A stretch of 64,000 bases of DNA from NCBI RefSeq assembly GCF_009913235.1, contig NZ_CP047897.1, positions 3,657,001 through 3,721,000 of the forward strand, read 5' to 3'. Source of the stretch: Nibribacter ruber (lineage in GTDB: Bacteria > Bacteroidota > Bacteroidia > Cytophagales > Hymenobacteraceae). Below the pieces are notes generated by a model that saw only the letters and a list, made by a program, of their open reading frames with translations, was not told where the DNA came from and made no database searches. Shown in pieces: positions 1-64,000 of this stretch. The stretch's first letter is position 1. Every line of letters starts with the position of its first letter. The translations under genes and the position numbers were made by a program.

Positions 1-2
1 CT

Positions 3-2229
<2,227 letters not shown>

Positions 2230-2254
2230 GCAATTCGTTTGGAGTTACAATTTC

Positions 2255-2292
2255 CGTTTTTGGCTTATTTTCTAGGAAATAGGGCAAAAACG
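2255..2292. repeat. P38 palindrome, copy 1
   Basis: 38-bp near-perfect palindrome 25 bp after the eno stop. Flanking bases (TTTC / GGAAA) extend the self-complementarity beyond the conserved 38 bp. Confidence 0.85.
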
Positions 2293-2396
2293 GGAAATGA
2301 AAAAGTTCTGGTGGATGCAGTACCTGACCTGCCGGAAAACTTAGTAAATTCATGGCGGCAAGAGCAATCTTGCCGCCATTTTTATCTCCCTAGCAT

Positions 2397-2720
2397 ATGT
2401 TGGCGCGCGTTCCCAAATTTTTCAAGAACTTTTACTTTCTCACCAGCGTGGGCTTTTTGGTCTGGATGATCTTCTTTGACTCCAATGACTTCATCACGCA
2501 ATTCCAGACCAGCCGCAAACTGGCCGTGCTGGAAGAAGAGCGCGATTACTACGTAGAGAAGATTCAGGAAGTACAGAAAGACCGCAAGGAACTCCTGAGC
2601 AACCCAGAACTGCTGGAGAAATTTGCCCGGGAGAAATACCTCATGAAGAAACCCACCGAGGACCTGTACATCATTGTAGAAAAGGACGAAGACGAGCTAG
2701 AGGCAGAGCAACAGCAATAA
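2397..2720 (+). CDS. Septum formation initiator family protein (DivIC/FtsB-like)
   Basis: The 107-residue protein has a short cytosolic N-terminus, one membrane helix (about residues 14-28), a coiled coil (about 35-65, rich in EEERDYYVEKIQEVQKD-type heptads) and a NPELLEKFAREKYLMKKPTED segment. This is the layout of FtsB/DivIC proteins, which join FtsL and FtsQ/DivIB in the cell-division complex. The C-terminus is acidic (DEDELEAEQQQ). Its position after eno is the classical eno-ftsB order also seen in proteobacteria. A strong hairpin at 2731-2780 ends the unit. Family assignment is firm; exact orthology to FtsB or DivIC is not decided. Confidence 0.88.
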   Translation: MLARVPKFFKNFYFLTSVGFLVWMIFFDSNDFITQFQTSRKLAVLEEERDYYVEKIQEVQKDRKELLSNPELLEKFAREKYLMKKPTEDLYIIVEKDEDELEAEQQQ

Positions 2721-2730
2721 GCATCTCACC

Positions 2731-2780
2731 TATAAATGCAGAAGGCGCTCCTCAACCAGGTAGCGCCTTCTGCATTTATA
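2731..2780. terminator. Bidirectional hairpin terminator after the DivIC-like gene
   Basis: Perfect 19-bp stem (2731-2749 with 2762-2780) and a 12-nt loop, AT-rich at the base so that either strand ends in a U-containing run. It lies 11 bp after the stop. Confidence 0.8.
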
Positions 2781-2787
2781 TAGTTTC

Positions 2788-2825
2788 CATTTTTGGTCTA
2801 AGTTCTGGGAAACAGGCCAAAAACA
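2788..2825. repeat. P38 palindrome, copy 2 (diverged)
   Basis: The right arm AACAGGCCAAAAAC is intact. The left arm has several changes (CATTTTTGGTCTAAG). It lies directly after the 2731-2780 terminator. Confidence 0.6.
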
Positions 2826-2838
2826 AACTACATGTATC

Positions 2839-2948
2839 CTCGCTCGCGTCCCGCGAGTGTGAGACACTTGCGGCCTCTCGCCGCTTTCCGTATAATCCAT
2901 TTACCGGCCAGAGGCCTTTGTAGCACACACTCGCGGGACGCGAGCGAG
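2839..2948. repeat. 110-bp element bounded by perfect 23-bp inverted repeats (REPIN/MITE-like)
   Basis: Arms 2839-2861 and 2926-2948 are exact reverse complements built on CTCGCTCGCGTCCCGCGAG. A second, inner pair (GGCCTCT near 2872 and AGAGGCC near 2910) nests inside, so the whole element could fold into one long imperfect hairpin. It is more GC-rich than the surrounding spacer. No coding potential is seen. It fits a REP-doublet or MITE-like mobile repeat, but only this copy is in the window. Confidence 0.75.
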
Positions 2949-2990
2949 AAAAAAAGAACATCTACTAATTTACACACTCAACTTTAAACC

Positions 2991-3028
2991 CGTTTTTGGC
3001 CTGTTTTCCGGAAAACAGGCCAAAAACG
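2991..3028. repeat. P38 palindrome, copy 3 (perfect)
   Basis: All 38 bases are self-complementary around the centre CCGG, and flanking CC/GG pairs extend it to at least 2989-3030. It sits 2 bp beyond the hscA stop codon (3031-3033, minus strand). This is one of two perfect copies and serves as the type sequence. Confidence 0.95.
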
Positions 3029-3030
3029 GG

Positions 3031-4890
3031 CTATTCAATCTTCTTGCCGCTCATGGCTTTCTTGATGGAGATTTGCATCACGCGCTCGGCAAACGGACTG
3101 GTCTGTTCCTCTAGCGTGTCTACCGCCTTCAGAATCGTGTCTTTGTCACTGGTGGGTAACACGTCTTTCAGGTTCTGCACATTCTGGCGGGTGAGGGTAA
3201 TCTCTTCCTGCGTCAAATGCTCGCCGTTTTTCTCTACAAAACGCTCTACCTGGTAGATCATCTGCTCAGCGGTGGTGCGCGCCTCAATGACCATGCGGGC
3301 CGAAACGTCTTCCTTGGCGTGCGTGATGGACGCCATCAGCATTTCCTCAACCTGCTCATCTGTAAGGCCGTACTGCGGTTTTACTTCCACCTCCTGGCGC
3401 ACACCAGAGCGTAGTTCAATGGCTTCTACCTTTAAGATACCGTCGGCGTTCAGGATGAAGTTCACGTCTACTTTCGGGAAGCCTGCGGGCATGGCCGGAA
3501 TCCCTTTCAAGTCAAACTCGGCCAGCTTGCGGTTCTCTTTCACTAAGTCCCGCTCGCCTTGGTAGACGGATATTTTCATGTTCACCTGTCCGTCCACAGA
3601 CGTAGTATACTGGCGGCCGGCTTTGGTAGGAATTTTGGAATTACGCGGGATGATGGAGTCCATCAAGCCACCCATGGTCTCTATGCCCAAGGTCAACGGC
3701 GTTACATCCAATAGCAGAATGTCTTTTCTGTTGCCGGCCAACACGTCGGCCTGAATGGCTGCACCCAAGGCGACTACTTCGTCTGGGTTCAAAGAGTTGT
3801 TAGCCGGTTTACCGAAAAAGTCGCTCACGGTCTGGTACACCAGCGGCACGCGGGTAGAGCCGCCCACCATAATTACGGTGTCAATCTGCTCAGCGGTAAG
3901 CCCGGCGTCTTTCATAGCCATCTGGCAAGAAGCCATGGTGCGGTCTACAATAGGCGTGATGAGCGTATTAAAAGTGTGCTTGTCCAGCTTCAACTCGATG
4001 CCGTGCAACTCAGAAGTATAGGTTTCCTGGTCACTTAGCGTGCGCTTGGCTTCCTCGGCTTTTAATCGTAAGCCCTGGGACAGGTTGGCATCATTGGCCA
4101 CCATGTCGGCTAGCAAACGGTTCTGCGGCAACCAATATTGAAGGATCGCCTGGTCAATGTCATCACCGCCCAAATAGGTATCGCCGTTGGTAGACAATAC
4201 TTCAAAGATGCCTTGGTGAATCTTCAGGATGGAAATGTCAAAGGTTCCTCCGCCTAAGTCATACACGGCAATGGTTTTCTCCTCGCTGGGGTCCAGGCCA
4301 ATGCCATAGGCCAGAGAGGCAGCGGTAGGCTCGTTGACAATGCGCAATACTTCCAACCCGGCCAGTTTACCGGCATCGCGGGTGGCTTGGCGCTGGGAGT
4401 CATTGAAGTAGGCCGGCACGGTAATCACGGCCCGGTTCACCGGCGTTTTTAAAGCGTGCTCGGCGCGGGCACGTAGCTCCTTCAGAATCTCCGCACTCAG
4501 CTCAATGGGGGAGTAGAACTTGTCTTGCACCCGTATCTTCACCAGTCCTTCAGAGTTGTCATCAATGATTTTGTAGCCGAAGGTGTCCTTGTGCTCGCCC
4601 AGATCCTGGTAAGACTTGCCCAACAAGCGCTTCACCGAGTAGATGGTGTTGGACGGGTCTGTGAGCAGATATTCTTTCCCAGCGTCACCTACCAGAACTT
4701 CGCCATTCTCATGAAAGTGAACCACCGACGGGACAATGGTGCCCATTCCCTGGTCATTGATGGCAATGGGCATGCGGTCGTCTGGGTGCATGTACGCCAC
4801 TAAACTGTTGGTAGTGCCTAGGTCAATGCCCACAATCACCTCTTCCTGCTGGATGGAGGCGGTGGTTAAGTTTATCGCAATTTTAGCCAT
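3031..4890 (-). CDS. hscA: Hsp70-family Fe-S assembly chaperone HscA
   Basis: 619-residue Hsp70 with an N-terminal actin-like ATPase domain ([37 protein letters not shown]), then a substrate-binding domain ([12 protein letters not shown]) and a helical lid. It lacks the acidic C-terminal tail and EEVD-like end of the major DnaK, and the N-terminal extension MAKIAINL fits the HscA branch, which folds and releases Fe-S clusters from the IscU scaffold. An alternative is a second DnaK paralogue. The ATG at 4890 is chosen over one 42 bp upstream because it gives the family N-terminus and leaves room for a promoter box at 4930-4937. No isc or hscB genes are adjacent. Confidence 0.85.
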
Positions 4891-4929
4891 GCTGTCAATT
4901 TTAAGAGACACCCGCAGGCACCTCGTGGG

Positions 4930-4937
4930 CAAAAGTA
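4930..4937 (-). promoter_or_regulatory. Bacteroidota -7 box upstream of hscA
   Basis: Minus-strand TACTTTTG matches TAnnTTTG and lies 40 bp upstream of the hscA start. No clear -33 TTG is seen at the right spacing, so support is moderate. Confidence 0.45.
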
Positions 4938-5002
4938 CGAAGAAATAGCCTGTGAACAGGTTTACGGTTTCCCTTATGTAACTGATGGGTTTACCGTCAA
5001 CA

Positions 5003-5034
5003 AAAAAGCTCCGCAGGGTAGAGCAGAGCTTTTA
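5003..5034 (-). terminator. Rho-independent terminator upstream of hscA
   Basis: 11-bp stem with one mismatch (5004-5014 with 5023-5033). On the minus strand it is followed by six T. It would stop transcripts coming from the metalloprotease gene before hscA. Confidence 0.6.
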
Positions 5035-5043
5035 GAAATGTGT

Positions 5044-5081
5044 CGTTTTTAGCCTGATTTCTGGAAAACAAGCCAAAAACG
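5044..5081. repeat. P38 palindrome, copy 4
   Basis: CGTTTTTAGCCTGATTTCT followed by a matching right arm GAAAACAAGCCAAAAACG. It lies between two terminator hairpins in the spacer downstream of the metalloprotease gene. Confidence 0.85.
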
Positions 5082-5123
5082 AAAGACGTGCCTTCTCTGA
5101 CACAAGCCCCAAGTAGAGGCAAT

Positions 5124-5159
5124 ATAAAATCCCACTCCAAAACAGGAGCGGGATTTTAT
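5124..5159. terminator. Hairpin terminator downstream of metalloprotease gene
   Basis: 15-bp stem with one mismatch (5124-5138 with 5145-5159), with ATAAAAT at its base. It lies 30 bp past the stop of the minus-strand gene. Confidence 0.75.
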
Positions 5160-5188
5160 GCTATTTTCTATAAAACAGGCCAAAAACG
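5151..5188. repeat. P38 palindrome, copy 5 (half-degenerate)
   Basis: The right arm AAAACAGGCCAAAAACG is intact. The left arm is largely overwritten by the 5124-5159 hairpin. It ends directly at the stop of the minus-strand metalloprotease gene. Confidence 0.5.
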
Positions 5189-7621
5189 CTATTCGCAACT
5201 AAGGACTTCTAGTGAGCCAATGGGTGCGCCCGGCGGAAGGTCTTTGTGTAGTTGTGGTTTGGCGTTGGAGGGTTGGTCCAATCTGTTAAGGGCTAGAAGC
5301 GCGTTGGCTTTCACAGCATCATCATTAGACTTTGACAGTTTCTTAAGGTGCTTCTCTAACTCCTTTACTTTTAAGGTAGCCATGGCACGCACAGAATAAG
5401 CAGCATTGTCATTCTGAGATAAGGCCAGCAGATGCGTTAAGACCAATTGTTGCGTTAAGAATTGCGTCTGGCCTTGTAAACCGTCTTGCTGTTTGGCTTT
5501 CCAGGTGGCTTCCAGAATCTGGTCCATCACTTCCTCCAGGCCTAACTTGCTGCCTCTGGCTTTTAATTCAACCAAACGGGCGGCGCGCTCTGGATGAAAC
5601 AGAAACGACAAGGTGAAATCTGCCGAGGCTTCGGCGGCGGCCAAGGGGTCAAAGGTGAGACCGGTACGTTTGTCAAACAGTTCGCGCGTAGGAGACCAAC
5701 CGGCCGGCCTTGGCGGAATCAAGGCGATGATGTTCTCTGGTAGGGTGAGCACCTTGGGTTGAAGGGTTTCTAAGAGAGCTTCCAAGGCTTTCTGTTGCTC
5801 GGCCTCGGGTACTTTCTGGGTGACTAGTTGACCATCGCCTTTAGAAGCATAGGTATAGTTGACACCGCCTACCACTTTGGCCACCGATTCTACTTGGTAA
5901 CGGTGGTAGTTGTAAATGGGCACCAGCACGTCTTCCAGCATAGCCATGGGCACACCGGGCTTGATGTTGTTCAGGCCAAACTGCTGTAAGGCTTTCTCCC
6001 TTACGTTTAGCACATGACGTAATTCATCAGAGGCATTGGCGCCGTTGTCCCAGAGGTGCGCTTGCGGGTGCGCTCCGCCTGGGGAGCGGGCATCACGGTC
6101 AGAGATAAACTGCAAGCCTCTTTGGTGACCGGTGCGCAGGAGTTGGTCCAGCGCCTGTTTCTCGTTCACACCTTTGGCGAAGTCTTGGTAACCATACGTC
6201 ACGGCTAGTTTGTCCCAGTCGCCCATGCCCACCGCGTAGGCATCAGATAAATCAATTTTACCTTCGGATGTCAACTTGACGGTGGGGTGCGGGTAATCCA
6301 TGACCGAGGCGCGGTTGCTCACGCTGGCGGCGTAGTTGTGCATGATGCCCAGTGTGTGGCCCAACTCATGCGCCGACAGTTGACGTAAACGAGCGAGGGC
6401 CATCTTCATCATTTCGGGGTTGGCAGGTCTGCCTTCTTCATATGGGGCTAGCAAACCTTCGGCAATCAAATAATCCTGACGCACGCGCAATGAGCCCAGG
6501 CTAACGTGGCCTTTCAAGATTTCGCCGGTACGCGGGTCGGTCACCGAGGCACCGTAGCTCCAGCCTCTGGTACTGCGGTGCACCCATTGAATGACGTTGT
6601 AGCGGACGTCCATGGGGTCTGCATCTACGGGCAGAATCTCTACCTTGAACGCGTCTTTGTACCCGGCGGCCTCAAACGCCTGTGCCCACCAGCGGGCTCC
6701 ATCTAACAAGGCACTTCTGATGGGCTCCGGTGCGGCGTGGTCTACATAGTACACAATGGGTTTCACGGCCTCAGAGACGGCGGCGCCTGGGTTCTTCTTT
6801 TGCAGACGGTGACGGGCAATGTATCTTTTTACAATAGATTCGTCAATGGGTGTGCTGTAGTCCATATACTCAATCCCGAAGTAGCCGGCCCGCGGGTCCA
6901 TGGCTCTGGGCGTGTAGTTGGTGTCTGGCAGTTGAATAAAAGAATGGTGCTGACGCAAAGTAAGGGCCTCTGTAGAAGGGGCTACTTCACGAACCAAATT
7001 ACCGGCGTCATCACCGCCCACAAAGGTGAGCGAGGCTTCAAACTCCGTATTCTGCGGGAAGTTCTTAGTGCGGGGCAAATAAAAGGCAGAACGGGAGGCG
7101 TCTAATCTATACGATCCTTGTCGGGCTCGTTTAATGCTTCCTACCACGTCATGCGCGTCTCTCAGCAAAAAGTCAGTGGCGTCTACCAACACGGTTTTGC
7201 CATCGGTGGCTTCTACTTTAAAGCCCCACAGCGTGGACTGCGCGAAGGACTGGGCCACGGCCTGCTCCTCGGCGGGGTTGCCGTTCATGGCGCGGTAGCC
7301 TTGGTTGGGTTCAATGAGCAACACCTTCGGGCCTACCTTCTGGAAATACACCACATGCGTACCGCCCAACTGCCCTCTATCCAACCCAATGTCATTTGAC
7401 CCCAAGCCCGCCGGGAGAGAAGACACATACAGGAACTGCTTGTCCAGTTTGTCAATCTCCAGCAGAATCTTGCCTGTGGCCTCGTCCCAATAGAAAGGAA
7501 AGTAGCCGGCAAATTTTTGTAGCCCAGCAGTCTTGGTGGCAATGGCATTCGGTTTATTCTGCGCTGAAAGCTGGATGATAGTGGATAGAAGAAGCAGAAA
7601 GGAGAGGAGCGTTTTTCGCAT
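5189..7621 (-). CDS. Secreted zinc-dependent metalloprotease (DUF5117/DUF5118/DUF4953 type)
   Basis: 810-residue protein with a signal peptide (residues 1-21, ending in LSAQ). The zinc site HELGHTLGIMHN lies near residue 418 and is the metzincin-like HExxHxxGxxH. The N-terminal half matches the DUF5118/DUF5117 layout (YLPRTKNFPQNTEFEASLTF) and the C-terminal half the DUF4953-type domain. This Bacteroidota family is predicted to be exported; the substrate is unknown. A TTG-started form beginning at 7642 is possible, but the ATG at 7621 gives a clean signal peptide. That ATG and the first codons lie inside a P38 palindrome (7610-7647). Confidence 0.88.
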   Translation of the reverse strand: MRKTLLSFLLLLSTIIQLSAQNKPNAIATKTAGLQKFAGYFPFYWDEATGKILLEIDKLDKQFLYVSSLPAGLGSNDIGLDRGQLGGTHVVYFQKVGPKVLLIEPNQGYRAMNGNPAEEQAVAQSFAQSTLWGFKVEATDGKTVLVDATDFLLRDAHDVVGSIKRARQGSYRLDASRSAFYLPRTKNFPQNTEFEASLTFVGGDDAGNLVREVAPSTEALTLRQHHSFIQLPDTNYTPRAMDPRAGYFGIEYMDYSTPIDESIVKRYIARHRLQKKNPGAAVSEAVKPIVYYVDHAAPEPIRSALLDGARWWAQAFEAAGYKDAFKVEILPVDADPMDVRYNVIQWVHRSTRGWSYGASVTDPRTGEILKGHVSLGSLRVRQDYLIAEGLLAPYEEGRPANPEMMKMALARLRQLSAHELGHTLGIMHNYAASVSNRASVMDYPHPTVKLTSEGKIDLSDAYAVGMGDWDKLAVTYGYQDFAKGVNEKQALDQLLRTGHQRGLQFISDRDARSPGGAHPQAHLWDNGANASDELRHVLNVREKALQQFGLNNIKPGVPMAMLEDVLVPIYNYHRYQVESVAKVVGGVNYTYASKGDGQLVTQKVPEAEQQKALEALLETLQPKVLTLPENIIALIPPRPAGWSPTRELFDKRTGLTFDPLAAAEASADFTLSFLFHPERAARLVELKARGSKLGLEEVMDQILEATWKAKQQDGLQGQTQFLTQQLVLTHLLALSQNDNAAYSVRAMATLKVKELEKHLKKLSKSNDDAVKANALLALNRLDQPSNAKPQLHKDLPPGAPIGSLEVLSCE

Positions 7622-7647
7622 GATTTCTGGAAAAGAGGTCAAAAACG
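7610..7647. repeat. P38 palindrome, copy 6, covering a start codon
   Basis: Good palindrome CGTTTTTCGCATGATTTCT plus matching right arm. The initiator ATG of the metalloprotease gene (minus strand, 7619-7621) lies near its centre, and its left arm encodes residues 1-4 (MRKT) of the signal peptide. Confidence 0.85.
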
Positions 7648-7753
7648 GAATCAGCGAATAAGGTAGGCAATTCAGGACATAGGGGCAAGGCTATGTTCCA
7701 GGGAACAAGGCGTTGATCAGAATTTCACGCCTGTAAGAATATAGAGGTTATTA

Positions 7754-7761
7754 TATATTTG
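7754..7761 (+). promoter_or_regulatory. Bacteroidota -7 box upstream of CPBP protease gene
   Basis: TATATTTG matches TAnnTTTG, 18 bp before the ATG at 7780, implying a very short leader. The -33 region is weak. Confidence 0.45.
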
Positions 7762-7779
7762 CGGAAATTTATAAACGCT

Positions 7780-8595
7780 ATGGAAAAGACAGTTCTTGCA
7801 AACCATAAGGAGCAACCATCCTCAACCACCCAAACTACTCCTTCGTGGAGCATATTGGCGGGATTTTTATTCATTGCCCTCACGTACCATGCTGGGGAAT
7901 ATGCCATGCGGTTTCATCAGCACATTCCGCTGTTTCTAGGATGTATGCTGGCCGTGATACCGGTGGCCTATCTGGTGGCCAAGTGGCAAGGCTTCAAAGG
8001 GTTGGGCGCTTGGGGAATGTGCTTTGACAATCCCTACGTAAGGTTGTGTTTAAAAGGTTTGGTTATTGGCTTAGTGGTATATGCGTTGGCACTTGGGACA
8101 CGACTCTGGTTAGGCTTTGAGATACTAGGCCCAAGACCTGATACGGAGGTACTCATCATGCAGACGCTCATCTTTGCGGCCGGTACGTTTCTTCCTTCCT
8201 TAGCCGAAGACATCCTCACCAGAGGCTACCTGTTTGGACACTTTTATCAACGGATGGATAAATGGTCCTTAATTCTGTTCTCTTCAGTTATCTATGTTTT
8301 GAACCATATCTATGCCCTCACTTCCGGACCATCCATGCTGCTCTATCTGTTTGTGTTAGGCATCATGCTGACCATTCCATTGCTTTACACCAGAAACCTA
8401 TGGTATACGGTAGGCGCTCATTGGGCAGGAAACATAATTTATCGTGTAGGGAATGACGTGCTGCAGGTGCGCGAAGCAGAAGCCTCTTTTCCAGCCATCT
8501 GGGAATTAACGGGCTTTGTGCTGCTTCTGGCAGTGATTAATTACGTGGTGACAAAAGGTTATTCTTCCTCAGCAAAGTTGCCTGGTCTTGCGTAG
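7780..8595 (+). CDS. CPBP/CAAX-type intramembrane metalloprotease
   Basis: 271-residue polytopic membrane protein with about seven hydrophobic segments. It carries the CPBP (Abi/type II CAAX) signatures: AEDILTRGYLFG near residue 141 (an E-D variant of the usual EE pair, followed by Arg), NHIYA in the next helix, and HWAGN near 213. Family members are predicted membrane metalloproteases involved in CAAX processing or bacteriocin immunity; the role here is unknown. The ATG at 7780 is preferred to an in-frame TTG at 7759 because a promoter -7 box overlaps that TTG. It faces the M61 peptidase gene across a shared terminator. Confidence 0.82.
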   Translation: MEKTVLANHKEQPSSTTQTTPSWSILAGFLFIALTYHAGEYAMRFHQHIPLFLGCMLAVIPVAYLVAKWQGFKGLGAWGMCFDNPYVRLCLKGLVIGLVVYALALGTRLWLGFEILGPRPDTEVLIMQTLIFAAGTFLPSLAEDILTRGYLFGHFYQRMDKWSLILFSSVIYVLNHIYALTSGPSMLLYLFVLGIMLTIPLLYTRNLWYTVGAHWAGNIIYRVGNDVLQVREAEASFPAIWELTGFVLLLAVINYVVTKGYSSSAKLPGLA

Positions 8596-8609
8596 GCTAT
8601 AACTCCTTT

Positions 8610-8647
8610 CGTTTTTGGCCTCTTTTCCAGAATACAAGCCAAAAACA
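8610..8647. repeat. P38 palindrome, copy 7
   Basis: CGTTTTTGGCCTCTTTTCC with a slightly changed right arm (AATACAAGCCAAAAACA). It lies 14 bp after the CPBP gene stop. Confidence 0.8.
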
Positions 8648-8658
8648 GCATTAAACAA

Positions 8659-8693
8659 AACCGCCACTGTCTCTTGTAGAAACAGTGGCGGTT
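8659..8693. terminator. Bidirectional terminator between convergent genes
   Basis: Perfect 12-bp stem AACCGCCACTGT / ACAGTGGCGGTT (8659-8670 with 8682-8693) between two convergent genes. Confidence 0.75.
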
Positions 8694-8714
8694 GCCGTAG
8701 AATAAGTAAGTAGA

Positions 8715-10514
8715 TTACAGATTCTTCATCCAGGCTTGACGAAGTGCTGATTGTGCTGGGGTTGGGTTGGCGTCTACCTCAAACAGGTGACGTTGCGTTT
8801 CCTGTCTTTCGAGCATTTTCAGGGTCAGTTTTTCTTCTTTGCCGTCTCTCCGGATGGTAACGGCATAAGAATCCCCAATCTTGGTTTGGAAGATCTTAGG
8901 AACCTCTTGGTTGGCGTTTTTCAAGGTAATGGCAGTGCCGTTCACGGCCACTAGCTCATCCCTGTCCTTCAGGCCGGCTTGTTGTTGGGTAGGGTTCACT
9001 TTCATGAACACAATCTTGCCTTCGGGTGCGCCTAAGTTGTAGCCTGGGTCAAAGGTTTTCTTGTCTGAGGTTTTCAAAGGTGTGTAGGTAATTCCCAGTT
9101 TCCCGAAGTACTCGGCCACGGGCAGGGCCTCAGCGCCTTTCACGTATTTGTTGAAGAAATCGGCAATTTCTGGGTGGGTCTTGGCCACGAAGATGTTGAA
9201 AAACTCCTGCTCTGGGAAAGCCTTAGACGGGCCGTATTCTTTAGAGAGCTCATTGATGACTTCGCGCAGGCCGCGCTTGCCCCCAGATAATTCCAGCAAT
9301 CTAATGTCTAGCAAGGCCGCCGTAGCCGCGCCGCGGTTGTAGATGTTGCCGTAAATTTTATTGCCCTGCGGCGTGTAAGAGGTCAAGCTCAATTCCTGTA
9401 GGCTGTAATTGGTGCCCATCATGTCATTGTTCTTGAGCTTCTGTTGCATGTCTTTGAGGTAGGCAGGCAAGTCAATCATGCCGGCTCTCAGTTGCATCAT
9501 GTCAGAGGCCCACTCGGTGGTGCCTTCATACAGCCACAAGTGCTGAGACGGAGTAGGGGTCTCAAAGTTGAAACGCTCTATAATCTCACTGTGGATGTTC
9601 AACGGCGTGATGATATGGAAGAACTCATGCGAGGCGATGTCGGTGATGTTGTGCGCAAACTCAGGCGTCATATCACTTTCTTTCATGACATACTCAGAGC
9701 TGTACGAATGCTCCCAGGCGCCCCAATCCTCGTCCTCAAAATGGTATAGGAAGGTGTAACGGTCCACCGGAAAATTAACTACAAACTTGTGGGCGGCGTC
9801 CAGCATGCCCGTCATGTTGGTCATTAAATCCTTCGACTTAATCTTGCCCGTTTTGGAATAGGTGTAGATGTCAATGGTAGTGCCATTGAAGTCAGTGGCA
9901 GATTTGGTCAGGTTACCAGCCAGGATAGGAGAGTCTACCAGGTGGTCATAGTTGTTAACCATGTAGTAACCGTTCTTATCCGTTTTAAGCGCAGTTCCCG
10001 TTAGCCACTCTTTCGGTGACTCCAGCTTTAAGCGCATAGGCGCCGACTGCAAACCTTTAAAATAGCCGAACACCCCTTGCCCGTTAATAAGCGCATGGTC
10101 CTGCTCCAAAGAGGTGCCGCACATGTTGTACACCTTGTTCTTTTCTACCGGCGTGTCCCAGGTTTCGGCAATCTGGTACGTGATTTTACGCACTTTGTCT
10201 GGCCGGCTCAATTCCCACTGGTTCACAGACACCTGCTTGGTGGTTATTTCCTTGCCCTTCTTGTCAAATGCTTTGAAGTTCTTCACAAACCTTCCAATGT
10301 CCATGGTCTGGTACGTGCCTGGCGCGGTAGACGCGAACTGGAAGATGTTGTTGGCGTCTTTTAGGCCTTTCACTTCCAAAGAGACCTTGAACAAGTCATC
10401 GGCGCGGTCATTGAGGTTCACTTGGTAGGTGAGTTCAGGGGCTTTAGCGGCCTCTGCCGGCGCACTGAAGGACAATAGAGCCAATAGGCCCAGTGCCATG
10501 GTAGTGTTTTTCAT
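8715..10514 (-). CDS. Secreted M61-family peptidase with PDZ domain
   Basis: 599-residue protein with a signal peptide (residues 1-22). The N-terminal beta domain (about 25-200) precedes the zinc site SHEFFHIITPL near residue 294 (HExxH, glycyl aminopeptidase type). A PDZ domain follows around 480-570 (VFMKVNPTQQQAGLKDRDELVAVNG). Family M61 enzymes remove N-terminal Gly or Ala from peptides; location is probably periplasm or outer membrane. It stands alone on the minus strand, with a 250-bp spacer upstream that shows no clear promoter box. Confidence 0.87.
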   Translation of the reverse strand: MKNTTMALGLLALLSFSAPAEAAKAPELTYQVNLNDRADDLFKVSLEVKGLKDANNIFQFASTAPGTYQTMDIGRFVKNFKAFDKKGKEITTKQVSVNQWELSRPDKVRKITYQIAETWDTPVEKNKVYNMCGTSLEQDHALINGQGVFGYFKGLQSAPMRLKLESPKEWLTGTALKTDKNGYYMVNNYDHLVDSPILAGNLTKSATDFNGTTIDIYTYSKTGKIKSKDLMTNMTGMLDAAHKFVVNFPVDRYTFLYHFEDEDWGAWEHSYSSEYVMKESDMTPEFAHNITDIASHEFFHIITPLNIHSEIIERFNFETPTPSQHLWLYEGTTEWASDMMQLRAGMIDLPAYLKDMQQKLKNNDMMGTNYSLQELSLTSYTPQGNKIYGNIYNRGAATAALLDIRLLELSGGKRGLREVINELSKEYGPSKAFPEQEFFNIFVAKTHPEIADFFNKYVKGAEALPVAEYFGKLGITYTPLKTSDKKTFDPGYNLGAPEGKIVFMKVNPTQQQAGLKDRDELVAVNGTAITLKNANQEVPKIFQTKIGDSYAVTIRRDGKEEKLTLKMLERQETQRHLFEVDANPTPAQSALRQAWMKNL

Positions 10515-10763
10515 AGGGTTTTGAATAAAGGGTATAGTGCAGGGGGAGTTGCCTTCTGCGGAATCACAATTTTTGTATAAGTCGCGGGGAAGTTTGGAAT
10601 ATTACGAGGGCCAGAAACTTTCCGATGGAAGGAATTCCATTTCCAAGTCATTGAAAAGGCAGTTTGCTAAAGGCTAGGCAAAATTTCCTATGGTTTGTTT
10701 TAGTTAACAAGCAAATGGATATTCTTCTTTTTGCATTTCTAAAACAAAGCCAAAAGATAAGAT
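10515..10763. other. Spacer of 249 bp upstream of the M61 gene
   Basis: No gene is supported. A very degraded P38-like stretch (TTTCTAAAACAAAGCCAAAAG, around 10737-10756) is the only feature noticed. This spacer should contain the M61 promoter, but I cannot identify it. Confidence 0.3.
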
Positions 10764-11438
10764 CTAACCAATTGTTAGATTATGCTCACCTTTTACTCCC
10801 CCTGGAATCACGATGGAGGTATACAAACAACACAGGTCCCAGCCCAAAGATTGGTATAGTAATTTGCCTTCTTCTGTGGAGACCAAAAAGTTTTGGGTTA
10901 CTCCCTTGGACAAAGCTATTTTCTCCAGCTCATATAGTAAGAGGGTTGCCAGTCCTTTCCTTCTATGATTTACGTGCGTTGATATGCGGTCATACACAGC
11001 CAGAAAATCCACTAAAACAACTCTTCCCTCTGCTGCCACACTTTCATCCTGGGCAATGATTCTCAAATGATAAGTAGAGTTGTATTCTACAAGCTCCATT
11101 CTATACCCAGGATTCAATCGCGCAGGTCTTTCAAGCATTGTATGTAAACAAGCCATCATGTAGCCCTGAGGCTGTATGATCCATTGGGGAGGTAGAAGAT
11201 TCTTTAGCTCTGCGGGCGAGGCACAGACTTTAAGAAAAACCCAGGGTTCATCAATTGTCCTCGCTAAGTCTATGAAATCTTGGTTGAGAGTTGGGAACAC
11301 ATATCGGCTTTTCTGTTTTTCATGTCCCACATCCACCTTAAATCCTGACTTATATCTTATAGGCAAAGGCAATTCTCGGGATAAGCACCAACCCTGTAGC
11401 CATTTTTTTATGGTACCTTCTGAAAGATTTTTTGGCAT
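10764..11438 (-). CDS. GNAT-family N-acetyltransferase
   Basis: 224-residue protein whose C-terminal half holds the acetyl-CoA binding motif of GNAT enzymes: VNHRRKGLATLLLYELEKIA followed by STEEGKLLYQSLGW. The N-terminal half (MPKNLSEGTIKKWLQGW onward) has no family I can name. The open frame reaches 11516, but the ATG at 11438 gives the better N-terminus. Base composition is lower in GC than neighbouring genes (many AT-rich codons), which could mean more recent acquisition. Substrate unknown. Confidence 0.72.
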   Translation of the reverse strand: MPKNLSEGTIKKWLQGWCLSRELPLPIRYKSGFKVDVGHEKQKSRYVFPTLNQDFIDLARTIDEPWVFLKVCASPAELKNLLPPQWIIQPQGYMMACLHTMLERPARLNPGYRMELVEYNSTYHLRIIAQDESVAAEGRVVLVDFLAVYDRISTHVNHRRKGLATLLLYELEKIALSKGVTQNFLVSTEEGKLLYQSLGWDLCCLYTSIVIPGGVKGEHNLTIG

Positions 11439-11547
11439 TCTAAATGAGTAAGATCCATAGTAAAACGAGACTCTAAATGAGGTACTTGATATAGCACGGC
11501 ATCCAAAATGAATCAATTGTATCCTTGCTTACTAATAGCTAAAAACT

Positions 11548-11585
11548 CGTTTTCAGCCTATTTTCCAGAAAACAGCCCAAAAACG
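11548..11585. repeat. P38 palindrome, copy 8
   Basis: CGTTTTCAGCCTATTTTCC with right arm AGAAAACAGCCCAAAAACG, 3 bp beyond the stop of the minus-strand Ldh-type gene. Confidence 0.85.
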
Positions 11586-11588
11586 ACA

Positions 11589-12647
11589 TTACAACGTCAC
11601 TCCAAACTTATCACCCAAGCCTTCCAAATCCTTGACTACCGGTGGTAGCAATGGAATCCCTTCTTTCAACCTTATAACTTCGCTTTCACGTTCTGGGTCG
11701 CCGGGGATGAGGACGTGGTGGCCGTCTTTGGCTTTCGAGTTCCTAAAGGTGGTAATCCAGTTGTCCATGTGGTTTTTGAAGTCGTCGGCGGGTCTGAACG
11801 CGTCTACCCGCATGGCCCCGAAGAAGTGGCCGATGCCTTCGCCAACCGGGTTAGCCGGCGGGGCCAGGAAGCTCACAAACGGCGGCACCCACGGGCCATA
11901 ATTCGCACCAGACAAAACCGCTGAGAAAATATCTACCACCGCACCCAGCGCATAGCCTTTGTGACTGCCCGTGTCTCCGCCCAGCGGCAAGAGCGCGCCA
12001 CCGTCTTTGAGCTCATTGGGGTTGGTAGAAGAAGAACCGTCGGCGGCCTGAATCCAGCCGTGTGGGGCTTCCAGGTTTTTACGTTGCAGGATTTCCAGCT
12101 TGCCGTTGGCGGCGGTGGTGGTAGCCAGGTCAGCTACAAACGGAGGTTGTTCATTGGCCGGAACCGCCACGGCAATAGGGTTGGTGCCCAAGAGTCTTTC
12201 TAAAGAATAGGTAGGCGCTACCAAGGGGCTGGCGTTGGTCATGGCCATGCCAATCATGTCATGCTCCAGGGCCTTCATGGCATGGTACCCTGCAATCCCG
12301 AAGTGGTTGGAATTCTTCACGCTCACCCAGCCGCTCCCTACGTTTTTGGCTTTCTCCAGGGCAATCTGCATGGCTTTGGGTGCTACCACCAAACCAAGGC
12401 CACCATCGCCATCTACCGTGGCGGTACTGGGCGTCTCATGCACAATGCGCACGTTGGGCGTGGGGTTGATGCGGCCGGCTTCCCAGAGGCGCACATAGCC
12501 CACCAGACGGGCCACGCCATGCGAGTCAATGCCCCGTAAATCAGCGGAAAGTAAAGTTTCGGTGGCTAGTAAAGCGTCCTCTGCGGGACAGCCAATGCTC
12601 AGGAATATCTTCTGGGTGAAATCGAAAAGGCGTTGGTATGAATACAT
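11589..12647 (-). CDS. Ldh family (malate/L-lactate/ureidoglycolate type) NAD(P)-dependent dehydrogenase
   Basis: 352-residue member of the Ldh_2 oxidoreductase fold, which reduces 2-oxo acids to 2-hydroxy acids. Motifs seen are DLRGIDSHGVARL near residue 40, NSNHFGIAGYHA near 115, LLGTNPIAVAVP near 160 and GSHKGYALG near 230. The family covers several substrates and the sequence alone does not decide between them. The ATG at 12647 gives MYSYQRLFDF; the open frame begins 45 bp earlier. A -7 box at 12671-12678 fits this start. It is divergent from the MuiA-like gene. Confidence 0.86.
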   Translation of the reverse strand: MYSYQRLFDFTQKIFLSIGCPAEDALLATETLLSADLRGIDSHGVARLVGYVRLWEAGRINPTPNVRIVHETPSTATVDGDGGLGLVVAPKAMQIALEKAKNVGSGWVSVKNSNHFGIAGYHAMKALEHDMIGMAMTNASPLVAPTYSLERLLGTNPIAVAVPANEQPPFVADLATTTAANGKLEILQRKNLEAPHGWIQAADGSSSTNPNELKDGGALLPLGGDTGSHKGYALGAVVDIFSAVLSGANYGPWVPPFVSFLAPPANPVGEGIGHFFGAMRVDAFRPADDFKNHMDNWITTFRNSKAKDGHHVLIPGDPERESEVIRLKEGIPLLPPVVKDLEGLGDKFGVTL

Positions 12648-12670
12648 GCGAACTTCATAAGTAAGAGCGC

Positions 12671-12678
12671 CAAAGGTA
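12671..12678 (-). promoter_or_regulatory. Bacteroidota -7 box upstream of Ldh-type gene
   Basis: Minus-strand TACCTTTG matches TAnnTTTG 24 bp upstream of the start; no good -33 TTG is seen. Confidence 0.45.
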
Positions 12679-12761
12679 AAGGAAACCTGCAAAAAGTTTA
12701 TCCAGAAATGCTAGCTTTGATGATTCGCGTGTTAGTATCTCCCAACCCAGCCTCGCCCTTT

Positions 12762-14381
12762 ATGAAAACTCTTCGTGTCCCGCTCTTGTTTTGCGTCCTT
12801 TGTTTTTGGCCTGTTTTCCAGATTCTAGCCCAAAAACAGGAATCCTTAACCACACAGGTGAAAGCTGTTACCGTGTTCCTGAACCGCGCCCAGGTCACCA
12901 ACGTGGGCAAAGGAACGGTAGAAGCCGGCGTCACCGAACTGGTTCTGGACGGACTTCCATCCCAACTGGACGAACGAAGCGTGCAGGTAAATCCTACCGG
13001 AAGTGTGACCTTGCTTTCCGTTAGGTATGAGCAGAACTATCTTATAGGCTCGCAGAAGCCCCGTGAGACCGAACAACTGGAAGACTCCCTTAAAAGCTAC
13101 ACCGGCCAGATACGCTCCTTGACCGACCAGCGCGAAGTCCTGCAAAAAGAAGAAGCCATGCTACAGGCTAACCAAAGCATTGGCGGTTCCCAGACTGGCA
13201 TTACCGCCGCCCGCCTCAAAGAAGTAGCCGACTTCTACCGCGCCCGCTTGCTGAGCATCCGGAAGGAAATGCAAACCGTGGACATACGCCTGGAGATTCT
13301 CAAAACCCGACAAGCCAGATTTATTAGTCAGTTAAATGAAGTAAACAGTCAATCAAAGGCTACGAGTAAGGTGATTGTGGCCGTGAAAGCCACCGCCCGT
13401 ACGCAGGTGGGTTTGGAGGTAACGTATTTGGTGTACAATGCCGGCTGGGAACCTATCTATGACATTAGGGCTACTGGCAACCAAGGGCCGGTGCAATTGC
13501 AATATAAAGCCAATGTGCACCAGAACACCGGCGTGAACTGGGACAACGTGCAATTGACCTTAGCCACTACCAACCCAGCAGAAGGCGCCCAGAAGCCAGA
13601 ATTGGAGCCATATTATATTGGCATTTTGCAGGCATCTCCAATTAGGAGGAAAGTTAAACATACAGCTCCAGTAATCATGGAGGACAGTGAAGATACCAAG
13701 TCATTAAGCGAAGTCGTGGTAACTGCCGCCCCAGCCACCAGCACCGCAGATTACACAGAAGCCGTGGCTACTACCTTGGCCGCCGAGTTCAAGATTGGGA
13801 TTCCGTTCAGTGTTCCGTCAGACGGAGAGCCGCATACCGTGGACGTGCAACAGCACAGTCTCACCACCGCTTACGCTCATACCACCGTACCTAAACTGGA
13901 CCCGACCGCCTTTCTGGTGGCGCACCTCACCAACTGGGAGAACCTGAAACTGCTTCCCGGCGAGGCCAATATTTTCCTGGACGGCACCTTCACGGGTAAA
14001 TCGGTGATTGACCCCACCCAGACGAAAGACACGCTCACCCTTTCGCTGGGCCGTGACCAGAATGTGGTGGTGCAACGCGAGCGAATGAAAGACTTTCAGA
14101 AGCGCTCCACGCTGGGCAGTAACATCAAAGAGCAGTTTGGCTATGAGATAAGCCTGCGCAACACCAAAAGCACGCCGGTTACCATCACCGTGGAGGACCA
14201 GATTCCCATCAGCACCCATTCAGACATTGAGGTAAGCGAGGTAGAAACCAACGGCGGCAAGCTGGACAAGGAAACCGGCAAAGTCACCTGGCTAGTCACA
14301 CTCAAGCCTAATGAGACCGTGAAAAGGAATCTTCGGTTTGAGGTGAAGTACCCTAAGAACAACAGAGTAAGCGGTCTGTAG
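12762..14381 (+). CDS. MuiA-like secreted protein (DUF4140/DUF4139)
   Basis: 539-residue protein with a signal peptide, an N-terminal DUF4140 domain (VKAVTVFLNRAQVTNVG onward), a coiled-coil stretch (about 100-195) and a C-terminal DUF4139 beta domain. Proteins of this layout are annotated as mucoidy inhibitor A-like; their biochemical role is not established. A short segment SLSEVVVTAAP near residue 310 resembles the start of a TonB-dependent plug but no barrel follows. The ATG at 12762 is used because it opens the signal peptide. The second half of that signal peptide (CFWPVFQILAQKQ) is encoded by a P38 palindrome. Confidence 0.86.
   Translation: MKTLRVPLLFCVLCFWPVFQILAQKQESLTTQVKAVTVFLNRAQVTNVGKGTVEAGVTELVLDGLPSQLDERSVQVNPTGSVTLLSVRYEQNYLIGSQKPRETEQLEDSLKSYTGQIRSLTDQREVLQKEEAMLQANQSIGGSQTGITAARLKEVADFYRARLLSIRKEMQTVDIRLEILKTRQARFISQLNEVNSQSKATSKVIVAVKATARTQVGLEVTYLVYNAGWEPIYDIRATGNQGPVQLQYKANVHQNTGVNWDNVQLTLATTNPAEGAQKPELEPYYIGILQASPIRRKVKHTAPVIMEDSEDTKSLSEVVVTAAPATSTADYTEAVATTLAAEFKIGIPFSVPSDGEPHTVDVQQHSLTTAYAHTTVPKLDPTAFLVAHLTNWENLKLLPGEANIFLDGTFTGKSVIDPTQTKDTLTLSLGRDQNVVVQRERMKDFQKRSTLGSNIKEQFGYEISLRNTKSTPVTITVEDQIPISTHSDIEVSEVETNGGKLDKETGKVTWLVTLKPNETVKRNLRFEVKYPKNNRVSGL
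12801..12838. repeat. P38 palindrome, copy 9, inside a signal peptide
   Basis: TGTTTTTGGCCTGTTTTCC plus right arm (AGATTCTAGCCCAAAAACA) lies wholly inside the coding region and is read in frame 1 of the element, giving CFWPVFQILAQK. The right arm has drifted (GATTCTAG for GAAAACAG), consistent with selection for coding. Confidence 0.85.
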
Positions 14382-14389
14382 TCCCAATC

Positions 14390-14427
14390 CGTTTTTGGCC
14401 TGATTTTCAGAATTCAGGCCAAAAACG
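14390..14427. repeat. P38 palindrome, copy 10
   Basis: CGTTTTTGGCCTGATTTTC with right arm AGAATTCAGGCCAAAAACG, 8 bp after the MuiA-like stop codon. Confidence 0.88.
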
Positions 14428-14579
14428 GACCTTTGCCTTTCCAAAATTTTCTCCAAGAATAATCAGCCCATTCAAGCAACCAGACAGGCTTCTTAAGCAT
14501 CTTCTGGATAGAGATTCAAGCTACTGCATTTTCTGGAATGGAATTTGTCTTAGACTGAATATCAGTAAAAGCTAATATT

Positions 14580-16934
14580 ATGAAAGCACGCCTACACTTC
14601 CTCGTTTTCACTGCCTTGCTCTTATTGAGCGGTCAGGCAATGGCGCAGTCTAAGGTTATCTATGACCAAAAGCGCCACGAATCTGTTGCTATTTCTAGCA
14701 TAGACAACCAGACCTTGGCTAGAATGGCCGAGGAATTGGAGATGCCTTCTAACAGACGTACCAGACTGTTGCTACCCATAGAGTTTGAACAGCAGGAGCG
14801 CATCACCAAAAGCGGCGGGCAGATTACCCTGTCTGTGCAGGTGCGCAACGTGCGCGTGCGGGACAGAGTGCCCTACCGCGGGTTTGACATGGCGCAGGCC
14901 TTTGACCCAAGCGTAATGAGTGCCAAGGTGCAGTTGTTGGGCCGCGAGGACAAAGTCTTGCAAACCATCACCGTGGCCAGCAAAGACATCAACCGCGACG
15001 GTTCTGCCGAGTTGGTACAGGCAACTATTCAAGATACTTCTGCCTTTGAAGGCTATAAACTGCGTGTGATAGACCGCAACCTGGACTTCTCTGCTCGCAA
15101 CAGAAACGCGGTAAGTGAGCGCATTGGCTTAGTAAAGGAGTATTATGAGATGGACAACCGCTTGGCGCAACTGTCCAGAGAACTGCAAGCCATCAACCCC
15201 AATGACATTGATTACCTGGCCCAGCACAAAGACCGCCTCATTTCTTTGCAAGCCAACTTAGACCGTCTGGAAAGAAAGAACCTGGACCGCGAACTGGACC
15301 TGAACCAGAACGACCCTATACAGTTGAGACGCAAAATGAAAGACCTGGCCTACCAGTTCAAGGAGCGCGCCTTGGCCCTAGACCAGATGTACGCCCGCCT
15401 GCCCGAGATTTTCTACAGCCGCGGCCTGGAGCTGGCCATGAACGGAAATGTGCGCGGTGGTCGTGATTTCTTCATGCGCTCTATTCAGGCTAATCCGGCC
15501 TTCGCACCGTCTCATTTGCAACTGGCTAGATTGGACTTGAAAGAAGGCTATGTGAAAGAAGCCGGACAACGCACCCGCGACATCTTAAACGGCATGCAAC
15601 CAGACCCTGAGACTTATAGATTTGCACAGGAGCTGGCCCTGGATATCCAGAATGACTATGTGCGCGAAGGCGAACGACTTAACAACCAGGGCAAGTACCG
15701 CGAGGCCCTGCAAGAATTTGAAGACGCCCGTGAGTTCTGCCGAAGCATCTCTAGCCTTCGTTGCCGCCCAGAGCTATGGGACAGAGGCATTGCCCAAGCC
15801 AAGAATGGTATCTATGACAATTATTTGAAAGCGGGACAACAAGCCCTGGCCCAGAAACAACTAGGCCAAGCTGAGAAAATAGCCCGCGATGCCCAGGCGT
15901 TCGCCCAGCAGAACAAAACCGCTATTGGTGATGACGTAGACGCTCGCAACTTAATGCGCGAAGTTCAGCAACAGTACTACGCCAACTTCATGGCCGACGG
16001 CAGAAAAGCCCTTCAGGCCAAGCAATTCAGCAACGCCCTTACCGCCTTTGAGAAAGCCAAAGACAAAGCCCTGGACTATCAGTTGAAGGAGCAAGCAGAT
16101 GCAGTTTCATTGACCCGCCAAGCGGCCAAGCCGGTACTACTAGCCAAAATTGGCGTAGCCGAGCAACAAGCCCTTGGTAACCTATTGGCGCAAGCCCGCA
16201 CCGCCGCTGGTGAGGTGTCTGCCATGCAAGTAAAATACGGCTTGGTAAACGACAAAGACCTGGATGTAAAATTCAGAGGCTTAAGCCAGCGGATTTTCTC
16301 ACAAGAATGCCAGAACGCCCAAAGCGCCTATGACCAGTATTATAGAACCGCCTTGCAGTTGAGCAGTGAGAAGAAATTTTACCTGGCCGCCAACGCCTTG
16401 GAGGAAGCCATTGCCAGCGCCAGAGAGAACGGCGGCTGTGCCATTTCTTCCGCCACCGCAGACGTAGAGTTGACTCGCATTGACGCCCCGGCCCGCTATC
16501 AAGAGATGTTGATTCAGGTTGATGCCTTGGTGAGCAAAGGCCAAATGGCTGAGGCCGTGCAAACCTACCTGCAAGCAGGCCAACAGTACCAAGATGCTGA
16601 TTTGGCACGATTTGGCTTGGTGCATGCGCAACTGGTGAACTTCGGGGTACAGCACGCCAACAAAACCTTCATCGCCGAAGTCACCAAATACGCCGCCGCC
16701 AACGCTGAACCGGTAGCCGCCATTGACCTGCTCAAGCGCTTAATCGTGCTGGACTACTCTGGCTACAACCTGAACAAACTGCAGGAACTGGTAGGCGAAC
16801 AACTAGCTACCCGTGATGCCCAGGCCAACCCAAAAGCCAACTACAAAGCCATGGCAGAAACCTACACCGCCGGCAACAAAGACCTGAAAAAGCTCAACAA
16901 AGCCTATCAGAAGAAATTCAAGAAGTTAACCTAG
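14580..16934 (+). CDS. Large exported helical (TPR-like) repeat protein of unknown function
   Basis: 784-residue protein with a signal peptide (residues 1-22, ending AMAQ). A beta-rich N-terminal domain (about 50-175) is followed by about 580 residues of helical repeats with TPR-like spacing, for example RGLELAMNGNVRGGRDFFMR, GERLNNQGKYREALQEFEDA and DGRKALQAKQFSNALTAFEKA. Two Cys in a short stretch (FCRSISSLRC) might form a disulphide. I do not recognise a named family. Likely periplasmic scaffold or adaptor (inference). It is a single-gene unit with a P38 copy upstream and a strong terminator downstream. Confidence 0.75.
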   Translation: MKARLHFLVFTALLLLSGQAMAQSKVIYDQKRHESVAISSIDNQTLARMAEELEMPSNRRTRLLLPIEFEQQERITKSGGQITLSVQVRNVRVRDRVPYRGFDMAQAFDPSVMSAKVQLLGREDKVLQTITVASKDINRDGSAELVQATIQDTSAFEGYKLRVIDRNLDFSARNRNAVSERIGLVKEYYEMDNRLAQLSRELQAINPNDIDYLAQHKDRLISLQANLDRLERKNLDRELDLNQNDPIQLRRKMKDLAYQFKERALALDQMYARLPEIFYSRGLELAMNGNVRGGRDFFMRSIQANPAFAPSHLQLARLDLKEGYVKEAGQRTRDILNGMQPDPETYRFAQELALDIQNDYVREGERLNNQGKYREALQEFEDAREFCRSISSLRCRPELWDRGIAQAKNGIYDNYLKAGQQALAQKQLGQAEKIARDAQAFAQQNKTAIGDDVDARNLMREVQQQYYANFMADGRKALQAKQFSNALTAFEKAKDKALDYQLKEQADAVSLTRQAAKPVLLAKIGVAEQQALGNLLAQARTAAGEVSAMQVKYGLVNDKDLDVKFRGLSQRIFSQECQNAQSAYDQYYRTALQLSSEKKFYLAANALEEAIASARENGGCAISSATADVELTRIDAPARYQEMLIQVDALVSKGQMAEAVQTYLQAGQQYQDADLARFGLVHAQLVNFGVQHANKTFIAEVTKYAAANAEPVAAIDLLKRLIVLDYSGYNLNKLQELVGEQLATRDAQANPKANYKAMAETYTAGNKDLKKLNKAYQKKFKKLT

Positions 16935-16940
16935 TCTCAA

Positions 16941-16981
16941 AACAAGAACGGCCTCCCTTACTAAGGGAGGCCGTTCTTGTT
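16941..16981. terminator. Near-loopless 20-bp hairpin terminator
   Basis: Perfect 20-bp stem 16941-16960 with 16962-16981, separated by one base. TTGTTTTC completes the T-rich side. It follows the repeat-protein stop by 6 bp. Confidence 0.75.
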
Positions 16982-16990
16982 TTCAGGGCG

Positions 16991-17020
16991 TTATTCGTTG
17001 CTAGTTGTTCGTTATTCGAA
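16991..17020. repeat. Dispersed short repeat (reverse-complement partner at 51175-51209)
   Basis: The reverse complement of this stretch shares 19 consecutive bases (TTCGAATAACGAACAACTA) and a nearby GCAACGAA with 51175-51209. Both lie in non-coding spacers. Confidence 0.6.
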
Positions 17021-17051
17021 ATAGGTTTTATTTTTTACAAGGTCTTGCATG

Positions 17052-17160
17052 CATTCCGTCCCCTTTGAAGGGGATAGGGGGATGACTAGTGTGCTCCCAT
17101 CCAAAACAACTGGTATTAAACGCGGATTCTCCCCTTGAGGGGAGCGAAGAGGGGAGTTTA
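17052..17160. repeat. Two related G/C-run motifs in a spacer
   Basis: TCCCCTTTGAAGGGGATAGG (from about 17058) and TCCCCTTGAGGGGAGCGAAG (from about 17130) are diverged direct copies, each able to form a small CCCC/GGGG hairpin. The 408-bp spacer 16935-17342 holds these plus the terminator, the dispersed repeat and a P38 copy, and no gene. Confidence 0.5.
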
Positions 17161-17263
17161 CACCAGCAGATTGAATTACGCAGGAGACAAGCCAGTGCCA
17201 TTGTCTCTACATAGTCTGAAACGTCAAACCCTCCATCTTTAGGAAGAAGGGAATTGGCTAATC

Positions 17264-17300
17264 CGATTTTGGCTTGTTTTTCTGAAAAGAACCAAAAACG
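17264..17300. repeat. P38 palindrome, copy 11 (37 bp, diverged)
   Basis: CGATTTTGGCTTGTTTTTC with right arm GAAAAGAACCAAAAACG. It lies 42 bp downstream of the small membrane protein gene. Confidence 0.7.
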
Positions 17301-17342
17301 CTATTCTCATCCTTCTTTTTCTTATTTGATTGAGTTTAGCAG

Positions 17343-17639
17343 TTATGTCTGTATAACTATTACAGTCACTATTGCTAAAGGCACAATGGCTAATAGGAAG
17401 ATTAATGCAAGCTTTAAATAATCTCTCTGTGCATATACCTCAACTTTCTGTAAAAGGCGAAGGTTGATAATCCAGAATACAAGCAGGTAAATTGATAACG
17501 CAAGAAATCCTGTTACAAAGAGTCCAAGTGTATCATGCTGTCCATCTGATTTTAAAATTGCCCATATTATTAACGACCAGCAGGAGAGAATGCCAAATGT
17601 TTGTACTGCTAAGAAGGTTTTGCTAATATTTCTGAGCAT
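17343..17639 (-). CDS. Small three-helix membrane protein, unknown function
   Basis: 98-residue protein with three predicted membrane helices (about residues 13-30, 38-62 and 76-96) separated by short polar loops (KSDGQHD and QKVEVYAQRDYLK). No family is recognised. It starts 31 bp after the stop of the Ppx/GppA gene on the same strand, so the two may be cotranscribed. It is AT-richer than its neighbours. A real gene is likely given the regular hydrophobic pattern, but conservation could not be tested. Confidence 0.6.
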   Translation of the reverse strand: MLRNISKTFLAVQTFGILSCWSLIIWAILKSDGQHDTLGLFVTGFLALSIYLLVFWIINLRLLQKVEVYAQRDYLKLALIFLLAIVPLAIVTVIVIQT

Positions 17640-17670
17640 TAGTATTCTTTCAATTACTACTTATTGTTCC

Positions 17671-18600
17671 CTACTTCAGCATCTCCGCCAGTAGACCTTC
17701 TTTGAGCGCATAGGAAGAAACCCGGATGCGCTCCATGTTATACTTCTCCAACACCCAGTCAATCATCACCGTGGCCACTACAATCATGTCCACGCGCATC
17801 TCCAGCATGCCCGGGATGGCGAGGCGTTCTGCGCGGTTCTTGGTAAGTAATTCTTTGTGCAGTACTTGAAAAGACTCCAAGGTCAGGTCACTCTCCGGAG
17901 AGGCATTTTCATCACGGGCGGGGAGGCCGCGTTTGGCTAAGTCCATATCAATAAGCGTGTCAAACGTGCCTGAGGAGCCAATCAACACGTCTGGTTGCCA
18001 TTGCAGCACGGCCGCGGTAAGCTTTTGCAGTTGGTCGTGCAGGTAATGGCGTTCAGCTTTCACTTCGCCAGCTGACATAGGGTCATGGTGGAAAAACTTG
18101 TCCAGCAGGCGCTGGGCCCCAATCTCGAAACTTTTCTTCCAGAGAATGCCTTTGTCTGACCCAATGATGAACTCCACGCTTCCGCCGCCAATGTCCATGA
18201 CCAGCACCGGGCTAGAGCCCATCTGAAGGGCTTCCTGTACGCCTTTGAAAATGAGTTCGGCTTCCCGGGCGCCCGAGATGACCTGTACCTCAATGCCCGT
18301 CTGCTCTCTTATGGCCTCTACCATTTCCATTCCGTTGCTAGCATTGCGGATGGCGCTGGTGGCGGTGGCTTTTATCTCCGTGATGCCATGCTCTTCAATG
18401 ATTCGCTTGAAGTCTTTTAGCGTGGCCAACCCTCGCTCCCGGGCATCAGGCAGGATCTCTCCTTTGCTGATGCCGCCTTGGCCTAGTTTCACCGGCACTT
18501 TGGTTCTATATAAGAAGGTGCGCTCGCCAGAATCTGAAATTTCAGCAATGAGCAAGTGAAACGTATTGGTACCCAGGTCTATGAGAGCTAAACGACGCAT
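17671..18600 (-). CDS. Ppx/GppA-family phosphatase (exopolyphosphatase type)
   Basis: 309-residue single-domain member of the actin-fold Ppx/GppA family, which hydrolyses polyphosphate or pppGpp. Signatures are the N-terminal LALIDLGTNTFHLLIAE, the P-loop-like MDIGGGSVEFI near residue 140, and IGSSGTFDTL near 205. It lacks the C-terminal HD-like extension of the long Ppx proteins, so it corresponds to the short form common in Bacteroidota. Whether polyphosphate or (p)ppGpp is the substrate cannot be read from the sequence. Confidence 0.87.
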   Translation of the reverse strand: MRRLALIDLGTNTFHLLIAEISDSGERTFLYRTKVPVKLGQGGISKGEILPDARERGLATLKDFKRIIEEHGITEIKATATSAIRNASNGMEMVEAIREQTGIEVQVISGAREAELIFKGVQEALQMGSSPVLVMDIGGGSVEFIIGSDKGILWKKSFEIGAQRLLDKFFHHDPMSAGEVKAERHYLHDQLQKLTAAVLQWQPDVLIGSSGTFDTLIDMDLAKRGLPARDENASPESDLTLESFQVLHKELLTKNRAERLAIPGMLEMRVDMIVVATVMIDWVLEKYNMERIRVSSYALKEGLLAEMLK

Positions 18601-18843
18601 CTGATTAAGTAAGAATTAATAATTAACAACTAGGAATTGGTGGTTCTAGAGGTTCTTTCACTGTTTTGACACCAATTGGGATAATACGAAAGAAGAACCG
18701 CTATGCCAGACACCTGTTTAAGTATTTTTTCAGCTTCTTCTATTTATCTGCTACAGAACAAAGAAAGTCGTTTTTGACCTATTTTCTGAAAAACAGACCA
18801 AAAACGACTTTTATCAATGGCTTTATAAATCTGCCTCTCACTG
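18601..18843. other. Spacer upstream of Ppx/GppA gene
   Basis: No gene supported. It contains P38 copy 12. The minus-strand promoter for the phosphatase should be here but no TAnnTTTG box is evident. Confidence 0.3.
18769..18806. repeat. P38 palindrome, copy 12 with extended complementary flanks
   Basis: CGTTTTTGACCTATTTTCT with fully matching right arm. The outer flanks AAGT / ACTT also pair, extending the hairpin to at least 18765-18810. Confidence 0.88.
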
Positions 18844-19118
18844 TTGTCATCCTGAAAGGATCTTGTGGGCAAGCTAGATTGGCCGTTGAGTAAGCGCATT
18901 TTATGCTACACATCAGATTCTCTTTTATAGAGAGACTAGGAACTGCATTATCTCCTACACATTCCATTTACCTCCCGGTATATCTGCTTGTGTAAACACC
19001 CCTCTTCAGAGCTACCGCTCGCTGCCTCAAACTCGCGTTTGGGCAATCCTCAAGGGGGGAATCTGCACCTATTCCAACATCTTTCTAGTCTACAACCAAG
19101 ATCCTTTCAGGATGACAA
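18844..19118. repeat. 275-bp element bounded by 22-bp perfect inverted repeats, copy A
   Basis: Terminal arm TTGTCATCCTGAAAGGATCT (18844 onward) recurs as its exact reverse complement at 19097-19118. Inside the left end, GTGGGCAAGCT matches the right end of copy B at 32967-33106. It contains no convincing gene. It looks like a MITE or REP-doublet element. Confidence 0.75.
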
Positions 19119-19156
19119 TAGAGAAAGGCTATTACTGAACTACCAACAGATCAACT

Positions 19157-20044
19157 CTATTTTTCAGAACTAAACCTAAAGAAGGTGCCCAGCGGTAATT
19201 TGCGCTGGCCTTGGTCTTGCAGGTAGAGTTCGCCTAGTTCTTCATTCTTTACGGTCTTCCCGAACGAGGCTCTAATCAGGTTGTCCAGAATCAAGGCAGA
19301 GAAGCCCAGAGAGTACAAGTTAATCACGAAGAAGTTGTTCTCAGGGTCCAGCAGTTCTGAGCAAAGCTTGATGAGCTCATTGAGTTGCTCCTCCAGAAGC
19401 CATTTCTCTCCGTCAGGGCCGCGGCCGTAAGCAGGAGGGTCCAGGATGATGCCCTGGTATTTGTTGCCACGCTTCACTTCGCGGCGGGCGTATTTCATGG
19501 CGTCTTCTACAATCCAGCGGATGTTGTCCAGTTTGCTGGCTTCCATGTTCTCGCGGGCCCAGAAGTTGACCTGCTTCACAGAATCCAGGTGCGTGACATC
19601 GGCGCCGCCGGCGTTGGCGGCCAGAGAGGCGCCGCCGGTGTAGGCGAACATGTTGAGGACCTTCGGTTTGCCGGGAAGGGCGCGGGTGCGGTCAAAGATG
19701 AACTGCCAGTTGGGGTCCTGCTCCGGAAACAAGCCCACGTGCTTAAAGGAGGAAAGTCCTAATCGGAATCTCAGTTTTAAGTCATGGTAGCGGTAGTTGA
19801 TGAACCACTGCTCGGCCATGCCTTTCTTCAAAGACCACTGGCCTTTTTCCTGATTGCCTTTCTCGCGCTTGAACGTGGCTTGGGCCAGACGCGTCCACTC
19901 GCTATCGGGCAGGTGCTTGTCCCAGGCGGCCTGCGGTTCTGGCCGCGCCAGAATGTAGTCACCAAATCGCTCCAGCTTCTCAAAGTTGCCGCAGTCAATC
20001 AGTTCGTAATCGGTCCAGGCGCTAGTGGTCAGGAAAGAATACAT
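19157..20044 (-). CDS. Class I SAM-dependent rRNA-type methyltransferase (RlmI/RlmK-like)
   Basis: 295-residue Rossmann-fold methyltransferase. The SAM-binding loop is VLNMFAYTGGAS near residue 130, an acidic ribose-binding position follows in THLDSVKQ, and the catalytic-region motif LDPPAYGRG is near 203. This combination matches the SAM-dependent methyltransferase family that includes RlmI and the C-terminal half of RlmL, which methylate 23S rRNA cytosine or guanine. The N-terminal PUA domain of RlmI is absent, so the exact target is open. A promoter -7 box lies 26 bp upstream. Confidence 0.8.
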   Translation of the reverse strand: MYSFLTTSAWTDYELIDCGNFEKLERFGDYILARPEPQAAWDKHLPDSEWTRLAQATFKREKGNQEKGQWSLKKGMAEQWFINYRYHDLKLRFRLGLSSFKHVGLFPEQDPNWQFIFDRTRALPGKPKVLNMFAYTGGASLAANAGGADVTHLDSVKQVNFWARENMEASKLDNIRWIVEDAMKYARREVKRGNKYQGIILDPPAYGRGPDGEKWLLEEQLNELIKLCSELLDPENNFFVINLYSLGFSALILDNLIRASFGKTVKNEELGELYLQDQGQRKLPLGTFFRFSSEK

Positions 20045-20069
20045 ATCTTTGTCATTGTGGTGTAGCCTG

Positions 20070-20077
20070 CAAAGGTA
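20070..20077 (-). promoter_or_regulatory. Bacteroidota -7 box upstream of methyltransferase gene
   Basis: Minus-strand TACCTTTG matches TAnnTTTG, 26 bp before the start codon. Confidence 0.45.
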
Positions 20078-20090
20078 CGGGAAACAGGGA

Positions 20091-20156
20091 GCAGTTAACA
20101 GTTATCCGTAAACAATAAACAGGTTTCAATTGGCAGTTAATAGTTATCAGTAAGCA
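20091..20156. repeat. Imperfect direct repeat of about 24 bp
   Basis: GCAGTTAACAGTTATCCGTA (from 20091) recurs as GCAGTTAATAGTTATCAGTA (from 20133). It lies in the 294-bp spacer between the methyltransferase gene and dapF, which also holds P38 copy 13 and a stretch of repeated AGCACAT/CTCCAAAT words (about 20255-20335). Confidence 0.55.
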
Positions 20157-20198
20157 GTTGACTATGCTCACTTAATGATTAAAGAAATCTGAAGTTGT

Positions 20199-20236
20199 CG
20201 TTTTTGGCCTGATTCCCAGAAAGTAGGCCAAAAACG
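20199..20236. repeat. P38 palindrome, copy 13
   Basis: CGTTTTTGGCCTGATTCCC with right arm AGAAAGTAGGCCAAAAACG, mid-spacer upstream of dapF. Confidence 0.85.
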
Positions 20237-20338
20237 TATACAGGAATTGTAGTGGAGCAAACATCTCCAAATCGGCACATCTCCAAATTTTCAAATCAAT
20301 TAGCACATCAGCACATTCAAAAATTAGCACCTTAACCA

Positions 20339-21112
20339 ATGCAACTCACTTTCTATAAATACCAGGGCACCGGCAATGACTTTGTGGTGATAGACAACCT
20401 GAACGGGGCCGTTTCCTTGACGCATGAGCAGGTAGCGTTTCTGTGCGACCGTCGTAAAGGCGTGGGCGCCGATGGTCTGATGCTGTTGCAAAAACAGGAA
20501 GGCTATGACTTCGAGATGGTCTATTACAACGCAGACGGCAACCTGGGTTCTATGTGCGGCAACGGTGGAAGGTGTCTGGTGGCCTTCGCGCAGTTCATGG
20601 GCGTAATTGAGACGGAGGCTTATTTTATTGCCTCAGACGGGCCGCACCGTGCTACCGTGGAGCATGGCCTAGTGCATTTGCAGATGAAGGACGTGGACGG
20701 CATTGAAGACTTGGAAGACGCTTGTTTTATGAATACCGGTTCGCCGCACTATGTGAAGACCGTTGATAACTTGCAGGAACTGGACGTGTTCAATCAAGGG
20801 CGTGCCATCCGGTACTCAGATCGGTTTAAATCCGAGGGCACCAACGTTAACTTTGTGGAGCAGAAGGCAGACAACACCTTGTTTGTGCGCACCTATGAGC
20901 GCGGGGTGGAAGATGAGACTTTCTCTTGCGGTACCGGCGTGACGGCTTGCGCTTTGGCGGCTAGCAGGGAAGGTTTTACAAGCCCGGTGCACATTCAAGT
21001 ATTGGGCGGCGAGTTGCAGGTAAGTTTTGAGCAGGATGGCCAGGGCTTTAAAAACGTGTTCCTGATCGGGCCGGCTGAACAGGTGTTCAAAGGCGAAATC
21101 GTGCTAAATTAG
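20339..21112 (+). CDS. dapF: Diaminopimelate epimerase
   Basis: 257-residue enzyme that interconverts LL- and meso-diaminopimelate for lysine and peptidoglycan synthesis. Both catalytic cysteines are seen: MCGNGGRC (near residue 73) and SCGTGVTACA (near 196), together with the N-terminal substrate loop YQGTGNDFVVIDN and YNADG. Length and motif order are typical. It is followed at 55 bp by a GNAT gene on the same strand, with a P38 copy between. Confidence 0.97.
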   Translation: MQLTFYKYQGTGNDFVVIDNLNGAVSLTHEQVAFLCDRRKGVGADGLMLLQKQEGYDFEMVYYNADGNLGSMCGNGGRCLVAFAQFMGVIETEAYFIASDGPHRATVEHGLVHLQMKDVDGIEDLEDACFMNTGSPHYVKTVDNLQELDVFNQGRAIRYSDRFKSEGTNVNFVEQKADNTLFVRTYERGVEDETFSCGTGVTACALAASREGFTSPVHIQVLGGELQVSFEQDGQGFKNVFLIGPAEQVFKGEIVLN

Positions 21113-21116
21113 AATT

Positions 21117-21154
21117 CGTTTTTCGCCTTATTTCCAGAAAACAGCCCAAAAACA
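21117..21154. repeat. P38 palindrome, copy 14
   Basis: CGTTTTTCGCCTTATTTCC with right arm AGAAAACAGCCCAAAAACA, 4 bp after the dapF stop and 12 bp before the GNAT start. Confidence 0.85.
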
Positions 21155-21166
21155 GCACCCTGCCTG

Positions 21167-21691
21167 ATGCCGCTTCTCCAGACTGACCGTATTTACCTGC
21201 GCGCCCCCGAACCCTCAGACCTCGATTTTCTTTATTTGTTTGAGAATGACACTGCCCTGTGGCCGGTGAGTCTCTCGGTGGCGCCGTTCTCCAAAGACAT
21301 GCTGCGGCAGTACCTGGACAATGCGCTCTCAGATATCTATGCCACGCGGCAGCTGCGGTTCATGGTGTGTCTGCAAGAATCAGGAAAGGTGATAGGCACC
21401 ATAGATTTGTTTGACTTTGAGCCTCTGCACCAGCGGGCGGGCTTGGGGATTGCGCTGGTGGCAGAACACAGGGGCAGAGGTTACGGCCAAGAGGCGTTGG
21501 AATTGTTGGTGGACTACGCCCGGCAGACCCTGCAACTGCACCAATTGTATTGTTCTGTGGCGGTGTCCAACATGGGCAGCCGGCGGATGTTTGAACTGGC
21601 CGGGTTCACGCAAATAGGCATCAAAAGAGATTGGCTGAAGAAAAACAACGGCTGGGAGGATGTGGCTGAGTATCAAAAAGTACTGAAATAG
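21167..21691 (+). CDS. GNAT acetyltransferase, RimJ/RimL-like
   Basis: 174-residue GNAT protein. Typical features are an N-terminal strand TDRIYLRAPEPSDLDFLYLFEND, the acetyl-CoA loop VAEHRGRGYGQEALELLVDYA near residue 100, and the C-terminal VSNMGSRRMFELAGFTQIG. Proteins of this group acetylate ribosomal-protein N-termini or small amines. It is likely cotranscribed with dapF. The exact substrate is not predictable. Confidence 0.82.
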   Translation: MPLLQTDRIYLRAPEPSDLDFLYLFENDTALWPVSLSVAPFSKDMLRQYLDNALSDIYATRQLRFMVCLQESGKVIGTIDLFDFEPLHQRAGLGIALVAEHRGRGYGQEALELLVDYARQTLQLHQLYCSVAVSNMGSRRMFELAGFTQIGIKRDWLKKNNGWEDVAEYQKVLK

Positions 21692-21853
21692 TCTTGAGTA
21701 AACCCTGATGCGGTAAATACCCTATTTTAAAGACCAGACCCTAAATAGTACCTAAGTAAGAATAAAAATATAGTTATTCTTAGATATAATTAAATATCTA
21801 GAGGACACGTTTGTAGCCTTTTTGTGGATTGTGCGTAAGAGTAGGTAGTATTT

Positions 21854-21882
21854 AGAGAAACGGCAACGTTTCTCTTTGTTTT
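21854..21882 (+). terminator. Hairpin with GCAA tetraloop and T-rich tail ahead of the sugar cassette
   Basis: Stem AGAGAAACG / CGTTTCTCT (21854-21862 with 21867-21875), GCAA loop, followed by TTGTTTT. It sits 26 bp before the glycosyltransferase start, so it may be the terminator of the upstream unit or an attenuator in the cassette leader. Confidence 0.55.
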
Positions 21883-21907
21883 GATATACCTAGCTATACC
21901 GCATAAT

Positions 21908-23209
21908 ATGTTAGATTTAGATTCTGATTTCGTCCCTGGCGTAGGGAGCAGCTATGTTTCTTCTGAGCCAGAAGTAAGCACCTCAAGCACCGCTTATACC
22001 CCTGCCAAAGCATCCACCCCCAAGGTCATTGCTAAAAAGAGTGCTCCTTTTAACCTGGAGGCATATCTGCAGAGCGTACCGGCCATTGTGTGCCTCTCGC
22101 ATTTGCGCTGGGACTTTGTGTACCAACGCCCGCAACACTTGCTTTCCAGATTCGCCAAACATACCCAGCTCTACTTTTTTGAAGAACCTTACTTTGAAGA
22201 CAACGCAGAGCCAAGATTAGAGACACACCAACGCGAAGAAGGCAACGTCACCTTGGTCATTGCGCACCTTCCGCACGGTTTAACGCCAGAAGAGTCAGAT
22301 GCCAAACAGATTGAACTGTTGAACGTTTTCTTCAAGGAGAATAATCTGGAGCAGTCCGTCTTCTGGTACTACACGCCCATGGCTCTGGAAATCACGCGTC
22401 ATTTCAAACCCAGCCTCACCGTGTTTGACTGCATGGATGAGCTGTCTGCCTTCAAGTTTGCGCCGCCAAGATTACTTGAGTTAGAAGCTGAAATGCTGGA
22501 GAAAGCCGATGTGGTCTTTACTGGTGGCCAGAGCTTATACGAAGCCAAGAAAGACCGCCACCAGGAAGTGTATGCCTTCCCGAGCAGCATTGACAAGGCC
22601 CACTTTGCCACGGCTCGTCAAAACCACCAGGAGCCCGCAGACCAAGCCCATATCCCGCACCCGCGTATGGGCTTCTTTGGCGTGGTAGATGAGCGCTTTG
22701 ACATTGAGTTGCTCAGAGACTTGTCTGCCAAGCGGCCAGAGTGGCAGTTTGTGATCATCGGGCCGGTGGTGAAAATTGACCCGGCGCATTTGCCGCAGGC
22801 CGAAAATATCCATTACTTAGGGGGCAAGTCGTACCAAGAACTGCCGTCGTACCTGAGTGGCTGGGATGTGGCCATGCTGTTGTTCGCGCAGAATGAGTCT
22901 ACCAAGTTCATTAGTCCTACCAAAACACCAGAATATCTGGCCGCGGGCAGACCGGTGGTGTCCACGCCCATCAGAGACGTGGTGCGCCCCTATGGTGATC
23001 TTGACCTAGTGCACATTGCCGATGGTGCTGCTGCCTTTGAGGCTGCCGTTGAGAAAGCCTTGGTGCAGAGAGAAGACCAGGACTGGATGCGCCGCACAGA
23101 TGACTACCTGGCTGGCATCTCTTGGGACAAAACCTGGCAGAACATGGTGCGCCTCATGCACAACGTTACCAAAGAAAAGCAAGAGAAAAAACTAAGAGCC
23201 GGCGTCTAA
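21908..23209 (+). CDS. Glycosyltransferase, GT-B fold, sugar cassette gene 1
   Basis: 433-residue cytosolic protein. After a low-complexity N-terminus (Ser/Thr/Pro/Ala-rich, about residues 10-45) it has the two Rossmann domains of a GT-B enzyme; IVCLSHLRWDFVYQRPQHLLSRFA is followed in the second half by MGFFGVVDERFDIELL and SPTKTPEYLAAGRPVVSTP, the donor-binding signature of GT1/GT4-like transferases. The ATG at 21908 is taken; an upstream TTG frame start is less likely. A P38 copy follows the stop by 1 bp, then glf. The neighbour makes UDP-galactofuranose, so this enzyme may use that donor (inference). Confidence 0.82.
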   Translation: MLDLDSDFVPGVGSSYVSSEPEVSTSSTAYTPAKASTPKVIAKKSAPFNLEAYLQSVPAIVCLSHLRWDFVYQRPQHLLSRFAKHTQLYFFEEPYFEDNAEPRLETHQREEGNVTLVIAHLPHGLTPEESDAKQIELLNVFFKENNLEQSVFWYYTPMALEITRHFKPSLTVFDCMDELSAFKFAPPRLLELEAEMLEKADVVFTGGQSLYEAKKDRHQEVYAFPSSIDKAHFATARQNHQEPADQAHIPHPRMGFFGVVDERFDIELLRDLSAKRPEWQFVIIGPVVKIDPAHLPQAENIHYLGGKSYQELPSYLSGWDVAMLLFAQNESTKFISPTKTPEYLAAGRPVVSTPIRDVVRPYGDLDLVHIADGAAAFEAAVEKALVQREDQDWMRRTDDYLAGISWDKTWQNMVRLMHNVTKEKQEKKLRAGV

Positions 23210-23210
23210 C

Positions 23211-23248
23211 CGTTTTTGGGCTCTTTTTCAGAAAATAAGTTAAAAACG
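23211..23248. repeat. P38 palindrome, copy 15, between glycosyltransferase and glf
   Basis: CGTTTTTGGGCTCTTTTTC with right arm AGAAAATAAGTTAAAAACG. It begins 1 bp after the stop codon and occupies most of the 57-bp intercistronic gap. Confidence 0.8.
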
Positions 23249-23266
23249 AGATTAACAGACACATAT

Positions 23267-24457
23267 ATGTTTGATTACCTGATTGTGGGTGCTGGTTTTG
23301 CCGGCAGTGTATTGGCAGAGAGATTGGCTTCTTATTCTAATAAAAAAGTGTTGGTGATAGACAAGCGCCCCCATATTGGCGGAAATGCCTATGACCATTA
23401 CAATGAAGACGGCATTCTGGTACACAAGTACGGCCCCCATATCTTCCATACCAACTCCAAGGAAGTGTTTGAATACCTGGGCCAGTTCACTGAGTGGCGC
23501 TCGTATGAGCACCGCGTGTTGGCCAGCGTAGACGGTCAGCAGGTGCCCATGCCCATCAACCTGGACACCATCAACCAACTTTATGGCTTAAACCTGACCT
23601 CCTTTGAGCTGGACAAGTTCTTTGAGTCCGTGGCAGAGAAGGTAGACGTAGTGCGCACCTCTGAGGATGTGGTGGTGAGCAAGGTGGGCCGTGAGCTGTA
23701 TGAGAAGTTCTTCAAGCACTACACGCGCAAGCAGTGGGGCATGGACCCGTCTGAACTGGACAAGTCGGTGACCTCGCGCGTACCCACCCGCACCAACCGG
23801 GACGACCGTTACTTCACAGACACTTACCAGGCCATGCCTTTGCACGGATTCACCAAGATGTTTGAGAAGATGATGGACCATCCAAACATCAAAATCATGC
23901 TCAACACAGACTACCATGAGATCATCGACTTCATTCCTTATAAGGAGATGATTTTCACGGGCCCCGTGGATGAGTACTTTGACTTTAAGTTTGGCAAGCT
24001 GCCGTACCGGTCCCTGGAGTTCAAGCATGAGACGCTGAACAAAGAAGTGTTTCAGCCAGTAGCAGTGGTGAATTATCCAAATGACCATTTGTACACGCGC
24101 ATCACGGAATTTAAATACCTGACCGGTCAGCAGCACCAGAAGACCAGCGTGGTGTATGAGTTTCCGCGCGCAGAGGGAGACCCGTACTACCCAGTGCCTA
24201 GACCAGAAAACGCCGAGCTGTACAACCAATACAAGAAGCTAGCCGAGGCTACGCCCAACGTTCATTTCGTGGGCCGTCTGGCTACCTACAAGTACTACAA
24301 CATGGACCAGGTAGTGGCCCAGGCCTTGACTCTGCACAAAAAACTGATGGGAAACCCAAAGGAGGAGCTGCCTGAACTGGGCGGCGTCTCTGGCATTCCG
24401 CAGGAAGTGCGTCAGGCCCTTAACGGAAGTTCCACCAAACTGAGCACGAATGGGTAA
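23267..24457 (+). CDS. glf: UDP-galactopyranose mutase
   Basis: 396-residue flavoenzyme that converts UDP-galactopyranose to UDP-galactofuranose, the donor for galactofuranose in surface glycans. The N-terminal FAD-binding motif is IVGAGFAGSVLAERLA, followed by IDKRPHIGGNAYD and HKYGPHIFHT; GRLATYKYYNMDQV near the C-terminus is the conserved FAD/substrate loop. The ATG at 23267 gives the family N-terminus; the open frame extends back through the P38 copy. The last 8 bases overlap the start of the next gene, indicating translational coupling. Confidence 0.95.
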   Translation: MFDYLIVGAGFAGSVLAERLASYSNKKVLVIDKRPHIGGNAYDHYNEDGILVHKYGPHIFHTNSKEVFEYLGQFTEWRSYEHRVLASVDGQQVPMPINLDTINQLYGLNLTSFELDKFFESVAEKVDVVRTSEDVVVSKVGRELYEKFFKHYTRKQWGMDPSELDKSVTSRVPTRTNRDDRYFTDTYQAMPLHGFTKMFEKMMDHPNIKIMLNTDYHEIIDFIPYKEMIFTGPVDEYFDFKFGKLPYRSLEFKHETLNKEVFQPVAVVNYPNDHLYTRITEFKYLTGQQHQKTSVVYEFPRAEGDPYYPVPRPENAELYNQYKKLAEATPNVHFVGRLATYKYYNMDQVVAQALTLHKKLMGNPKEELPELGGVSGIPQEVRQALNGSSTKLSTNG

Positions 24458-26687
24458 CCTTGAGCTTTGGGGCGGCATTGAGTGTACAGTCAACCGGGTA
24501 GGGGAGCAGTACTTTGATCAGCTGGCACAGAGCGGGCATGCCCATAGACTGTCAGACCTGGAGGTGGTGGCAGACTTGGGCATCAAAAAGCTACGGTACC
24601 CGGTGCTTTGGGAGCACGTTGCCCCAGAACATCCAGAAAACCAGAATTGGGAATGGGCCACAGAGCGGTTGAACAAACTGCGTGACCTTTCCATAGATCC
24701 TATTGTGGGCCTGCTACATCACGGTAGTGGCCCGCAATATACCAACTTGCTAGACCCAGACTTCCCAGAGAAGTTTGCGACCTATGCCAAATCCGTGGCC
24801 AGACAGTTTCCCTGGGTCACACACTACACGCCCATCAATGAACCTTTGACCACGGCCAGGTTTAGCGCCTTGTATGGTCTTTGGTATCCGCATGCGCAGG
24901 ACGATGCCTCGTTTGTAAAAGCACTCTATAACCAGATCAAAGGCACACAACTGGCCATGCAAGCCATCCGGGAAATCACTCCTGAAGCCAAATTAGTGCA
25001 GACCGATGACCTGGGCTACATCCACGCTACCCCCACTCTGCAATATCAGGCAGATTTTGAGAACTATCGTCGGTGGCTGTCCTGGGACCTGCTGGCCGGA
25101 AAAGTAAATCCGCAACATCCCTTGTGGGACTATTTAACCGGCTCGCAACTGTCCACTGAAGCCTTGCTGGATTTAGTAAACAATCCCTGCCCGGCAGACA
25201 TCATAGGCGTTAATTACTATGTCACCAGTGAGCGCTATTTAGACGAGCATCTGATACAGTACCCCGTGCACACGCATGGCAGCAACGACCAGCACCGCTA
25301 CGCTGATGTAGAAGCCGTACGGGTGGCCAGTGTGACCCCGGTAGGCTTACAGCAATTGTTGACGGATGCCTGCGACCGCTACAACGTGCCGGTGGTGGTG
25401 ACCGAAGCGCATCTGGGCTGTTCCAGAGAAGAGCAGATGCGGTGGTTGCATGAGGTCTGGGATTCTGGGCTTTTTCTCCGGAAACAGGGCAAAAACGTAC
25501 TGGCCGTCACTGCATGGTCGCTGCTGGGGGCTTATGACTGGAACACCTTGCTCACCCAGAACAACGGGCATTACGAGTGCGGCGTGTTTGATGTGCGCAG
25601 CGGTACCCCCAGAGCCACGGCAGCGGCGCATCTGTTAAAGAAACTCGCCGCTGGCCAAGACGCCCACCATATTGCCCGCCTGCCCGGCTGGTGGAAAAGA
25701 TCCAACAGAGCCTTGTATCCAGAACCGCAGGAGGCTACTGAATGCTTCGGCCTTCCGGTGGATTTGGAAGAACTAAGCCATACGCCGCTCTTAATCACGG
25801 GCGCCACCGGAACCTTAGGAAGAGCCTTTGCCAGAATCTGTGAAGACCGTGGCTTGCCCTACGTGCTGCTCACCCGGCAGGACATGGACATTGCGGATTC
25901 AGCCTCGGTGGAGAAAGCCTTGACCAAATACAAGCCGTGGGCTCTGGTCAATACCGCCGGCTACGTGCGCGTAGATGACGCGGAGAATGATTCCATGGCC
26001 TGCTACCGCGAGAATACCCAGGGGCCCGTTTGCCTGGCCAGACACTGCCAAGCACGCAACATCGCATTTGTCACGTTTTCGTCAGACTTGGTTTTCAACG
26101 GAGAAAAGGCAGAACCCTATACCGAAACCGATCAGCCCAACCCTGTGAATGTCTATGGCAGAAGCAAGCTGCTGGCCGAAGTACAAGTGCTGGCGGCCAT
26201 GCCAGGGGCCCTGGTGATTAGAACCAGCGCGTTCTTTGGGCCTTGGGATGAGCATAATTTTGTGTTTCATGCCTTGCGGGCGTTTGCGCACCGCGAGCCG
26301 TTTACTGCGGTAGAAGACGCTAAAATCACACCTACCTACGTACCCGACTTGGTGAGCGCTACCTTAGACCTGCTCCTGGACCAGGCGCACGGCATCTGGC
26401 ACGTGGCCAACCAAGGCACATACACCTGGGCAGAGTTGGCCGATCTGGCTGCCAAGGTGGCTGGTTTAGAGGCGGCTCCTCATTTGCAGCCAGTGCCCCA
26501 GAAAGATGTTAACCTGCCCGCGCCGCGTCCTGCCTGTACGGCCCTAGCCTCTGAGAAGGGAATACACCTGCCATCTGTAGAAGACGCCCTGCGCCGGTTT
26601 TTATGGCAGAGCGAAGTTTGTTTCAGGCCGCCGGTTGCCGCGTTGGAAGACCAGGACCCTTCCTTTGAAATGGCCGCGCAAGCCTAG
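24450..26687 (+). CDS. Fused GH1-type glycosidase and RmlD-like sugar-nucleotide reductase
   Basis: 745-residue two-domain protein. Residues 1-410 form a family 1 glycoside hydrolase barrel with the acid/base Glu in TPINEPLTT (near 130) and the nucleophile Glu in VVVTEAHLG (near 318), so both catalytic residues are kept. Residues 445-725 form an SDR domain related to dTDP-4-dehydrorhamnose reductase with LITGATGTLGRAF (NAD(P) loop, near 450) and YGRSKLLAE (near 568). The start overlaps glf by 8 bp. Such fusions occur beside glf and glycosyltransferase genes, suggesting a role in surface polysaccharide assembly; the actual substrates are unknown. It is followed by a P38 copy. Confidence 0.85.
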   Translation: MGNLELWGGIECTVNRVGEQYFDQLAQSGHAHRLSDLEVVADLGIKKLRYPVLWEHVAPEHPENQNWEWATERLNKLRDLSIDPIVGLLHHGSGPQYTNLLDPDFPEKFATYAKSVARQFPWVTHYTPINEPLTTARFSALYGLWYPHAQDDASFVKALYNQIKGTQLAMQAIREITPEAKLVQTDDLGYIHATPTLQYQADFENYRRWLSWDLLAGKVNPQHPLWDYLTGSQLSTEALLDLVNNPCPADIIGVNYYVTSERYLDEHLIQYPVHTHGSNDQHRYADVEAVRVASVTPVGLQQLLTDACDRYNVPVVVTEAHLGCSREEQMRWLHEVWDSGLFLRKQGKNVLAVTAWSLLGAYDWNTLLTQNNGHYECGVFDVRSGTPRATAAAHLLKKLAAGQDAHHIARLPGWWKRSNRALYPEPQEATECFGLPVDLEELSHTPLLITGATGTLGRAFARICEDRGLPYVLLTRQDMDIADSASVEKALTKYKPWALVNTAGYVRVDDAENDSMACYRENTQGPVCLARHCQARNIAFVTFSSDLVFNGEKAEPYTETDQPNPVNVYGRSKLLAEVQVLAAMPGALVIRTSAFFGPWDEHNFVFHALRAFAHREPFTAVEDAKITPTYVPDLVSATLDLLLDQAHGIWHVANQGTYTWAELADLAAKVAGLEAAPHLQPVPQKDVNLPAPRPACTALASEKGIHLPSVEDALRRFLWQSEVCFRPPVAALEDQDPSFEMAAQA
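25463..25499. repeat. Possible degenerate P38 copy 16 inside the GH1 domain
   Basis: The right arm CCGGAAACAGGGCAAAAACG is close to consensus. The left arm is weak. It is read as part of GLFLRKQGKNVL. The residues fit a normal GH1 alignment without an obvious insertion, so this may be chance. Confidence 0.35.
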
Positions 26688-26710
26688 CCCGCCTCTCTTG
26701 TGGGATGAAC

Positions 26711-26748
26711 CGTTTTTGGCCTGTTTCTCGCAAAACAGGCCAAAAACG
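26711..26748. repeat. P38 palindrome, copy 17
   Basis: CGTTTTTGGCCTGTTTCTC and matching right arm, with flanks AAC / GTT also pairing. It lies 23 bp after the fusion gene and could act as the cassette terminator. Confidence 0.9.
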
Positions 26749-26878
26749 GTTTTCTTTTTAGGCCTCTCCCCAGAATTGTAAACTTTTTTTTAATTTTTCT
26801 GCCATCCCGTCAGGTGTTAGGCACTCTTACTCAACTGGTATTGTTTTGGCTTAGTAGCAGATTGTCGGAAAATCCGCT

Positions 26879-26886
26879 TATTTTTG
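26879..26886 (+). promoter_or_regulatory. Bacteroidota -7 box upstream of secA
   Basis: TATTTTTG matches TAnnTTTG, 36 bp before the secA ATG. No TTG is found at the expected -33 spacing. Confidence 0.4.
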
Positions 26887-26922
26887 AAATCGAATCTAGT
26901 ACATCCTTTTAATTAGCTCTAT

Positions 26923-29900
26923 ATGTTTGATTTTTTTGGGAAGACAGTCGCCAAACTTTTCGGCACTAAGTCAGAACGGGACATCAAAGAAGTAATGCCG
27001 TACGTGGCTCTTATCAACCAAGAGTTCGCAAAATTGGCTTCCCTTTCTGACGACGAACTGCGCCAGCGTACCCAACAGGTACAGGCTACCATTGCCGAGC
27101 GTCTGAAACCCATTGATGATAAAATAGCGGCCCTGCACCAGCGCATTGAAAATGAGCCAGACCTGGACATCGCCCAGAAGGAAGGCATCTTTGTGCAGAT
27201 TGACGAGCTGGAGAAAGACCGCAACAAAGAACTGGAAGTGGTGCTCATGGAAGTGCTTCCGCAGGGCTTTGCCATTGTCAAAGAAACTGCCCGCCGCTAC
27301 AAAGAAAACGGCCAGCTGACCGTGACCGCCACTGACTTTGATCGTGAGATTGCCACCCGCAAACCCAACGTGCAGATTCAGGGAGACCAAGCCGTTTGGG
27401 CCAACAAATGGAACGCCGCCGGTACTGAGGTAACCTGGGACATGGTGCACTATGACGTACAGCTGATTGGTGGTATTGTCTTGCACCAGGGTAAAATTGC
27501 CGAGATGGCCACGGGTGAGGGTAAGACCTTGGTAGCAACCCTGCCATCGTTCCTGAACGCGCTAGCCAAGCGCGGCGTGCACGTGGTGACGGTGAACGAT
27601 TACTTGGCCAAGCGTGACTCTGAGTGGATGGCGCCCTTGTTTGAGTTCCACGGCATCACCATTGACTGTATTGACAAGCACCAGCCCAATACAGATGCTC
27701 GTCGCAAAGCCTATTTAGCAGACATTACCTACGGTACCAACAACGAGTTCGGGTTTGACTACCTGCGCGACAACATGGCCCGCGAAGTGGATGAACTGGT
27801 ACAGCGCAAGCACCACTACGCCATGGTGGATGAGGTTGACTCCGTTTTAATTGACGATGCCCGTACGCCTCTCATTATCTCTGGCCCGGTTCCACGTGGT
27901 GATGAGCACGAATTCTATATCCTAAAGCCACGCGTGGCCTCTCTGGTAGAAGCCCAGCGTAAACTAGTGGGTAATTTCCTGGTAGAAGCCAAGCGCTTAA
28001 TTAAAGAAGGAAACGAGAAAGAAGGCGGACTAGCTTTGTTCAGAGCGTTCAGAGGTTTGCCTAAAAACAAGCCATTGATTAAGTTCTTAGGTGAGACTGG
28101 GGTACGCCAATTGTTGTTAAAGACAGAGGCGTTCTACCTGCAAGACCACTCGCGCCAGATGCCAGAGGCAGACGCGCCTTTGTACTTCACCATTGACGAG
28201 AAGCACAACCAGATTGAACTGACGGAGAAAGGCATTGACCTGATTACGGGCCAAGGCGAAGATCCGCAGCTGTTCATCTTGCCAGATATTGGAACCGAGA
28301 TTGCCAATATTGAGAACCACAAAGAACTATCAGCGGATGAGAAACTGCACCAAAAAGAGAAACTGATCCAGGATTACCAGGAGAAGTCTTCACGGGTGCA
28401 CTCCATCAACCAGTTGCTCAAAGCCTACACCTTGTTTGAGAAAGACACGGAGTACATCGTGACCGAAGACCACAAGGTGAAGATTGTAGATGAGCAGACA
28501 GGTCGTGTGATGGAAGGCCGTCGTTATTCAGACGGATTGCACCAAGCCATTGAAGCCAAGGAAAACGTGCGCGTAGAAGACGCCACGCAGACCTACGCCA
28601 CGGTGACGCTTCAGAACTACTTCAGGATGTATCACAAGCTGGCCGGTATGACCGGTACAGCAGAGACAGAGGCCGGTGAGTTCTGGGAAATCTACAAACT
28701 GGACGTGGTGGTGATTCCTACCAACCGTGTAGCCCAGCGTAAGGATGAGCACGACAAGGTGTATAAAACCATCAGAGAGAAATACAACGCCGTAGCTGAA
28801 GAGATTCAGGAACTAAGCAAAGCTGGGCGTCCGGTGCTGGTGGGTACCACGTCCGTGGAAATCTCTGAACTGGTAAGCCGTATGCTGAAAATGCGTGGTA
28901 TTGAGCATCAGGTTCTAAACGCGAAGCATCACCAACGTGAAGCGGAGATTGTAGCCATGGCTGGTAAGCCAGGAGCGGTGACCATTGCCACCAACATGGC
29001 GGGCCGTGGTACGGACATTAAGCTGGCCCCAGAATCTAAAGCCGCCGGCGGATTGGCCATTATTGGTACTGAGCGCCATGAGTCGCGCCGCGTAGACCGC
29101 CAGTTGCGTGGTCGTGCCGGTCGTCAGGGGGACCCGGGTTCTTCGCAGTTCTTCGTGTCTCTGGATGACAGCTTAATGCGTTTGTTCGGTTCTGACCGTA
29201 TTGCCCGTTTAATGGACCGCATGGGTCTGGAGGAAGGCGAAGTGATTCAGCACTCCATGATTACCAACTCTATTGAGCGCGCTCAGAAGAAAGTAGAGGA
29301 AAACAACTTCGGGACGCGTAAGCGCCTCTTGGAGTATGATGACGTGATGAACGCCCAGCGCGAGGTAGTGTACAAGCGCCGTCGCAATGCCTTGTATGGC
29401 GAGCGTCTGGAGCTGGACATTTGGACCATGATTGATGACACGGCGGTTGACATTGTCAATACCTACAAAGTGACTGGCAACCATGAGGACTTCTTGTTGC
29501 ACATCATTAGAGTGTACGGTTTCAATACCAGCATCACGGCGCAAGAACTATCTGCCCAGCCAGTAAATAACTTGATTGACCGCTTGTACAATGAGGCTCT
29601 GGATTTCTATCTGGGCAAGAACAAGCACATCATGGAGCAGTCGGCGCCTATCATGAAGGACATTTATGAGAACCGCGGCCCAATGATTGAAAACATTGCC
29701 GTTCCGTTCTCAGATGGTCGTAAGCAAATCACGGCGGTGGCTAACCTGGAGAAAGTGGTGAACAGCCATGGCAAGGAGCTCATCAAAACCGTGGAGAAAA
29801 TCATCACGCTGGCGACCATTGACCAAGCCTGGACGCAACACCTGCGCCAGATGGATGATTTGAAGCAAAGTGTGCAGAACGCGGTGTATGAGCAGAAAGA

Positions 29901-30306
29901 CCCACTCTTGATTTACAAGTTTGAGTCGTTTGAGTTGTTCAAGCGCATGATTGCTAAGGTAAACGAAGAGACCATTTCTTTCTTGTTCAAGGCAGACTTG
30001 CCGCAGCAACAGGAGCAGGCACCACCGGTACAGGAAGCCCGCCAAACGCAGGCGCCAAGACCGCCAAGGTTGCAGGAGCAGAAAGAAGAAGTGCATTCTA
30101 CCTTAGAAGAGCAACGCGCTCCGTCCATGCCGAACATGCCAGAGGCGCCCGTGCAAAAGCAGGCTCCTATCAGAGTAGAAAAGCATGCCGGCCGTAATGA
30201 CCGCGTAAGCGTGCAGTACGCAGACGGACGGGTGATGAAAGACGTGAAGTACAAGAACGTAGAAAACGACTTGCTCAACAACCGTTGCATCTTAATTGAA
30301 GACTAA
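26923..30306 (+). CDS. secA: Preprotein translocase ATPase SecA
   Basis: 1127-residue motor that drives unfolded preproteins through SecYEG at the inner membrane. Seen are the Walker A MATGEGKTLVATLP (near residue 195), Walker B MVDEVDSVLIDDARTPLI (near 303), TMAGRGTD-like NMAGRGTDIKL, and RQLRGRAGRQGDPGSSQFF. It is longer than the E. coli protein, as usual in Bacteroidota, with inserted helical segments near the N-terminus and a Pro/Gln-rich linker (about 1030-1090). The cysteine-rich zinc tail is missing; the protein ends NNRCILIED. deoC follows after 13 bp. Confidence 0.97.
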   Translation: MFDFFGKTVAKLFGTKSERDIKEVMPYVALINQEFAKLASLSDDELRQRTQQVQATIAERLKPIDDKIAALHQRIENEPDLDIAQKEGIFVQIDELEKDRNKELEVVLMEVLPQGFAIVKETARRYKENGQLTVTATDFDREIATRKPNVQIQGDQAVWANKWNAAGTEVTWDMVHYDVQLIGGIVLHQGKIAEMATGEGKTLVATLPSFLNALAKRGVHVVTVNDYLAKRDSEWMAPLFEFHGITIDCIDKHQPNTDARRKAYLADITYGTNNEFGFDYLRDNMAREVDELVQRKHHYAMVDEVDSVLIDDARTPLIISGPVPRGDEHEFYILKPRVASLVEAQRKLVGNFLVEAKRLIKEGNEKEGGLALFRAFRGLPKNKPLIKFLGETGVRQLLLKTEAFYLQDHSRQMPEADAPLYFTIDEKHNQIELTEKGIDLITGQGEDPQLFILPDIGTEIANIENHKELSADEKLHQKEKLIQDYQEKSSRVHSINQLLKAYTLFEKDTEYIVTEDHKVKIVDEQTGRVMEGRRYSDGLHQAIEAKENVRVEDATQTYATVTLQNYFRMYHKLAGMTGTAETEAGEFWEIYKLDVVVIPTNRVAQRKDEHDKVYKTIREKYNAVAEEIQELSKAGRPVLVGTTSVEISELVSRMLKMRGIEHQVLNAKHHQREAEIVAMAGKPGAVTIATNMAGRGTDIKLAPESKAAGGLAIIGTERHESRRVDRQLRGRAGRQGDPGSSQFFVSLDDSLMRLFGSDRIARLMDRMGLEEGEVIQHSMITNSIERAQKKVEENNFGTRKRLLEYDDVMNAQREVVYKRRRNALYGERLELDIWTMIDDTAVDIVNTYKVTGNHEDFLLHIIRVYGFNTSITAQELSAQPVNNLIDRLYNEALDFYLGKNKHIMEQSAPIMKDIYENRGPMIENIAVPFSDGRKQITAVANLEKVVNSHGKELIKTVEKIITLATIDQAWTQHLRQMDDLKQSVQNAVYEQKDPLLIYKFESFELFKRMIAKVNEETISFLFKADLPQQQEQAPPVQEARQTQAPRPPRLQEQKEEVHSTLEEQRAPSMPNMPEAPVQKQAPIRVEKHAGRNDRVSVQYADGRVMKDVKYKNVENDLLNNRCILIED

Positions 30307-30319
30307 TTTGGATAACCTC

Positions 30320-30967
30320 ATGGAGCAGAGCCTGGCGCCGTATATTGACCATACGGTGCTCAGGCCTGACACTACCCAGCAGATGGTGGCCCAGTTGTGC
30401 CAAGAGGCCGCTGCCCATCAGTTTGCCGCCGTGTGCGTGCCGCCGTGCTTTGTGCGCCAGGCCGTAGATGCTTTGCAGGACACCGGCGTGCAGATTGCTA
30501 CGGTTATCGGGTTCCCGTTGGGATATCAATTGGCTAAAGTGAAGTTCTTTGAGGCGCACCAGGCCCTCACCGAAGGCGCCACCGAGATTGACGTAGTCAT
30601 GAACATTGCCGCCTTCAAATCTGGGCTATTGGATGACGTTACCGCCGAACTGCATGAACTGAGCACGCTGTGCCACTTCAAGAATGCAGTCTTGAAAGTG
30701 ATTATTGAAACCGCGCTCCTCAGCCCGGAAGAAATTATCCAGATTTGCGCCATTTGCGTGCAGGCCGAGGTGGATTACGTGAAAACCTCTACCGGTTTTG
30801 CGGCCAGAGGGGCCAGCGTAGAAGACATTCAATTAATGCGCGCTAACCTTCCAGAACACATTAAAATCAAAGCTTCCGGCGGAATCAAAACCAAGGAAGC
30901 GGCACTTGCGTTGGTGAAGGCAGGGGCAGACCGGATTGGAACATCCTCCGGCGTCTCTCTGCTATGA
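30320..30967 (+). CDS. deoC: Deoxyribose-phosphate aldolase
   Basis: 215-residue TIM-barrel aldolase that cleaves 2-deoxyribose 5-phosphate to glyceraldehyde 3-phosphate and acetaldehyde in deoxynucleoside breakdown. The Schiff-base Lys lies in YVKTSTGF (near residue 153), the second active-site Lys in IKASGGIKT (near 183), and IDHTVLRPD marks the N-terminus. The ATG at 30320 is preferred over an in-frame TTG at 30296 that would overlap secA. The stop overlaps the next start (ATGA), so the lipoprotein gene is translationally coupled. Confidence 0.95.
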   Translation: MEQSLAPYIDHTVLRPDTTQQMVAQLCQEAAAHQFAAVCVPPCFVRQAVDALQDTGVQIATVIGFPLGYQLAKVKFFEAHQALTEGATEIDVVMNIAAFKSGLLDDVTAELHELSTLCHFKNAVLKVIIETALLSPEEIIQICAICVQAEVDYVKTSTGFAARGASVEDIQLMRANLPEHIKIKASGGIKTKEAALALVKAGADRIGTSSGVSLL

Positions 30968-31518
30968 CTTGGACACAGATGACAACTAGAGCATTTTTAT
31001 GGGTGGCTGTAGCCGTATTAACCGGTTGCGCCGCCAGTAGCAGCGCGTCCGCGAACGGGGACGGTACCGCCACTTCTTCCTCTAAAAGCAAAAACGAAGG
31101 CGGTGTGGCCACCGCGGTCGATGTAGGCAAGTATAGAACGGTATTTCCGGCGGCCTCTGCCAGCAGTACGCCAAGCACTGCGGCTGCCGTTACGCCTACC
31201 AAAGACCTGCGTGAACAAGTAGAGGTGCTCATGGACAGCGTGGCCCTGATGAACAAGAACATCAAATACGCCAATGGTTACCGCATCCTGGCCTTCACGG
31301 GCAATGAGCGCAAGGCGGCCATGGACTTGCGCAACAGCATCATCCAGCGCCTGCCGGCAGAGAAAGACTACCTCACCTACAAGCAACCCACGTATCAGTT
31401 AAAGGTTGGGGATTTTATGAGCAGGGTAGAGGCGCAACTGGCTTTGTCTAAGATAAAAGATTTGATTCCCAACGCCTTGATTGTGCCCGAGACCATTAAC
31501 ATTCCTAAGAACTTCTAA
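30964..31518 (+). CDS. SPOR-like lipoprotein
   Basis: 184-residue protein with an N-terminal signal ending in the lipobox LTGC (Cys near residue 22), a low-complexity Ser/Ala/Thr linker (about 24-78), and a C-terminal domain (about 105-175) with YRILAFTGNERKAAMDLRN and YQLKVGDFMSRVEAQLALSKI, the pattern of SPOR peptidoglycan-binding domains. SPOR proteins bind denuded glycan strands, often at division sites. The start overlaps the deoC stop (ATGA). An alternative start at codon 6 (MTTRAF) would leave the lipobox intact. Confidence 0.75.
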   Translation: MTWTQMTTRAFLWVAVAVLTGCAASSSASANGDGTATSSSKSKNEGGVATAVDVGKYRTVFPAASASSTPSTAAAVTPTKDLREQVEVLMDSVALMNKNIKYANGYRILAFTGNERKAAMDLRNSIIQRLPAEKDYLTYKQPTYQLKVGDFMSRVEAQLALSKIKDLIPNALIVPETINIPKNF

Positions 31519-31545
31519 AGGAAAAAAGCACGAGACACGCACTGC

Positions 31546-31583
31546 CGTTTTTGACCTACTTTCCAGAAAAGAGGCCAAAAACG
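31546..31583. repeat. P38 palindrome, copy 18 with long complementary flanks
   Basis: CGTTTTTGACCTACTTTCC with matching right arm. ACTGC / GCAGT outside the core also pairs, giving a 48-bp hairpin 31541-31588 after the lipoprotein gene. Confidence 0.9.
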
Positions 31584-31603
31584 GCAGTCTCATTTTATAG
31601 CCT

Positions 31604-31611
31604 TAACTTTG
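31604..31611 (+). promoter_or_regulatory. Bacteroidota -7 box upstream of M20 hydrolase
   Basis: TAACTTTG matches TAnnTTTG 24 bp before the ATG at 31635. Confidence 0.45.
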
Positions 31612-31634
31612 CGCCAGATTTTATCACCTGTCCT

Positions 31635-32837
31635 ATGCAAGACCTTAAAGACCAGATTCGGTCGCTAGCCCAGCAATACGCACAAGACACCGTAGCCACC
31701 CGGCAACACCTGCACCAGCACCCAGAGCTTTCTTTCCAGGAGCATGAAACGTCTGCCTACGTGTTTGCAAAACTACAGAATATGGGCCTGGAGCCCCAGC
31801 GCATGACCGAGACGGGGATCGTAGTGCTCATCAAAGGCCAGAACCCAGAGAAAGCCACCACCGCCCTGCGCGCCGATCTAGATGCCTTGCCTATTCTGGA
31901 GCAAAACGAAGTGGCCTACAAATCTACAAATGAAGGCGTGATGCACGCCTGCGGCCATGACGTGCATACCTCGTCACTACTCACCACGGCGCGTATTTTA
32001 AGCGAATTGCGCGACCAGTTTGAAGGAACGGTCAAGTTGATATTCCAGCCCGGCGAGGAGAAGTTTCCGGGGGGAGCGTCTTTGATGATCAAAGAAGGGG
32101 TCTTGCAGAATCCCGCGCCGCAGAGCATTATGGGGCAACACGTGTTCACGCCGCTGGAGGTGGGCAAAGTAGGCTTCAGGAGTGGTATGTACATGGCCAG
32201 CGCAGATGAGATTTACATCACGGTCAAGGGCAAAGGAGGCCACGGCGGTCTGCCCGAGCAACTGGTGGATCCGGTCATGATTTCAGCGCATTTGCTGGTA
32301 GCCTTGCAACAGATTGTGAGCAGAAGAGCCAATCCTAAGACACCATCGGTGCTGTCGTTTGGGAAGGTTATTGCCAACGGGGCTACCAACGTCATTCCCA
32401 ATGAAGTATATATTGAAGGCACGTTCAGAACCATGGACGAAGTTTGGCGCGCCGAGGCCAAGCAACACATGAAGAAACTGGCCGAAGGACTGGTGGAAAG
32501 CATGGGCGGCACCTGTGACATCAACATCATGGATGGCTATCCTTTCCTGAAGAACGAGCCCCAACTCACCGCCCGCGCCAAAGCCTCGGCCCAAGAGTAT
32601 TTAGGCGAAGAGAATGTGATTGACCTGGATATGTACATGACTGCCGAAGATTTCGCGTACTACTCCCAAACCACAGACGCCTGCTTTTACCGATTGGGCA
32701 CTCGCAACGAAGTCCAAGGCATCACCTCGCCGGTCCACACGCCTACCTTTAACATTGATGAGTCTGCCTTGGAGATTGGTAGTGGCTTAATGGCATATCT
32801 GGCTATCCAGGAATTGAAAGCTTTGGCTTTAAACTAG
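31635..32837 (+). CDS. M20D-family amidohydrolase (N-acyl-amino-acid or hippurate hydrolase type)
   Basis: 400-residue dinuclear metal hydrolase. Metal ligands are visible in HACGHDVHTS (near residue 104), the catalytic Glu pair in PGEEKFPGGA (near 141), and another His in QHVFTPL. The small dimerisation domain follows, and TAEDFAYYSQ near the end is typical. Members remove acyl groups from amino acids or cleave IAA conjugates; no signal peptide is seen, so it is cytosolic. The ATG at 31635 fits the promoter box at 31604; the open frame runs upstream through a P38 copy. Confidence 0.88.
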   Translation: MQDLKDQIRSLAQQYAQDTVATRQHLHQHPELSFQEHETSAYVFAKLQNMGLEPQRMTETGIVVLIKGQNPEKATTALRADLDALPILEQNEVAYKSTNEGVMHACGHDVHTSSLLTTARILSELRDQFEGTVKLIFQPGEEKFPGGASLMIKEGVLQNPAPQSIMGQHVFTPLEVGKVGFRSGMYMASADEIYITVKGKGGHGGLPEQLVDPVMISAHLLVALQQIVSRRANPKTPSVLSFGKVIANGATNVIPNEVYIEGTFRTMDEVWRAEAKQHMKKLAEGLVESMGGTCDINIMDGYPFLKNEPQLTARAKASAQEYLGEENVIDLDMYMTAEDFAYYSQTTDACFYRLGTRNEVQGITSPVHTPTFNIDESALEIGSGLMAYLAIQELKALALN

Positions 32838-32869
32838 AAACTGACTATTTTTTTAATTATCGCAAGAGC

Positions 32870-32907
32870 CGTTTTTGGCCTGTTTCTCAGAAAATAGGCC
32901 AAAAACG
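32870..32907. repeat. P38 palindrome, copy 19, in terminator configuration
   Basis: CGTTTTTGGCCTGTTTCTC and matching right arm. AGAGC / GCTCT flanks pair as well, and the hairpin is followed by CTTTTTT (about 32912-32918), so this copy looks like a working rho-independent terminator for the M20 gene. Confidence 0.9.
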
Positions 32908-32966
32908 GCTCTCTTTTTTATACCCTGCCTGACTAAAAGCTTAACTACTCTTTCTCTCTCTTTCGT

Positions 32967-33106
32967 TGTCATCCTGAAAGGATCTTGTGAGCGAGCAAGC
33001 CAAGCCCTAGCCATGCAACAATAGGCTATCTCCAAAATAGCTTCACCTATTTTCTCTTTTAGCAAAGGTCATTACAGCTTGCCCACAAGATCCTTTCAGG
33101 ATGACA
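32967..33106. repeat. 140-bp element bounded by 23-bp perfect inverted repeats, copy B
   Basis: Arms 32967-32989 and 33084-33106 are exact reverse complements sharing GTCATCCTGAAAGGATCTTG with copy A (18844-19118). The interior is different and shorter. It carries no gene. The 590-bp spacer 32838-33427 holds this plus P38 copies 19 and 20. Confidence 0.78.
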
Positions 33107-33227
33107 GGAGTAGAGGAAAGGAGTAAATGAGGAGGAAGAGTAAGGCGCGCTTAGTCATTTCTTAACCGAAATATTTTTCATAAGGCATGGAAAGAGACTC
33201 TACTTACAGATAGGCTAAATGCACTTT

Positions 33228-33265
33228 CGTTTTTGGGCTGCTTTCAAGAAATCAGGTCAAAAATG
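33228..33265. repeat. P38 palindrome, copy 20 (diverged)
   Basis: CGTTTTTGGGCTGCTTTCA with right arm AGAAATCAGGTCAAAAATG, upstream of hsp20. Confidence 0.72.
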
Positions 33266-33427
33266 ATTCAAAGTTGCCTTGATTCAGACATTGTGTCATA
33301 TTTAGAATTCTCTTATTCTTTAAATACGGACGTATTGACTTGTTTTTAGCTTAATTTTCAATTGGTACAGATTTTACTGATAAGAAAGTATCAACTGAAA
33401 AATCAACTTAAAAACGAGAATAAGACA

Positions 33428-33862
33428 ATGACAGTGGTTAAATATCATCCGTTGTACCAAGACAGAATGCCGCAGACATTCAGCAGTTTGTTAGATAATT
33501 TTTTCAATGAGGCAGTCACTTCCCGAAAGGCCGTGGGATTCACGCCGCAGGTAGACCTGTGGGAAACCAAGGAAGCCTATGCCGTAGAGGTGGCTTTGCC
33601 TGGTCTGAAGAAAGAAGACATCCATGTAGAGTTTCAGGAAGGCGTCTTGACGGTGAGCGGCGAGCGGAAGCAAAGAGAAGAGAGCCAGGAGCAGAAGTAC
33701 CGCCGGGTAGAAAGCAATTACGGTAAATTCAGCCGGTCTTTCCAACTGCCAGAGCAGGTAGACGGTGCTGCCATCAACGCCCAGTTTGAGAACGGCGTGC
33801 TGCATATATCACTGCTCAAGGTAGAAGTGAAGGTAGTGAAGCACCAGATCTCTGTGAAGTAA
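33428..33862 (+). CDS. Small heat-shock protein (Hsp20/alpha-crystallin family)
   Basis: 144-residue ATP-independent holdase. It has a short N-terminal arm, then the alpha-crystallin domain (about residues 38-130) with VDLWETKEAYAVEVALPGLKKEDIHVEF and the near-terminal FENGVLHISLLK. It lacks a clear C-terminal I-x-I anchor beyond HQISVK. The ATG at 33428 is chosen; the open frame runs 66 bp further upstream without a better start. It sits next to the Do-type protease gene, another stress gene, but a hairpin separates them. Confidence 0.92.
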   Translation: MTVVKYHPLYQDRMPQTFSSLLDNFFNEAVTSRKAVGFTPQVDLWETKEAYAVEVALPGLKKEDIHVEFQEGVLTVSGERKQREESQEQKYRRVESNYGKFSRSFQLPEQVDGAAINAQFENGVLHISLLKVEVKVVKHQISVK

Positions 33863-33886
33863 GCAGACGAGAAGCATACCCCAGAC

Positions 33887-33910
33887 AGGCGCCTAACCAG
33901 CGCCTTTTTG
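33887..33910 (+). terminator. Short terminator after hsp20
   Basis: AGGCGC / GCGCCT stem (33887-33892 with 33900-33905) followed by TTTTT. Confidence 0.6.
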
Positions 33911-34044
33911 GCTTCATATTTGCATTGAAAAAGATACTTGTTTTGCTATTTTAGCGTTTAAGACGTAAAAGAAAGAAGACGTATCTGCGGACGCGCAAAA
34001 CAATCTATAAACCTGAGTATTAACAGATATAGCTAACCTATTGT

Positions 34045-35538
34045 ATGAAAACAAAACAATTAATGCTAGGGCTCATGCTCTCTGCCATGATGGGCGGCGG
34101 CGTGGCCATTGGAGGCTATAAACTGCTGGAAGACGATCAACCCACTGCGGGACAGCAGTTGCCTAACACCAACGTACGGTACACCAGTGCCATGCGGGAC
34201 GGCAAAGTAGTAGTGCCGGAAGGCCTCAATTTTCAAACCGCTGCTGAGCTGGTGACCCCGGCGGTGGTGCACGTGACCACGGAGTATAAAATGCAGACCC
34301 GCCAGATGCCAAGCGACATGCACCCGTTCTTCCGGGATTTCTTTGGCGATGAAGGCATGGAAGGCTACCAGCGACAGCAAGGTCCGGCCATGGGTTCTGG
34401 TTCTGGAGTCATCATTGCCTCTAACGGCTACATTGTCACCAACAACCACGTCATTGACAAGGCAGACAAGATTGAAGTGATTCTGGACGACAAACGCAAG
34501 TTTGAAGCCACCTTGGTAGGCACAGACCCCAACACCGACATCGCTTTGTTGAAAATCAACTCTGATAACCTGCCGGCCTTGCGCTACGCCAACTCAGACA
34601 ACGTGAAAGTGGGCGAGTGGGTATTGGCCGTGGGCAACCCGTTCAACCTCAACTCTACTGTGACGGCGGGTATCATCAGTGCCAAAGGTCGTAACGTGGG
34701 TATTCTGCAGGGTGCCGGCAATTACAGCGTAGAGTCTTTCTTACAGACAGACGCCGCCGTGAACCCGGGCAACAGTGGGGGTGCTTTGGTGAACCTGAAT
34801 GGAGACTTGATTGGCATCAACACCGCCATTGCGTCGCAGACGGGTACCTTCTCTGGTTATTCCTTTGCCGTGCCATCTGCTATTGTAAGCAAAGTGGTGG
34901 ATGACTTGCTGAAGTTCGGGGAGGTACAGCGTGCCTTGCTGGGCGTGCAGATGCAGGAGATTGACGCCAAACTGGCCGCCGATAAGAAATTGAAAGACCT
35001 GAACGGTGTGTTTGTGGCTGGTTTCTCTGAGAGCAGCGCCGCCAAATCTGCCGGTATTGAAGAAGGTGACGTGATCACTGAGATCAACGGCGTGAAGGTG
35101 AACACCGGGGCCCAGTTGCAGGAACAGGTAACGCGCTACCGTCCGGGTGACAAGATCAAGGTTGGCTACAGCCGCGGCGGAAACACCAAGACCGTGAACG
35201 TGACTTTGCGCAATGCCAACGGCAACACCGAGATTGTGAAGCGTGATCCTAACTCGCCTAAATCTATGACCATTGACGGGGCCAAGTTTGAGGCCGCCAG
35301 CAAGAAAGACCTCAACAGCCTGGACATTACCGGCGGGGTTAGAATCTCGGGTGTAGAGAAAAGCGCCTTCGCTGATTCTGGCATCAAGGACGGTTTCATC
35401 ATCACCCAGATTGACAAGAAACCTACCAGCGCGCCAGAAGACGTGAACGAAATCTTGAAGAGCACCCGTCGGGGCGGTCTCTTGATTGAAGGCGTTTACC
35501 CAGACGGTAGACGCGCCTACTACGCCATTGGCCGCTAG
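34045..35538 (+). CDS. Do-family periplasmic serine endoprotease (HtrA/DegP/DegQ)
   Basis: 497-residue protein with an N-terminal membrane signal (about residues 4-26), a trypsin-like domain with the triad His in VTNNHVID (near 134), Asp in NTDIALLK (near 165) and Ser in NPGNSGGALV (near 242), and two PDZ domains (about 290-380 and 400-490). It degrades or refolds damaged envelope proteins. The insertion QRQQGPAMGSGSGVI before the catalytic domain is usual. The stop codon (35536-35538) forms the first three bases of a P38 palindrome. Confidence 0.94.
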   Translation: MKTKQLMLGLMLSAMMGGGVAIGGYKLLEDDQPTAGQQLPNTNVRYTSAMRDGKVVVPEGLNFQTAAELVTPAVVHVTTEYKMQTRQMPSDMHPFFRDFFGDEGMEGYQRQQGPAMGSGSGVIIASNGYIVTNNHVIDKADKIEVILDDKRKFEATLVGTDPNTDIALLKINSDNLPALRYANSDNVKVGEWVLAVGNPFNLNSTVTAGIISAKGRNVGILQGAGNYSVESFLQTDAAVNPGNSGGALVNLNGDLIGINTAIASQTGTFSGYSFAVPSAIVSKVVDDLLKFGEVQRALLGVQMQEIDAKLAADKKLKDLNGVFVAGFSESSAAKSAGIEEGDVITEINGVKVNTGAQLQEQVTRYRPGDKIKVGYSRGGNTKTVNVTLRNANGNTEIVKRDPNSPKSMTIDGAKFEAASKKDLNSLDITGGVRISGVEKSAFADSGIKDGFIITQIDKKPTSAPEDVNEILKSTRRGGLLIEGVYPDGRRAYYAIGR

Positions 35539-35573
35539 TTTTAGGCTGATTTCCAGAAAACAAGCCAAAAACG
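35536..35573. repeat. P38 palindrome, copy 21, containing the Do-protease stop codon
   Basis: TAGTTTTAGGCTGATTTCC with right arm AGAAAACAAGCCAAAAACG. The first base pairs have changed to TAG, the gene's stop. Confidence 0.82.
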
Positions 35574-35583
35574 GCTGAACATG

Positions 35584-35616
35584 AAAAGCTCCTGCATGCT
35601 TGCAGGAGCTTTTTTG
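35584..35616 (+). terminator. Terminator after Do protease gene
   Basis: 13-bp perfect stem AAAAGCTCCTGCA / TGCAGGAGCTTTT with TGCT loop and T6. Confidence 0.88.
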
Positions 35617-35675
35617 TTTCTTTAGGTTTGTAGAGTGCCTTGGGCACAGACCATTCATTCTTTAAATTTTATACC

Positions 35676-37226
35676 ATGACTCAAATCATAGATATACCCG
35701 CCTTGCTTTCTGATTTAGGCATTCAGGAAACCAACCCAGCCTATAGCACCGGCCTTGCTTGGGGTGGTGAGAAGAACCAGGAGACGCGTACCATTTCTTC
35801 GCCTACAGACGGAAGCCAGATTGCTTCTGTGCGCATGGCCACCGCTGAGGATTATGACCATGTGGTCACCACTGCCCAAAAAGCGTTTATGGAATGGCGC
35901 ACCTGGCCATCTCCCAAGCGCGGCGAAGTAGTGCGTCAGATTGGTCAGAAGCTACGCGACAACAAAGACGCGCTAGGCAAACTGGTGAGCTATGAGATGG
36001 GCAAGATCCTACAAGAAGGCTTAGGCGAAGTGCAGGAGATGATTGACATCTGCGATTTTGCCGTTGGCTTGTCTAGACAGTTGCACGGCTACACCATGCA
36101 TTCAGAGCGTCCTACGCACCGCATGTATGAGCAGTACCATCCCTTGGGCGTAGTGGGCGTGATTTCGGCGTTTAACTTCCCGGTGGCGGTTTGGAGTTGG
36201 AACGCCATGCTGGCTGCCATCTGTGGTGACACCGTGGTTTGGAAGCCATCTGAGAAAACGCCTTTGACGGCGGTAGCCTGTCAGTACATCATCAAAGAAG
36301 TGTTAGAAGAAAATAACGTGCCCGAAGGTGTGTTCAACATCATCATAGGTGATGCCAGCATTGGTAGCCAGATGGCGCATGACGGACGCGTGCCCTTGGT
36401 GTCTGCCACCGGTTCTACCCGTATGGGCAAGAAAGTGGGCGAGGCTGTGGGTGCCCGTTTAGGTAAGTCTCTATTAGAATTAGGCGGAAACAACGCCATC
36501 ATCCTTACGGAGAACGCCGACCTAGACATGGCCATGCGTGCCGTGGTATTTGGCGCCGTAGGAACCGCCGGTCAGCGTTGTACCTCTACCCGTCGCTTGA
36601 TTATCCATGACAGCATTTATGACTCGGTGAAAGACCGTTTGCTGAACGCATACGCCAAGTTGCCAATCGGGAATCCATTGAAAGACACCAACCTGGTAGG
36701 ACCGCTTATTGATAAGCATGCAGTGGAGGCGTTTTTGAATGCGCTAGAAGCTGTTAAGCAAGAAGGCGGTAAAGTATTAATTGGTGGTACTGTTTTGGAA
36801 GGCGAAGAATATGCCACCGGTACGTACGTGACCCCGGCCATTGTAGAAGCTGAGAATAGCTATCACACGGTACAGGAAGAAACCTTCGCGCCAATCTTGT
36901 ACCTAATCAAATACAGCGGCTCTGTGGACAATGCTATTGACGTGCAGAACGGCGTACGCCAAGGTCTGTCTTCTTCTATCTTCTCTTCTAATTTATTAGA
37001 GACTGAAGTCTTCTTAAGCCACTGGGGTTCTGACTGCGGCATTGCCAACGTGAACATAGGAACGTCTGGTGCTGAGATTGGCGGTGCCTTCGGCGGGGAG
37101 AAAGAAACCGGCGGAGGACGTGAGTCAGGGTCAGATGCCTGGAGAGTGTACATGCGCCGCCAGACCAACACCATCAACTTTGGTAGAGAGTTGCCGTTGG
37201 CGCAAGGCATCAAGTTTGATATTTAG
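35676..37226 (+). CDS. Aldehyde dehydrogenase, ALDH7 (antiquitin / aminoadipate-semialdehyde) type
   Basis: 516-residue NAD-dependent aldehyde dehydrogenase. The catalytic Cys is in GTAGQRCTSTRRL (near residue 302), the general-base Glu in LELGGNNAII (near 268), with ISAFNFPVAVWSWN in the cofactor domain. GQRCTSTRR and GGAFGGEKETGGGRESG are characteristic of ALDH7, which oxidises alpha-aminoadipate semialdehyde (P6C) in lysine breakdown. The ATG at 35676 gives MTQIIDIPALL. It is a single-gene unit between two terminators. Confidence 0.9.
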   Translation: MTQIIDIPALLSDLGIQETNPAYSTGLAWGGEKNQETRTISSPTDGSQIASVRMATAEDYDHVVTTAQKAFMEWRTWPSPKRGEVVRQIGQKLRDNKDALGKLVSYEMGKILQEGLGEVQEMIDICDFAVGLSRQLHGYTMHSERPTHRMYEQYHPLGVVGVISAFNFPVAVWSWNAMLAAICGDTVVWKPSEKTPLTAVACQYIIKEVLEENNVPEGVFNIIIGDASIGSQMAHDGRVPLVSATGSTRMGKKVGEAVGARLGKSLLELGGNNAIILTENADLDMAMRAVVFGAVGTAGQRCTSTRRLIIHDSIYDSVKDRLLNAYAKLPIGNPLKDTNLVGPLIDKHAVEAFLNALEAVKQEGGKVLIGGTVLEGEEYATGTYVTPAIVEAENSYHTVQEETFAPILYLIKYSGSVDNAIDVQNGVRQGLSSSIFSSNLLETEVFLSHWGSDCGIANVNIGTSGAEIGGAFGGEKETGGGRESGSDAWRVYMRRQTNTINFGRELPLAQGIKFDI

Positions 37227-37231
37227 TCAGG

Positions 37232-37269
37232 CGTTTTTGGGCTAATTCCCAGAAAACAAGCCAAAAACA
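37232..37269. repeat. P38 palindrome, copy 22
   Basis: CGTTTTTGGGCTAATTCCC with right arm AGAAAACAAGCCAAAAACA, 5 bp after the ALDH stop and touching the next hairpin. Confidence 0.85.
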
Positions 37270-37303
37270 GAAAGGCCACTCTGCGTGCAGGGTGGCCTTT
37301 CTG
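37268..37303 (+). terminator. Terminator after ALDH7 gene
   Basis: 17-bp stem with one mismatch (37268-37284 with 37287-37303). The T-rich half ends CCTTTCTGTTT. Confidence 0.75.
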
Positions 37304-37304
37304 T

Positions 37305-37334
37305 TTGAAAGCGGCAAAAGGATTTGTACCTTTT
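37305..37334 (+). promoter_or_regulatory. Candidate Bacteroidota promoter of the DUF4442 gene
   Basis: TTG at 37305-37307, 19-bp spacer, then TACCTTTT (37327-37334), one base off TAnnTTTG. It lies 23 bp before the ATG. Confidence 0.5.
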
Positions 37335-37356
37335 CAGGACTTCAACTATTTAAAAC

Positions 37357-37857
37357 ATGGCAGAGCAAGCGCACCATCTTGAATTCCAGAGACAGATTAC
37401 CAACCCGGCTAAGCTCAAGCTTTTCATGCTCAAGAGCCTGCCCATGGCGTATCTGGCGGGTTGTAGAATTCAAAAGCTCACAGAGCAAGAAGCCCAGGTT
37501 TCGCTTAAGTACGGCTACCTCACCAAGAATCCGTTCAAGTCCATTTACTTTGCGTGTTTGGCCATGGCTGCTGAGATGTCCTCGGGTGTGCTGTCCATGA
37601 TGTACCTGTACAAAGCCAATCCAAGCGTGTCTATGCTAGTGGTAAACATGGAGGCCGAGTTCTCTAAGAAAGCCATGGGCACCATCACCTTCACCTGCGC
37701 CGACGGCGATGCCATTGCTGCCGCTGTCAAAGAAACCCAAACCACCGGTCAAGGAAGCAGTCTCCAAACCTTAAGCATCGGCCATGATGAGCAGGGCGAT
37801 GAAGTGGCCCGCTTCAGAATCACGTGGTCCTACAAAGCCAGAACCGCCAGGGTTTAA
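37357..37857 (+). CDS. DUF4442 (hotdog-fold, thioesterase-like) protein
   Basis: 166-residue cytosolic protein that matches the DUF4442 group of hotdog-fold proteins, related to PaaI-type acyl-CoA thioesterases. The helix-strand pattern KSIYFACLAMAAEMSSGVL is the long hotdog helix, with NPFKS ahead of it in the place of the active-site loop. Enzyme activity is not proven for the family. The stop overlaps the convergent alpha/beta hydrolase gene by 4 bp (TTAAATC region), so no terminator separates them. Confidence 0.75.
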   Translation: MAEQAHHLEFQRQITNPAKLKLFMLKSLPMAYLAGCRIQKLTEQEAQVSLKYGYLTKNPFKSIYFACLAMAAEMSSGVLSMMYLYKANPSVSMLVVNMEAEFSKKAMGTITFTCADGDAIAAAVKETQTTGQGSSLQTLSIGHDEQGDEVARFRITWSYKARTARV

Positions 37858-38804
37858 ATCTTACGACTGGTCTTCTTTAAGAACTCCTTCACTGCTTTCT
37901 GGAACTGGGCGTTCTGCTCCAGGTAAATCACATGACCGCCGGGCATGGAGGCAACTGTCTGGTTCGGGAATTTGAAGCTCTTGTAATGGTCTGGCCCGAT
38001 GGAGAAATCCTGTTCGCCAGATATCACCAATACTGGCATCTTCAAGTGCCTGGTCACTTCCGTGAAATCCTGAAAATACTCTGGTGAGTTAGCCCACACC
38101 TGCCCAAACGCATAATTAGGTGGTCGCTTGGCATCTTCTTCATTCATTTTTTGCAAGCCCTCAGGGGTGGTGTACATGAGCTGGTGGTAGGCATTCTTCT
38201 CATTCAACGCTTGGATGATAGCCATGAACCGGTCTATGTAAGGGCGCTTTTCATCTACAAAAGGCGCTGGGTCTGCGGGTTTCAGAATCTTCAGGCCCTT
38301 CTGTATTTGCACCTTCGCAGAATATTCCAGATGAAGCGTAGCGTTGAGTAGAATCATCCGGGAGATGGTCTTAGGGAAGTAGTAAGCGTACTCGGTGGCC
38401 AAAATTCCCCCGAAGGAATGGGCTAGCACCGTCCAGGTTGGGTAGCCCAGTTGCTGACGTACTTCGTCAAAATCCTGGGTCATGCGCTGTAGAGAATAGT
38501 TGCCATTAGGGGCTTTGCCAGAACGGCCGCTTCCGCGCTGGTCCACATAAATCATCTGCACAGAATCCTCCAAGGTGTTCAGGCCTAATACCTCAAACGA
38601 ATGACTCCAAGCCCCGGGACCGCCGTGAATGAACACACAGGGGCGGCCCTTGCCAGAAACCTTTACATACAATTCAGTCCCGTCACTCATGGTCAGCCTG
38701 GTTTCACGGGCCGGGCTGGTGGCCTGCGCTGCGGCTGTGATTGGGCTTAGTGCCAAACAATAAATACATAAGGCGTTGAGAATGAAGGCGTAGATTGTTT
38801 TCAT
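37854..38804 (-). CDS. Secreted alpha/beta hydrolase (proline-iminopeptidase-like, S33)
   Basis: 316-residue protein with a signal peptide (about residues 1-27, ending TAAAQA). Motifs are the oxyanion loop FIHGGPGAWSHSF near residue 60, DQRGSGRSGKAP near 92, the nucleophile elbow LAHSFGGILA near 131, the acid in SGEQDFSIG near 260 and His in MPGGHVIYLEQ near 287. HGGPG and GRS are typical of S33 peptidases but related esterases share them. It ends 4 bp inside the convergent DUF4442 gene. Confidence 0.85.
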   Translation of the reverse strand: MKTIYAFILNALCIYCLALSPITAAAQATSPARETRLTMSDGTELYVKVSGKGRPCVFIHGGPGAWSHSFEVLGLNTLEDSVQMIYVDQRGSGRSGKAPNGNYSLQRMTQDFDEVRQQLGYPTWTVLAHSFGGILATEYAYYFPKTISRMILLNATLHLEYSAKVQIQKGLKILKPADPAPFVDEKRPYIDRFMAIIQALNEKNAYHQLMYTTPEGLQKMNEEDAKRPPNYAFGQVWANSPEYFQDFTEVTRHLKMPVLVISGEQDFSIGPDHYKSFKFPNQTVASMPGGHVIYLEQNAQFQKAVKEFLKKTSRKI

Positions 38805-39036
38805 GAGGTGCTGGTATTTGCCGCGAAATAAGTGAAAATTCAGGGCAAATTAAAGCAGGGAAAAAATCAGAGATATTTTAGAACATCCGTGCAACTGTTG
38901 GCTATTGCCTGAGTCTTTAGGTCAGAAGTAAGTAGGAACATAGGATGGGTAGGCAGTTGAGCAATGACGCATGAGGGTTGTTCTAGGGACTGCAAATGGA
39001 GTAAGCATAAGATGAGGCCTTAACACCAATTTCAAT

Positions 39037-39597
39037 TTGGAGACGCTGGAATACACAGACGTAAACGCGCACATAGTGACCCGCTGCAAAGCCGGCGACC
39101 GCAAGGCGCAATATGAGCTCTACAAGCTCTACAGCAAAGCCATGTTCAACGTGAGCATGCGCATCACCAACGACTACACAGAGGCCGAGGATGTCTTGCA
39201 GGAGTCGTTTCTGAGCGCGTTCAAGGAGTTGGGCACCTTTAAGGGAGATTCAACCTTTGGCAGTTGGCTCAAGCGCATTGTCATCAACAAGTCCATTACC
39301 AAGGTGCGCAGCCGGCGCCTGCAGGTAGTGCCCATGGAAGATTATATGGAGGTGGCAGACGAGGGACCAGAGTTAGACGAGGAAGAGATGCAGTACAAGG
39401 TGGAGAGCATTCGGCGCGCCATCCAGAAACTGCCAGACGGCTACCGGGTGGTGCTGTCTCTGTACCTGCTGGAAGGCTACGATCACGGCGAGATCGCTGA
39501 CATCCTGAGCATAAGTGAAGCTACCTCCAAGTCACAATACAGCCGGGCCCGCAAGAAACTGCTGGGCCTGATGGAAGAAGAGGCGTTTTTAGCCTGA
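39037..39597 (+). CDS. ECF-type RNA polymerase sigma factor
   Basis: 186-residue sigma-70 family protein with region 2 (about residues 10-80, including YTEAEDVLQESFLSAFKELGTFKGDSTFGSWLKRIVINK) and region 4 (about 125-180, LPDGYRVVLSLYLLEGYDHGEIADILSISEATSKSQYSRARKKL). It directs polymerase to a specific regulon. No in-frame ATG exists between the upstream stop (39013) and region 2, so TTG at 39037 is the likely start. The next genes encode a likely membrane anti-sigma factor and a DUF4097-type protein, a usual set. The final codons and the stop lie inside a P38 palindrome. Confidence 0.9.
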   Translation: METLEYTDVNAHIVTRCKAGDRKAQYELYKLYSKAMFNVSMRITNDYTEAEDVLQESFLSAFKELGTFKGDSTFGSWLKRIVINKSITKVRSRRLQVVPMEDYMEVADEGPELDEEEMQYKVESIRRAIQKLPDGYRVVLSLYLLEGYDHGEIADILSISEATSKSQYSRARKKLLGLMEEEAFLA

Positions 39598-39621
39598 TTT
39601 CTCCAAAACACAACAAAAACG
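39584..39621. repeat. P38 palindrome, copy 23, spanning the sigma-factor stop codon
   Basis: CGTTTTTAGCCTGATTTCT with weaker right arm (CCAAAACACAACAAAAACG). It encodes the terminal FLA and stop of the sigma factor and fills the gap before the anti-sigma-like gene. Confidence 0.8.
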
Positions 39622-39640
39622 AATTTACCGCTTAACCGCC

Positions 39641-39934
39641 ATGAAAGATAGATTAGAAGATTTCGTAAAAGCCCACCGCGACGAGTTTGACTCCTTCGCG
39701 CCACGCCCAGACTTGTGGCAGGAGATTGCCGGAGAGCTGGAACCCGGGCAGACCACCCTGCACGTGGAACCCTCCGATACCAGCAAAGAAGCCACCATCC
39801 TGTCTATGAACTGGAACGTAGCCTGGCGTTATGCCGCCGCTGTGGCCATGCTGGTGTCTGTGTTCATAACGGCCTGGTATTACGGGGCCACCTCGGGGGG
39901 CAAGGGCAACAAATGGCCGCAAACCAATCCGTGA
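39641..39934 (+). CDS. Anti-sigma-factor-like protein, N-terminal part (frame ends early)
   Basis: 97-residue frame. Residues 1-62 form a cytosolic domain beginning MKDRLEDFVKAHRDEFDSFAPRPDLW, the usual start of Bacteroidota ECF anti-sigma proteins. One membrane helix follows (about 63-82, AAAVAMLVSVFITAWYYG). The frame then breaks 15 codons later. The coiled-coil part expected after the helix is found in the -1 frame just downstream (39913-40269). A run of six G at 39895-39900, read as TCG GGG GGC, is the probable shift point. Either a programmed -1 frameshift, a real mutation or an indel error explains it. Confidence 0.7.
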   Translation: MKDRLEDFVKAHRDEFDSFAPRPDLWQEIAGELEPGQTTLHVEPSDTSKEATILSMNWNVAWRYAAAVAMLVSVFITAWYYGATSGGKGNKWPQTNP

Positions 39935-40269
39935 GACAACCGGCTTCGCTGGAAAAGATTGCCCCGGAATTAAAGCAGATTGAGACCCAGTTTGTGGGCA
40001 TCATTGAGCAGAAGGAGTCTCAGTTGCAGGAATATGACTTGAAAGGACTGGGCTTAGAGAAGGAATGGGAGCAGGAAGCCAAAGCCCTGGACGCCTCCTA
40101 CAACCAGTTAAAGCAGGAATTGTACACCACCCCCAACAAGGCCGAATTGATCCAGGCCATGAGTGACAACCTTAAAATGCGCATTGCCATCTTAAACCGC
40201 CAGCTGGCGATTTTGGAAAACATACAGACCGTAAAACAACAAAGTACTGATGAAACCACTACACTTTAA
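39913..40269 (+). CDS. Anti-sigma-factor-like protein, C-terminal part (-1 frame)
   Basis: 118 residues from an ATG at 39913, or fused to the previous frame if a -1 shift occurs at 39895-39901 (joined product about 209 residues). The sequence is a charged helical/coiled-coil domain (IAPELKQIETQFVGIIEQKESQL onward, then NLKMRIAILNRQLAILENIQ), which in related proteins follows the membrane helix and lies in the periplasm. The end overlaps the DUF4097-type start by 20 bp, suggesting that ribosomes normally reach it. Upstream of 39913 this frame reads as nonsense. Confidence 0.6.
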   Translation: MAANQSVRQPASLEKIAPELKQIETQFVGIIEQKESQLQEYDLKGLGLEKEWEQEAKALDASYNQLKQELYTTPNKAELIQAMSDNLKMRIAILNRQLAILENIQTVKQQSTDETTTL

Positions 40270-41560
40270 TAAGGCCCTCCTTACGCTGGCCGCCAGCTTT
40301 GCCCTGACCGCCGCCACGCGAGCACAAGAAATGCCTGCGCCTGCCGCCGCGCCGTGCCCCCAGATAATCAACCTGGATAAAACGCATCTGTCTGCAGAAG
40401 TGACTGCCAGCGTAAAAGAAGCCTTGCAGCTAGCCTCCAGAGAAACCAGGAATGCCCTGCAGCTGGTAAAAGCAGGCCAGGCGCTAGAGTTTCTGGAGAA
40501 CCTGGAGCCCAACGTGATCATTGTCAACGGACCCGACGACGAAGAACAGCCGCAGCCCAACGCCTATGACTTCACCAAGTCCAAGAAGTTCAGCAAGACC
40601 TTCAAGGTGAGCTCCGCTGACAAGCTGGCCATAGAAAACCAGTTTGGCAAGGTAGACGTGCAGACCTGGTCCCGCAATGAGATTTCTGTGGAGGTGAACA
40701 TCACTACCAGAGCCAGCACAGACGGCAAAGCCCAGGAGATTTTGGACAAGATCAACATCCAGGCCACCGAAGGCGCCAACCAAGTATCTGTGGTGACCGT
40801 GCGGGAGCCCATGCACATCCAGACGGCCAGCGGCAAAAGCTTTGAAGTAAACTACCTGATTAAAATGCCGAAAAGCAATCCGGTGTCCATCTCTAACAAG
40901 TTTGGGGATGTGGTGTTGCCAGACCTGGACGGCACCAGCGAGGTAAGCGTGAAGTACGGCAATATCAACGCGGGTCGGCTTAACAGCAAGAATAACAGAG
41001 TGTCTCTGGAGTACGGCAAAGAACTGTCAACGGTAGAGTACATGCGCGGCGGAAACCTGAACGTGAAATACTCGGCCTTCAAACTAGGTTCTTCAGAATC
41101 TTTGATGACTACCACCGCCTACAGCAGCATTGCCATTGACAACATAGACGCCCTGGCCGTGGAAAGCCGTTATGACCGAGCCTTTAAAGTGGGCAATGTG
41201 AACCAGCTGTCGGGTAGGGGAGCGTACACCACCTTCACCATTACCAACCTGAAAGAATCGGCGGGTATGGACATGAAGTATTGCTCCAAGTTTGAGATTA
41301 CCAACATCGCCTCGGGCTTCAAGAAGATTGACGTGACCGGCGGGTACACCACCATCAGCCTGAACTTCGCAGACAAGACCGCCTTCAACTTTGACGTGAA
41401 CACCTCTTACGGCAACCTAAAGGTAGACCAGGACCTGGTAGACTACAGCTTCAAAGAAGTGCGCAACACCTCGGCCACCTACAAAGGCAAGTTTGGCAAG
41501 GCCTCGCCGAAAGGCTTAGTGAATGTGACGTCTAAATATGGGTCGGTGCAGTTTAATTGA
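40250..41560 (+). CDS. Exported DUF4097-type beta-repeat protein of the sigma operon
   Basis: 436-residue protein with a signal peptide (residues 1-25, ending TRAQ). The C-terminal two thirds (about 118-436) is a series of short beta repeats built on N-K/Q-F-G-D/K-V and KYGN-type units (LAIENQFGKVDVQTW, VSISNKFGDVVLPDL, EVSVKYGNINAGRL, VTSKYGSVQFN), as in DUF4097 adhesin-like proteins. It overlaps the anti-sigma-like frame by 20 bp and ends in a good terminator. Likely a periplasmic or surface partner or target of the sigma system (inference). Confidence 0.78.
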   Translation: MKPLHFNKALLTLAASFALTAATRAQEMPAPAAAPCPQIINLDKTHLSAEVTASVKEALQLASRETRNALQLVKAGQALEFLENLEPNVIIVNGPDDEEQPQPNAYDFTKSKKFSKTFKVSSADKLAIENQFGKVDVQTWSRNEISVEVNITTRASTDGKAQEILDKINIQATEGANQVSVVTVREPMHIQTASGKSFEVNYLIKMPKSNPVSISNKFGDVVLPDLDGTSEVSVKYGNINAGRLNSKNNRVSLEYGKELSTVEYMRGGNLNVKYSAFKLGSSESLMTTTAYSSIAIDNIDALAVESRYDRAFKVGNVNQLSGRGAYTTFTITNLKESAGMDMKYCSKFEITNIASGFKKIDVTGGYTTISLNFADKTAFNFDVNTSYGNLKVDQDLVDYSFKEVRNTSATYKGKFGKASPKGLVNVTSKYGSVQFN

Positions 41561-41587
41561 TAAGAAATCTGTCCCAGACGCGTTCTC

Positions 41588-41616
41588 AAAAGCGAGCCCC
41601 CACGGCTCGCTTTTTT
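41588..41616 (+). terminator. Terminator of the sigma operon
   Basis: 11-bp stem AAAAGCGAGCC / GGCTCGCTTTT followed by TTT, 28 bp after the DUF4097-type stop. Confidence 0.85.
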
Positions 41617-41626
41617 GTTATCCAGG

Positions 41627-41664
41627 CGTTTTTAGGTTATTTTACCCAAAACAGGCCAAAAACG
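41627..41664. repeat. P38 palindrome, copy 24
   Basis: CGTTTTTAGGTTATTTTAC with right arm CCAAAACAGGCCAAAAACG, 8 bp before the RidA ATG. Confidence 0.8.
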
Positions 41665-41672
41665 GATGTGCT

Positions 41673-42098
41673 ATGACTACTTCCTCTTCAGACCCTATTC
41701 ATTCTAACAGCGCCCCAGAACCAGTGGGCCTGTACCCGCACGCCCGGCGCGTGGGCAATCTGTTGTTTCTCTCTGGGGTGGGGCCCCGGCAGAAGGGGCA
41801 GAAGCAGATTCCGGGCGTCATGTTAGACTCCCATGGCCAGATAGCCGACTATGACATTGCCGTGCAGTGCCGGGCCGTGTTCCAGAACGTGCGCACCATC
41901 TTGGAAGAGGCCGGTTCCTCCTGGGACAACTTGGTAGACGTGACCGTCTTCCTGACCAACATGAAAGAAGATTTCCAGACTTATAATCGCGTGTACGCAG
42001 AATATTTCAAGGACAATCAGCCCTGCCGCACCACCGTTGAGGTGAACGCCCTGCCCACGCCCATTGCCATAGAGCTCAAATGCATTGCCACTATTTAA
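41673..42098 (+). CDS. RidA-family (YjgF/YER057c) protein
   Basis: 141-residue protein of the trimeric RidA family, which hydrolyses reactive enamine/imine intermediates of PLP enzymes. It shows GLYPHARRVGNLLFLSGVGPR at the N-terminus and VDVTVFLTNMKEDFQTYNRVYAEYF before the C-terminal TTVEVNALPTPIAIELKCIA. The Arg normally found before VEV in active RidA is replaced by Thr-Thr, so it may belong to another Rid subgroup such as 2-aminomuconate deaminase-like forms. The ATG at 41673 follows a P38 copy. Part of an inverted repeat starts at its stop codon. Confidence 0.85.
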   Translation: MTTSSSDPIHSNSAPEPVGLYPHARRVGNLLFLSGVGPRQKGQKQIPGVMLDSHGQIADYDIAVQCRAVFQNVRTILEEAGSSWDNLVDVTVFLTNMKEDFQTYNRVYAEYFKDNQPCRTTVEVNALPTPIAIELKCIATI

Positions 42099-42296
42099 TG
42101 AGTGAATGAGTGATTGAATGAAGGAGAGAATGAAAAATGAATAATCAAAGAATTCATCTTCAAGGGAAAACAACGCAATAAATTGCTGATTATGCCTTTT
42201 CTAAATTAGAAATACCAATTCATTCCTTATTCTCCTCTGCCATTACTTTTACCTTTCCATCATTCTCTCAATCATTCAATCACTCAATCATTCATT
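42098..42296. repeat. 37-bp inverted repeat pair (33/37 paired) filling the ridA-mutS spacer
   Basis: Left arm 42098-42134 (AATGAGTGAATGAGTGATTG onward) pairs with 42260-42296 (reverse complement AATGAATGATTGAGTGATTG onward), differing at four positions. Each arm is itself a run of degenerate AATGAnTG units. It abuts the stop of one gene and the start of the next, with 125 bp between the arms. Confidence 0.7.
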
Positions 42297-42299
42297 AAA

Positions 42300-44099
42300 A
42301 TGACATATTCCCCAGAAGGGTTGTTCGCAGAACGGGAGCAGCGCTTTTTTGCAATAGAAGACCGCTTTGCCAGAAAGCACAAATGGATAGGCTGGTTGCG
42401 GCTGGCCTTTGTGGTGAGTGCGGTAGGGGCCTGCGTAGTGCTGTTCTATTATGACCAGGCGGCGGTGGGGCTGGCCGTTCTGCTGGCTGGGTATTTTATT
42501 TTTGCGGGGCTCATTCATTGGCACAATAAGATTGAATACACCCGCAAGCATCATTTGTATTTGGGTTTAATCAATAGGGCAGAGCAGGAGCGGCTGCGCG
42601 GCGAGTTTCATGAATTTGCCAACGGCCAGGAGTATGAAGAGCCCAACCATTATTATACTGCAGACTTAGATGTGTTTGGGGCCAATTCTGTGTTTCAGTT
42701 GCTCAACCGGGGCGTGACCCGTTTAGGCCAGCAGCGGTTAGCCCAATGGCTGAAAGCGCCCGCCCCTCCAGAAGAAATCCAGGCCAGACAAGAGGCTGTG
42801 GCAGAATTAGCGCCAGACCTGGAATGGCGCCAGCACCTGCAGGCCCGGAGCATGCACCACCACCGCAAAACCCAGCAATTGCCACAGCCTTTTCTGTTAT
42901 GGCTCCGAAGCCCTGATTTCTTTGTGGGGAAGGGGTGGCTGGTGGTGGCTACGTTTCTATTGCCGCTGCTCACCATTGTCTCGGTTATCTACTGGGCCCA
43001 AGGGCACACTCATTACCCTTTTGTGGGTTTGGTGGTAGTGCAGTTCTTGATTGCCGTAAAATACCAGCGCCAGCGCGATGAGTATTATGAAGAAAGCACG
43101 GGCATGTATGAGACCCTGCAGAGTTATACAGACATGTTGGTGCACATTGAGGGCAGAACCTTTCAAAGCGCCAAGGCCCGGCACCTGCAGCAGCAACTCA
43201 AAATTGATGACAAACCAGCCTCTCTGCACGTACGGCAGCTGGCCTCCATCATTCAATACCTGTCGGCGCGCCTCAACACCTACCTCAACTTCATCCTGAA
43301 CCACGCCCTCATGTGGGACTTTATCTGGATGTGGCGGTTGGAGCGCTGGAAGAAGACCATGTCAGGGAACATCGGCGAGGTCCTAAACGCCGCCGCTGAG
43401 TTTGAGGCTCTGGCCAGTCTGGCGGCTTTCCAGTATGCCAACCCAGCGTATGCCATCCCGCAGATAAGCCAGAAGCCGTTTGAGTTTGATGCCCAGGATT
43501 TGAGCCATCCTTTGATCTTTAGTGAAAACCGGACGGCCAATAGTCTGGCGTTTAGCGGGGCGGGGCACACGGCCTTGATCACGGGGTCTAACATGTCTGG
43601 GAAGAGTACGTTTCTGCGGGCGGTGGGCGTGAACATGGTGCTGGCGTTTACGGGGGCGGCGGTCTGCGCCAAAAAACTCGCCGTGTATCCGGGCCAGGTG
43701 TATACCAGCATGCGCACTGAAGACAACCTGGCAGAGAACACCTCGTCTTTCTACGCAGAGTTGAAGCGCCTCAAGATTCTGATTGACTTGACGGCCAGCG
43801 GAGTGCCGGTGTATTTCTTCTTAGACGAGATTTTAAAAGGCACCAACTCCCATGACCGGCACGAGGGCGCCATGGCCTTGATACGGCAGTTGAACAAACG
43901 CTTCTGCGCCGGCTTTGTCTCCACCCATGACCTCGAACTGGGTAACATGGAGCAGGAACTGCCGGGAGCGGTAGAGAACTTCAGCTTTAACAGCTACTTT
44001 GAAAACGGGCAGCTTTTGTTTGACTACACCCTGCGGCCGGGCATCTGTAAAAGCTTCAACGCCAGCCAGCTCATGCGCCAGATGGGCATTGAGGTATAG
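42300..44099 (+). CDS. Membrane-anchored MutS-like ATPase
   Basis: 599-residue protein combining a MutS-family core with membrane segments. Hydrophobic helices are at about residues 31-49, 55-72, 213-232 and 240-252. The C-terminal ATPase has Walker A GSNMSGKSTFLRAVG (near 430), Walker B YFFLDEILKGTNSHDR (near 505) and STHDLELG. The lever/clamp helices lie between, but the DNA mismatch-recognition domain I (GxFYE) is missing. It is therefore unlikely to be a classical mismatch-repair MutS. The partner and DNA substrate are unknown. P38 copy 25 follows the stop with no gap. Confidence 0.82.
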   Translation: MTYSPEGLFAEREQRFFAIEDRFARKHKWIGWLRLAFVVSAVGACVVLFYYDQAAVGLAVLLAGYFIFAGLIHWHNKIEYTRKHHLYLGLINRAEQERLRGEFHEFANGQEYEEPNHYYTADLDVFGANSVFQLLNRGVTRLGQQRLAQWLKAPAPPEEIQARQEAVAELAPDLEWRQHLQARSMHHHRKTQQLPQPFLLWLRSPDFFVGKGWLVVATFLLPLLTIVSVIYWAQGHTHYPFVGLVVVQFLIAVKYQRQRDEYYEESTGMYETLQSYTDMLVHIEGRTFQSAKARHLQQQLKIDDKPASLHVRQLASIIQYLSARLNTYLNFILNHALMWDFIWMWRLERWKKTMSGNIGEVLNAAAEFEALASLAAFQYANPAYAIPQISQKPFEFDAQDLSHPLIFSENRTANSLAFSGAGHTALITGSNMSGKSTFLRAVGVNMVLAFTGAAVCAKKLAVYPGQVYTSMRTEDNLAENTSSFYAELKRLKILIDLTASGVPVYFFLDEILKGTNSHDRHEGAMALIRQLNKRFCAGFVSTHDLELGNMEQELPGAVENFSFNSYFENGQLLFDYTLRPGICKSFNASQLMRQMGIEV

Positions 44100-44137
44100 C
44101 GTTTTTGGCCTGTTTTCCGGAAAACAGGCTAAAAACG
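44100..44137. repeat. P38 palindrome, copy 25 (near-perfect)
   Basis: CGTTTTTGGCCTGTTTTCC and right arm with one change (AGGCTAAAAACG). It begins on the base after the MutS-like stop codon. Confidence 0.93.
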
Positions 44138-44163
44138 CGGGTGCGTACGTATGAAACTTAATT

Positions 44164-44171
44164 TACCTTTG
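44164..44171 (+). promoter_or_regulatory. Bacteroidota -7 box upstream of small unknown gene
   Basis: TACCTTTG matches TAnnTTTG, 23 bp before the ATG at 44194. Confidence 0.5.
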
Positions 44172-44193
44172 TGGTTCACCAACCTAATGTACC

Positions 44194-44439
44194 ATGCGCG
44201 TTGTAGCAGATATTCCGCACCCAGAGATTAAGATTACGCTGTTGTCCTGGAACGGGAAATACCTCATCAAGCTAGAGTTGGGCCCGTTTGAGCAGACGTA
44301 CAAAGTAAGTGAGATGGACGTGGCCGGAGACGAAGAAGTAAAGACGTGGCTGGACCAGGAGTTTCTGCAGCAGTGCATGGAACAATTCTTAACCATGCGC
44401 AAAAACCTGCACGAGGCCCGTAGAAGGCACAGCGTGTAG
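44194..44439 (+). CDS. Small conserved-looking cytosolic protein, unknown function
   Basis: 81-residue protein. It has a beta-rich first half (IKITLLSWNGKYLIKLELGPFEQTYKV) and a charged helical second half (VKTWLDQEFLQQCMEQFLTMRKNLHEARRRH). No signal peptide or membrane helix. A promoter -7 box 23 bp upstream and codon use like its neighbours support a real gene. I do not recognise the family. Confidence 0.7.
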   Translation: MRVVADIPHPEIKITLLSWNGKYLIKLELGPFEQTYKVSEMDVAGDEEVKTWLDQEFLQQCMEQFLTMRKNLHEARRRHSV

Positions 44440-44601
44440 AATTAGCCTATCAGTATATACACGGTAAATTCACTATTATCTGTGGAAAAGGTTGTGGAGA
44501 ACTTGTTTTTGAATATTGCTTGCTTTATATTCATTTCTCAAACAACTCCTATTCAAGTGCCTTGGTAATGACTACACCATAAGCTTCAACCTCTCCCAGA
44601 T

Positions 44602-45039
44602 ATGCAGGTAGGAATAAGCAGACATATTAAGATTTCCTACAGACAGGACATGCAGACCGTGATCATACGGTGGCAGCAACCTGTCTCCTTCACGGAATTC
44701 AAGCTGAACTGCCTGGCAATCCTGGCCATTGCCAAGGAGAATGCCGCCTCTTCCTGGCTGCTGGACTGTAGGTCTAAGGGCGAAGTTACCCAGAAGGAAA
44801 GTCAGTGGCTGGTGGAGGAGTTCTACCCCAAGGCCTTGCAGATGGTGTCTTCGCAGCTTTGCGTGGCGTGGCTCCTGAACCCGCGCCAGATGCAGCGCCT
44901 GCAAGAAGGCGAAACCTTTACCGCCGTCACAGAACCGCACCCCAACGTGCACAGAAAAGCGTTCATGACCGAGCAGGAGGCTGTGGAATGGCTGGAGCAG
45001 TCCATTGCAGAATATTCCTGCCGTCAAAAAACCAACTAG
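44602..45039 (+). CDS. STAS-like protein of unknown function
   Basis: 145-residue cytosolic protein. Alternating strands and helices (MQTVIIRWQQPVSFTEFK, then ASSWLLDCRSKGEVTQKESQWLVEEFYP and LCVAWLLNPRQ, ending with TEQEAVEWLEQSI) resemble the SpoIIAA/STAS-like proteins found in Bacteroidota, which are often signalling accessory proteins. This assignment rests on the pattern only. A 680-bp spacer follows. Confidence 0.6.
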   Translation: MQVGISRHIKISYRQDMQTVIIRWQQPVSFTEFKLNCLAILAIAKENAASSWLLDCRSKGEVTQKESQWLVEEFYPKALQMVSSQLCVAWLLNPRQMQRLQEGETFTAVTEPHPNVHRKAFMTEQEAVEWLEQSIAEYSCRQKTN

Positions 45040-45719
45040 CCTTTCTTAGGCAGCGCAAGGTACCCGCTATATTTAGCGTATCGTCTTTCATTTCTTCTGC
45101 CTCAGCTGAGGCCCGTCCAACTGCCACTCCGGCAAAATTCTTCTGGCTCTCCCTTTCTACCATCCCGTTTCTGAAACAACGTCATCAGTTCCAGAATTTC
45201 TTTGAGGTTTTACCTTCTAATGCTGTCTGGCTTTTTGAATTGACGTCATGCTTTATTCCTAATTCAGAAGTAGTCGCTCTTGTTTTCTGCGGAGCTATTC
45301 CTGCGCTAAGTTTTCTGTCATCCTCATAACTTTTCTTTGGAACTGGTAAAGGTCAACCGTACAATCCAAAGTAGGATATCTTGCGCTATGCTGATGGAAA
45401 ATGCACAGACCCATCGTAGCAGACCTGTTCTTTAGATGCAATTTTAATGACGAAGTATTGACTAACGCCAGCTACCCAAACTACACAGTCTCTTCATCTT
45501 CAAGCGGAGAAGGAGTAGCAAAATGGCACCTGCCAGATTCAGAGGAAACCCCTTTTACCGTTCTAAAAAGAGCTTGGAAATGGTGCCCAGAGGAGTATAC
45601 CAAGAGATACTCAAAAGAAAGCAGATTGTCCTTGCCTGCCTGCCGTAGGCGAGTAACTTTGGGCCCGTTGCGCATCCTTTTATAAGGGTGCTTTCTGTAT
45701 CCATTCTGCCAAAATTTCT
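45040..45719. other. 680-bp spacer without a supported gene
   Basis: Only weak frames occur here (best 45401-45685, 94 codons, no recognisable family). Seen are a small palindrome GCCTCAGCTGAGGC (about 45098), a CCTGCCGTAGGC motif (about 45640) and a possible weak hairpin with ATCCTTTTATAAGGGT (45673-45688). It could hold a decayed gene, an untranslated RNA or the promoter of the esterase gene. Confidence 0.4.
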
Positions 45720-46592
45720 ATGAAAAAACTGCTTCTTTCTCTATTGCTCTTACTCTCCTTGACCAGCTACGGCCAGCAGGGCACCTTGCAGGAAAGCCTG
45801 AAAGTGAAAAGCAAAGTGCTGGGCCAGCCAGTGGAGTATTCCATTTACCTGCCCTCAGATTACAGCCAGTCTAACCGGCGCTACCCGGTCCTTTATCTCT
45901 TGCACGGCTACACAGATGATGAAACCGGTTGGGCGCAGTTTGGCGAGGCACATTTAATAGCCGATAGATTGATGCAAACCGGGCAGATTCCGCCTATGAT
46001 CATTGTGATGCCAGACGCCGGCGTTACCTGGTACGTAAACAGCGCAGACGGCAAGGCTAGCTACGAAGACTTCTTTATCCAGGAGTTCATTCCGTTTATA
46101 GACAAAGAGTACCGCACCCGGGCTAGCAGAGAATTCAGGGCCGTGGCCGGTTTATCCATGGGTGGCTACGGGTCCTTGATCTACGCCATGAGACACCCAG
46201 ACATGTTCACCGCCGCCGCCCCGTTGAGCGCCGCCGTCCGGACAGATGCCGAGGTGCTGGCTACGCCGGAGGCTGATTACAACCGCACCTTCGGGAGTAT
46301 TTACGGCGCCAACCTGAAAGGCCAGGATCGGCTGAGCCCTCACTGGTACCAAAACTCTGTTTTAAAACTAGTAGAAACCCAACCCGCCGCCAAGCTCAAA
46401 CAAGTGAAATACTACATAGACTGCGGCGATGATGATTTTCTGATCAAGGGCAACATGGCCCTACATGCCGCCTTGATTGACCAGAAGGTGCCGCATGAGT
46501 TCAGGGTGCGTGACGGTGCCCACAACTGGACCTACTGGCGCACCGGCCTGCCCGAGGTCCTTATGTTTGTAGGCCAGAGCTTTCACAGGTAG
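45720..46592 (+). CDS. Secreted esterase (esterase D / feruloyl-esterase-like alpha/beta hydrolase)
   Basis: 290-residue protein with a signal peptide (residues 1-19, ending SYGQ). The fold markers are YPVLYLLHGYTDDETGWAQ (oxyanion region, near 62), PMIIVMPDAG, and the nucleophile in VAGLSMGGYGSLIYAMRHP (near 145), followed by the acid in YIDCGDDDFL (near 238) and His in RDGAHNWTYW (near 266). The family includes S-formylglutathione hydrolase, feruloyl and acetylxylan esterases. The signal peptide argues for an extracellular carbohydrate or ester substrate. Confidence 0.87.
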   Translation: MKKLLLSLLLLLSLTSYGQQGTLQESLKVKSKVLGQPVEYSIYLPSDYSQSNRRYPVLYLLHGYTDDETGWAQFGEAHLIADRLMQTGQIPPMIIVMPDAGVTWYVNSADGKASYEDFFIQEFIPFIDKEYRTRASREFRAVAGLSMGGYGSLIYAMRHPDMFTAAAPLSAAVRTDAEVLATPEADYNRTFGSIYGANLKGQDRLSPHWYQNSVLKLVETQPAAKLKQVKYYIDCGDDDFLIKGNMALHAALIDQKVPHEFRVRDGAHNWTYWRTGLPEVLMFVGQSFHR

Positions 46593-46620
46593 GCAGTTCT
46601 GGGTTGGCCCTCTTAGGCGG

Positions 46621-46658
46621 CGTTTTTAGGCTGTTTTCTGGAAATCAGGCAAAAAACG
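46621..46658. repeat. P38 palindrome, copy 26
   Basis: CGTTTTTAGGCTGTTTTCT with right arm GGAAATCAGGCAAAAAACG, 28 bp after the esterase stop. Confidence 0.83.
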
Positions 46659-46801
46659 AGGAGGTGGAGGGGAGCAGAGAGTCAGTTGACAGCGATGTTC
46701 TAATTAAGAATATCTTATATACTGCAAATCAAGTATAAGTCTAAGATTGGCTTTCTGCCAGCCTTTAAGTGGCAGATTACTTTACTCTACACCTTGTAGC
46801 T

Positions 46802-48148
46802 ATGCTTCAGATAAATGAGCTTTCTTTAAATATCCCAGATACCACCAAACCCCGCGTGGTTGTCATTGGCGGCGGCTTTGGCGGGGTGAACCTCATCAAG
46901 AACCTACCCAGTAAAGAGTTTCAGGTGGTGCTGTTTGACCGCCAGAACTACCACGGCTTCTGGCCGCTTCTGTACCAGGTGGCCACTGCCGGCCTGGAGG
47001 CAGACGCCATTGCCGAGCCGCTGCGCAAAATGTTTGACGAGGACTATGAAGACTTCCACTTCCGGCAGGTGAAGGTGACGGGCATCAATCCAGAAAGTAA
47101 GACCATCTCTACACTGGTAGGTGATTTGTCTTATGACTACCTGGTCATTGCCACGGGTACCAAGTCCAACTACTTTGGCAATGACCAGATCAAGGAATAC
47201 TCCTTCCCCCTAAAGCAGATTCCAGACGCCCTCAACCTACGCAGCCATCTCTTGCAGTCCTTTGAGCAGGCCAACATGATCGTGAACCCACAAGTGCGCC
47301 AAAGCCTCCTGAACATTGTGATTGTGGGGGGCGGACCAACCGGCGTAGAGCTGGCAGGCTCTCTAGCCGAGATGCGCCGTCACGTGCTGCCCAATGACTA
47401 CCCGGGCATGGACTTCAGTAAGATGAACATCTACCTGGTAGAAGGTCTGGACCGCGTGTTGCCGCCTATGTCTCCAGAATCCAGTGCCAAGACTTTGAAG
47501 TACCTGCAAGACGTAGACATCCATGTGAAGCTGAACACGCTGGTGGAGTCGTATGACGGCAAAACGGTGACGTTTAAAGGCGGAGAGCAGATCCAAACCC
47601 AGACCTTGATTTGGGCCGCCGGCGTGTCGGGTGCCCAGGTGAAGGGGCTGCCGCCCGAGGCCAGTGAGCGCGGCCGGTACCTGGTAAATCCTTACAACCA
47701 GATCACAGGCTACCAGGATATCTTCGCCATTGGGGACATTGCTGCCATGAAGACAGAGAAGTGGCCGAAGGGACATCCCGGCGTGGCGCAACCGGCCATT
47801 CAGCAAGGGAAGCACCTGGCCAAGAACCTGCGCCGCCTGCACCGCAAAGAGGCGCTGGAACCGTTTGAGTACTTTGACAAAGGCTCTCTGGCCATCATAG
47901 GGCGTAACAAAGCCGTAGCCGATTTACCTAAGAATCTGCACCTGAGTGGTTTCTCTGCCTGGGTGGCCTGGCTCTTTGTGCATATCTACTACCTCATCGG
48001 GTTTAGGAACAAGCTGGTGGTATTGGCCAACTGGGTCTACAAATTCTTTACCTATGAAAACGGCACCCGTTTGATTATCCGTCCGTTCCTCAGGAAAGAA
48101 GACATTGCCGGGCAGGAGTTCGTCAAGAAGCAGGCAGACTTGGATTAA
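46802..48148 (+). CDS. Type II NADH dehydrogenase (NDH-2) family oxidoreductase
   Basis: 448-residue FAD enzyme that passes electrons from NADH to quinone without pumping protons. It has two dinucleotide folds: VVVIGGGFGGVNLIKNL (near residue 22) and IVIVGGGPTGVELAGSLAEM (near 175), with IWAAGVSG and DIFAIGDIAAM in the FAD domain. The C-terminal WVAWLFVHIYYLIGFRNKL stretch (about 388-415) matches the membrane-attachment helices of NDH-2. An upstream GTG (46769) is open, but the ATG at 46802 is the better start. Confidence 0.88.
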   Translation: MLQINELSLNIPDTTKPRVVVIGGGFGGVNLIKNLPSKEFQVVLFDRQNYHGFWPLLYQVATAGLEADAIAEPLRKMFDEDYEDFHFRQVKVTGINPESKTISTLVGDLSYDYLVIATGTKSNYFGNDQIKEYSFPLKQIPDALNLRSHLLQSFEQANMIVNPQVRQSLLNIVIVGGGPTGVELAGSLAEMRRHVLPNDYPGMDFSKMNIYLVEGLDRVLPPMSPESSAKTLKYLQDVDIHVKLNTLVESYDGKTVTFKGGEQIQTQTLIWAAGVSGAQVKGLPPEASERGRYLVNPYNQITGYQDIFAIGDIAAMKTEKWPKGHPGVAQPAIQQGKHLAKNLRRLHRKEALEPFEYFDKGSLAIIGRNKAVADLPKNLHLSGFSAWVAWLFVHIYYLIGFRNKLVVLANWVYKFFTYENGTRLIIRPFLRKEDIAGQEFVKKQADLD

Positions 48149-48151
48149 TGC

Positions 48152-48189
48152 CGTTTTTGGCCTGTTTTCCAGAAAATAGACCAAAAACG
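48152..48189. repeat. P38 palindrome, copy 27
   Basis: CGTTTTTGGCCTGTTTTCC with right arm AGAAAATAGACCAAAAACG, 3 bp after the NDH-2 stop. Confidence 0.88.
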
Positions 48190-48214
48190 AAGGCCTCTTA
48201 AAACGCATTAAAAG

Positions 48215-48248
48215 AAAAAGCCCAGCTGTGTGAACAGCGGGGCTTTTT
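48215..48248. terminator. Bidirectional terminator between NDH-2 gene and tsf
   Basis: Stem of AAAAAGCCC and GCTGT against ACAGC and GGGCTTTTT with one bulge. Both strands end in T5, so it can serve both convergent genes. Confidence 0.85.
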
Positions 48249-48267
48249 ACTTATAATGACTCAGTGA

Positions 48268-49101
48268 TTAACCGATAGCGATACGCTTGAACTCAGTAAC
48301 GGTCATGCCTTTAGAGGTATTATCCAATAATTTAGCGATGGTTACAGAAGGGTCTTTCACGAACTCTTGGTTCAACAAAGTGCTCTCTTTGTAGAACTTG
48401 TTCAGTTTACCCTGAGCAATTTTCTCAAGCATTTCTTCTGGCTTGCCTTCTTGACGAGCCTGCTCTTTTCCAATCTCAATCTCGCGCTGGATAGTGTTGG
48501 CATCCACACCGTCTTTGTCAACGGCAATTGGCTTCATAGCAGCAATTTGCATAGCCACGTCTTTACCAACCTCAGAAACCTCAGTACCGCCCGTGTTCGT
48601 CAAGCCTACCAATACACCTAATTTACCATTAGAGTGGTTGTAAGCTACAACTTTCTCAGCGTTGATGGTCTCATAAGAAGCCACGTCGATTTTCTCACCA
48701 ATTTTACCCATCAAATCTGTGATGTGGTCGTTTAGGGAGCGGCCGTCAGCCTGAGGCGTAGCCAATAAGTCTTCTTTAGAAGTAGAGTTGCTGGCAACAG
48801 CAGCAGCCAAAACGGCGTTAGCCAGGTTTTTGAAGTCTTCTACTTTAGAAACTGGTTCAGTCTCACAAGCCAAAGCAACTACCTTACCTACAGTGCCTTC
48901 TGCGTTTACTTGGGTTAACACAATGCCTTCAGAAGTTGCGTTGTCAGCACGTTTGCTGGCAATCTTCTGGCCTTGCTTACGAAGAATATCCTTGGCTGCT
49001 TCAAAGTCGCCGTTTGCTTCTGTAAGCGCTTTTTTGCAGTCCATCATACCGGCACCGGTTTCCTGGCGCAGTCTGTTAACGTCTTGTGCTGTAATAGCCA
49101 T
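48268..49101 (-). CDS. tsf: Elongation factor Ts
   Basis: 277-residue guanine-nucleotide exchange factor for EF-Tu. The N-terminal UBA-like domain has LRQETGAGMMDCKKALTEANGDFEAAKDILRKQG, and VALACETEPVSKVEDFKNLA follows. It is the last gene of the rplM-rpsI-rpsB-tsf order; a 139-bp gap with a 15-bp hairpin separates it from rpsB. Confidence 0.97.
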   Translation of the reverse strand: MAITAQDVNRLRQETGAGMMDCKKALTEANGDFEAAKDILRKQGQKIASKRADNATSEGIVLTQVNAEGTVGKVVALACETEPVSKVEDFKNLANAVLAAAVASNSTSKEDLLATPQADGRSLNDHITDLMGKIGEKIDVASYETINAEKVVAYNHSNGKLGVLVGLTNTGGTEVSEVGKDVAMQIAAMKPIAVDKDGVDANTIQREIEIGKEQARQEGKPEEMLEKIAQGKLNKFYKESTLLNQEFVKDPSVTIAKLLDNTSKGMTVTEFKRIAIG

Positions 49102-49167
49102 TGTTCTTTATTTAAGAATTACGGATAATATATTTCTACTGGAGATGGGCACTACGCCCAATAATTA

Positions 49168-49215
49168 AAAAGAAACTGAACACCAGTTGCTACGCTTCCA
49201 ATGTTCAGTTTCTTT
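49168..49215 (-). terminator. Hairpin between rpsB and tsf (possible attenuator)
   Basis: Perfect 15-bp stem AAAAGAAACTGAACA / TGTTCAGTTTCTTTT (49168-49182 with 49201-49215) with a T-rich run on the minus strand. It could reduce read-through into tsf. Confidence 0.65.
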
Positions 49216-49240
49216 TACTTTTTATGAGTCAATTGGAAGA

Positions 49241-50002
49241 CTATTCAGCCTCAATTTTCTCCTGGATGCCTTCTTCTTCAGAACGCTTCTTGTCAGTTTC
49301 GTCTTTGTCTACTTTACGCTCAGAAAGACCTTCTTCAATGGCCTTACCAATTAGTGAAGTGATCAAAGCGATAGACTTAGAAGCATCATCGTTTGCCGGG
49401 ATAGGGAAGTCTACTAGCTCTGGGTTAGAGTTGGTATCTACAATCGCGAATACTGGCAAGTTCAATTTCTGAGCTTCTTTGATGGCGATGCCTTCACGCT
49501 TCACGTCCACGATGAACAATGCAGCTGGGAGACGTGACAAGTCAGCGATACCACCTAGTACACGCTCCAATTTCTCGCGCTCACGAGACATCATCAAACG
49601 CTCACGCTTTGCCATAGCGGCATACGCAGTGTTCTCTTTCACCATTTTGTCAATGGTAGACATTTTCTTCAAAGACTTACGTACTGTCTGGAAGTTAGTC
49701 AACATACCACCCAACCAACGGTCAGTCACATAAGGCATTTTAAGGCGTTTTGCCTCTTCAGCTACTATGTCCTGCGCTTGTTTTTTGGTTGCTACGAACA
49801 AAATCTTGCGGCCAGACTTGGCAATCTGCTTGATAGCGGAGATAGCCTCATCTAGAGAAACAAGCGTTTTGTTTAGGTCAATGATGTGGATGCCGTTTTT
49901 CTCCATGAAAATGTACGGAGCCATTTTAGGATCCCATTTTCTGGTAAGGTGACCAAAGTGTACACCGGCGTCCAGTAATTCTTTATATGTGGTATTAGCC
50001 AT
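49241..50002 (-). CDS. rpsB: 30S ribosomal protein S2
   Basis: 253-residue ribosomal protein. Seen are the N-terminal LLDAGVHFGHLTRKWDPKMAPYIF, VTDRWLGGMLTNFQTV, and PVFAIVDTNSNPELVDFPIPANDDASKSI. The C-terminus has an acidic extension (EEEGIQEKIEAE) as in other Bacteroidota. It is 24 bp downstream of rpsI in the same operon. Confidence 0.98.
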   Translation of the reverse strand: MANTTYKELLDAGVHFGHLTRKWDPKMAPYIFMEKNGIHIIDLNKTLVSLDEAISAIKQIAKSGRKILFVATKKQAQDIVAEEAKRLKMPYVTDRWLGGMLTNFQTVRKSLKKMSTIDKMVKENTAYAAMAKRERLMMSREREKLERVLGGIADLSRLPAALFIVDVKREGIAIKEAQKLNLPVFAIVDTNSNPELVDFPIPANDDASKSIALITSLIGKAIEEGLSERKVDKDETDKKRSEEEGIQEKIEAE

Positions 50003-50026
50003 GATATATTTACAGCTGATGATATA

Positions 50027-50413
50027 TTAACGTTTAGAGAACTGGAATGAACGACGAGCCTTGCGCTTACCGAACTTCTTACGCTCCACCATGCGTGGGT
50101 CACGTGTTAAGAATCCTTCTTTTTTAAGGGCCGGACGGGTCTCCGCGTTTTCTTCTACCAAAGCTTTAGAGATAGCCAGTCTTAAGGCTTCTGCCTGACC
50201 TGCCACACCACCACCTTTGATGTTCGCACGAACGTCGTATTTACCAACCGCGTCAATAGTAGCCAAAGGCTGCTGAACGATGGTTTGTAATACTTCGCTC
50301 GGGAAGTATTCCTTAATATCTCTATCGTTAATAGTGATATTCCCTTGCCCAGGCGTCATGTAGATGCGCGCCACCGAGGTTTTTCTTCTACCAGATGTAT
50401 TGAGAACTTCCAT
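50027..50413 (-). CDS. rpsI: 30S ribosomal protein S9
   Basis: 128-residue ribosomal protein with the N-terminal NTSGRRKTSVARIYM, GGGVAGQAEALRLAISKAL, and the basic tail ending RKKFGKRKARRSFQFSKR that reaches the P-site tRNA. It lies 14 bp after rplM. Confidence 0.98.
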   Translation of the reverse strand: MEVLNTSGRRKTSVARIYMTPGQGNITINDRDIKEYFPSEVLQTIVQQPLATIDAVGKYDVRANIKGGGVAGQAEALRLAISKALVEENAETRPALKKEGFLTRDPRMVERKKFGKRKARRSFQFSKR

Positions 50414-50427
50414 TAAATATGATTAGA

Positions 50428-50877
50428 TTATTTTGTAAGTTTTACTTGAACAGGCTGTTGGGCCTCATGTGGATGCTCTACCCCTGGATACACGTACAGG
50501 TTGCGGAACTGCTCACGACCTAAGCGAGACTTAGGAAGCATACCTTTCACGGCGCGCTCTACCAATAGCGTAGAAGACTTGGCTTTCAATTCACGCGGGG
50601 TGAAGGTCTTCTGACCACCTGGGTAACCAGTGTGCGTCACAAACGTCTTCTTGTCCCACTTCTTACCAGTCATTCTAACTTTGTCAGCGTTGATCACAAT
50701 CACGTTGTCACCGCAGTCAGCGTTTGGAGTGAAAGAAGGTTTGGTCTTACCACGCAAGATCATGGCGATCTGGGTAGCCACACGGCCTAATGTTGAGTCT
50801 CCGGCGTCTATCACTACCCAGCCTTTATCAGCGGCCGCCTTATTAACTGATAGCGTCTTATAACTTAAATGGTCCAT
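50428..50877 (-). CDS. rplM: 50S ribosomal protein L13
   Basis: 149-residue ribosomal protein and first gene of the operon. Motifs are WVVIDAGDSTLGRVATQIA, NADCGDNVIVINADKVRMTGKKW and MLPKSRLGREQFRNLYVYPG. A strong Bacteroidota promoter lies about 55-85 bp upstream (50932-50962). Confidence 0.98.
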   Translation of the reverse strand: MDHLSYKTLSVNKAAADKGWVVIDAGDSTLGRVATQIAMILRGKTKPSFTPNADCGDNVIVINADKVRMTGKKWDKKTFVTHTGYPGGQKTFTPRELKAKSSTLLVERAVKGMLPKSRLGREQFRNLYVYPGVEHPHEAQQPVQVKLTK

Positions 50878-50931
50878 TGTAAATGGTTAACAGGTTGAAA
50901 AATAAAGTATCACTACTTTGAAAAATGGTCA

Positions 50932-50962
50932 CAAAGATAGGAGTAATTTTTGGCAGGTGCAA
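50932..50962 (-). promoter_or_regulatory. Promoter of the rplM-rpsI-rpsB-tsf operon
   Basis: On the minus strand, TTG (50960-50962), a 20-bp spacer, then TATCTTTG (50932-50939). This matches the Bacteroidota housekeeping consensus (TTG, 19-21 bp, TAnnTTTG) exactly. The predicted start site gives a leader of about 50 nt. Confidence 0.75.
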
Positions 50963-51007
50963 TACCGCTTTTAGATTATTCCCTTGAAAACCACTTTAAT
51001 GGCTACG

Positions 51008-51046
51008 CCAGTTCTGAGTCCAGAGTCTTGAGTCCTGAGTTGGGAA
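51008..51046. repeat. Degenerate GAGTC-type repeats in a spacer
   Basis: GAGTCCAGAGTCTTGAGTCC shows three imperfect units. It lies in the 334-bp spacer between rplM and the RluA gene, which otherwise holds the operon promoter, P38 copy 28 and the dispersed repeat 51175-51209. Confidence 0.4.
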
Positions 51047-51086
51047 ATGGAAAGGAGTAAATAGGCAGCGCTTGGGTAAAGAATAT

Positions 51087-51124
51087 CGTTTTTGGCCTGT
51101 TTTCCGGAAAACAGGCCAAAAACG
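51087..51124. repeat. P38 palindrome, copy 28 (perfect)
   Basis: Identical over all 38 bases to the copy at 2991-3028. It lies mid-spacer, not next to a stop codon. Confidence 0.95.
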
Positions 51125-51174
51125 GAATCGGTATTACAGGAAGTGATCAACTCAGATGCTGTTATGCTTTAAAT

Positions 51175-51209
51175 TTCGAATAACGAACAACTAATAACCA
51201 GCAACGAAC
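51175..51209. repeat. Dispersed short repeat (partner of 16991-17020)
   Basis: TTCGAATAACGAACAACTA then ATAACCA and GCAACGAA. It is the inverted partner of the stretch at 16991-17020. It ends at the RluA gene stop. Confidence 0.6.
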
Positions 51210-51211
51210 TT

Positions 51212-51925
51212 CTAGCTATTCTGCCGCAGTAACTTCACCAGCACTTGAAAGTCCTTCGGGTAGTCTGCGGTGATGGTCACGGGCTCTCCGTTCAACAAGC
51301 TAAAACCTAACTGGTAAGAATGCAGTGCGAAGCGTTTGATCAAAGGCTGTTCCTCGGTGTCTTTGGCCAGGTTGAACTTGCGCTTAAGCGAGGAAAGGAA
51401 CAACGGCTGACCGCCGTACATCTCATCCTGCACAATAGAAGCCTTCAAGTACGCCAAATGCAGACGTATTTGGTGCATACGGCCCGTCACGGGCTTACAC
51501 TCTACCAGCGTATGGCGCGAGAATTTCTCTAGCGTGGTAAAATAAGTTTGCGCGGGCTTGCCTTTGTACGCCAGTTTGGCAATGCCTTTCAAACCCGGCT
51601 GAATGGCGCGGTCTACCAACTGGTTGTCAAACTCATGGCCTCCCCAGGCCACGGCGTGGTACACTTTGGTCACCTGGCGGTTCTCAAACTGCATGGACAG
51701 GTGACGGTAGGCCTCGGGGTTCTTGGCGATGGCCAGCGCACCAGACGTTTCCTTGTCAATGCGGTGGCAGACCTGGGCGTCATCATGGTACTCACGGGCC
51801 AGGGCCAGCAGGTTAGAAGATTGAAAAGAACGGTCTTCCAGCGTGGCCAGAAACGGCGGCTTGTTAACGACTATGTAGTCTTCGTTCTCAAAAATAATAA
51901 GGTCTCGGAAAGCGGGTAGCTTCAT
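51212..51925 (-). CDS. RluA-family rRNA/tRNA pseudouridine synthase
   Basis: 237-residue enzyme that isomerises uridine in RNA. The catalytic Asp is in CHRIDKETSGALAIAK (residue 57), with RMHQIRLHLAYLKASI and GLKGIAKLAYKGKPAQT elsewhere. No S4 domain is present at the N-terminus. The ATG at 51925 gives MKLPAFRDLI; an earlier in-frame start 21 bp upstream is possible. P38 copy 29 lies 32 bp upstream of the start. Confidence 0.9.
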   Translation of the reverse strand: MKLPAFRDLIIFENEDYIVVNKPPFLATLEDRSFQSSNLLALAREYHDDAQVCHRIDKETSGALAIAKNPEAYRHLSMQFENRQVTKVYHAVAWGGHEFDNQLVDRAIQPGLKGIAKLAYKGKPAQTYFTTLEKFSRHTLVECKPVTGRMHQIRLHLAYLKASIVQDEMYGGQPLFLSSLKRKFNLAKDTEEQPLIKRFALHSYQLGFSLLNGEPVTITADYPKDFQVLVKLLRQNS

Positions 51926-51956
51926 ATAAATCTGGGAGTGGCCCAAGGGCGAAAAG

Positions 51957-51994
51957 CGTTTTTGGCTTATTTCTACGGAATTAGCGCAAAAACG
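51957..51994. repeat. P38 palindrome, copy 29, upstream of RluA gene
   Basis: CGTTTTTGGCTTATTTCTA with right arm CGGAATTAGCGCAAAAACG; the centre has drifted. It lies in a 5' leader or promoter rather than after a stop. Confidence 0.75.
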
Positions 51995-52086
51995 GCAGCC
52001 TCTGGCAAAAGGCGCAAGTTACTCAATATTTCGCATTTGTGCCTGAGGGGCGGGAGCACGTTTTAGCAGCAGCAGGAGAGGGAGCT

Positions 52087-53190
52087 TTATGCTTTGGCGG
52101 TGGGCAGCTTGAACCGCAGAATGGTGCCTTTGCCTACTTCGCTTTCAATGGCGATGGTGGAGCGGTGCGCTTCTACAATGTGCTTGGAGATGGCCAGTCC
52201 CAGGCCAGAGCCGCCACCGCCGGTGTCTTTGGTGCGGCTCTTGTCTATGCGGTAGAAACGCTCAAAAATGCGGGTCTGGTGCTCTTTGGGCACGCCGCGG
52301 CCGTCATCTTTCACCGTAACCAGCGTCTTTTTCTTCCCACTGTAGAAGGAGAGCCAGATGTTGCCTTGCTCACGGCCGTACTTAATGGCATTGTCTAATA
52401 GGTTAATGAGCACCTGCTTGATGCGGCCTCTGTCTGCCTGTACCAGATAGGTGTCTTGTTCGTCTTCTTCCAAGTGCAGGGTGATGCCTTTGAGGGCCGC
52501 CTTGTTTTCCAACTGCTCAAAGATTTCATGCGCCAGGACTCTCAGGTCAAAGGTAGACTTCTTCATCTGTACCACGCCTTTCTCTAGTTGGGAAATGGTG
52601 ATCAGGTCCTGCACCAGCTCGTCCAAGCCGTCCAAGCTTTTGGCGGCCTTCTGCAGAAATTTGTCGCGCACTTTCACGTCATCCATGGCGCCATCCAACA
52701 GCGTATGGATAAAGCCCTGCGCGGCAAAAATGGGCGTCTTTAATTCATGAGACACGTCTGCCAGAAATTCACGGCGCAAAGCTTGCAAGCGTTTGAGCTC
52801 GTCAATCTCCTTCTGTTTCTGAGCGGCCATGTGGTAGATTTCCTCCTTAATGCGCTTGAGGGGTTCTGGACGCCAAAGGAACTTATTGCTCATACGCCTG
52901 AAATCCTTGCGCTTGGTCTTGTCCAGCCCGTCATAGATAATGTTGATCTCTTTGAAGATGAGCGCCTCATAAGAAAAGTACACCAGAAGAAAGCAAGAGG
53001 AAAACGTGAAGCCAAGCGCCAGAATACGCTCTTTGAACTCCAGAGACGGCGAAACTAACAGGTACGCGGTAATGATGGCCGCCACCAACAGCGAGATGAT
53101 GACGGCAATGCCTTTAGAGGTCAGTCTGAACTTTCCAGAACCAACTTCTACGGAAGGGGCAGGATTAGTCGGTGTTGAATTTGTAGCCAA
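52087..53190 (-). CDS. Sensor histidine kinase (PhoR-like)
   Basis: 367-residue membrane kinase. Two membrane helices (about residues 27-47 and 53-72) flank only a very short loop, so there is almost no periplasmic sensor. The DHp domain has the phosphorylated His in DVSHELKTPIFA (near 148), and the ATPase domain has NLLDNAIKYG, DDGRGVPKEH and GGGGSGLGLAI. It overlaps the upstream response-regulator gene by 26 bp, so the pair is cotranscribed and coupled. Confidence 0.93.
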   Translation of the reverse strand: MATNSTPTNPAPSVEVGSGKFRLTSKGIAVIISLLVAAIITAYLLVSPSLEFKERILALGFTFSSCFLLVYFSYEALIFKEINIIYDGLDKTKRKDFRRMSNKFLWRPEPLKRIKEEIYHMAAQKQKEIDELKRLQALRREFLADVSHELKTPIFAAQGFIHTLLDGAMDDVKVRDKFLQKAAKSLDGLDELVQDLITISQLEKGVVQMKKSTFDLRVLAHEIFEQLENKAALKGITLHLEEDEQDTYLVQADRGRIKQVLINLLDNAIKYGREQGNIWLSFYSGKKKTLVTVKDDGRGVPKEHQTRIFERFYRIDKSRTKDTGGGGSGLGLAISKHIVEAHRSTIAIESEVGKGTILRFKLPTAKA

Positions 53191-53854
53191 CGCCTTTGAT
53201 GGTCTTTATTTGGTCTTCGCCTATTTTCTCACGCACTTTTCTAATGTGCACGTCTACGGTGCGCGCAATCACAAACACATCATTGCCCCAGACGTTGTTC
53301 AACAACTCGTCCCGGCTGAACACCTTGTTGGGCGTGGCCGCCAGAAACGCCAGCAGTTCAAATTCTTTCTTGGGCAAGGTGATTTTCTGGTCGCCGCGTT
53401 GTACGTTAAAGCTGGTTCGGTCAATGCGCAGATCGCCAATCTCAATGACAGGAGTTACATCGGTCTGCTGGTTGTCCCGGCGAACGAAGGCCGCCAGTCT
53501 GCTAATGAGCGCCCGGGGTTTGATGGGCTTAACAATGAAATCATCGGCGCCGGCGTCAAAAGCAGCCACCTCAGAGAATTCCTCAGAACGAGCGGTCAAA
53601 AAGAGAATGCGGGTGTCTTTGAACTTGGGATTGTCCCTGAACTGGCGGCAGGCGGTGATGCCATCCATGACGGGCATCATGACGTCCAGCAGAATGATGT
53701 CTGGCTTGAAGGTGCGGGCCACGTCCTGGGCTTCTTTGCCGTTGCCGGCCTGCGCTACCTCATAACCTTCCTTCTCCAGGTTGTACTGCAGCAATTCTAC
53801 AATATCTGGATCATCATCTACTACCAAAACCTTGTATTTAGCTTGAACTTGCAT
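53165..53854 (-). CDS. OmpR/PhoB-family response regulator
   Basis: 229-residue regulator. The receiver domain has the acidic pocket VVDDDPD, the phosphorylated Asp in ILLDVMMPVMDG (near residue 56) and Lys in IVKPIKPR. The C-terminal winged helix (about 135-228) includes KKEFELLAFLAATPNKVFSRDELLNNVWG and TVDVHIRKVREKIGEDQIKTIKGVGYKF. Its partner kinase gene follows with overlapping ends. A -7 box lies about 75 bp upstream. Confidence 0.95.
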   Translation of the reverse strand: MQVQAKYKVLVVDDDPDIVELLQYNLEKEGYEVAQAGNGKEAQDVARTFKPDIILLDVMMPVMDGITACRQFRDNPKFKDTRILFLTARSEEFSEVAAFDAGADDFIVKPIKPRALISRLAAFVRRDNQQTDVTPVIEIGDLRIDRTSFNVQRGDQKITLPKKEFELLAFLAATPNKVFSRDELLNNVWGNDVFVIARTVDVHIRKVREKIGEDQIKTIKGVGYKFNTD

Positions 53855-53926
53855 ATCCTTTGGCGTATGAAGGTTGGTTTAGGAAGCTTTTAAAAGCCAT
53901 TTTCAGGGTTAGGAATTTCCCTAATA

Positions 53927-53934
53927 CAAATATA
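53927..53934 (-). promoter_or_regulatory. Bacteroidota -7 box upstream of the two-component genes
   Basis: Minus-strand TATATTTG matches TAnnTTTG. A TTG occurs 16 bp further upstream, slightly short of the usual 19-21 bp spacing. Confidence 0.5.
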
Positions 53935-54040
53935 GGCATTCCTTTAAGGCCAACACCTTTTTAGCAGATGGTGTAAGCAATGATAACAATTTGATAACCT
54001 CTTTAGCGCGCAAAGATGTTAGCGCAGCTTAGTAAGCCTT

Positions 54041-54078
54041 CGTTTTTGGCTTGTTTTCTGAGAAATAGCTTGAAAGCT
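54041..54078. repeat. P38 palindrome, copy 30 (right arm decayed)
   Basis: The left arm CGTTTTTGGCTTGTTTTCT is intact. The right arm reads GAGAAATAGCTTGAAAGCT, only partly complementary. Confidence 0.6.
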
Positions 54079-54253
54079 TTAAATTATTATCAAGCTTTAC
54101 TGTTGCCGACCCATAAAAGTGGAAAGAGTATAGTAGCCTAAGATTTTAGCGCTCAATTCCTGCAGGTACCAACGTCACGGTTGCAGGTTCTTTTGATCAT
54201 ATGAGTAAATTATATTGGCATCAATAATAAGTTTTCCCTATAAGGTAAGCCAC

Positions 54254-54910
54254 TCAATCATGGCGCAAGAAAATGATGTCAGTTCTTGCGAAGTCATCTA
54301 AAGAAGGGAGTGTTTGAGTTAAATTTTTAATACTTGATTCCTGGCTTCTGTATAAACGGTGTATCTCTGGATTTTCCGTGTCCAGTTCCTTCATTTTTGA
54401 TATTAGGTAGTAGGCGTCTTCTTTTACACCATACTTATGCCGTACTTCAGACAATAGGTAGAGGGCAGCCACATTGGTAGAATCAAGCCTTATAGACCCT
54501 CTGAGCATTTGGTCGTAGAGTTCAAGCCTTGTGTTGTGCTTCTTCTTAAGAAACACCGATAAGGCAAGCAAATCATATGTGTTTTTAGAGTAGTCTAGAA
54601 CATATTCGCCCAATCCGACCAACATGGGCTTCTCACCTTCAACTGTTACTACCCCAGAAGTAACATCTAATGAAAACATCTTAGGGTAGATTCTTTCTGC
54701 GCCCTTTAGGTCTTCCTTGGAAAGCAAGTTAATGAAAGCTAGAGAAGAGTCTTTCTTGCTTTTTAGAAGTGTAGGGTTATGATACCTAGATAAATCAAAG
54801 GTAACGTTGTCATTTCCTTGAGTGCCTTTTGCCTTGGTTTCCTTTCCCTGCACACATCTGAGGAGACAGATGCTTATTAGGATGGAGAGTGCTAAATAAG
54901 CTCTTTTCAT
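54254..54910 (-). CDS. Putative lipoprotein of unknown function
   Basis: 218-residue protein with a signal sequence and lipobox ending in LLRC (Cys near residue 19). The rest is mostly helical and could contain tetratricopeptide-like units (STNVAALYLLSEVRHKYGVKEDAYYLISKMKELDTENPEIHRLYRS). It is AT-rich compared with its neighbours, a hint of different origin. No family recognised. Confidence 0.65.
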   Translation of the reverse strand: MKRAYLALSILISICLLRCVQGKETKAKGTQGNDNVTFDLSRYHNPTLLKSKKDSSLAFINLLSKEDLKGAERIYPKMFSLDVTSGVVTVEGEKPMLVGLGEYVLDYSKNTYDLLALSVFLKKKHNTRLELYDQMLRGSIRLDSTNVAALYLLSEVRHKYGVKEDAYYLISKMKELDTENPEIHRLYRSQESSIKNLTQTLPSLDDFARTDIIFLRHD

Positions 54911-54938
54911 TAAATGTTTATTAAGGATTGGGCTTTTC

Positions 54939-54976
54939 TATTTTTGACCTATTTACTGATAAATAAGCTAAAAATG
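54939..54976. repeat. P38 palindrome, copy 31 (diverged, pairing kept)
   Basis: TATTTTTGACCTATTTACT with right arm GATAAATAAGCTAAAAATG. Outer flanks CTTTTC / GAAAAG pair too. Core bases have changed in both arms while the hairpin is mostly kept. Confidence 0.7.
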
Positions 54977-54977
54977 A

Positions 54978-55011
54978 AAAGGCCACCGGAGGGAAACCTC
55001 CGGTGGCCTTT
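54978..55011. terminator. Terminator downstream of DUF3108 gene
   Basis: Perfect 15-bp stem AAAGGCCACCGGAGG / CCTCCGGTGGCCTTT with GAAA tetraloop. Confidence 0.9.
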
Positions 55012-55062
55012 CTAAATCTATAATCCTTTAGCGCACAAGATCAATTCCTGCCACTGGGTATT

Positions 55063-55872
55063 TTACCTCACTACACTTAATCTGCTTTGCAAGCCGCTGT
55101 ACTTGTACAAATCTACCTTCACGGCTCCTACAAACATCTCGGCCTGAATGAGCACGGGAATCTTGTTGTTGTCATCTGAGAGGTAGACGGAGATGGCGTC
55201 TTCGCCGCTGAACAGTTTGTTGGCGGGCATGCGCGGCACCAGACGGTGAGCGCGAATTTTACCAGCCTTGGTTTCTACCACCTCTTTGCCTTTGTAGGTC
55301 ACAATCAGGTTGAACACCTCGTCATCCAGGAAACCCTGTACCTTAAAGGTGTCGCCGGGCTTGTAGTTGTGCAGTTTGAGGGTGCGCAGGAAGTAGAAGC
55401 CGCTCACCATGTCCTGCACGTTGTCTGGCACGTTGTAGTTTGCGTTTTTGCGGTTGTCGCGGCTGTCTGTGACAGAGACTTTGTTGGCGAAATGGTCAAA
55501 ATCACTGTACTCCTTCTTTCTATAACGTCCTTCTTCAATGCTGCGCACAAAGCGCTGTGGCACAATGGCGGCGGTGTCTATGTAAGAAGTCCAGGAGTCG
55601 CGCACGCGGTGGAAGAAGTCAAAGGAGCCGGTGGTCTTGCCGTTCACAGAGGCCTGGTAGCAGGTACGGTTGTTCACGCGGTGCAGGGTAGGGGCCACGT
55701 TGATGACCGCCTCGCCGGCGTTGATGACCCCGTAGTGTACTTTGTATTGAAGGGTCTCGCCTGACTTGAAGCTGTCATTGTCTATGACCCGCATGGAGTC
55801 TTTGACGGCAAAACCGCTGAGAATGGTTCCCAGGAACCCAGTTAGGAAGAGAAGTTTGTATGGTGCACGCAT
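55063..55872 (-). CDS. DUF3108 exported protein
   Basis: 269-residue protein with a signal peptide (about residues 1-23). It matches the DUF3108 beta-rich family: GETLQYKVHYGVINAGEAVINV near residue 38, a middle region DNVQDMVSGFYFLRTLKL, and AEMFVGAVKVDLYKYSG near the end. The family has a lipoprotein-carrier-like (LolA/VirJ type) beta fold and unknown function in the envelope. A good promoter lies at 55944-55973 and a terminator follows. Confidence 0.82.
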   Translation of the reverse strand: MRAPYKLLFLTGFLGTILSGFAVKDSMRVIDNDSFKSGETLQYKVHYGVINAGEAVINVAPTLHRVNNRTCYQASVNGKTTGSFDFFHRVRDSWTSYIDTAAIVPQRFVRSIEEGRYRKKEYSDFDHFANKVSVTDSRDNRKNANYNVPDNVQDMVSGFYFLRTLKLHNYKPGDTFKVQGFLDDEVFNLIVTYKGKEVVETKAGKIRAHRLVPRMPANKLFSGEDAISVYLSDDNNKIPVLIQAEMFVGAVKVDLYKYSGLQSRLSVVR

Positions 55873-55943
55873 AAGTCAATCACATCTGTTCTAATCTGGC
55901 ATATTCAAAACTCGTACCAACTCTCATTGTACAAGGGGTTAGA

Positions 55944-55973
55944 CAAAAATAACAGTTTTAGCCAGGAACTCAA
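55944..55973 (-). promoter_or_regulatory. Promoter of the DUF3108 gene
   Basis: Minus-strand TTG (55971-55973), 19-bp spacer, TATTTTTG (55944-55951), matching the Bacteroidota consensus. It sits just after the recA terminator. Confidence 0.65.
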
Positions 55974-55980
55974 CTTAAAC

Positions 55981-56010
55981 AGAAAAGGCACCCTAAAAGG
56001 TGCCTTCTCC
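55981..56010 (-). terminator. recA terminator
   Basis: 8-bp stem AAGGCACC / GGTGCCTT (55985-55992 with 55999-56006) followed on the minus strand by TTCTGTTT, 20 bp after the recA stop. Confidence 0.7.
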
Positions 56011-56028
56011 ATGTATTTTCTAGAATAA

Positions 56029-57069
56029 TTATTCAGCTGAGGTGTCTTCCAGGGCGGCGGCCACTTTCTCTGGCTCACCGTTGACCATGGCTCTGATCTT
56101 GACCTCAATCTCTTGCATCAACTCTTCGTTGTCCAATAACAGTTGCTTAACAGCGTCACGGCCCTGGCCTAGTCTGTTACCGTCATAAGAGAACCAAGAA
56201 CCAGACTTCTGGATGATGTTCAACTCCACGCCCAGATCCAGAATCTCGCCTACTTTAGAGATACCCTGGCCGTACATGATGTCAAACTCCACCACTTTGA
56301 ACGGAGGCGCTACTTTGTTTTTCACCACCTTCACCTTGGTGCGGTTACCAGTGATGTTGTCTGCACCCTCTTTGATCTGACCAATTCTGCGGATGTCCAG
56401 ACGTACTGAGGCGTAGAACTTAAGGGCGTTACCACCCGTGGTAGTCTCTGGGTTACCGAACATCACACCAATCTTCTCACGCAACTGGTTGATGAAGATA
56501 CAGCAGCAGCCGGTTTTGTTGATGGTACCCGTCAATTTACGAAGCGCCTGAGACATCAAACGAGCCTGAAGACCCATCTTGCTCTCGCCCATGTCACCTT
56601 CTAATTCGCCTTTAGGCACCAGCGCGGCCACAGAGTCAATCACAATGATGTCAATGGCACCAGAGCTGATCAAGTGGTCTGCAATCTCAAGGGCCTGCTC
56701 ACCATTGTCTGGCTGGGCAATGAGAAGGTTTTCAGTATCAATGCCTAGCTTCTCAGCGTAGGATTTGTCAAAAGCGTGCTCGGCGTCAATGAACGCGGCA
56801 ATACCGCCTTTCTTTTGAGCTTCGGCAATGCAGTGCATGGTGAGCGTGGTTTTACCAGAAGACTCTGGTCCGTAGATTTCAACCACTCTACCGCGTGGAA
56901 GACCTCCAATGCCCAACGCAATGTCCAATCCCAGGGAGCCGGTAGAAATAGCCGGTATGTCCACTACATTGGTATCGTTCAGCTTCATGACAGTCCCTTT
57001 TCCGTAGGTTTTGTCCAGCTTGTCGATGGTAAGTTGGAGCGCTTTCAATTTTTCGGTGTTTACACTCAT
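56029..57069 (-). CDS. recA: Recombinase RecA
   Basis: 346-residue DNA strand-exchange ATPase. Walker A is [16 protein letters not shown] (near residue 70), Walker [23 protein letters not shown], followed by the DNA-binding loop segments [35 protein letters not shown]. The ATG at 57069 ([11 protein letters not shown]) is used; the open frame extends 111 bp upstream without homology. The 491-bp space to the next gene shows no clear TAnnTTTG box for recA and no obvious LexA palindrome. Confidence 0.98.
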
Positions 57070-57560
57070 GTCTGTGTTTTTCTTTGCTTTATTAGTATGT
57101 GAATTTACGAATCCTAAGCCAATCTGCAAACGCTTGCCGCGGCGTTTTGGGCACTTGCCAGACCTGCTTTTGAGGCGCAATATTCTAACACCACAAGGTA
57201 GGCTTTTGTGCCATTTTAGACTATATTTTTTAGTTTTATTTTTAGCCTTTTGCTAATGATTGTAGTAAAGCATTCTGCCTCAGGAGAGTAGTGTTGTCTA
57301 CTGTTTGCTCATTAAATTAGTTACCTGAGCGTGCCCGTTCACCAGCTCCTCTGCAGTACCTGAATCCTTCTCCCAAAAGCAGCGAACAATCTATTTTTTT
57401 GCCGGGCATTGGCCCAGACGCATGGCTGGCCGAGCGTCTGGTGCGTACAGTTTCTTGCATAAAATAAGTACCTTGTCCGTAAGTTGGGGAAGAAGCTTCT
57501 ACCAGAAAAACTGGCTTCTTCTGCTCTGTTTGGTCCCTATTCCTGATATTAAAATAGACT
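57070..57560. other. 491-bp divergent spacer between recA and the outer-membrane protein gene
   Basis: No gene supported; a 115-codon minus-strand frame overlaps the OMP gene start and looks like a shadow. It must contain both divergent promoters, but I could not place them. TACCTTG at 57469 is a weak candidate -7 box for the OMP gene. Confidence 0.4.
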
Positions 57561-58730
57561 ATGTTGAAGAAATGGCTTCTAACGACTGCAGGATGCGTGT
57601 TCTGTGCCTCCCTGGCCCAAGCCCAGTTAAATAACCAGGCCCTTGAGAACCGCCAGACGGCCAAACCAGATCAAGTGGGGGAACTGCAACTGGGCATCAA
57701 CGCGCTGGGCTACAGCAAGAACAACGAGTATTTCAACAACATAGCAGACGGTTACACGCTGTTTGGCTACCACCTCAACCCCAGGCTGGTCTACCAGGCC
57801 ACCCCGCACGTGCGCATAGACGCTGGCGTGCAGTTGCAGAAGGATTTCGGGACCAAAAAGTATTCCCTGGCCCAGCCCACCTTTAGCATCCGGTATGAGA
57901 AAGACGACAAGACGCTCATCTTCGGGACGCTGGAAGGACACGTGAACCACGGCTACATTGAACCGCTCTATGACTTTGAGCGCCTCATGACCAACCGCCT
58001 GGAAAACGGGGTGCAGTTCTTGCTCAACAAGCCCTGGCTTAAGCTGGACGCCTTCATTGACTGGCAACGGTACCTGCGCGAAGGAGACCCATTCCAGGAA
58101 GTGGTGGCCGGTGGCACGGTGGCTGAGTTTGCCTTGTACCGTACGCCTGCCTCCCTGGACACAGATGAAACCACTGCTGGTTCTGAGTTCTACGTAGGGC
58201 TACCTGTTCAATTCACGGCCATGCACCGCGGCGGCCAGATAGACGTCACAGACAAACCGCTGGATACTTTCTTCAATGGGACCATTGGCTTGATTCTGCG
58301 CAAAAACTATGACAAGAAGGTGCTGCACGCGCTGTACTTTCAGCCGTACGTGGTGGCCTTCAAAGACTTTTCCAACACCAAGCAACAGGCGTTCACCCAA
58401 GGCACGGGCATTTACCTCAACGCGGGCGTAGACACCAAATACCAGAACGTGATGTTAAGCTACTGGCGGGGCCGGGGCTACGTCTCAGAGATGGGCGGGC
58501 AATTGTATCCGTCGCAGTCTTCTAACTTTCTCAATCCTACGTTCACCCAGGAAGAGCGCGATCTATTGATTCTGCGCCTGATGCATGACGTGCGCCTGGC
58601 ACAGGGCCTGACATTAACGCTTCGCCTGGAGCCGCTCTACGACCTCAATGACCCCAAGCTGGAATTCTCCAACAGCCTGTACCTGAACTTTAACACAGAC
58701 TTTTTTCTGGCCAGGCTGAAGAAGCGCTAG
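57561..58730 (+). CDS. Predicted outer-membrane beta-barrel protein, unknown function
   Basis: 389-residue protein with a signal peptide (residues 1-21, ending LAQAQ). The body is a series of amphipathic strands with aromatic ends (YTLFGYHLNPRLVYQ, VRIDAGVQLQKDFG, FSIRYEKDDKTLIFGTLEG, LYLNFNTDFFLARLKKR), consistent with a barrel of about 16-18 strands. No plug or TonB box. Similar Bacteroidota proteins are unnamed. It is followed by P38 copy 32. Confidence 0.72.
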   Translation: MLKKWLLTTAGCVFCASLAQAQLNNQALENRQTAKPDQVGELQLGINALGYSKNNEYFNNIADGYTLFGYHLNPRLVYQATPHVRIDAGVQLQKDFGTKKYSLAQPTFSIRYEKDDKTLIFGTLEGHVNHGYIEPLYDFERLMTNRLENGVQFLLNKPWLKLDAFIDWQRYLREGDPFQEVVAGGTVAEFALYRTPASLDTDETTAGSEFYVGLPVQFTAMHRGGQIDVTDKPLDTFFNGTIGLILRKNYDKKVLHALYFQPYVVAFKDFSNTKQQAFTQGTGIYLNAGVDTKYQNVMLSYWRGRGYVSEMGGQLYPSQSSNFLNPTFTQEERDLLILRLMHDVRLAQGLTLTLRLEPLYDLNDPKLEFSNSLYLNFNTDFFLARLKKR

Positions 58731-58731
58731 C

Positions 58732-58769
58732 CGTTTTTGGCCTGTTTTCTGGAAAATACCCCAAAAACG
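58732..58769. repeat. P38 palindrome, copy 32
   Basis: CGTTTTTGGCCTGTTTTCT with right arm GGAAAATACCCCAAAAACG. It begins about 1 bp after the OMP stop and lies between convergent genes. Confidence 0.85.
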
Positions 58770-58773
58770 ACCT

Positions 58774-59367
58774 TTACCTGGAGTGACCTGGAAATTCTTT
58801 GCGGGTGATCTTGTAGGTGAAGAGAGGCCGCGCCGGGGCATCAGAGAGAGTGGACAGGTAAGGCACAAACTCACCGGTTTTGGTAAACCCGTTGCGCTCG
58901 GCCACTTTTTGGCTGCGCTGGTTTTCCTTGGCGCAGCGCAGGTTCACGGCTTCCAGGTGCAGGACTTCAAAGGCATATTCCAGCAGTGCGTGCATGGCCT
59001 CAGAGATGTAGCCTTGTCCCTCGGCGTCTATATCAATGTAATACCCCACTTCCGCTACTTTTTTGCCGCGCGCCAGCCGTCTCAGGGTAATGTCCCCAAT
59101 GTACTGGCGGTCTTGCTGGCGCCAGATGCCAAAGCTATAAAGGTCACCGGTGCGGCGCTGGTATTCCAGCATTTTTATGCGGCTTACGGCTTCCTCCAGG
59201 TTGGTCACAGAAGAGGTGCGGTCCGGGAAGTCTGATAACAGCCTCGCCTTGTTGGCTTCCAGCAGGTTCCAGAAGACTTGGGCCTCTTCCAGATGGTAGG
59301 GGCGCAGCAACAGCCGGGCCGTGGTGAGGTGAAAGGAAGAAACGTAAGAGGTAATGTGCTGCCGCAT
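58774..59367 (-). CDS. GNAT acetyltransferase, RimJ/RimL-like
   Basis: 197-residue protein of the Acetyltransf_3 type: TTARLLLRPYHLEEAQVFWNLLEANKARL at the N-terminus, VGYYIDIDAEGQGYISEAMHALLEYAF in the acetyl-CoA site (near 115) and NQRSQKVAERNGFTKTGEF. The ATG at 59367 gives the standard N-terminus; the open frame runs further upstream. It is convergent with the OMP gene. Substrate unknown. Confidence 0.82.
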   Translation of the reverse strand: MRQHITSYVSSFHLTTARLLLRPYHLEEAQVFWNLLEANKARLLSDFPDRTSSVTNLEEAVSRIKMLEYQRRTGDLYSFGIWRQQDRQYIGDITLRRLARGKKVAEVGYYIDIDAEGQGYISEAMHALLEYAFEVLHLEAVNLRCAKENQRSQKVAERNGFTKTGEFVPYLSTLSDAPARPLFTYKITRKEFPGHSR

Positions 59368-59720
59368 AAGGTAAAAAGAGAACCAGCCTTTTGTACGAGG
59401 TACAGCCACAGAAGTGCCATCCCAGCAAGACAAAATCAAATACCGGTGCCACCTCTTATCTCCCAGCCAGCTTTGGGCAGAAGTGCTCAAAAATCTGACG
59501 GACTGCAGAAAAGAATGCTGACCCTTGCGTGATATTGCCTGCCAATATCTTTTGCCCGAACCACGCGTTAAAGACAGAATTGTGGTAAACCCTGTTTAGC
59601 CTTATGTGATTTACACGTAAAGCCGTCTCAGTTACCCCAAAGGAGTCCTTTTAAGGGGAAAAACATACCAGCACAAGATTACCCCGGTGTGTTTTTTTTT
59701 GTAAGTGTTTCATTTTCAGT
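59368..59720. other. 353-bp divergent spacer
   Basis: No gene seen. A stretch GTTACCCCAAAGGAGTCCTT then TTAAGGGGAAAAAC (about 59632-59665) and a T8 run at 59691 are the only notable features. Promoters for the GNAT gene and the TIGR02587 gene must lie here. Confidence 0.35.
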
Positions 59721-60638
59721 ATGCAGCAGAAGCCCATAGCAGATTCATTACAGGAGTACGGACGCGGGGTGATAGGCGGGCTCATTTTCAGCTTGCCTGT
59801 GCTCTTCACCATGGAAGTGTGGTGGAGCAGTTACCGCACCTCTCCCTTGCTGCTGCTCTTGAACGTAGCCCTCACCTATGCCTTGCTGTTGGGCTACAAC
59901 GCCTACGCCGGCCTGCGGGAGAGCGCCTCCTGGAAAGAAGTGGCCATTGACTCTGTGGAGGAACTAGGGATTGGGTTGGTGCTCGCTTTTTTGTTTCTGC
60001 TGCTGCTGGGCCTTATTGACTTTGACACCATGTCTCTGGAGCGGATTGTTTACATGGTCATTACCGAAGCCCTCACGGTGGCCATTGGTGTTTCCATTGG
60101 CACGGCACAGCTGGGAACGTCCGGCACCGGCGAAGAAGTGGGAGTGGGCATGCAGGAGGATCCCGGCCAGAAGGTGAAAAAGGGCTCCTCTACCCTGGAA
60201 TTGGTGGTGCTTTCTGTCTGCGCAGGCATGCTGTTGGCTTCTAACATTGCGCCCACAGACGAGGTGTTTGTGCTGGCCACTACCATCAAGCCTGCCTTGA
60301 TTCTGGGCATCTTGCTGGTGTCTTTGGTCTTAAACGGGACAATCCTTTTCTACATAGGCTTCAGGGGCGCGTATGAAACGCCCGCCAACCAGAGACCTAA
60401 TCTCATGGAGGTAGTCTGGAACGTGAGCATTACTTATGGGACCGCCTTCTGCGTATCGGCGGGGGCTTTGTGGTTTTATGGCCGGTTTGAGGGGGCTGGG
60501 TTGCTCACCTGCGTGCAAATGACCGTGATTTTAAGCTTAGTGGCTTCTTTGGGGGCTTCGGCGGGCAGGCTTTTGTTTGACCAGGAAATAGACCAGGACG
60601 TTTCTAAAAACGAAAAAAATGAAAAAGAACCTGCTTGA
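59721..60638 (+). CDS. TIGR02587-family integral membrane protein (DUF2391)
   Basis: 305-residue protein with about seven membrane helices (for example GGLIFSLPVLFTMEVWW, LLLLLNVALTYALLLGY, GIGLVLAFLFLLLLGL, ALILGILLVSLVLNGTILFYIGF) and a charged loop (about 137-160). It matches TIGR02587, a family that nearly always precedes a TIGR02588 gene, as it does here with a 20-bp overlap. Function unknown. The tight overlap and constant pairing suggest a two-protein membrane complex (inference). Confidence 0.8.
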   Translation: MQQKPIADSLQEYGRGVIGGLIFSLPVLFTMEVWWSSYRTSPLLLLLNVALTYALLLGYNAYAGLRESASWKEVAIDSVEELGIGLVLAFLFLLLLGLIDFDTMSLERIVYMVITEALTVAIGVSIGTAQLGTSGTGEEVGVGMQEDPGQKVKKGSSTLELVVLSVCAGMLLASNIAPTDEVFVLATTIKPALILGILLVSLVLNGTILFYIGFRGAYETPANQRPNLMEVVWNVSITYGTAFCVSAGALWFYGRFEGAGLLTCVQMTVILSLVASLGASAGRLLFDQEIDQDVSKNEKNEKEPA

Positions 60639-60996
60639 GTGGAGCGTCTTCGCGGCCAGTATTCTGTTATTGCTGGGATTGATTGGGTACCTGGCGGTGA
60701 AATCTGTATCCTATAAGGACACGCCCCCAGACCTGCGGGTTTCCATTGCCGCCTCTACAGACAGCCTCCAAAGAAACATCTACAAACTAGAGCTGGTCAA
60801 CAAAGGCGCCCAGACTGCTGAGAACATTACCATAGAAGTCACCCTGGAGGAAAACGGGGAAGAAGTAGAGAAGACAGAGGCCTTGTTTCCGCAGGCGCCC
60901 ACGCAAAGTCTGGAAGAAGCCTGGATCACCTTCAGGGCCCAACGGGTGCCCGGTCAGAAATTGAAGGTGCACATTCTGGGGTACAACCGACCGTAG
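60619..60996 (+). CDS. TIGR02588-family single-pass membrane protein
   Basis: 125-residue protein with one N-terminal membrane helix (about residues 8-28, VFAASILLLLGLIGYLAV) and a periplasmic beta domain (about 40-125, LELVNKGAQTAENITIEVTLEENGEEVE, WITFRAQRVPGQKLKVHILGY) like a CARDB/fibronectin-type fold. It overlaps the TIGR02587 gene by 20 bp. A strong terminator follows 5 bp after the stop. Function unknown. Confidence 0.78.
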   Translation: MKKNLLEWSVFAASILLLLGLIGYLAVKSVSYKDTPPDLRVSIAASTDSLQRNIYKLELVNKGAQTAENITIEVTLEENGEEVEKTEALFPQAPTQSLEEAWITFRAQRVPGQKLKVHILGYNRP

Positions 60997-61000
60997 TAAA

Positions 61001-61038
61001 ACAGAGAAGGCAGGCTTTAAGGAGCCTGCCTTCTCTGT
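61001..61038. terminator. Bidirectional terminator between convergent genes
   Basis: Perfect 16-bp stem ACAGAGAAGGCAGGCT / AGCCTGCCTTCTCTGT (61001-61016 with 61023-61038) followed by TTCTT. Confidence 0.88.
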
Positions 61039-61041
61039 TTC

Positions 61042-61470
61042 TTATTTGTTCAGGAAAGGGTAGTTGTACTGTACGGGGCTTCCCAACTGCTGCCAGCGGG
61101 CAATCACCTCCATGGAATGTGCAATCTCATTGAAGTACTCCAGGCGTCTGATTAGGTGCTCTTTCAGAAGAACGGTGCCTTGTGGGGTCTTCATGTAAGC
61201 ATGCTTGTCTTGCAGAATCTTGTAGATGGCATCAGAGAGGCGCTTGGCGTCCTGACGGTACTGGGTCTCAAATTCTGTGAACGCCTCAAAGCCTTCCTTG
61301 GTACTGTTCAACTCAACGCCTACGTGGCGCAGAATGTCATAGAGCATGCGCACCTCCAGAGGCATGGAAATATGGTAAGGAGTCGTCCGGATGTCCACGC
61401 CGTTTTTCAGGTGACGGGCAATGGTGTCTACGTTGTTCTCAAAGCGTTCAAAAAGGGCACTTGCTTCCAT
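61042..61470 (-). CDS. Helical cytosolic protein, unknown function
   Basis: 142-residue all-helical protein (FERFENNVDTIARHLKNGVDI, YDILRHVGVELN, DAKRLSDAIYKILQDKHAYM, LIRRLEYFNEIAHSMEVIARW). No signal peptide, membrane helix or recognisable family. Its ordinary codon use and position just after a bidirectional terminator support a real gene. Confidence 0.65.
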   Translation of the reverse strand: MEASALFERFENNVDTIARHLKNGVDIRTTPYHISMPLEVRMLYDILRHVGVELNSTKEGFEAFTEFETQYRQDAKRLSDAIYKILQDKHAYMKTPQGTVLLKEHLIRRLEYFNEIAHSMEVIARWQQLGSPVQYNYPFLNK

Positions 61471-61532
61471 GTAAATCTTGTAAATGTATTGCTGCCGTAA
61501 AAGTACAGATCACTTTGGCTATTTCATAGTGT

Positions 61533-62978
61533 TTAGACAGAAGCCGTTGGCTCCGTTTTTGGCCTGTTTTCCAGAAAATAGCCAGAAAACGGCTGAGACA
61601 TGTGGTGCGCCAGTTGGTGGGCCTGCTCCCGTAGCTCGGCTACGGCGTTGCTTTCCCAAAGTGATCCCCTTCTGCTGGAGCCCAGCGTGAACAACCCCTG
61701 GCTTGGCGTGCCATCATTCTGGAGCAGGCTCCCCATGCCGTCTGTCTGCAATCCCATTTGCAGCGGATGCGCCAGCGCCAGGCCCTGCTGAAGAATGGAC
61801 TGGACCAGGGGATCTTGCAGGGCAGGATACGTAAGCTGCGGCCCGGTACAGTTGATGACGCGGTCTGCCAGAAGGGTAATCCTTGGCTGGCCAGACCTGG
61901 GTTGTACTGCTACCGCCAGGCGCCCCTTCTCTACGGTGAGCGACTGCACCCTGCCCGCCAGTACCTGCAGTTGTCCTTTCTGTTGCATTTCCTGCAGGCT
62001 GGCGTACACCTCAGGAGGGAGCCGGTGCCGAACCACTCCCCAGAGCGAACTCAGCCTGGAGAGGAAGGTCCGCTGCTCAGCTAAGGTCAGCCGTTGCCAA
62101 AGTGCATGCGTATGCGGCCGTATGCCATTGACCATCTCCTCCCAGCCCTGGCCTTGGTTGGCCTTGAGGGTTTGGTTAAACAGACGCACCATGTCCAGAA
62201 GGGTAGGAGCTTGCGCCAACCGGTCCCCGAAGCCTGTGTCTGCCCTCCCGGAAAGGTACGGCCTAGGCAAGTACCCATGGGTAGACACGGCCACCACCTC
62301 GCCCTGAAACCCTTGTTGCTGCAAGGCTTGGAGCGTGTCTATGGTGGTAAGGCCGGTTCCTAGTAAAACCACGCTGGCTATAGACGGCAATCCTTTGAGC
62401 GTGTCTGGCTGCCATGGGTCTGCCACGTACAATGGTGGAGTCAAGGCCTCTATATCTGTAGGAGAAAGGCACCGCAGTGGGGCCGGCTTGAAATTGCCGA
62501 GGGCCAAGACCACCTGGTCCACAGAAAAAGGCCGGCCGCTTTCTACCTGTAGGTGATAGGTTTCCTGCAGAAGGTTTTTGGTAGTGGTAAGATGATTAGC
62601 CCTTTCATTGATTACCCGAAACGTCTGTTGGTGCTGTTCCTGGGTCTGTTGCAGAAGAGCTTCTAAGTAGGCACCGTACAATGCGCGGGGTACAAAGGTG
62701 GCGGCTATTTCTTCTGAAGTTAGGAGCTGGTATGCTGGTTGTGTGGCCAGCCAGTCTACAAAATGCGTGGGTTGGTCTGGGAAAGCGCTCATGCGCCCCG
62801 CCGGCACATTGAGCAGGAAGGCGTCTGAGCTGGGCGCATAGGCCACTCCTTTGCCCGTTGGATAGCCACTGTTGAATAGGAGTACTTCTACCGGCTGCCG
62901 GTTTTGCCTGAGCAGATGGACGGCTACCATGGTGCCACTGAACCCTCCTCCAATAATAGCAATGGTCTTGCGGTGCAT
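61533..62978 (-). CDS. FAD/NAD(P)-binding oxidoreductase (pfam13454-type)
   Basis: 481-residue protein. The FAD motif IAIIGGGFSGTMVAVHLL (near residue 5) is followed by GKGVAYAPSSDAFLLNVPAGRMSAFP, the hallmark of the FAD-NAD(P)-binding family that includes HydA-like and SidA-like proteins, and LLGTGLTTIDTL (near 215, second nucleotide loop). VINCTGPQ is near 400. The ATG at 62978 gives MHRKTIAIIGGG. The last 14 or so residues (FSGYFLENRPKT and what follows) are encoded by a P38 palindrome and look like an acquired tail. Reaction unknown. Confidence 0.8.
   Translation of the reverse strand: MHRKTIAIIGGGFSGTMVAVHLLRQNRQPVEVLLFNSGYPTGKGVAYAPSSDAFLLNVPAGRMSAFPDQPTHFVDWLATQPAYQLLTSEEIAATFVPRALYGAYLEALLQQTQEQHQQTFRVINERANHLTTTKNLLQETYHLQVESGRPFSVDQVVLALGNFKPAPLRCLSPTDIEALTPPLYVADPWQPDTLKGLPSIASVVLLGTGLTTIDTLQALQQQGFQGEVVAVSTHGYLPRPYLSGRADTGFGDRLAQAPTLLDMVRLFNQTLKANQGQGWEEMVNGIRPHTHALWQRLTLAEQRTFLSRLSSLWGVVRHRLPPEVYASLQEMQQKGQLQVLAGRVQSLTVEKGRLAVAVQPRSGQPRITLLADRVINCTGPQLTYPALQDPLVQSILQQGLALAHPLQMGLQTDGMGSLLQNDGTPSQGLFTLGSSRRGSLWESNAVAELREQAHQLAHHMSQPFSGYFLENRPKTEPTASV
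61554..61591. repeat. P38 palindrome, copy 33, forming a protein C-terminus
   Basis: CGTTTTTGGCCTGTTTTCC with right arm AGAAAATAGCCAGAAAACG, inside the last 60 bp of the FAD protein gene and read as FSGYFLENRPKT. Flanks CCGTTGG... / ACGGCT also pair partly. Confidence 0.88.
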
Positions 62979-63114
62979 AATGCTGCAGGTTAGGATGCTT
63001 GTAGGGTCTCTGGCCACCAATAGCAGAAGTACAAGCAGTGTCTCTGCAAACTGGTTTTAAGAAAAAAAGTTACGGGGAAGCAGCAGGCCGAAACCTGGTG
63101 ATGGGGGAAGTGCT

Positions 63115-63152
63115 CGTTTTTAGGCTGTTTTTCAGAAAATAGGCCAAAAACG
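63115..63152. repeat. P38 palindrome, copy 34
   Basis: CGTTTTTAGGCTGTTTTTC with right arm AGAAAATAGGCCAAAAACG, 2 bp after the MoxR gene stop (minus strand). Confidence 0.88.
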
Positions 63153-63154
63153 AA

Positions 63155-64000
63155 TTACAAAAGTTCTTTGACTATCTGCTCTACGGTAATGCCCTGGGCC
63201 TCTGCCTTAAAGTTGCGCACCAGCCGGTGTCTTAAAATGGGCACCGCCACGGCTTTCACGTCTTCAATGTCTGGCGAGTATTTACCGTTGAGCAGGGCGT
63301 TGCACTTAGCGCCCATGATCAGGTGCTGCGAAGCTCTGGGACCTGCGCCCCACTCCAGGTATTGTTTGGCCTGCTCAGCGGCCATGTCTGAGTCTGGCCG
63401 GGTTTGGTGCACCAGTTTCACGGCGTATTCTACCACATTGTCTGTCACGGGCACGCGGCGCACCAACTGCTGGAACTCTACAATCTCCTCAGAGGTGAGA
63501 ATAACCTGCGGTTGATAATTACGATCCCCGGTAGTGTTCTTGACGATCTGCAACTCTGAGGCGTAGCTAGGATAGCTCAACGCCACGTGAAACATGAAAC
63601 GGTCCAGCTGGGCCTCGGGTAAAGGATAGGTTCCTTCCTGTTCAATGGGGTTTTGGGTTGCCAGCACAAAGAACGGGCGCGGGAGTTTGTAATGATGGCC
63701 GGCCACCGTTACGGAGTATTCCTGCATGGCCTCTAAGAGCGCGGCCTGGGTTTTGGGAGGGGTGCGGTTAATCTCATCTGCCAGCACTATGTTGGCAAAC
63801 ACGGGGCCTTTCACAAACTGAAAGTTGCGGTTCTGGTCCAGGGTCTCAGAGCCCAGAATGTCTGAGGGCATCAAGTCTGGCGTGAACTGTACCCGGTTAA
63901 AGGACATGTCCAGAGACGAAGCGATGGTATGGATGAGCAGGGTCTTGGCCAAGCCCGGTACGCCCACCAAAAGACAATGCCCCTGACAAAAGACTGCGGT
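63155..64000 (-). CDS. MoxR-family AAA+ ATPase, N-terminus beyond the window
   Basis: At least 281 residues. The frame is open to the window edge; the Walker A region [15 protein letters not shown] is visible at 63950-63995, so the true start lies outside. Walker B is [25 protein letters not shown], sensor 1 [26 protein letters not shown], and sensor 2 [23 protein letters not shown], all typical of MoxR chaperone-like ATPases. These usually sit upstream of VWA-domain and DUF58 genes and activate metal enzymes or surface complexes; such partners would lie in the part downstream, but here an FAD protein gene follows instead. Confidence 0.93.

Follow-up and report, generated by a model that had tools for sequence, protein, structure and literature searches.

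P38, a 38-bp palindrome found at 34 places in the window (the whole 64,000-nucleotide stretch of Nibribacter ruber DNA analyzed here), is in our reading, to which we give a probability of about 0.58, a double-stranded DNA site for a putative dimeric (or dimer-of-dimers) protein at gene boundaries. Bacterial palindromes that lie outside genes in high copy are, as a rule, classed as mobile REPs or terminators (PMC3733652); the sequence evidence on P38 points away from both and toward a fixed double-stranded site. An earlier note on this DNA had offered a mobile repeat, a DNA-level signal, or a genome-wide 3'-end RNA element as readings, and these are weighed below.

Abundance of P38 in the window and the genome

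A search with the 38-bp consensus, allowing up to 12 mismatches, and a position-weight scan returned the identical 34 places (Table 1), which confirms the family that the earlier note had described over the whole window. Its estimate of about one copy per 1.9 kb holds for the window; a 460 kb genome sample contained 167 copies, or one per 2.75 kb, and extrapolation gives about 1,600 copies for the window's genome. Along the chromosome, P38 was present at 19 of 19 sampled places, with 2-10 copies per 20 kb. The copies at 2991-3028 and 51087-51124 are, as had been claimed, both perfect palindromes and identical to each other. Five matches with at most 3 mismatches occurred in the window, compared to 0.00 over 100 shuffles, and a first-order Markov shuffle of the 460 kb sample (one per stretch) yielded none scoring 0 or higher, with the weakest accepted P38 scoring 22.

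A P38-free third of the chromosome was considered and rejected, as copies with 0-1 mismatches are present in the stretches examined there, and low G+C over one stretch of the G000 sample came from masked bases and not from a foreign island. The exact 38-mer had no match among database genome contigs, a set from which the window's own genome is possibly absent; viral contigs had no match to the G000 dialect of P38; and no Rfam family matched within the window at gathering score. We found no report of Hymenobacteraceae intergenic inverted repeats in the open-licence literature.

Table 1. P38 places in the window. Gap class and distance to the stop codon rest on our own gene calls; the last column refers to the relatives compared at that place.
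Position	Form	Place	Relatives
2255..2292		tandem gap	
2788..2825	degraded	convergent gap	
2991..3028	perfect palindrome	convergent gap, stop codon 2 nt away	
5044..5081		tandem gap	
5151..5188	one arm degraded	abuts stop codon	
7610..7647		divergent gap, overlapping predicted start of minus gene	
8610..8647		convergent gap	
11548..11585		stop codon 3 nt away	
12801..12838		divergent gap	present in 5/5
14390..14427	symmetric class	tandem gap	
17264..17301	degraded	convergent gap	
18769..18806	paired flanks	tandem gap	
20199..20236		divergent gap	present in 6/6 (one with two copies)
21117..21154		tandem gap	
23211..23248		1 nt past stop codon	
25460..25497	P38-like weak match, probably not functional	within gene	
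26711..26748	symmetric class	tandem gap	
31546..31583	paired flanks		different paired flanks at this place
32870..32907	paired flanks and T-run		
33228..33265		tandem gap	
35536..35573		overlapping stop codon	six, same place
37232..37269		5 nt past stop codon	
39584..39621		overlapping gene end	
41627..41664		8 nt upstream of start codon	7-9 nt in 5/6, elsewhere in gap in sixth
44100..44137	symmetric	touches the stop codon of a MutS-like gene	in 4/6
46621..46658		tandem gap	
48152..48189	symmetric class	convergent gap; separate terminator adjoining at 48215	
51087..51124	perfect palindrome	tandem gap	
51957..51994		tandem gap	
54041..54078	one arm degraded		
54939..54976	degraded	terminator adjoining at 54978	
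58732..58769		filling 43-bp convergent gap	six, same place
61554..61591		inside 3' end of predicted minus-strand gene	
63115..63152		stop codon 2 nt away	

P38 lies at gene boundaries

The earlier note had most copies starting 1-30 bp past a stop codon. That holds for half: in 17 of 34, the distance to a stop codon is between -5 and +30 nt (for the two copies inside genes, it was measured to a neighboring gene). Three of the 34 are in divergent gaps and two are inside predicted genes; in the 460 kb sample, just 2 of 167 copies were genic. Convergent gaps carried P38 in 28 of 42 cases, tandem gaps in 100 of 229 (1 of 35 among those shorter than 40 bp), and divergent gaps in 13 of 43. Among tandem copies, 82 of 450 began 0-10 nt past the stop codon, compared to 35 expected. 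Conserved copies in divergent gaps are compatible with a boundary mark and not with a pure 3'-end role. Position is the ground on which the putative boundary function is argued.

Places are conserved between species

The T-tract skeleton of P38 had 186-1,561 matches in each of 16 Rufibacter-group genomes (16/16), compared to 0-2 for a reversed control, and stood at background in the sampled genomes of other genera, one genome excepted. G164, from a second Cytophagales lineage, carries 899 copies of a 27 bp version, which is one turn shorter than P38. The genus has named strains; gain and loss of P38 were compared between species-level relatives. Orthologous gaps from a 100 kb region surrounding the window were compared with those of six relatives, and P38 was retained in 129 of 141 comparisons (26/28, 22/25, 21/23, 18/21, 21/23, and 21/21 of the G000-positive gaps); in 16 further gaps the relative alone had P38. 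Core identity of P38 across the six relatives was 0.53-0.77, compared to 0.34-0.55 for the remainder of the same gaps. Identity of P38-free gaps (0.61-0.82) equaled or exceeded that of the P38 core in five of six relatives and was lower in one, but many of these are short operon gaps, an uncontrolled difference, and the argument for constraint therefore rests on the contrast within gaps.

These distributions bear on the possibility that P38 is a site of chromosome architecture, for a protein that condenses the nucleoid or forms loops in it or for the docking of a topoisomerase, with gaps merely tolerating the sites. Such a role would be consistent with the presence of P38 at every sampled place of the chromosome and in convergent, tandem, and divergent gaps alike. 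A distributed role, however, needs no site-by-site keeping, whereas single places were kept while the rest of the gap approached saturation; the excess just past stop codons also counts against it. We consider this explanation unlikely.

Fixed geometry and species dialects

The P38 consensus is symmetric from end to end, with CG at each end and variable flanking positions. T4, T5, T15, and T16 are conserved at 98-99% in G000, and position 13 at 53%. A 2-bp gap separated 149 of the 154 half-site pairs of the 460 kb sample, and skeleton halves from ten genus members formed 355 pairs at the P38 gap, compared to 33 at the remaining gaps between -4 and 30 combined. Eight of these 33 share one gap in G061. 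At a score of 18, 297 half-sites were paired and 4 solitary; at a score of 10, 323 were paired and 40 solitary, with shuffles giving 18. Seven solitary half-sites scored at least 16 in 460 kb, at least three of them with a partner at another spacing, and with so few (gaps up to 60 bp allowed) both solitary half-sites and an insertion sequence with P38 ends were rejected.

Each species has its own P38 consensus, toward which orthologous copies at many positions have moved in step without leaving their places. From G000 to G048, position 13 is retained in 12% of arms; from G000 to G012, position 7 in 19%; and from G000 to G045, positions 18, 7, and 6 in 16-27%. In the G000 consensus, the arm has GTTTT at positions 2-6 and again, 11 bp on, at positions 13-17. 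In the G048 arm the inner repeat is CATTT and the outer is still GTTTT, and thus the two subsites of an arm evolve separately.

High copy number and lineage dialects around an invariant core would also be expected of a DNA uptake or self-recognition signal comparable to the DUS of Neisseriaceae. DUS occur singly, whereas P38 is palindromic and its halves are seldom solitary (4, compared to 297 paired). According to PMC3630211, DUS are genome-wide short motifs with an invariant core and with dialects expected to be mirrored in their binding protein ComP, and they too are often in inverted pairs associated with terminators; intragenic DUS are common in that account, whereas genes are almost devoid of P38. 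An uptake signal appears to us exceedingly improbable.

P38 differs from mobile palindromes

A mobile element was rejected, given little presence/absence variation and no long target duplication. Direct repeats of 5, 6, 8, and 9 bp at P38 ends occurred in 0-2 copies per test, compared to 0-1.4 expected; shorter end repeats were slightly raised (2-mers, 51 vs 35.5 expected at offset 0; 4-mers, 13 vs 5.2 at offset 1). The mobile repeat proposed in the earlier note thus found no support, as places are conserved, end repeats of at least 5 bp are lacking, and the closest relative has no Y1 match.

A variant of this idea, in which REP-like palindromes were spread by a RAYT (Y1) transposase and then domesticated, has several features in its favor. 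First, P38 resembles REP, BIME, and REPIN elements with their RAYTs in being a short, extragenic, high-copy palindrome near stop codons with lineage variants, and REPs, as described in PMC3733652, likewise prefer convergent and unidirectional gaps near stops. Second, Y1_Tnp genes occur in 15 of 16 genus genomes, and P38 flanks 7 of 12 Y1 loci on both sides within 450 nt (by eye), compared to 142 of 476 isolated genes. Third, among nine Y1 proteins, three fit all of the Bacteroidetes subclass 2.6 motifs (NH[LIV]H, WQ, YIH[QN]NP), five are close, and one differs. The association with Y1 is inconsistent, however: the closest relative has 607 P38 skeleton copies and no Y1_Tnp match, and a single Y1 locus among the 12 lacks P38 out to 450 nt. 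The REP/RAYT definition in PMC3733652 includes an unpaired GTAG or CGTC tag at one end of the stem, whereas no such tag was present at one end of P38, the consensus being symmetric. P38 also differs from these elements in its fixed length, its places conserved between species without direct repeats of at least 5 bp beyond chance, and arms whose pairing is not kept in half of the species. We regard this origin as quite improbable.

Secondary structure matters for a minority of copies

An RNA hairpin, acting as a 3'-end terminator or an mRNA-stabilizing structure, would explain why P38 clusters after stop codons. In transcript orientation, however, core mismatches were G-U 323 times and A-C 335 times in 345 tandem copies, and 341 and 345 times in an overlapping set of 281 copies. 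Loop length hardly varies, and conserved copies occupy divergent gaps. Five of the ten species (G012, G037, G060, G061, and G006) had more pairing between arms at middle positions than chance predicts (z 2.2-4.5); an excess was not clear in G045 and G032, and there was none in G000, G017, and G048. When symmetric copies were dropped, which by itself lowers arm pairing, pairing at positions 6-8 stayed clear only in G037 (120 vs 93, z 3.7). Flank mismatches were somewhat less depleted for G-U (136 vs 155 expected) than for A-C (101 vs 134 expected).

Symmetric copies behave differently. Flanks with at least four contiguous pairs accompanied 60 of 136 symmetric copies, compared to 8 of 372 asymmetric ones, and symmetric copies had a T-run on the transcribed side in 28 of 90 cases, compared to 8 of 90 on the other side. 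Asymmetric tandem copies had no T-run excess (21 of 253 downstream, compared to 28 of 253 opposite). Paired flanks and T-runs in symmetric copies indicate that secondary structure matters for some P38 sites, and a symmetric minority at gene ends is fused with terminator-like hairpins. Copying of flank inverted repeats by template switching was also considered; one site, between genes 75 and 76 of G045, resembles left-to-right copying.

Intrinsic terminators were equally frequent at convergent ends with and without P38 (53 of 105 with P38, 31 of 64 with symmetric P38, 47 of 103 without; four sister genera had them at 40 of 86), and a role for P38 as a terminator replacement at convergent ends was rejected on these grounds. 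At tandem ends the counts were 92 of 228 with P38, 28 of 79 with symmetric P38, and 84 of 366 where P38 was missing, and the sister genera had 43 of 145; an avoidance of operons by P38 would account for the higher frequency at tandem P38 ends. All five terminators placed beside P38 in the earlier note (2731, 35584, 37268, 48215, and 54978) are stem-loops by eye, and its statement that P38 copies are not standard terminators stands, in that most by sequence are not and asymmetric copies lack a T-run. Its genome-wide 3'-end RNA element is unsupported for most copies, as G-U equals A-C and the asymmetric T-run is absent. The note had also held that an absence of presence/absence variation, together with copies coinciding with transcript ends, would make P38 an ordinary terminator class; the presence/absence half was examined and the sites are conserved, but most copies are not terminators by sequence. 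In our judgment, an RNA hairpin is very unlikely to explain P38.

A putative protein site and its known counterparts

The DNA-level signal named in the earlier note is the reading that these results favor, by virtue of fixed geometry, a lack of strand bias among mismatches, conserved places, and arms that vary independently in five of ten species (the other five show some coupling). In the mechanism that we prefer, each 19-bp arm would be read through a pair of T-tract contacts, T4-T5 and T15-T16 (mostly with T17), separated by one helical turn; a species-specific stretch would lie between them, and the two arms would be held at the fixed 2-bp spacing. A protein would bind P38, its specificity would drift, and selection would drag the sites along; once bound, it might mark or insulate gene boundaries, as an obstacle to RNA polymerase or a barrier to supercoiling, beside ordinary terminators. 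A screen that covered Y1 transposases gave no binding protein. The symmetric minority at gene ends has been extended by flanking inverted repeats, partly with a T-run, and in these copies P38 makes up the top of a terminator-like hairpin.

A broader proposal, which we advance tentatively and judge somewhat improbable, is a chromosome-wide boundary system, in which one fast-evolving protein acts on at least 1,000 palindromic sites at gene edges, insulating units alongside ordinary terminators and altering its specificity from species to species as the sites shift in place, and of which the 27 bp version in G164 arose or was transferred. If the binder exists, P38 would provide a natural experiment on the co-evolution of one protein with about 1,000 sites and possibly a bacterial counterpart to boundary factors.

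Two kinds of known site invite comparison. OmpR/PhoB-type boxes are direct repeats, such as PhoP GTTTA every 11 bp, and the GTTTT that recurs after 11 bp within the P38 arm is similar, but in P38 the two subsites evolve separately, as in G048. Noc, SlmA, and MatP, as well as CTCF and Reb1 in eukaryotes, are nucleoid or boundary proteins with dispersed sites, those of the Reb1 type lying at the ends of transcription units. P38 is like these in being a fixed double-stranded site for what would be one protein at many places, and differs in being longer (38 bp), far more frequent per base, and present at many gene boundaries.

Copy number and range of P38

The earlier note's tally for the window was confirmed: 34 copies of the 38-bp intergenic palindrome P38, which consists of two 19-bp arms, with two perfect copies among them. 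In 460 kb of the 4.35-Mb Nibribacter ruber genome (G000; the window, both flanks, and 18 more stretches), we found 167 copies, or one per 2.75 kb, which scales up to ~1,600 per genome; two of the 167 lay within genes predicted by our own simple gene caller. A strict skeleton of the T-tract pattern, GTTT-N9-TTT-N4-AAA-N9-AAAC, gave 860 matches across the complete G000 sequence and 186–1,561 per genome in 16 of 16 genomes of the genus, compared with 0–2 for the reversed pattern used as a control. Relatives obtained with a window protein were Rufibacter species and one Sabulibacter. Among 241 genomes drawn from the order, genomes outside the genus had at most six skeleton matches each, except for G164, a member of another Cytophagales family with 15 matches and 8 for the control. 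A phylum draw of 394 other genomes, which held no further genus members, contained no G000-like outer arm pair, and four sister genera (100 kb each) gave 0–4 hits at up to two mismatches. G164 apart, the sampled genera other than the Rufibacter group are at background level for P38.

P38 sites are shared in place

We compared orthologous gaps in 100 kb around the window between G000 and six relatives (46–60 gaps per relative). Gaps with P38 in G000 also contained P38 in 26/28 cases in G017 (the closest relative), 22/25 in G012, 21/23 in G048, 21/23 in G045, 18/21 in G006, and 21/21 in G061, as called with a model re-estimated for each species that is permissive in G006 and G061, where P38 is diffuse. 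Gaps with P38 in the relative and none in G000 numbered 0, 2, 0, 5, 3, and 6, respectively. Copies in divergent gaps were among the conserved sites, and one copy overlapped a stop codon at the same place in seven species. Direct repeats of at least 5 bp at P38 ends occurred at chance level; 2-mer repeats were slightly raised, as were 4-mers at one offset. Y1 genes, which encode RAYT-like transposases linked with REP elements, were present in 15 of 16 genus genomes and absent from G017, which carries 607 skeleton sites. Shared places, no excess of end repeats of 5 bp or more, and a closest relative without Y1 speak against a mobile repeat, one of the three readings offered in the earlier note. 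By eye, P38 flanked both sides of 7 of 12 fetched Y1 loci, compared with 142 of 476 isolated genes, and because of this mild excess the REP reading survives as an origin of P38, not as its present behavior. Most of the small Y1 genes (L159–L170) resemble Bacteroidetes subclass 2.6 as described in PMC6006769.

P38 as a DNA site or an RNA hairpin

If P38 were selected as an RNA hairpin, then tandem copies, read in the direction of the gene upstream, should tolerate G-U above A-C mismatches. First, in three overlapping sets, G-U and A-C mismatches numbered 104 vs 98 (90 tandem copies, G000), 341 vs 345 (281 copies, seven species), and 323 vs 335 (345 copies, ten species). Second, the two arms in G000 varied independently or even avoided matching, with position 13 paired between arms in 47 of 168 copies (65 expected). 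Among ten species, coupling of middle arm positions was absent in G000, G017, and G048, unclear in G045 and G032, and present in G012, G037, G060, G061, and G006; the coupling, seen in five of the ten species, argues against fully independent arms and is partly due to symmetric copies. Third, among 154 half-site pairs of G000, 149 had a 2-bp center, and in ten species the P38 gap occurred 355 times, compared with a combined 33 for every other gap between –4 and 30. Hairpin loops need no set length; a dimer on the double helix requires one. Finally, few half-sites stood alone: 4 were solitary and 297 paired at score 18, and 40 solitary and 323 paired at score 10, a threshold at which shuffled sequences yield 18.

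Coordinates of additional window features
Position in window	Feature	Comment
33341-33358 and 33399-33416	Inverted P38 half-sites, 40 bp apart instead of 2	Perhaps a P38 split by insertion
24450-26687	Fused gene	N-terminal glycosyl hydrolase family 1-like and C-terminal RmlD-type sugar reductase parts

Symmetric copies, gene ends, and terminators

We classified 657 copies, collected in ten species at no more than two skeleton mismatches and after removal of copies inside genes, as symmetric (136; arms differing at ≤2 of 18 positions), asymmetric (372; ≥5 positions), or intermediate (149). Of the symmetric copies, which sit at gene ends, 90 were tandem, 40 convergent, 5 divergent, and 1 at an edge; asymmetric copies were 253 tandem, 51 convergent, 64 divergent, and 4 edge. 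At least four contiguous flanking pairs (maximum 16) extended 60 of 136 symmetric and 8 of 372 asymmetric copies. Among symmetric tandem copies, a T-run followed on the transcribed side in 28/90 cases vs 8/90 on the other side, with no downstream excess for asymmetric tandem copies (21/253 vs 28/253). Terminator-like hairpins thus contain a minority of P38 copies, not the majority. Symmetric copies exceeded the shuffled-arm number in G012, G032, G037, G060, G061, and G006 but were no more frequent than independent arms give in G000 (44 observed vs 42 shuffled), G017 (6 vs 5), G045 (22 vs 17), and G048 (14 vs 12); symmetry went together with flank pairing in the species of either group.

Copies in G045 (stretches L096–L102) formed two sharply separate classes, near-consensus (20 copies, mean flanking run 5.3 pairs, none in 5 of 20) and diverged, asymmetric (30 copies, mean 0.4 pairs), with another 5 between. 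The near-consensus copies, most with locus-specific flanking inverted repeats of up to 16 bp, look as if they were recently made symmetric.

Intrinsic terminators, scored by a simple finder, were detected at 53/105 convergent gene ends with P38, 31/64 with symmetric P38, 47/103 without P38, and 40/86 in the four sister genera, and these similar rates with and without P38 led us to reject P38 as a terminator substitute. For tandem ends at gaps of at least 80 bp, the corresponding values were 92/228, 28/79, 84/366, and 43/145. Because terminator rates are not lowered where P38 is present, P38 is an addition to the normal terminator complement. In the G000 sample, P38 occupied 28/42 convergent, 100/229 tandem, and 13/43 divergent gaps, and tandem occupancy was 1/35 below 40 bp and 56/88 above 200 bp. 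Across ten species, 82 of 450 tandem copies lay 0–10 nt after the stop codon (35 expected from random placement), and intrinsic terminators are usually farther from the stop codon than this peak.

Species dialects and a putative shared reader

The consensus arm was CGTTTTTGGCCTGTTTTCC in G000 (the same except for the last base in G017), TGTTTTGGGCCTGTTTTCC in G012, CGTTTTCGGGCTCATTTCC in G048, and CGTTTAGGGGCTGTTTTTC in G045, and was more diffuse in G006 and G061. The T-tracts are constant across these species-specific dialects, and the intervening stretch drifts. At orthologous places (18–26 gaps per relative), T4, T5, T15, and T16 were retained at 0.72–0.93 and the remainder of the same gaps at 0.34–0.55. 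P38-free gaps, many of them short, had an overall identity of 0.52–0.82; in five of the six relatives, they were at least as conserved as the P38 core, which weighs against an argument from constraint. Dialect positions were altered at almost every orthologous place, with retention relative to G000 of 0.12 of arms at position 13 in G048, 0.16, 0.27, and 0.25 at positions 18, 6, and 7 in G045, and 0.19 at position 7 in G012. Except in the closest pair, orthologous copies were hardly more similar than non-orthologous copies (e.g., 27.2 vs 26.0 of 38 for G000 and G012; 31.9 vs 28.1 for G000 and G017, the closest pair). Many sites thus shifted the same way in place. Concerted copying between P38 sites is an alternative explanation of this shift, but locus-specific flanks argue against copying over long tracts. 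A common in-place shift would be expected if a single reader, its specificity changing over time, served all of these sites.

Such a reader would most likely be a dimeric protein that grips four T-tract contacts of the P38 helix, positioned where many genes outside operons end. RNA polymerase escaping the terminator could be stalled or dropped there by this candidate protein; alternatively, the protein could block supercoils and antisense transcription from crossing.

A 27-bp palindrome in another family

G164, represented by a single incomplete genome (72% complete), contained 899 copies of CGTTTT-N-GGC-N7-GCC-N-AAAACG, a pattern with no copies in seven other genomes from its family. In a 74.6-kb sample, we found 52 copies at up to three mismatches, 6 of them at contig edges; 45 of the 46 non-edge copies were intergenic, and the central gap was 7 in 17 of 17 exact copies when left free at 2–12. 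The outer arm matches that of the G012 P38 dialect except for the first base, and the 27-bp palindrome is shorter than P38 by exactly 11 bp, or one helical turn, a difference that would fit a protein site.
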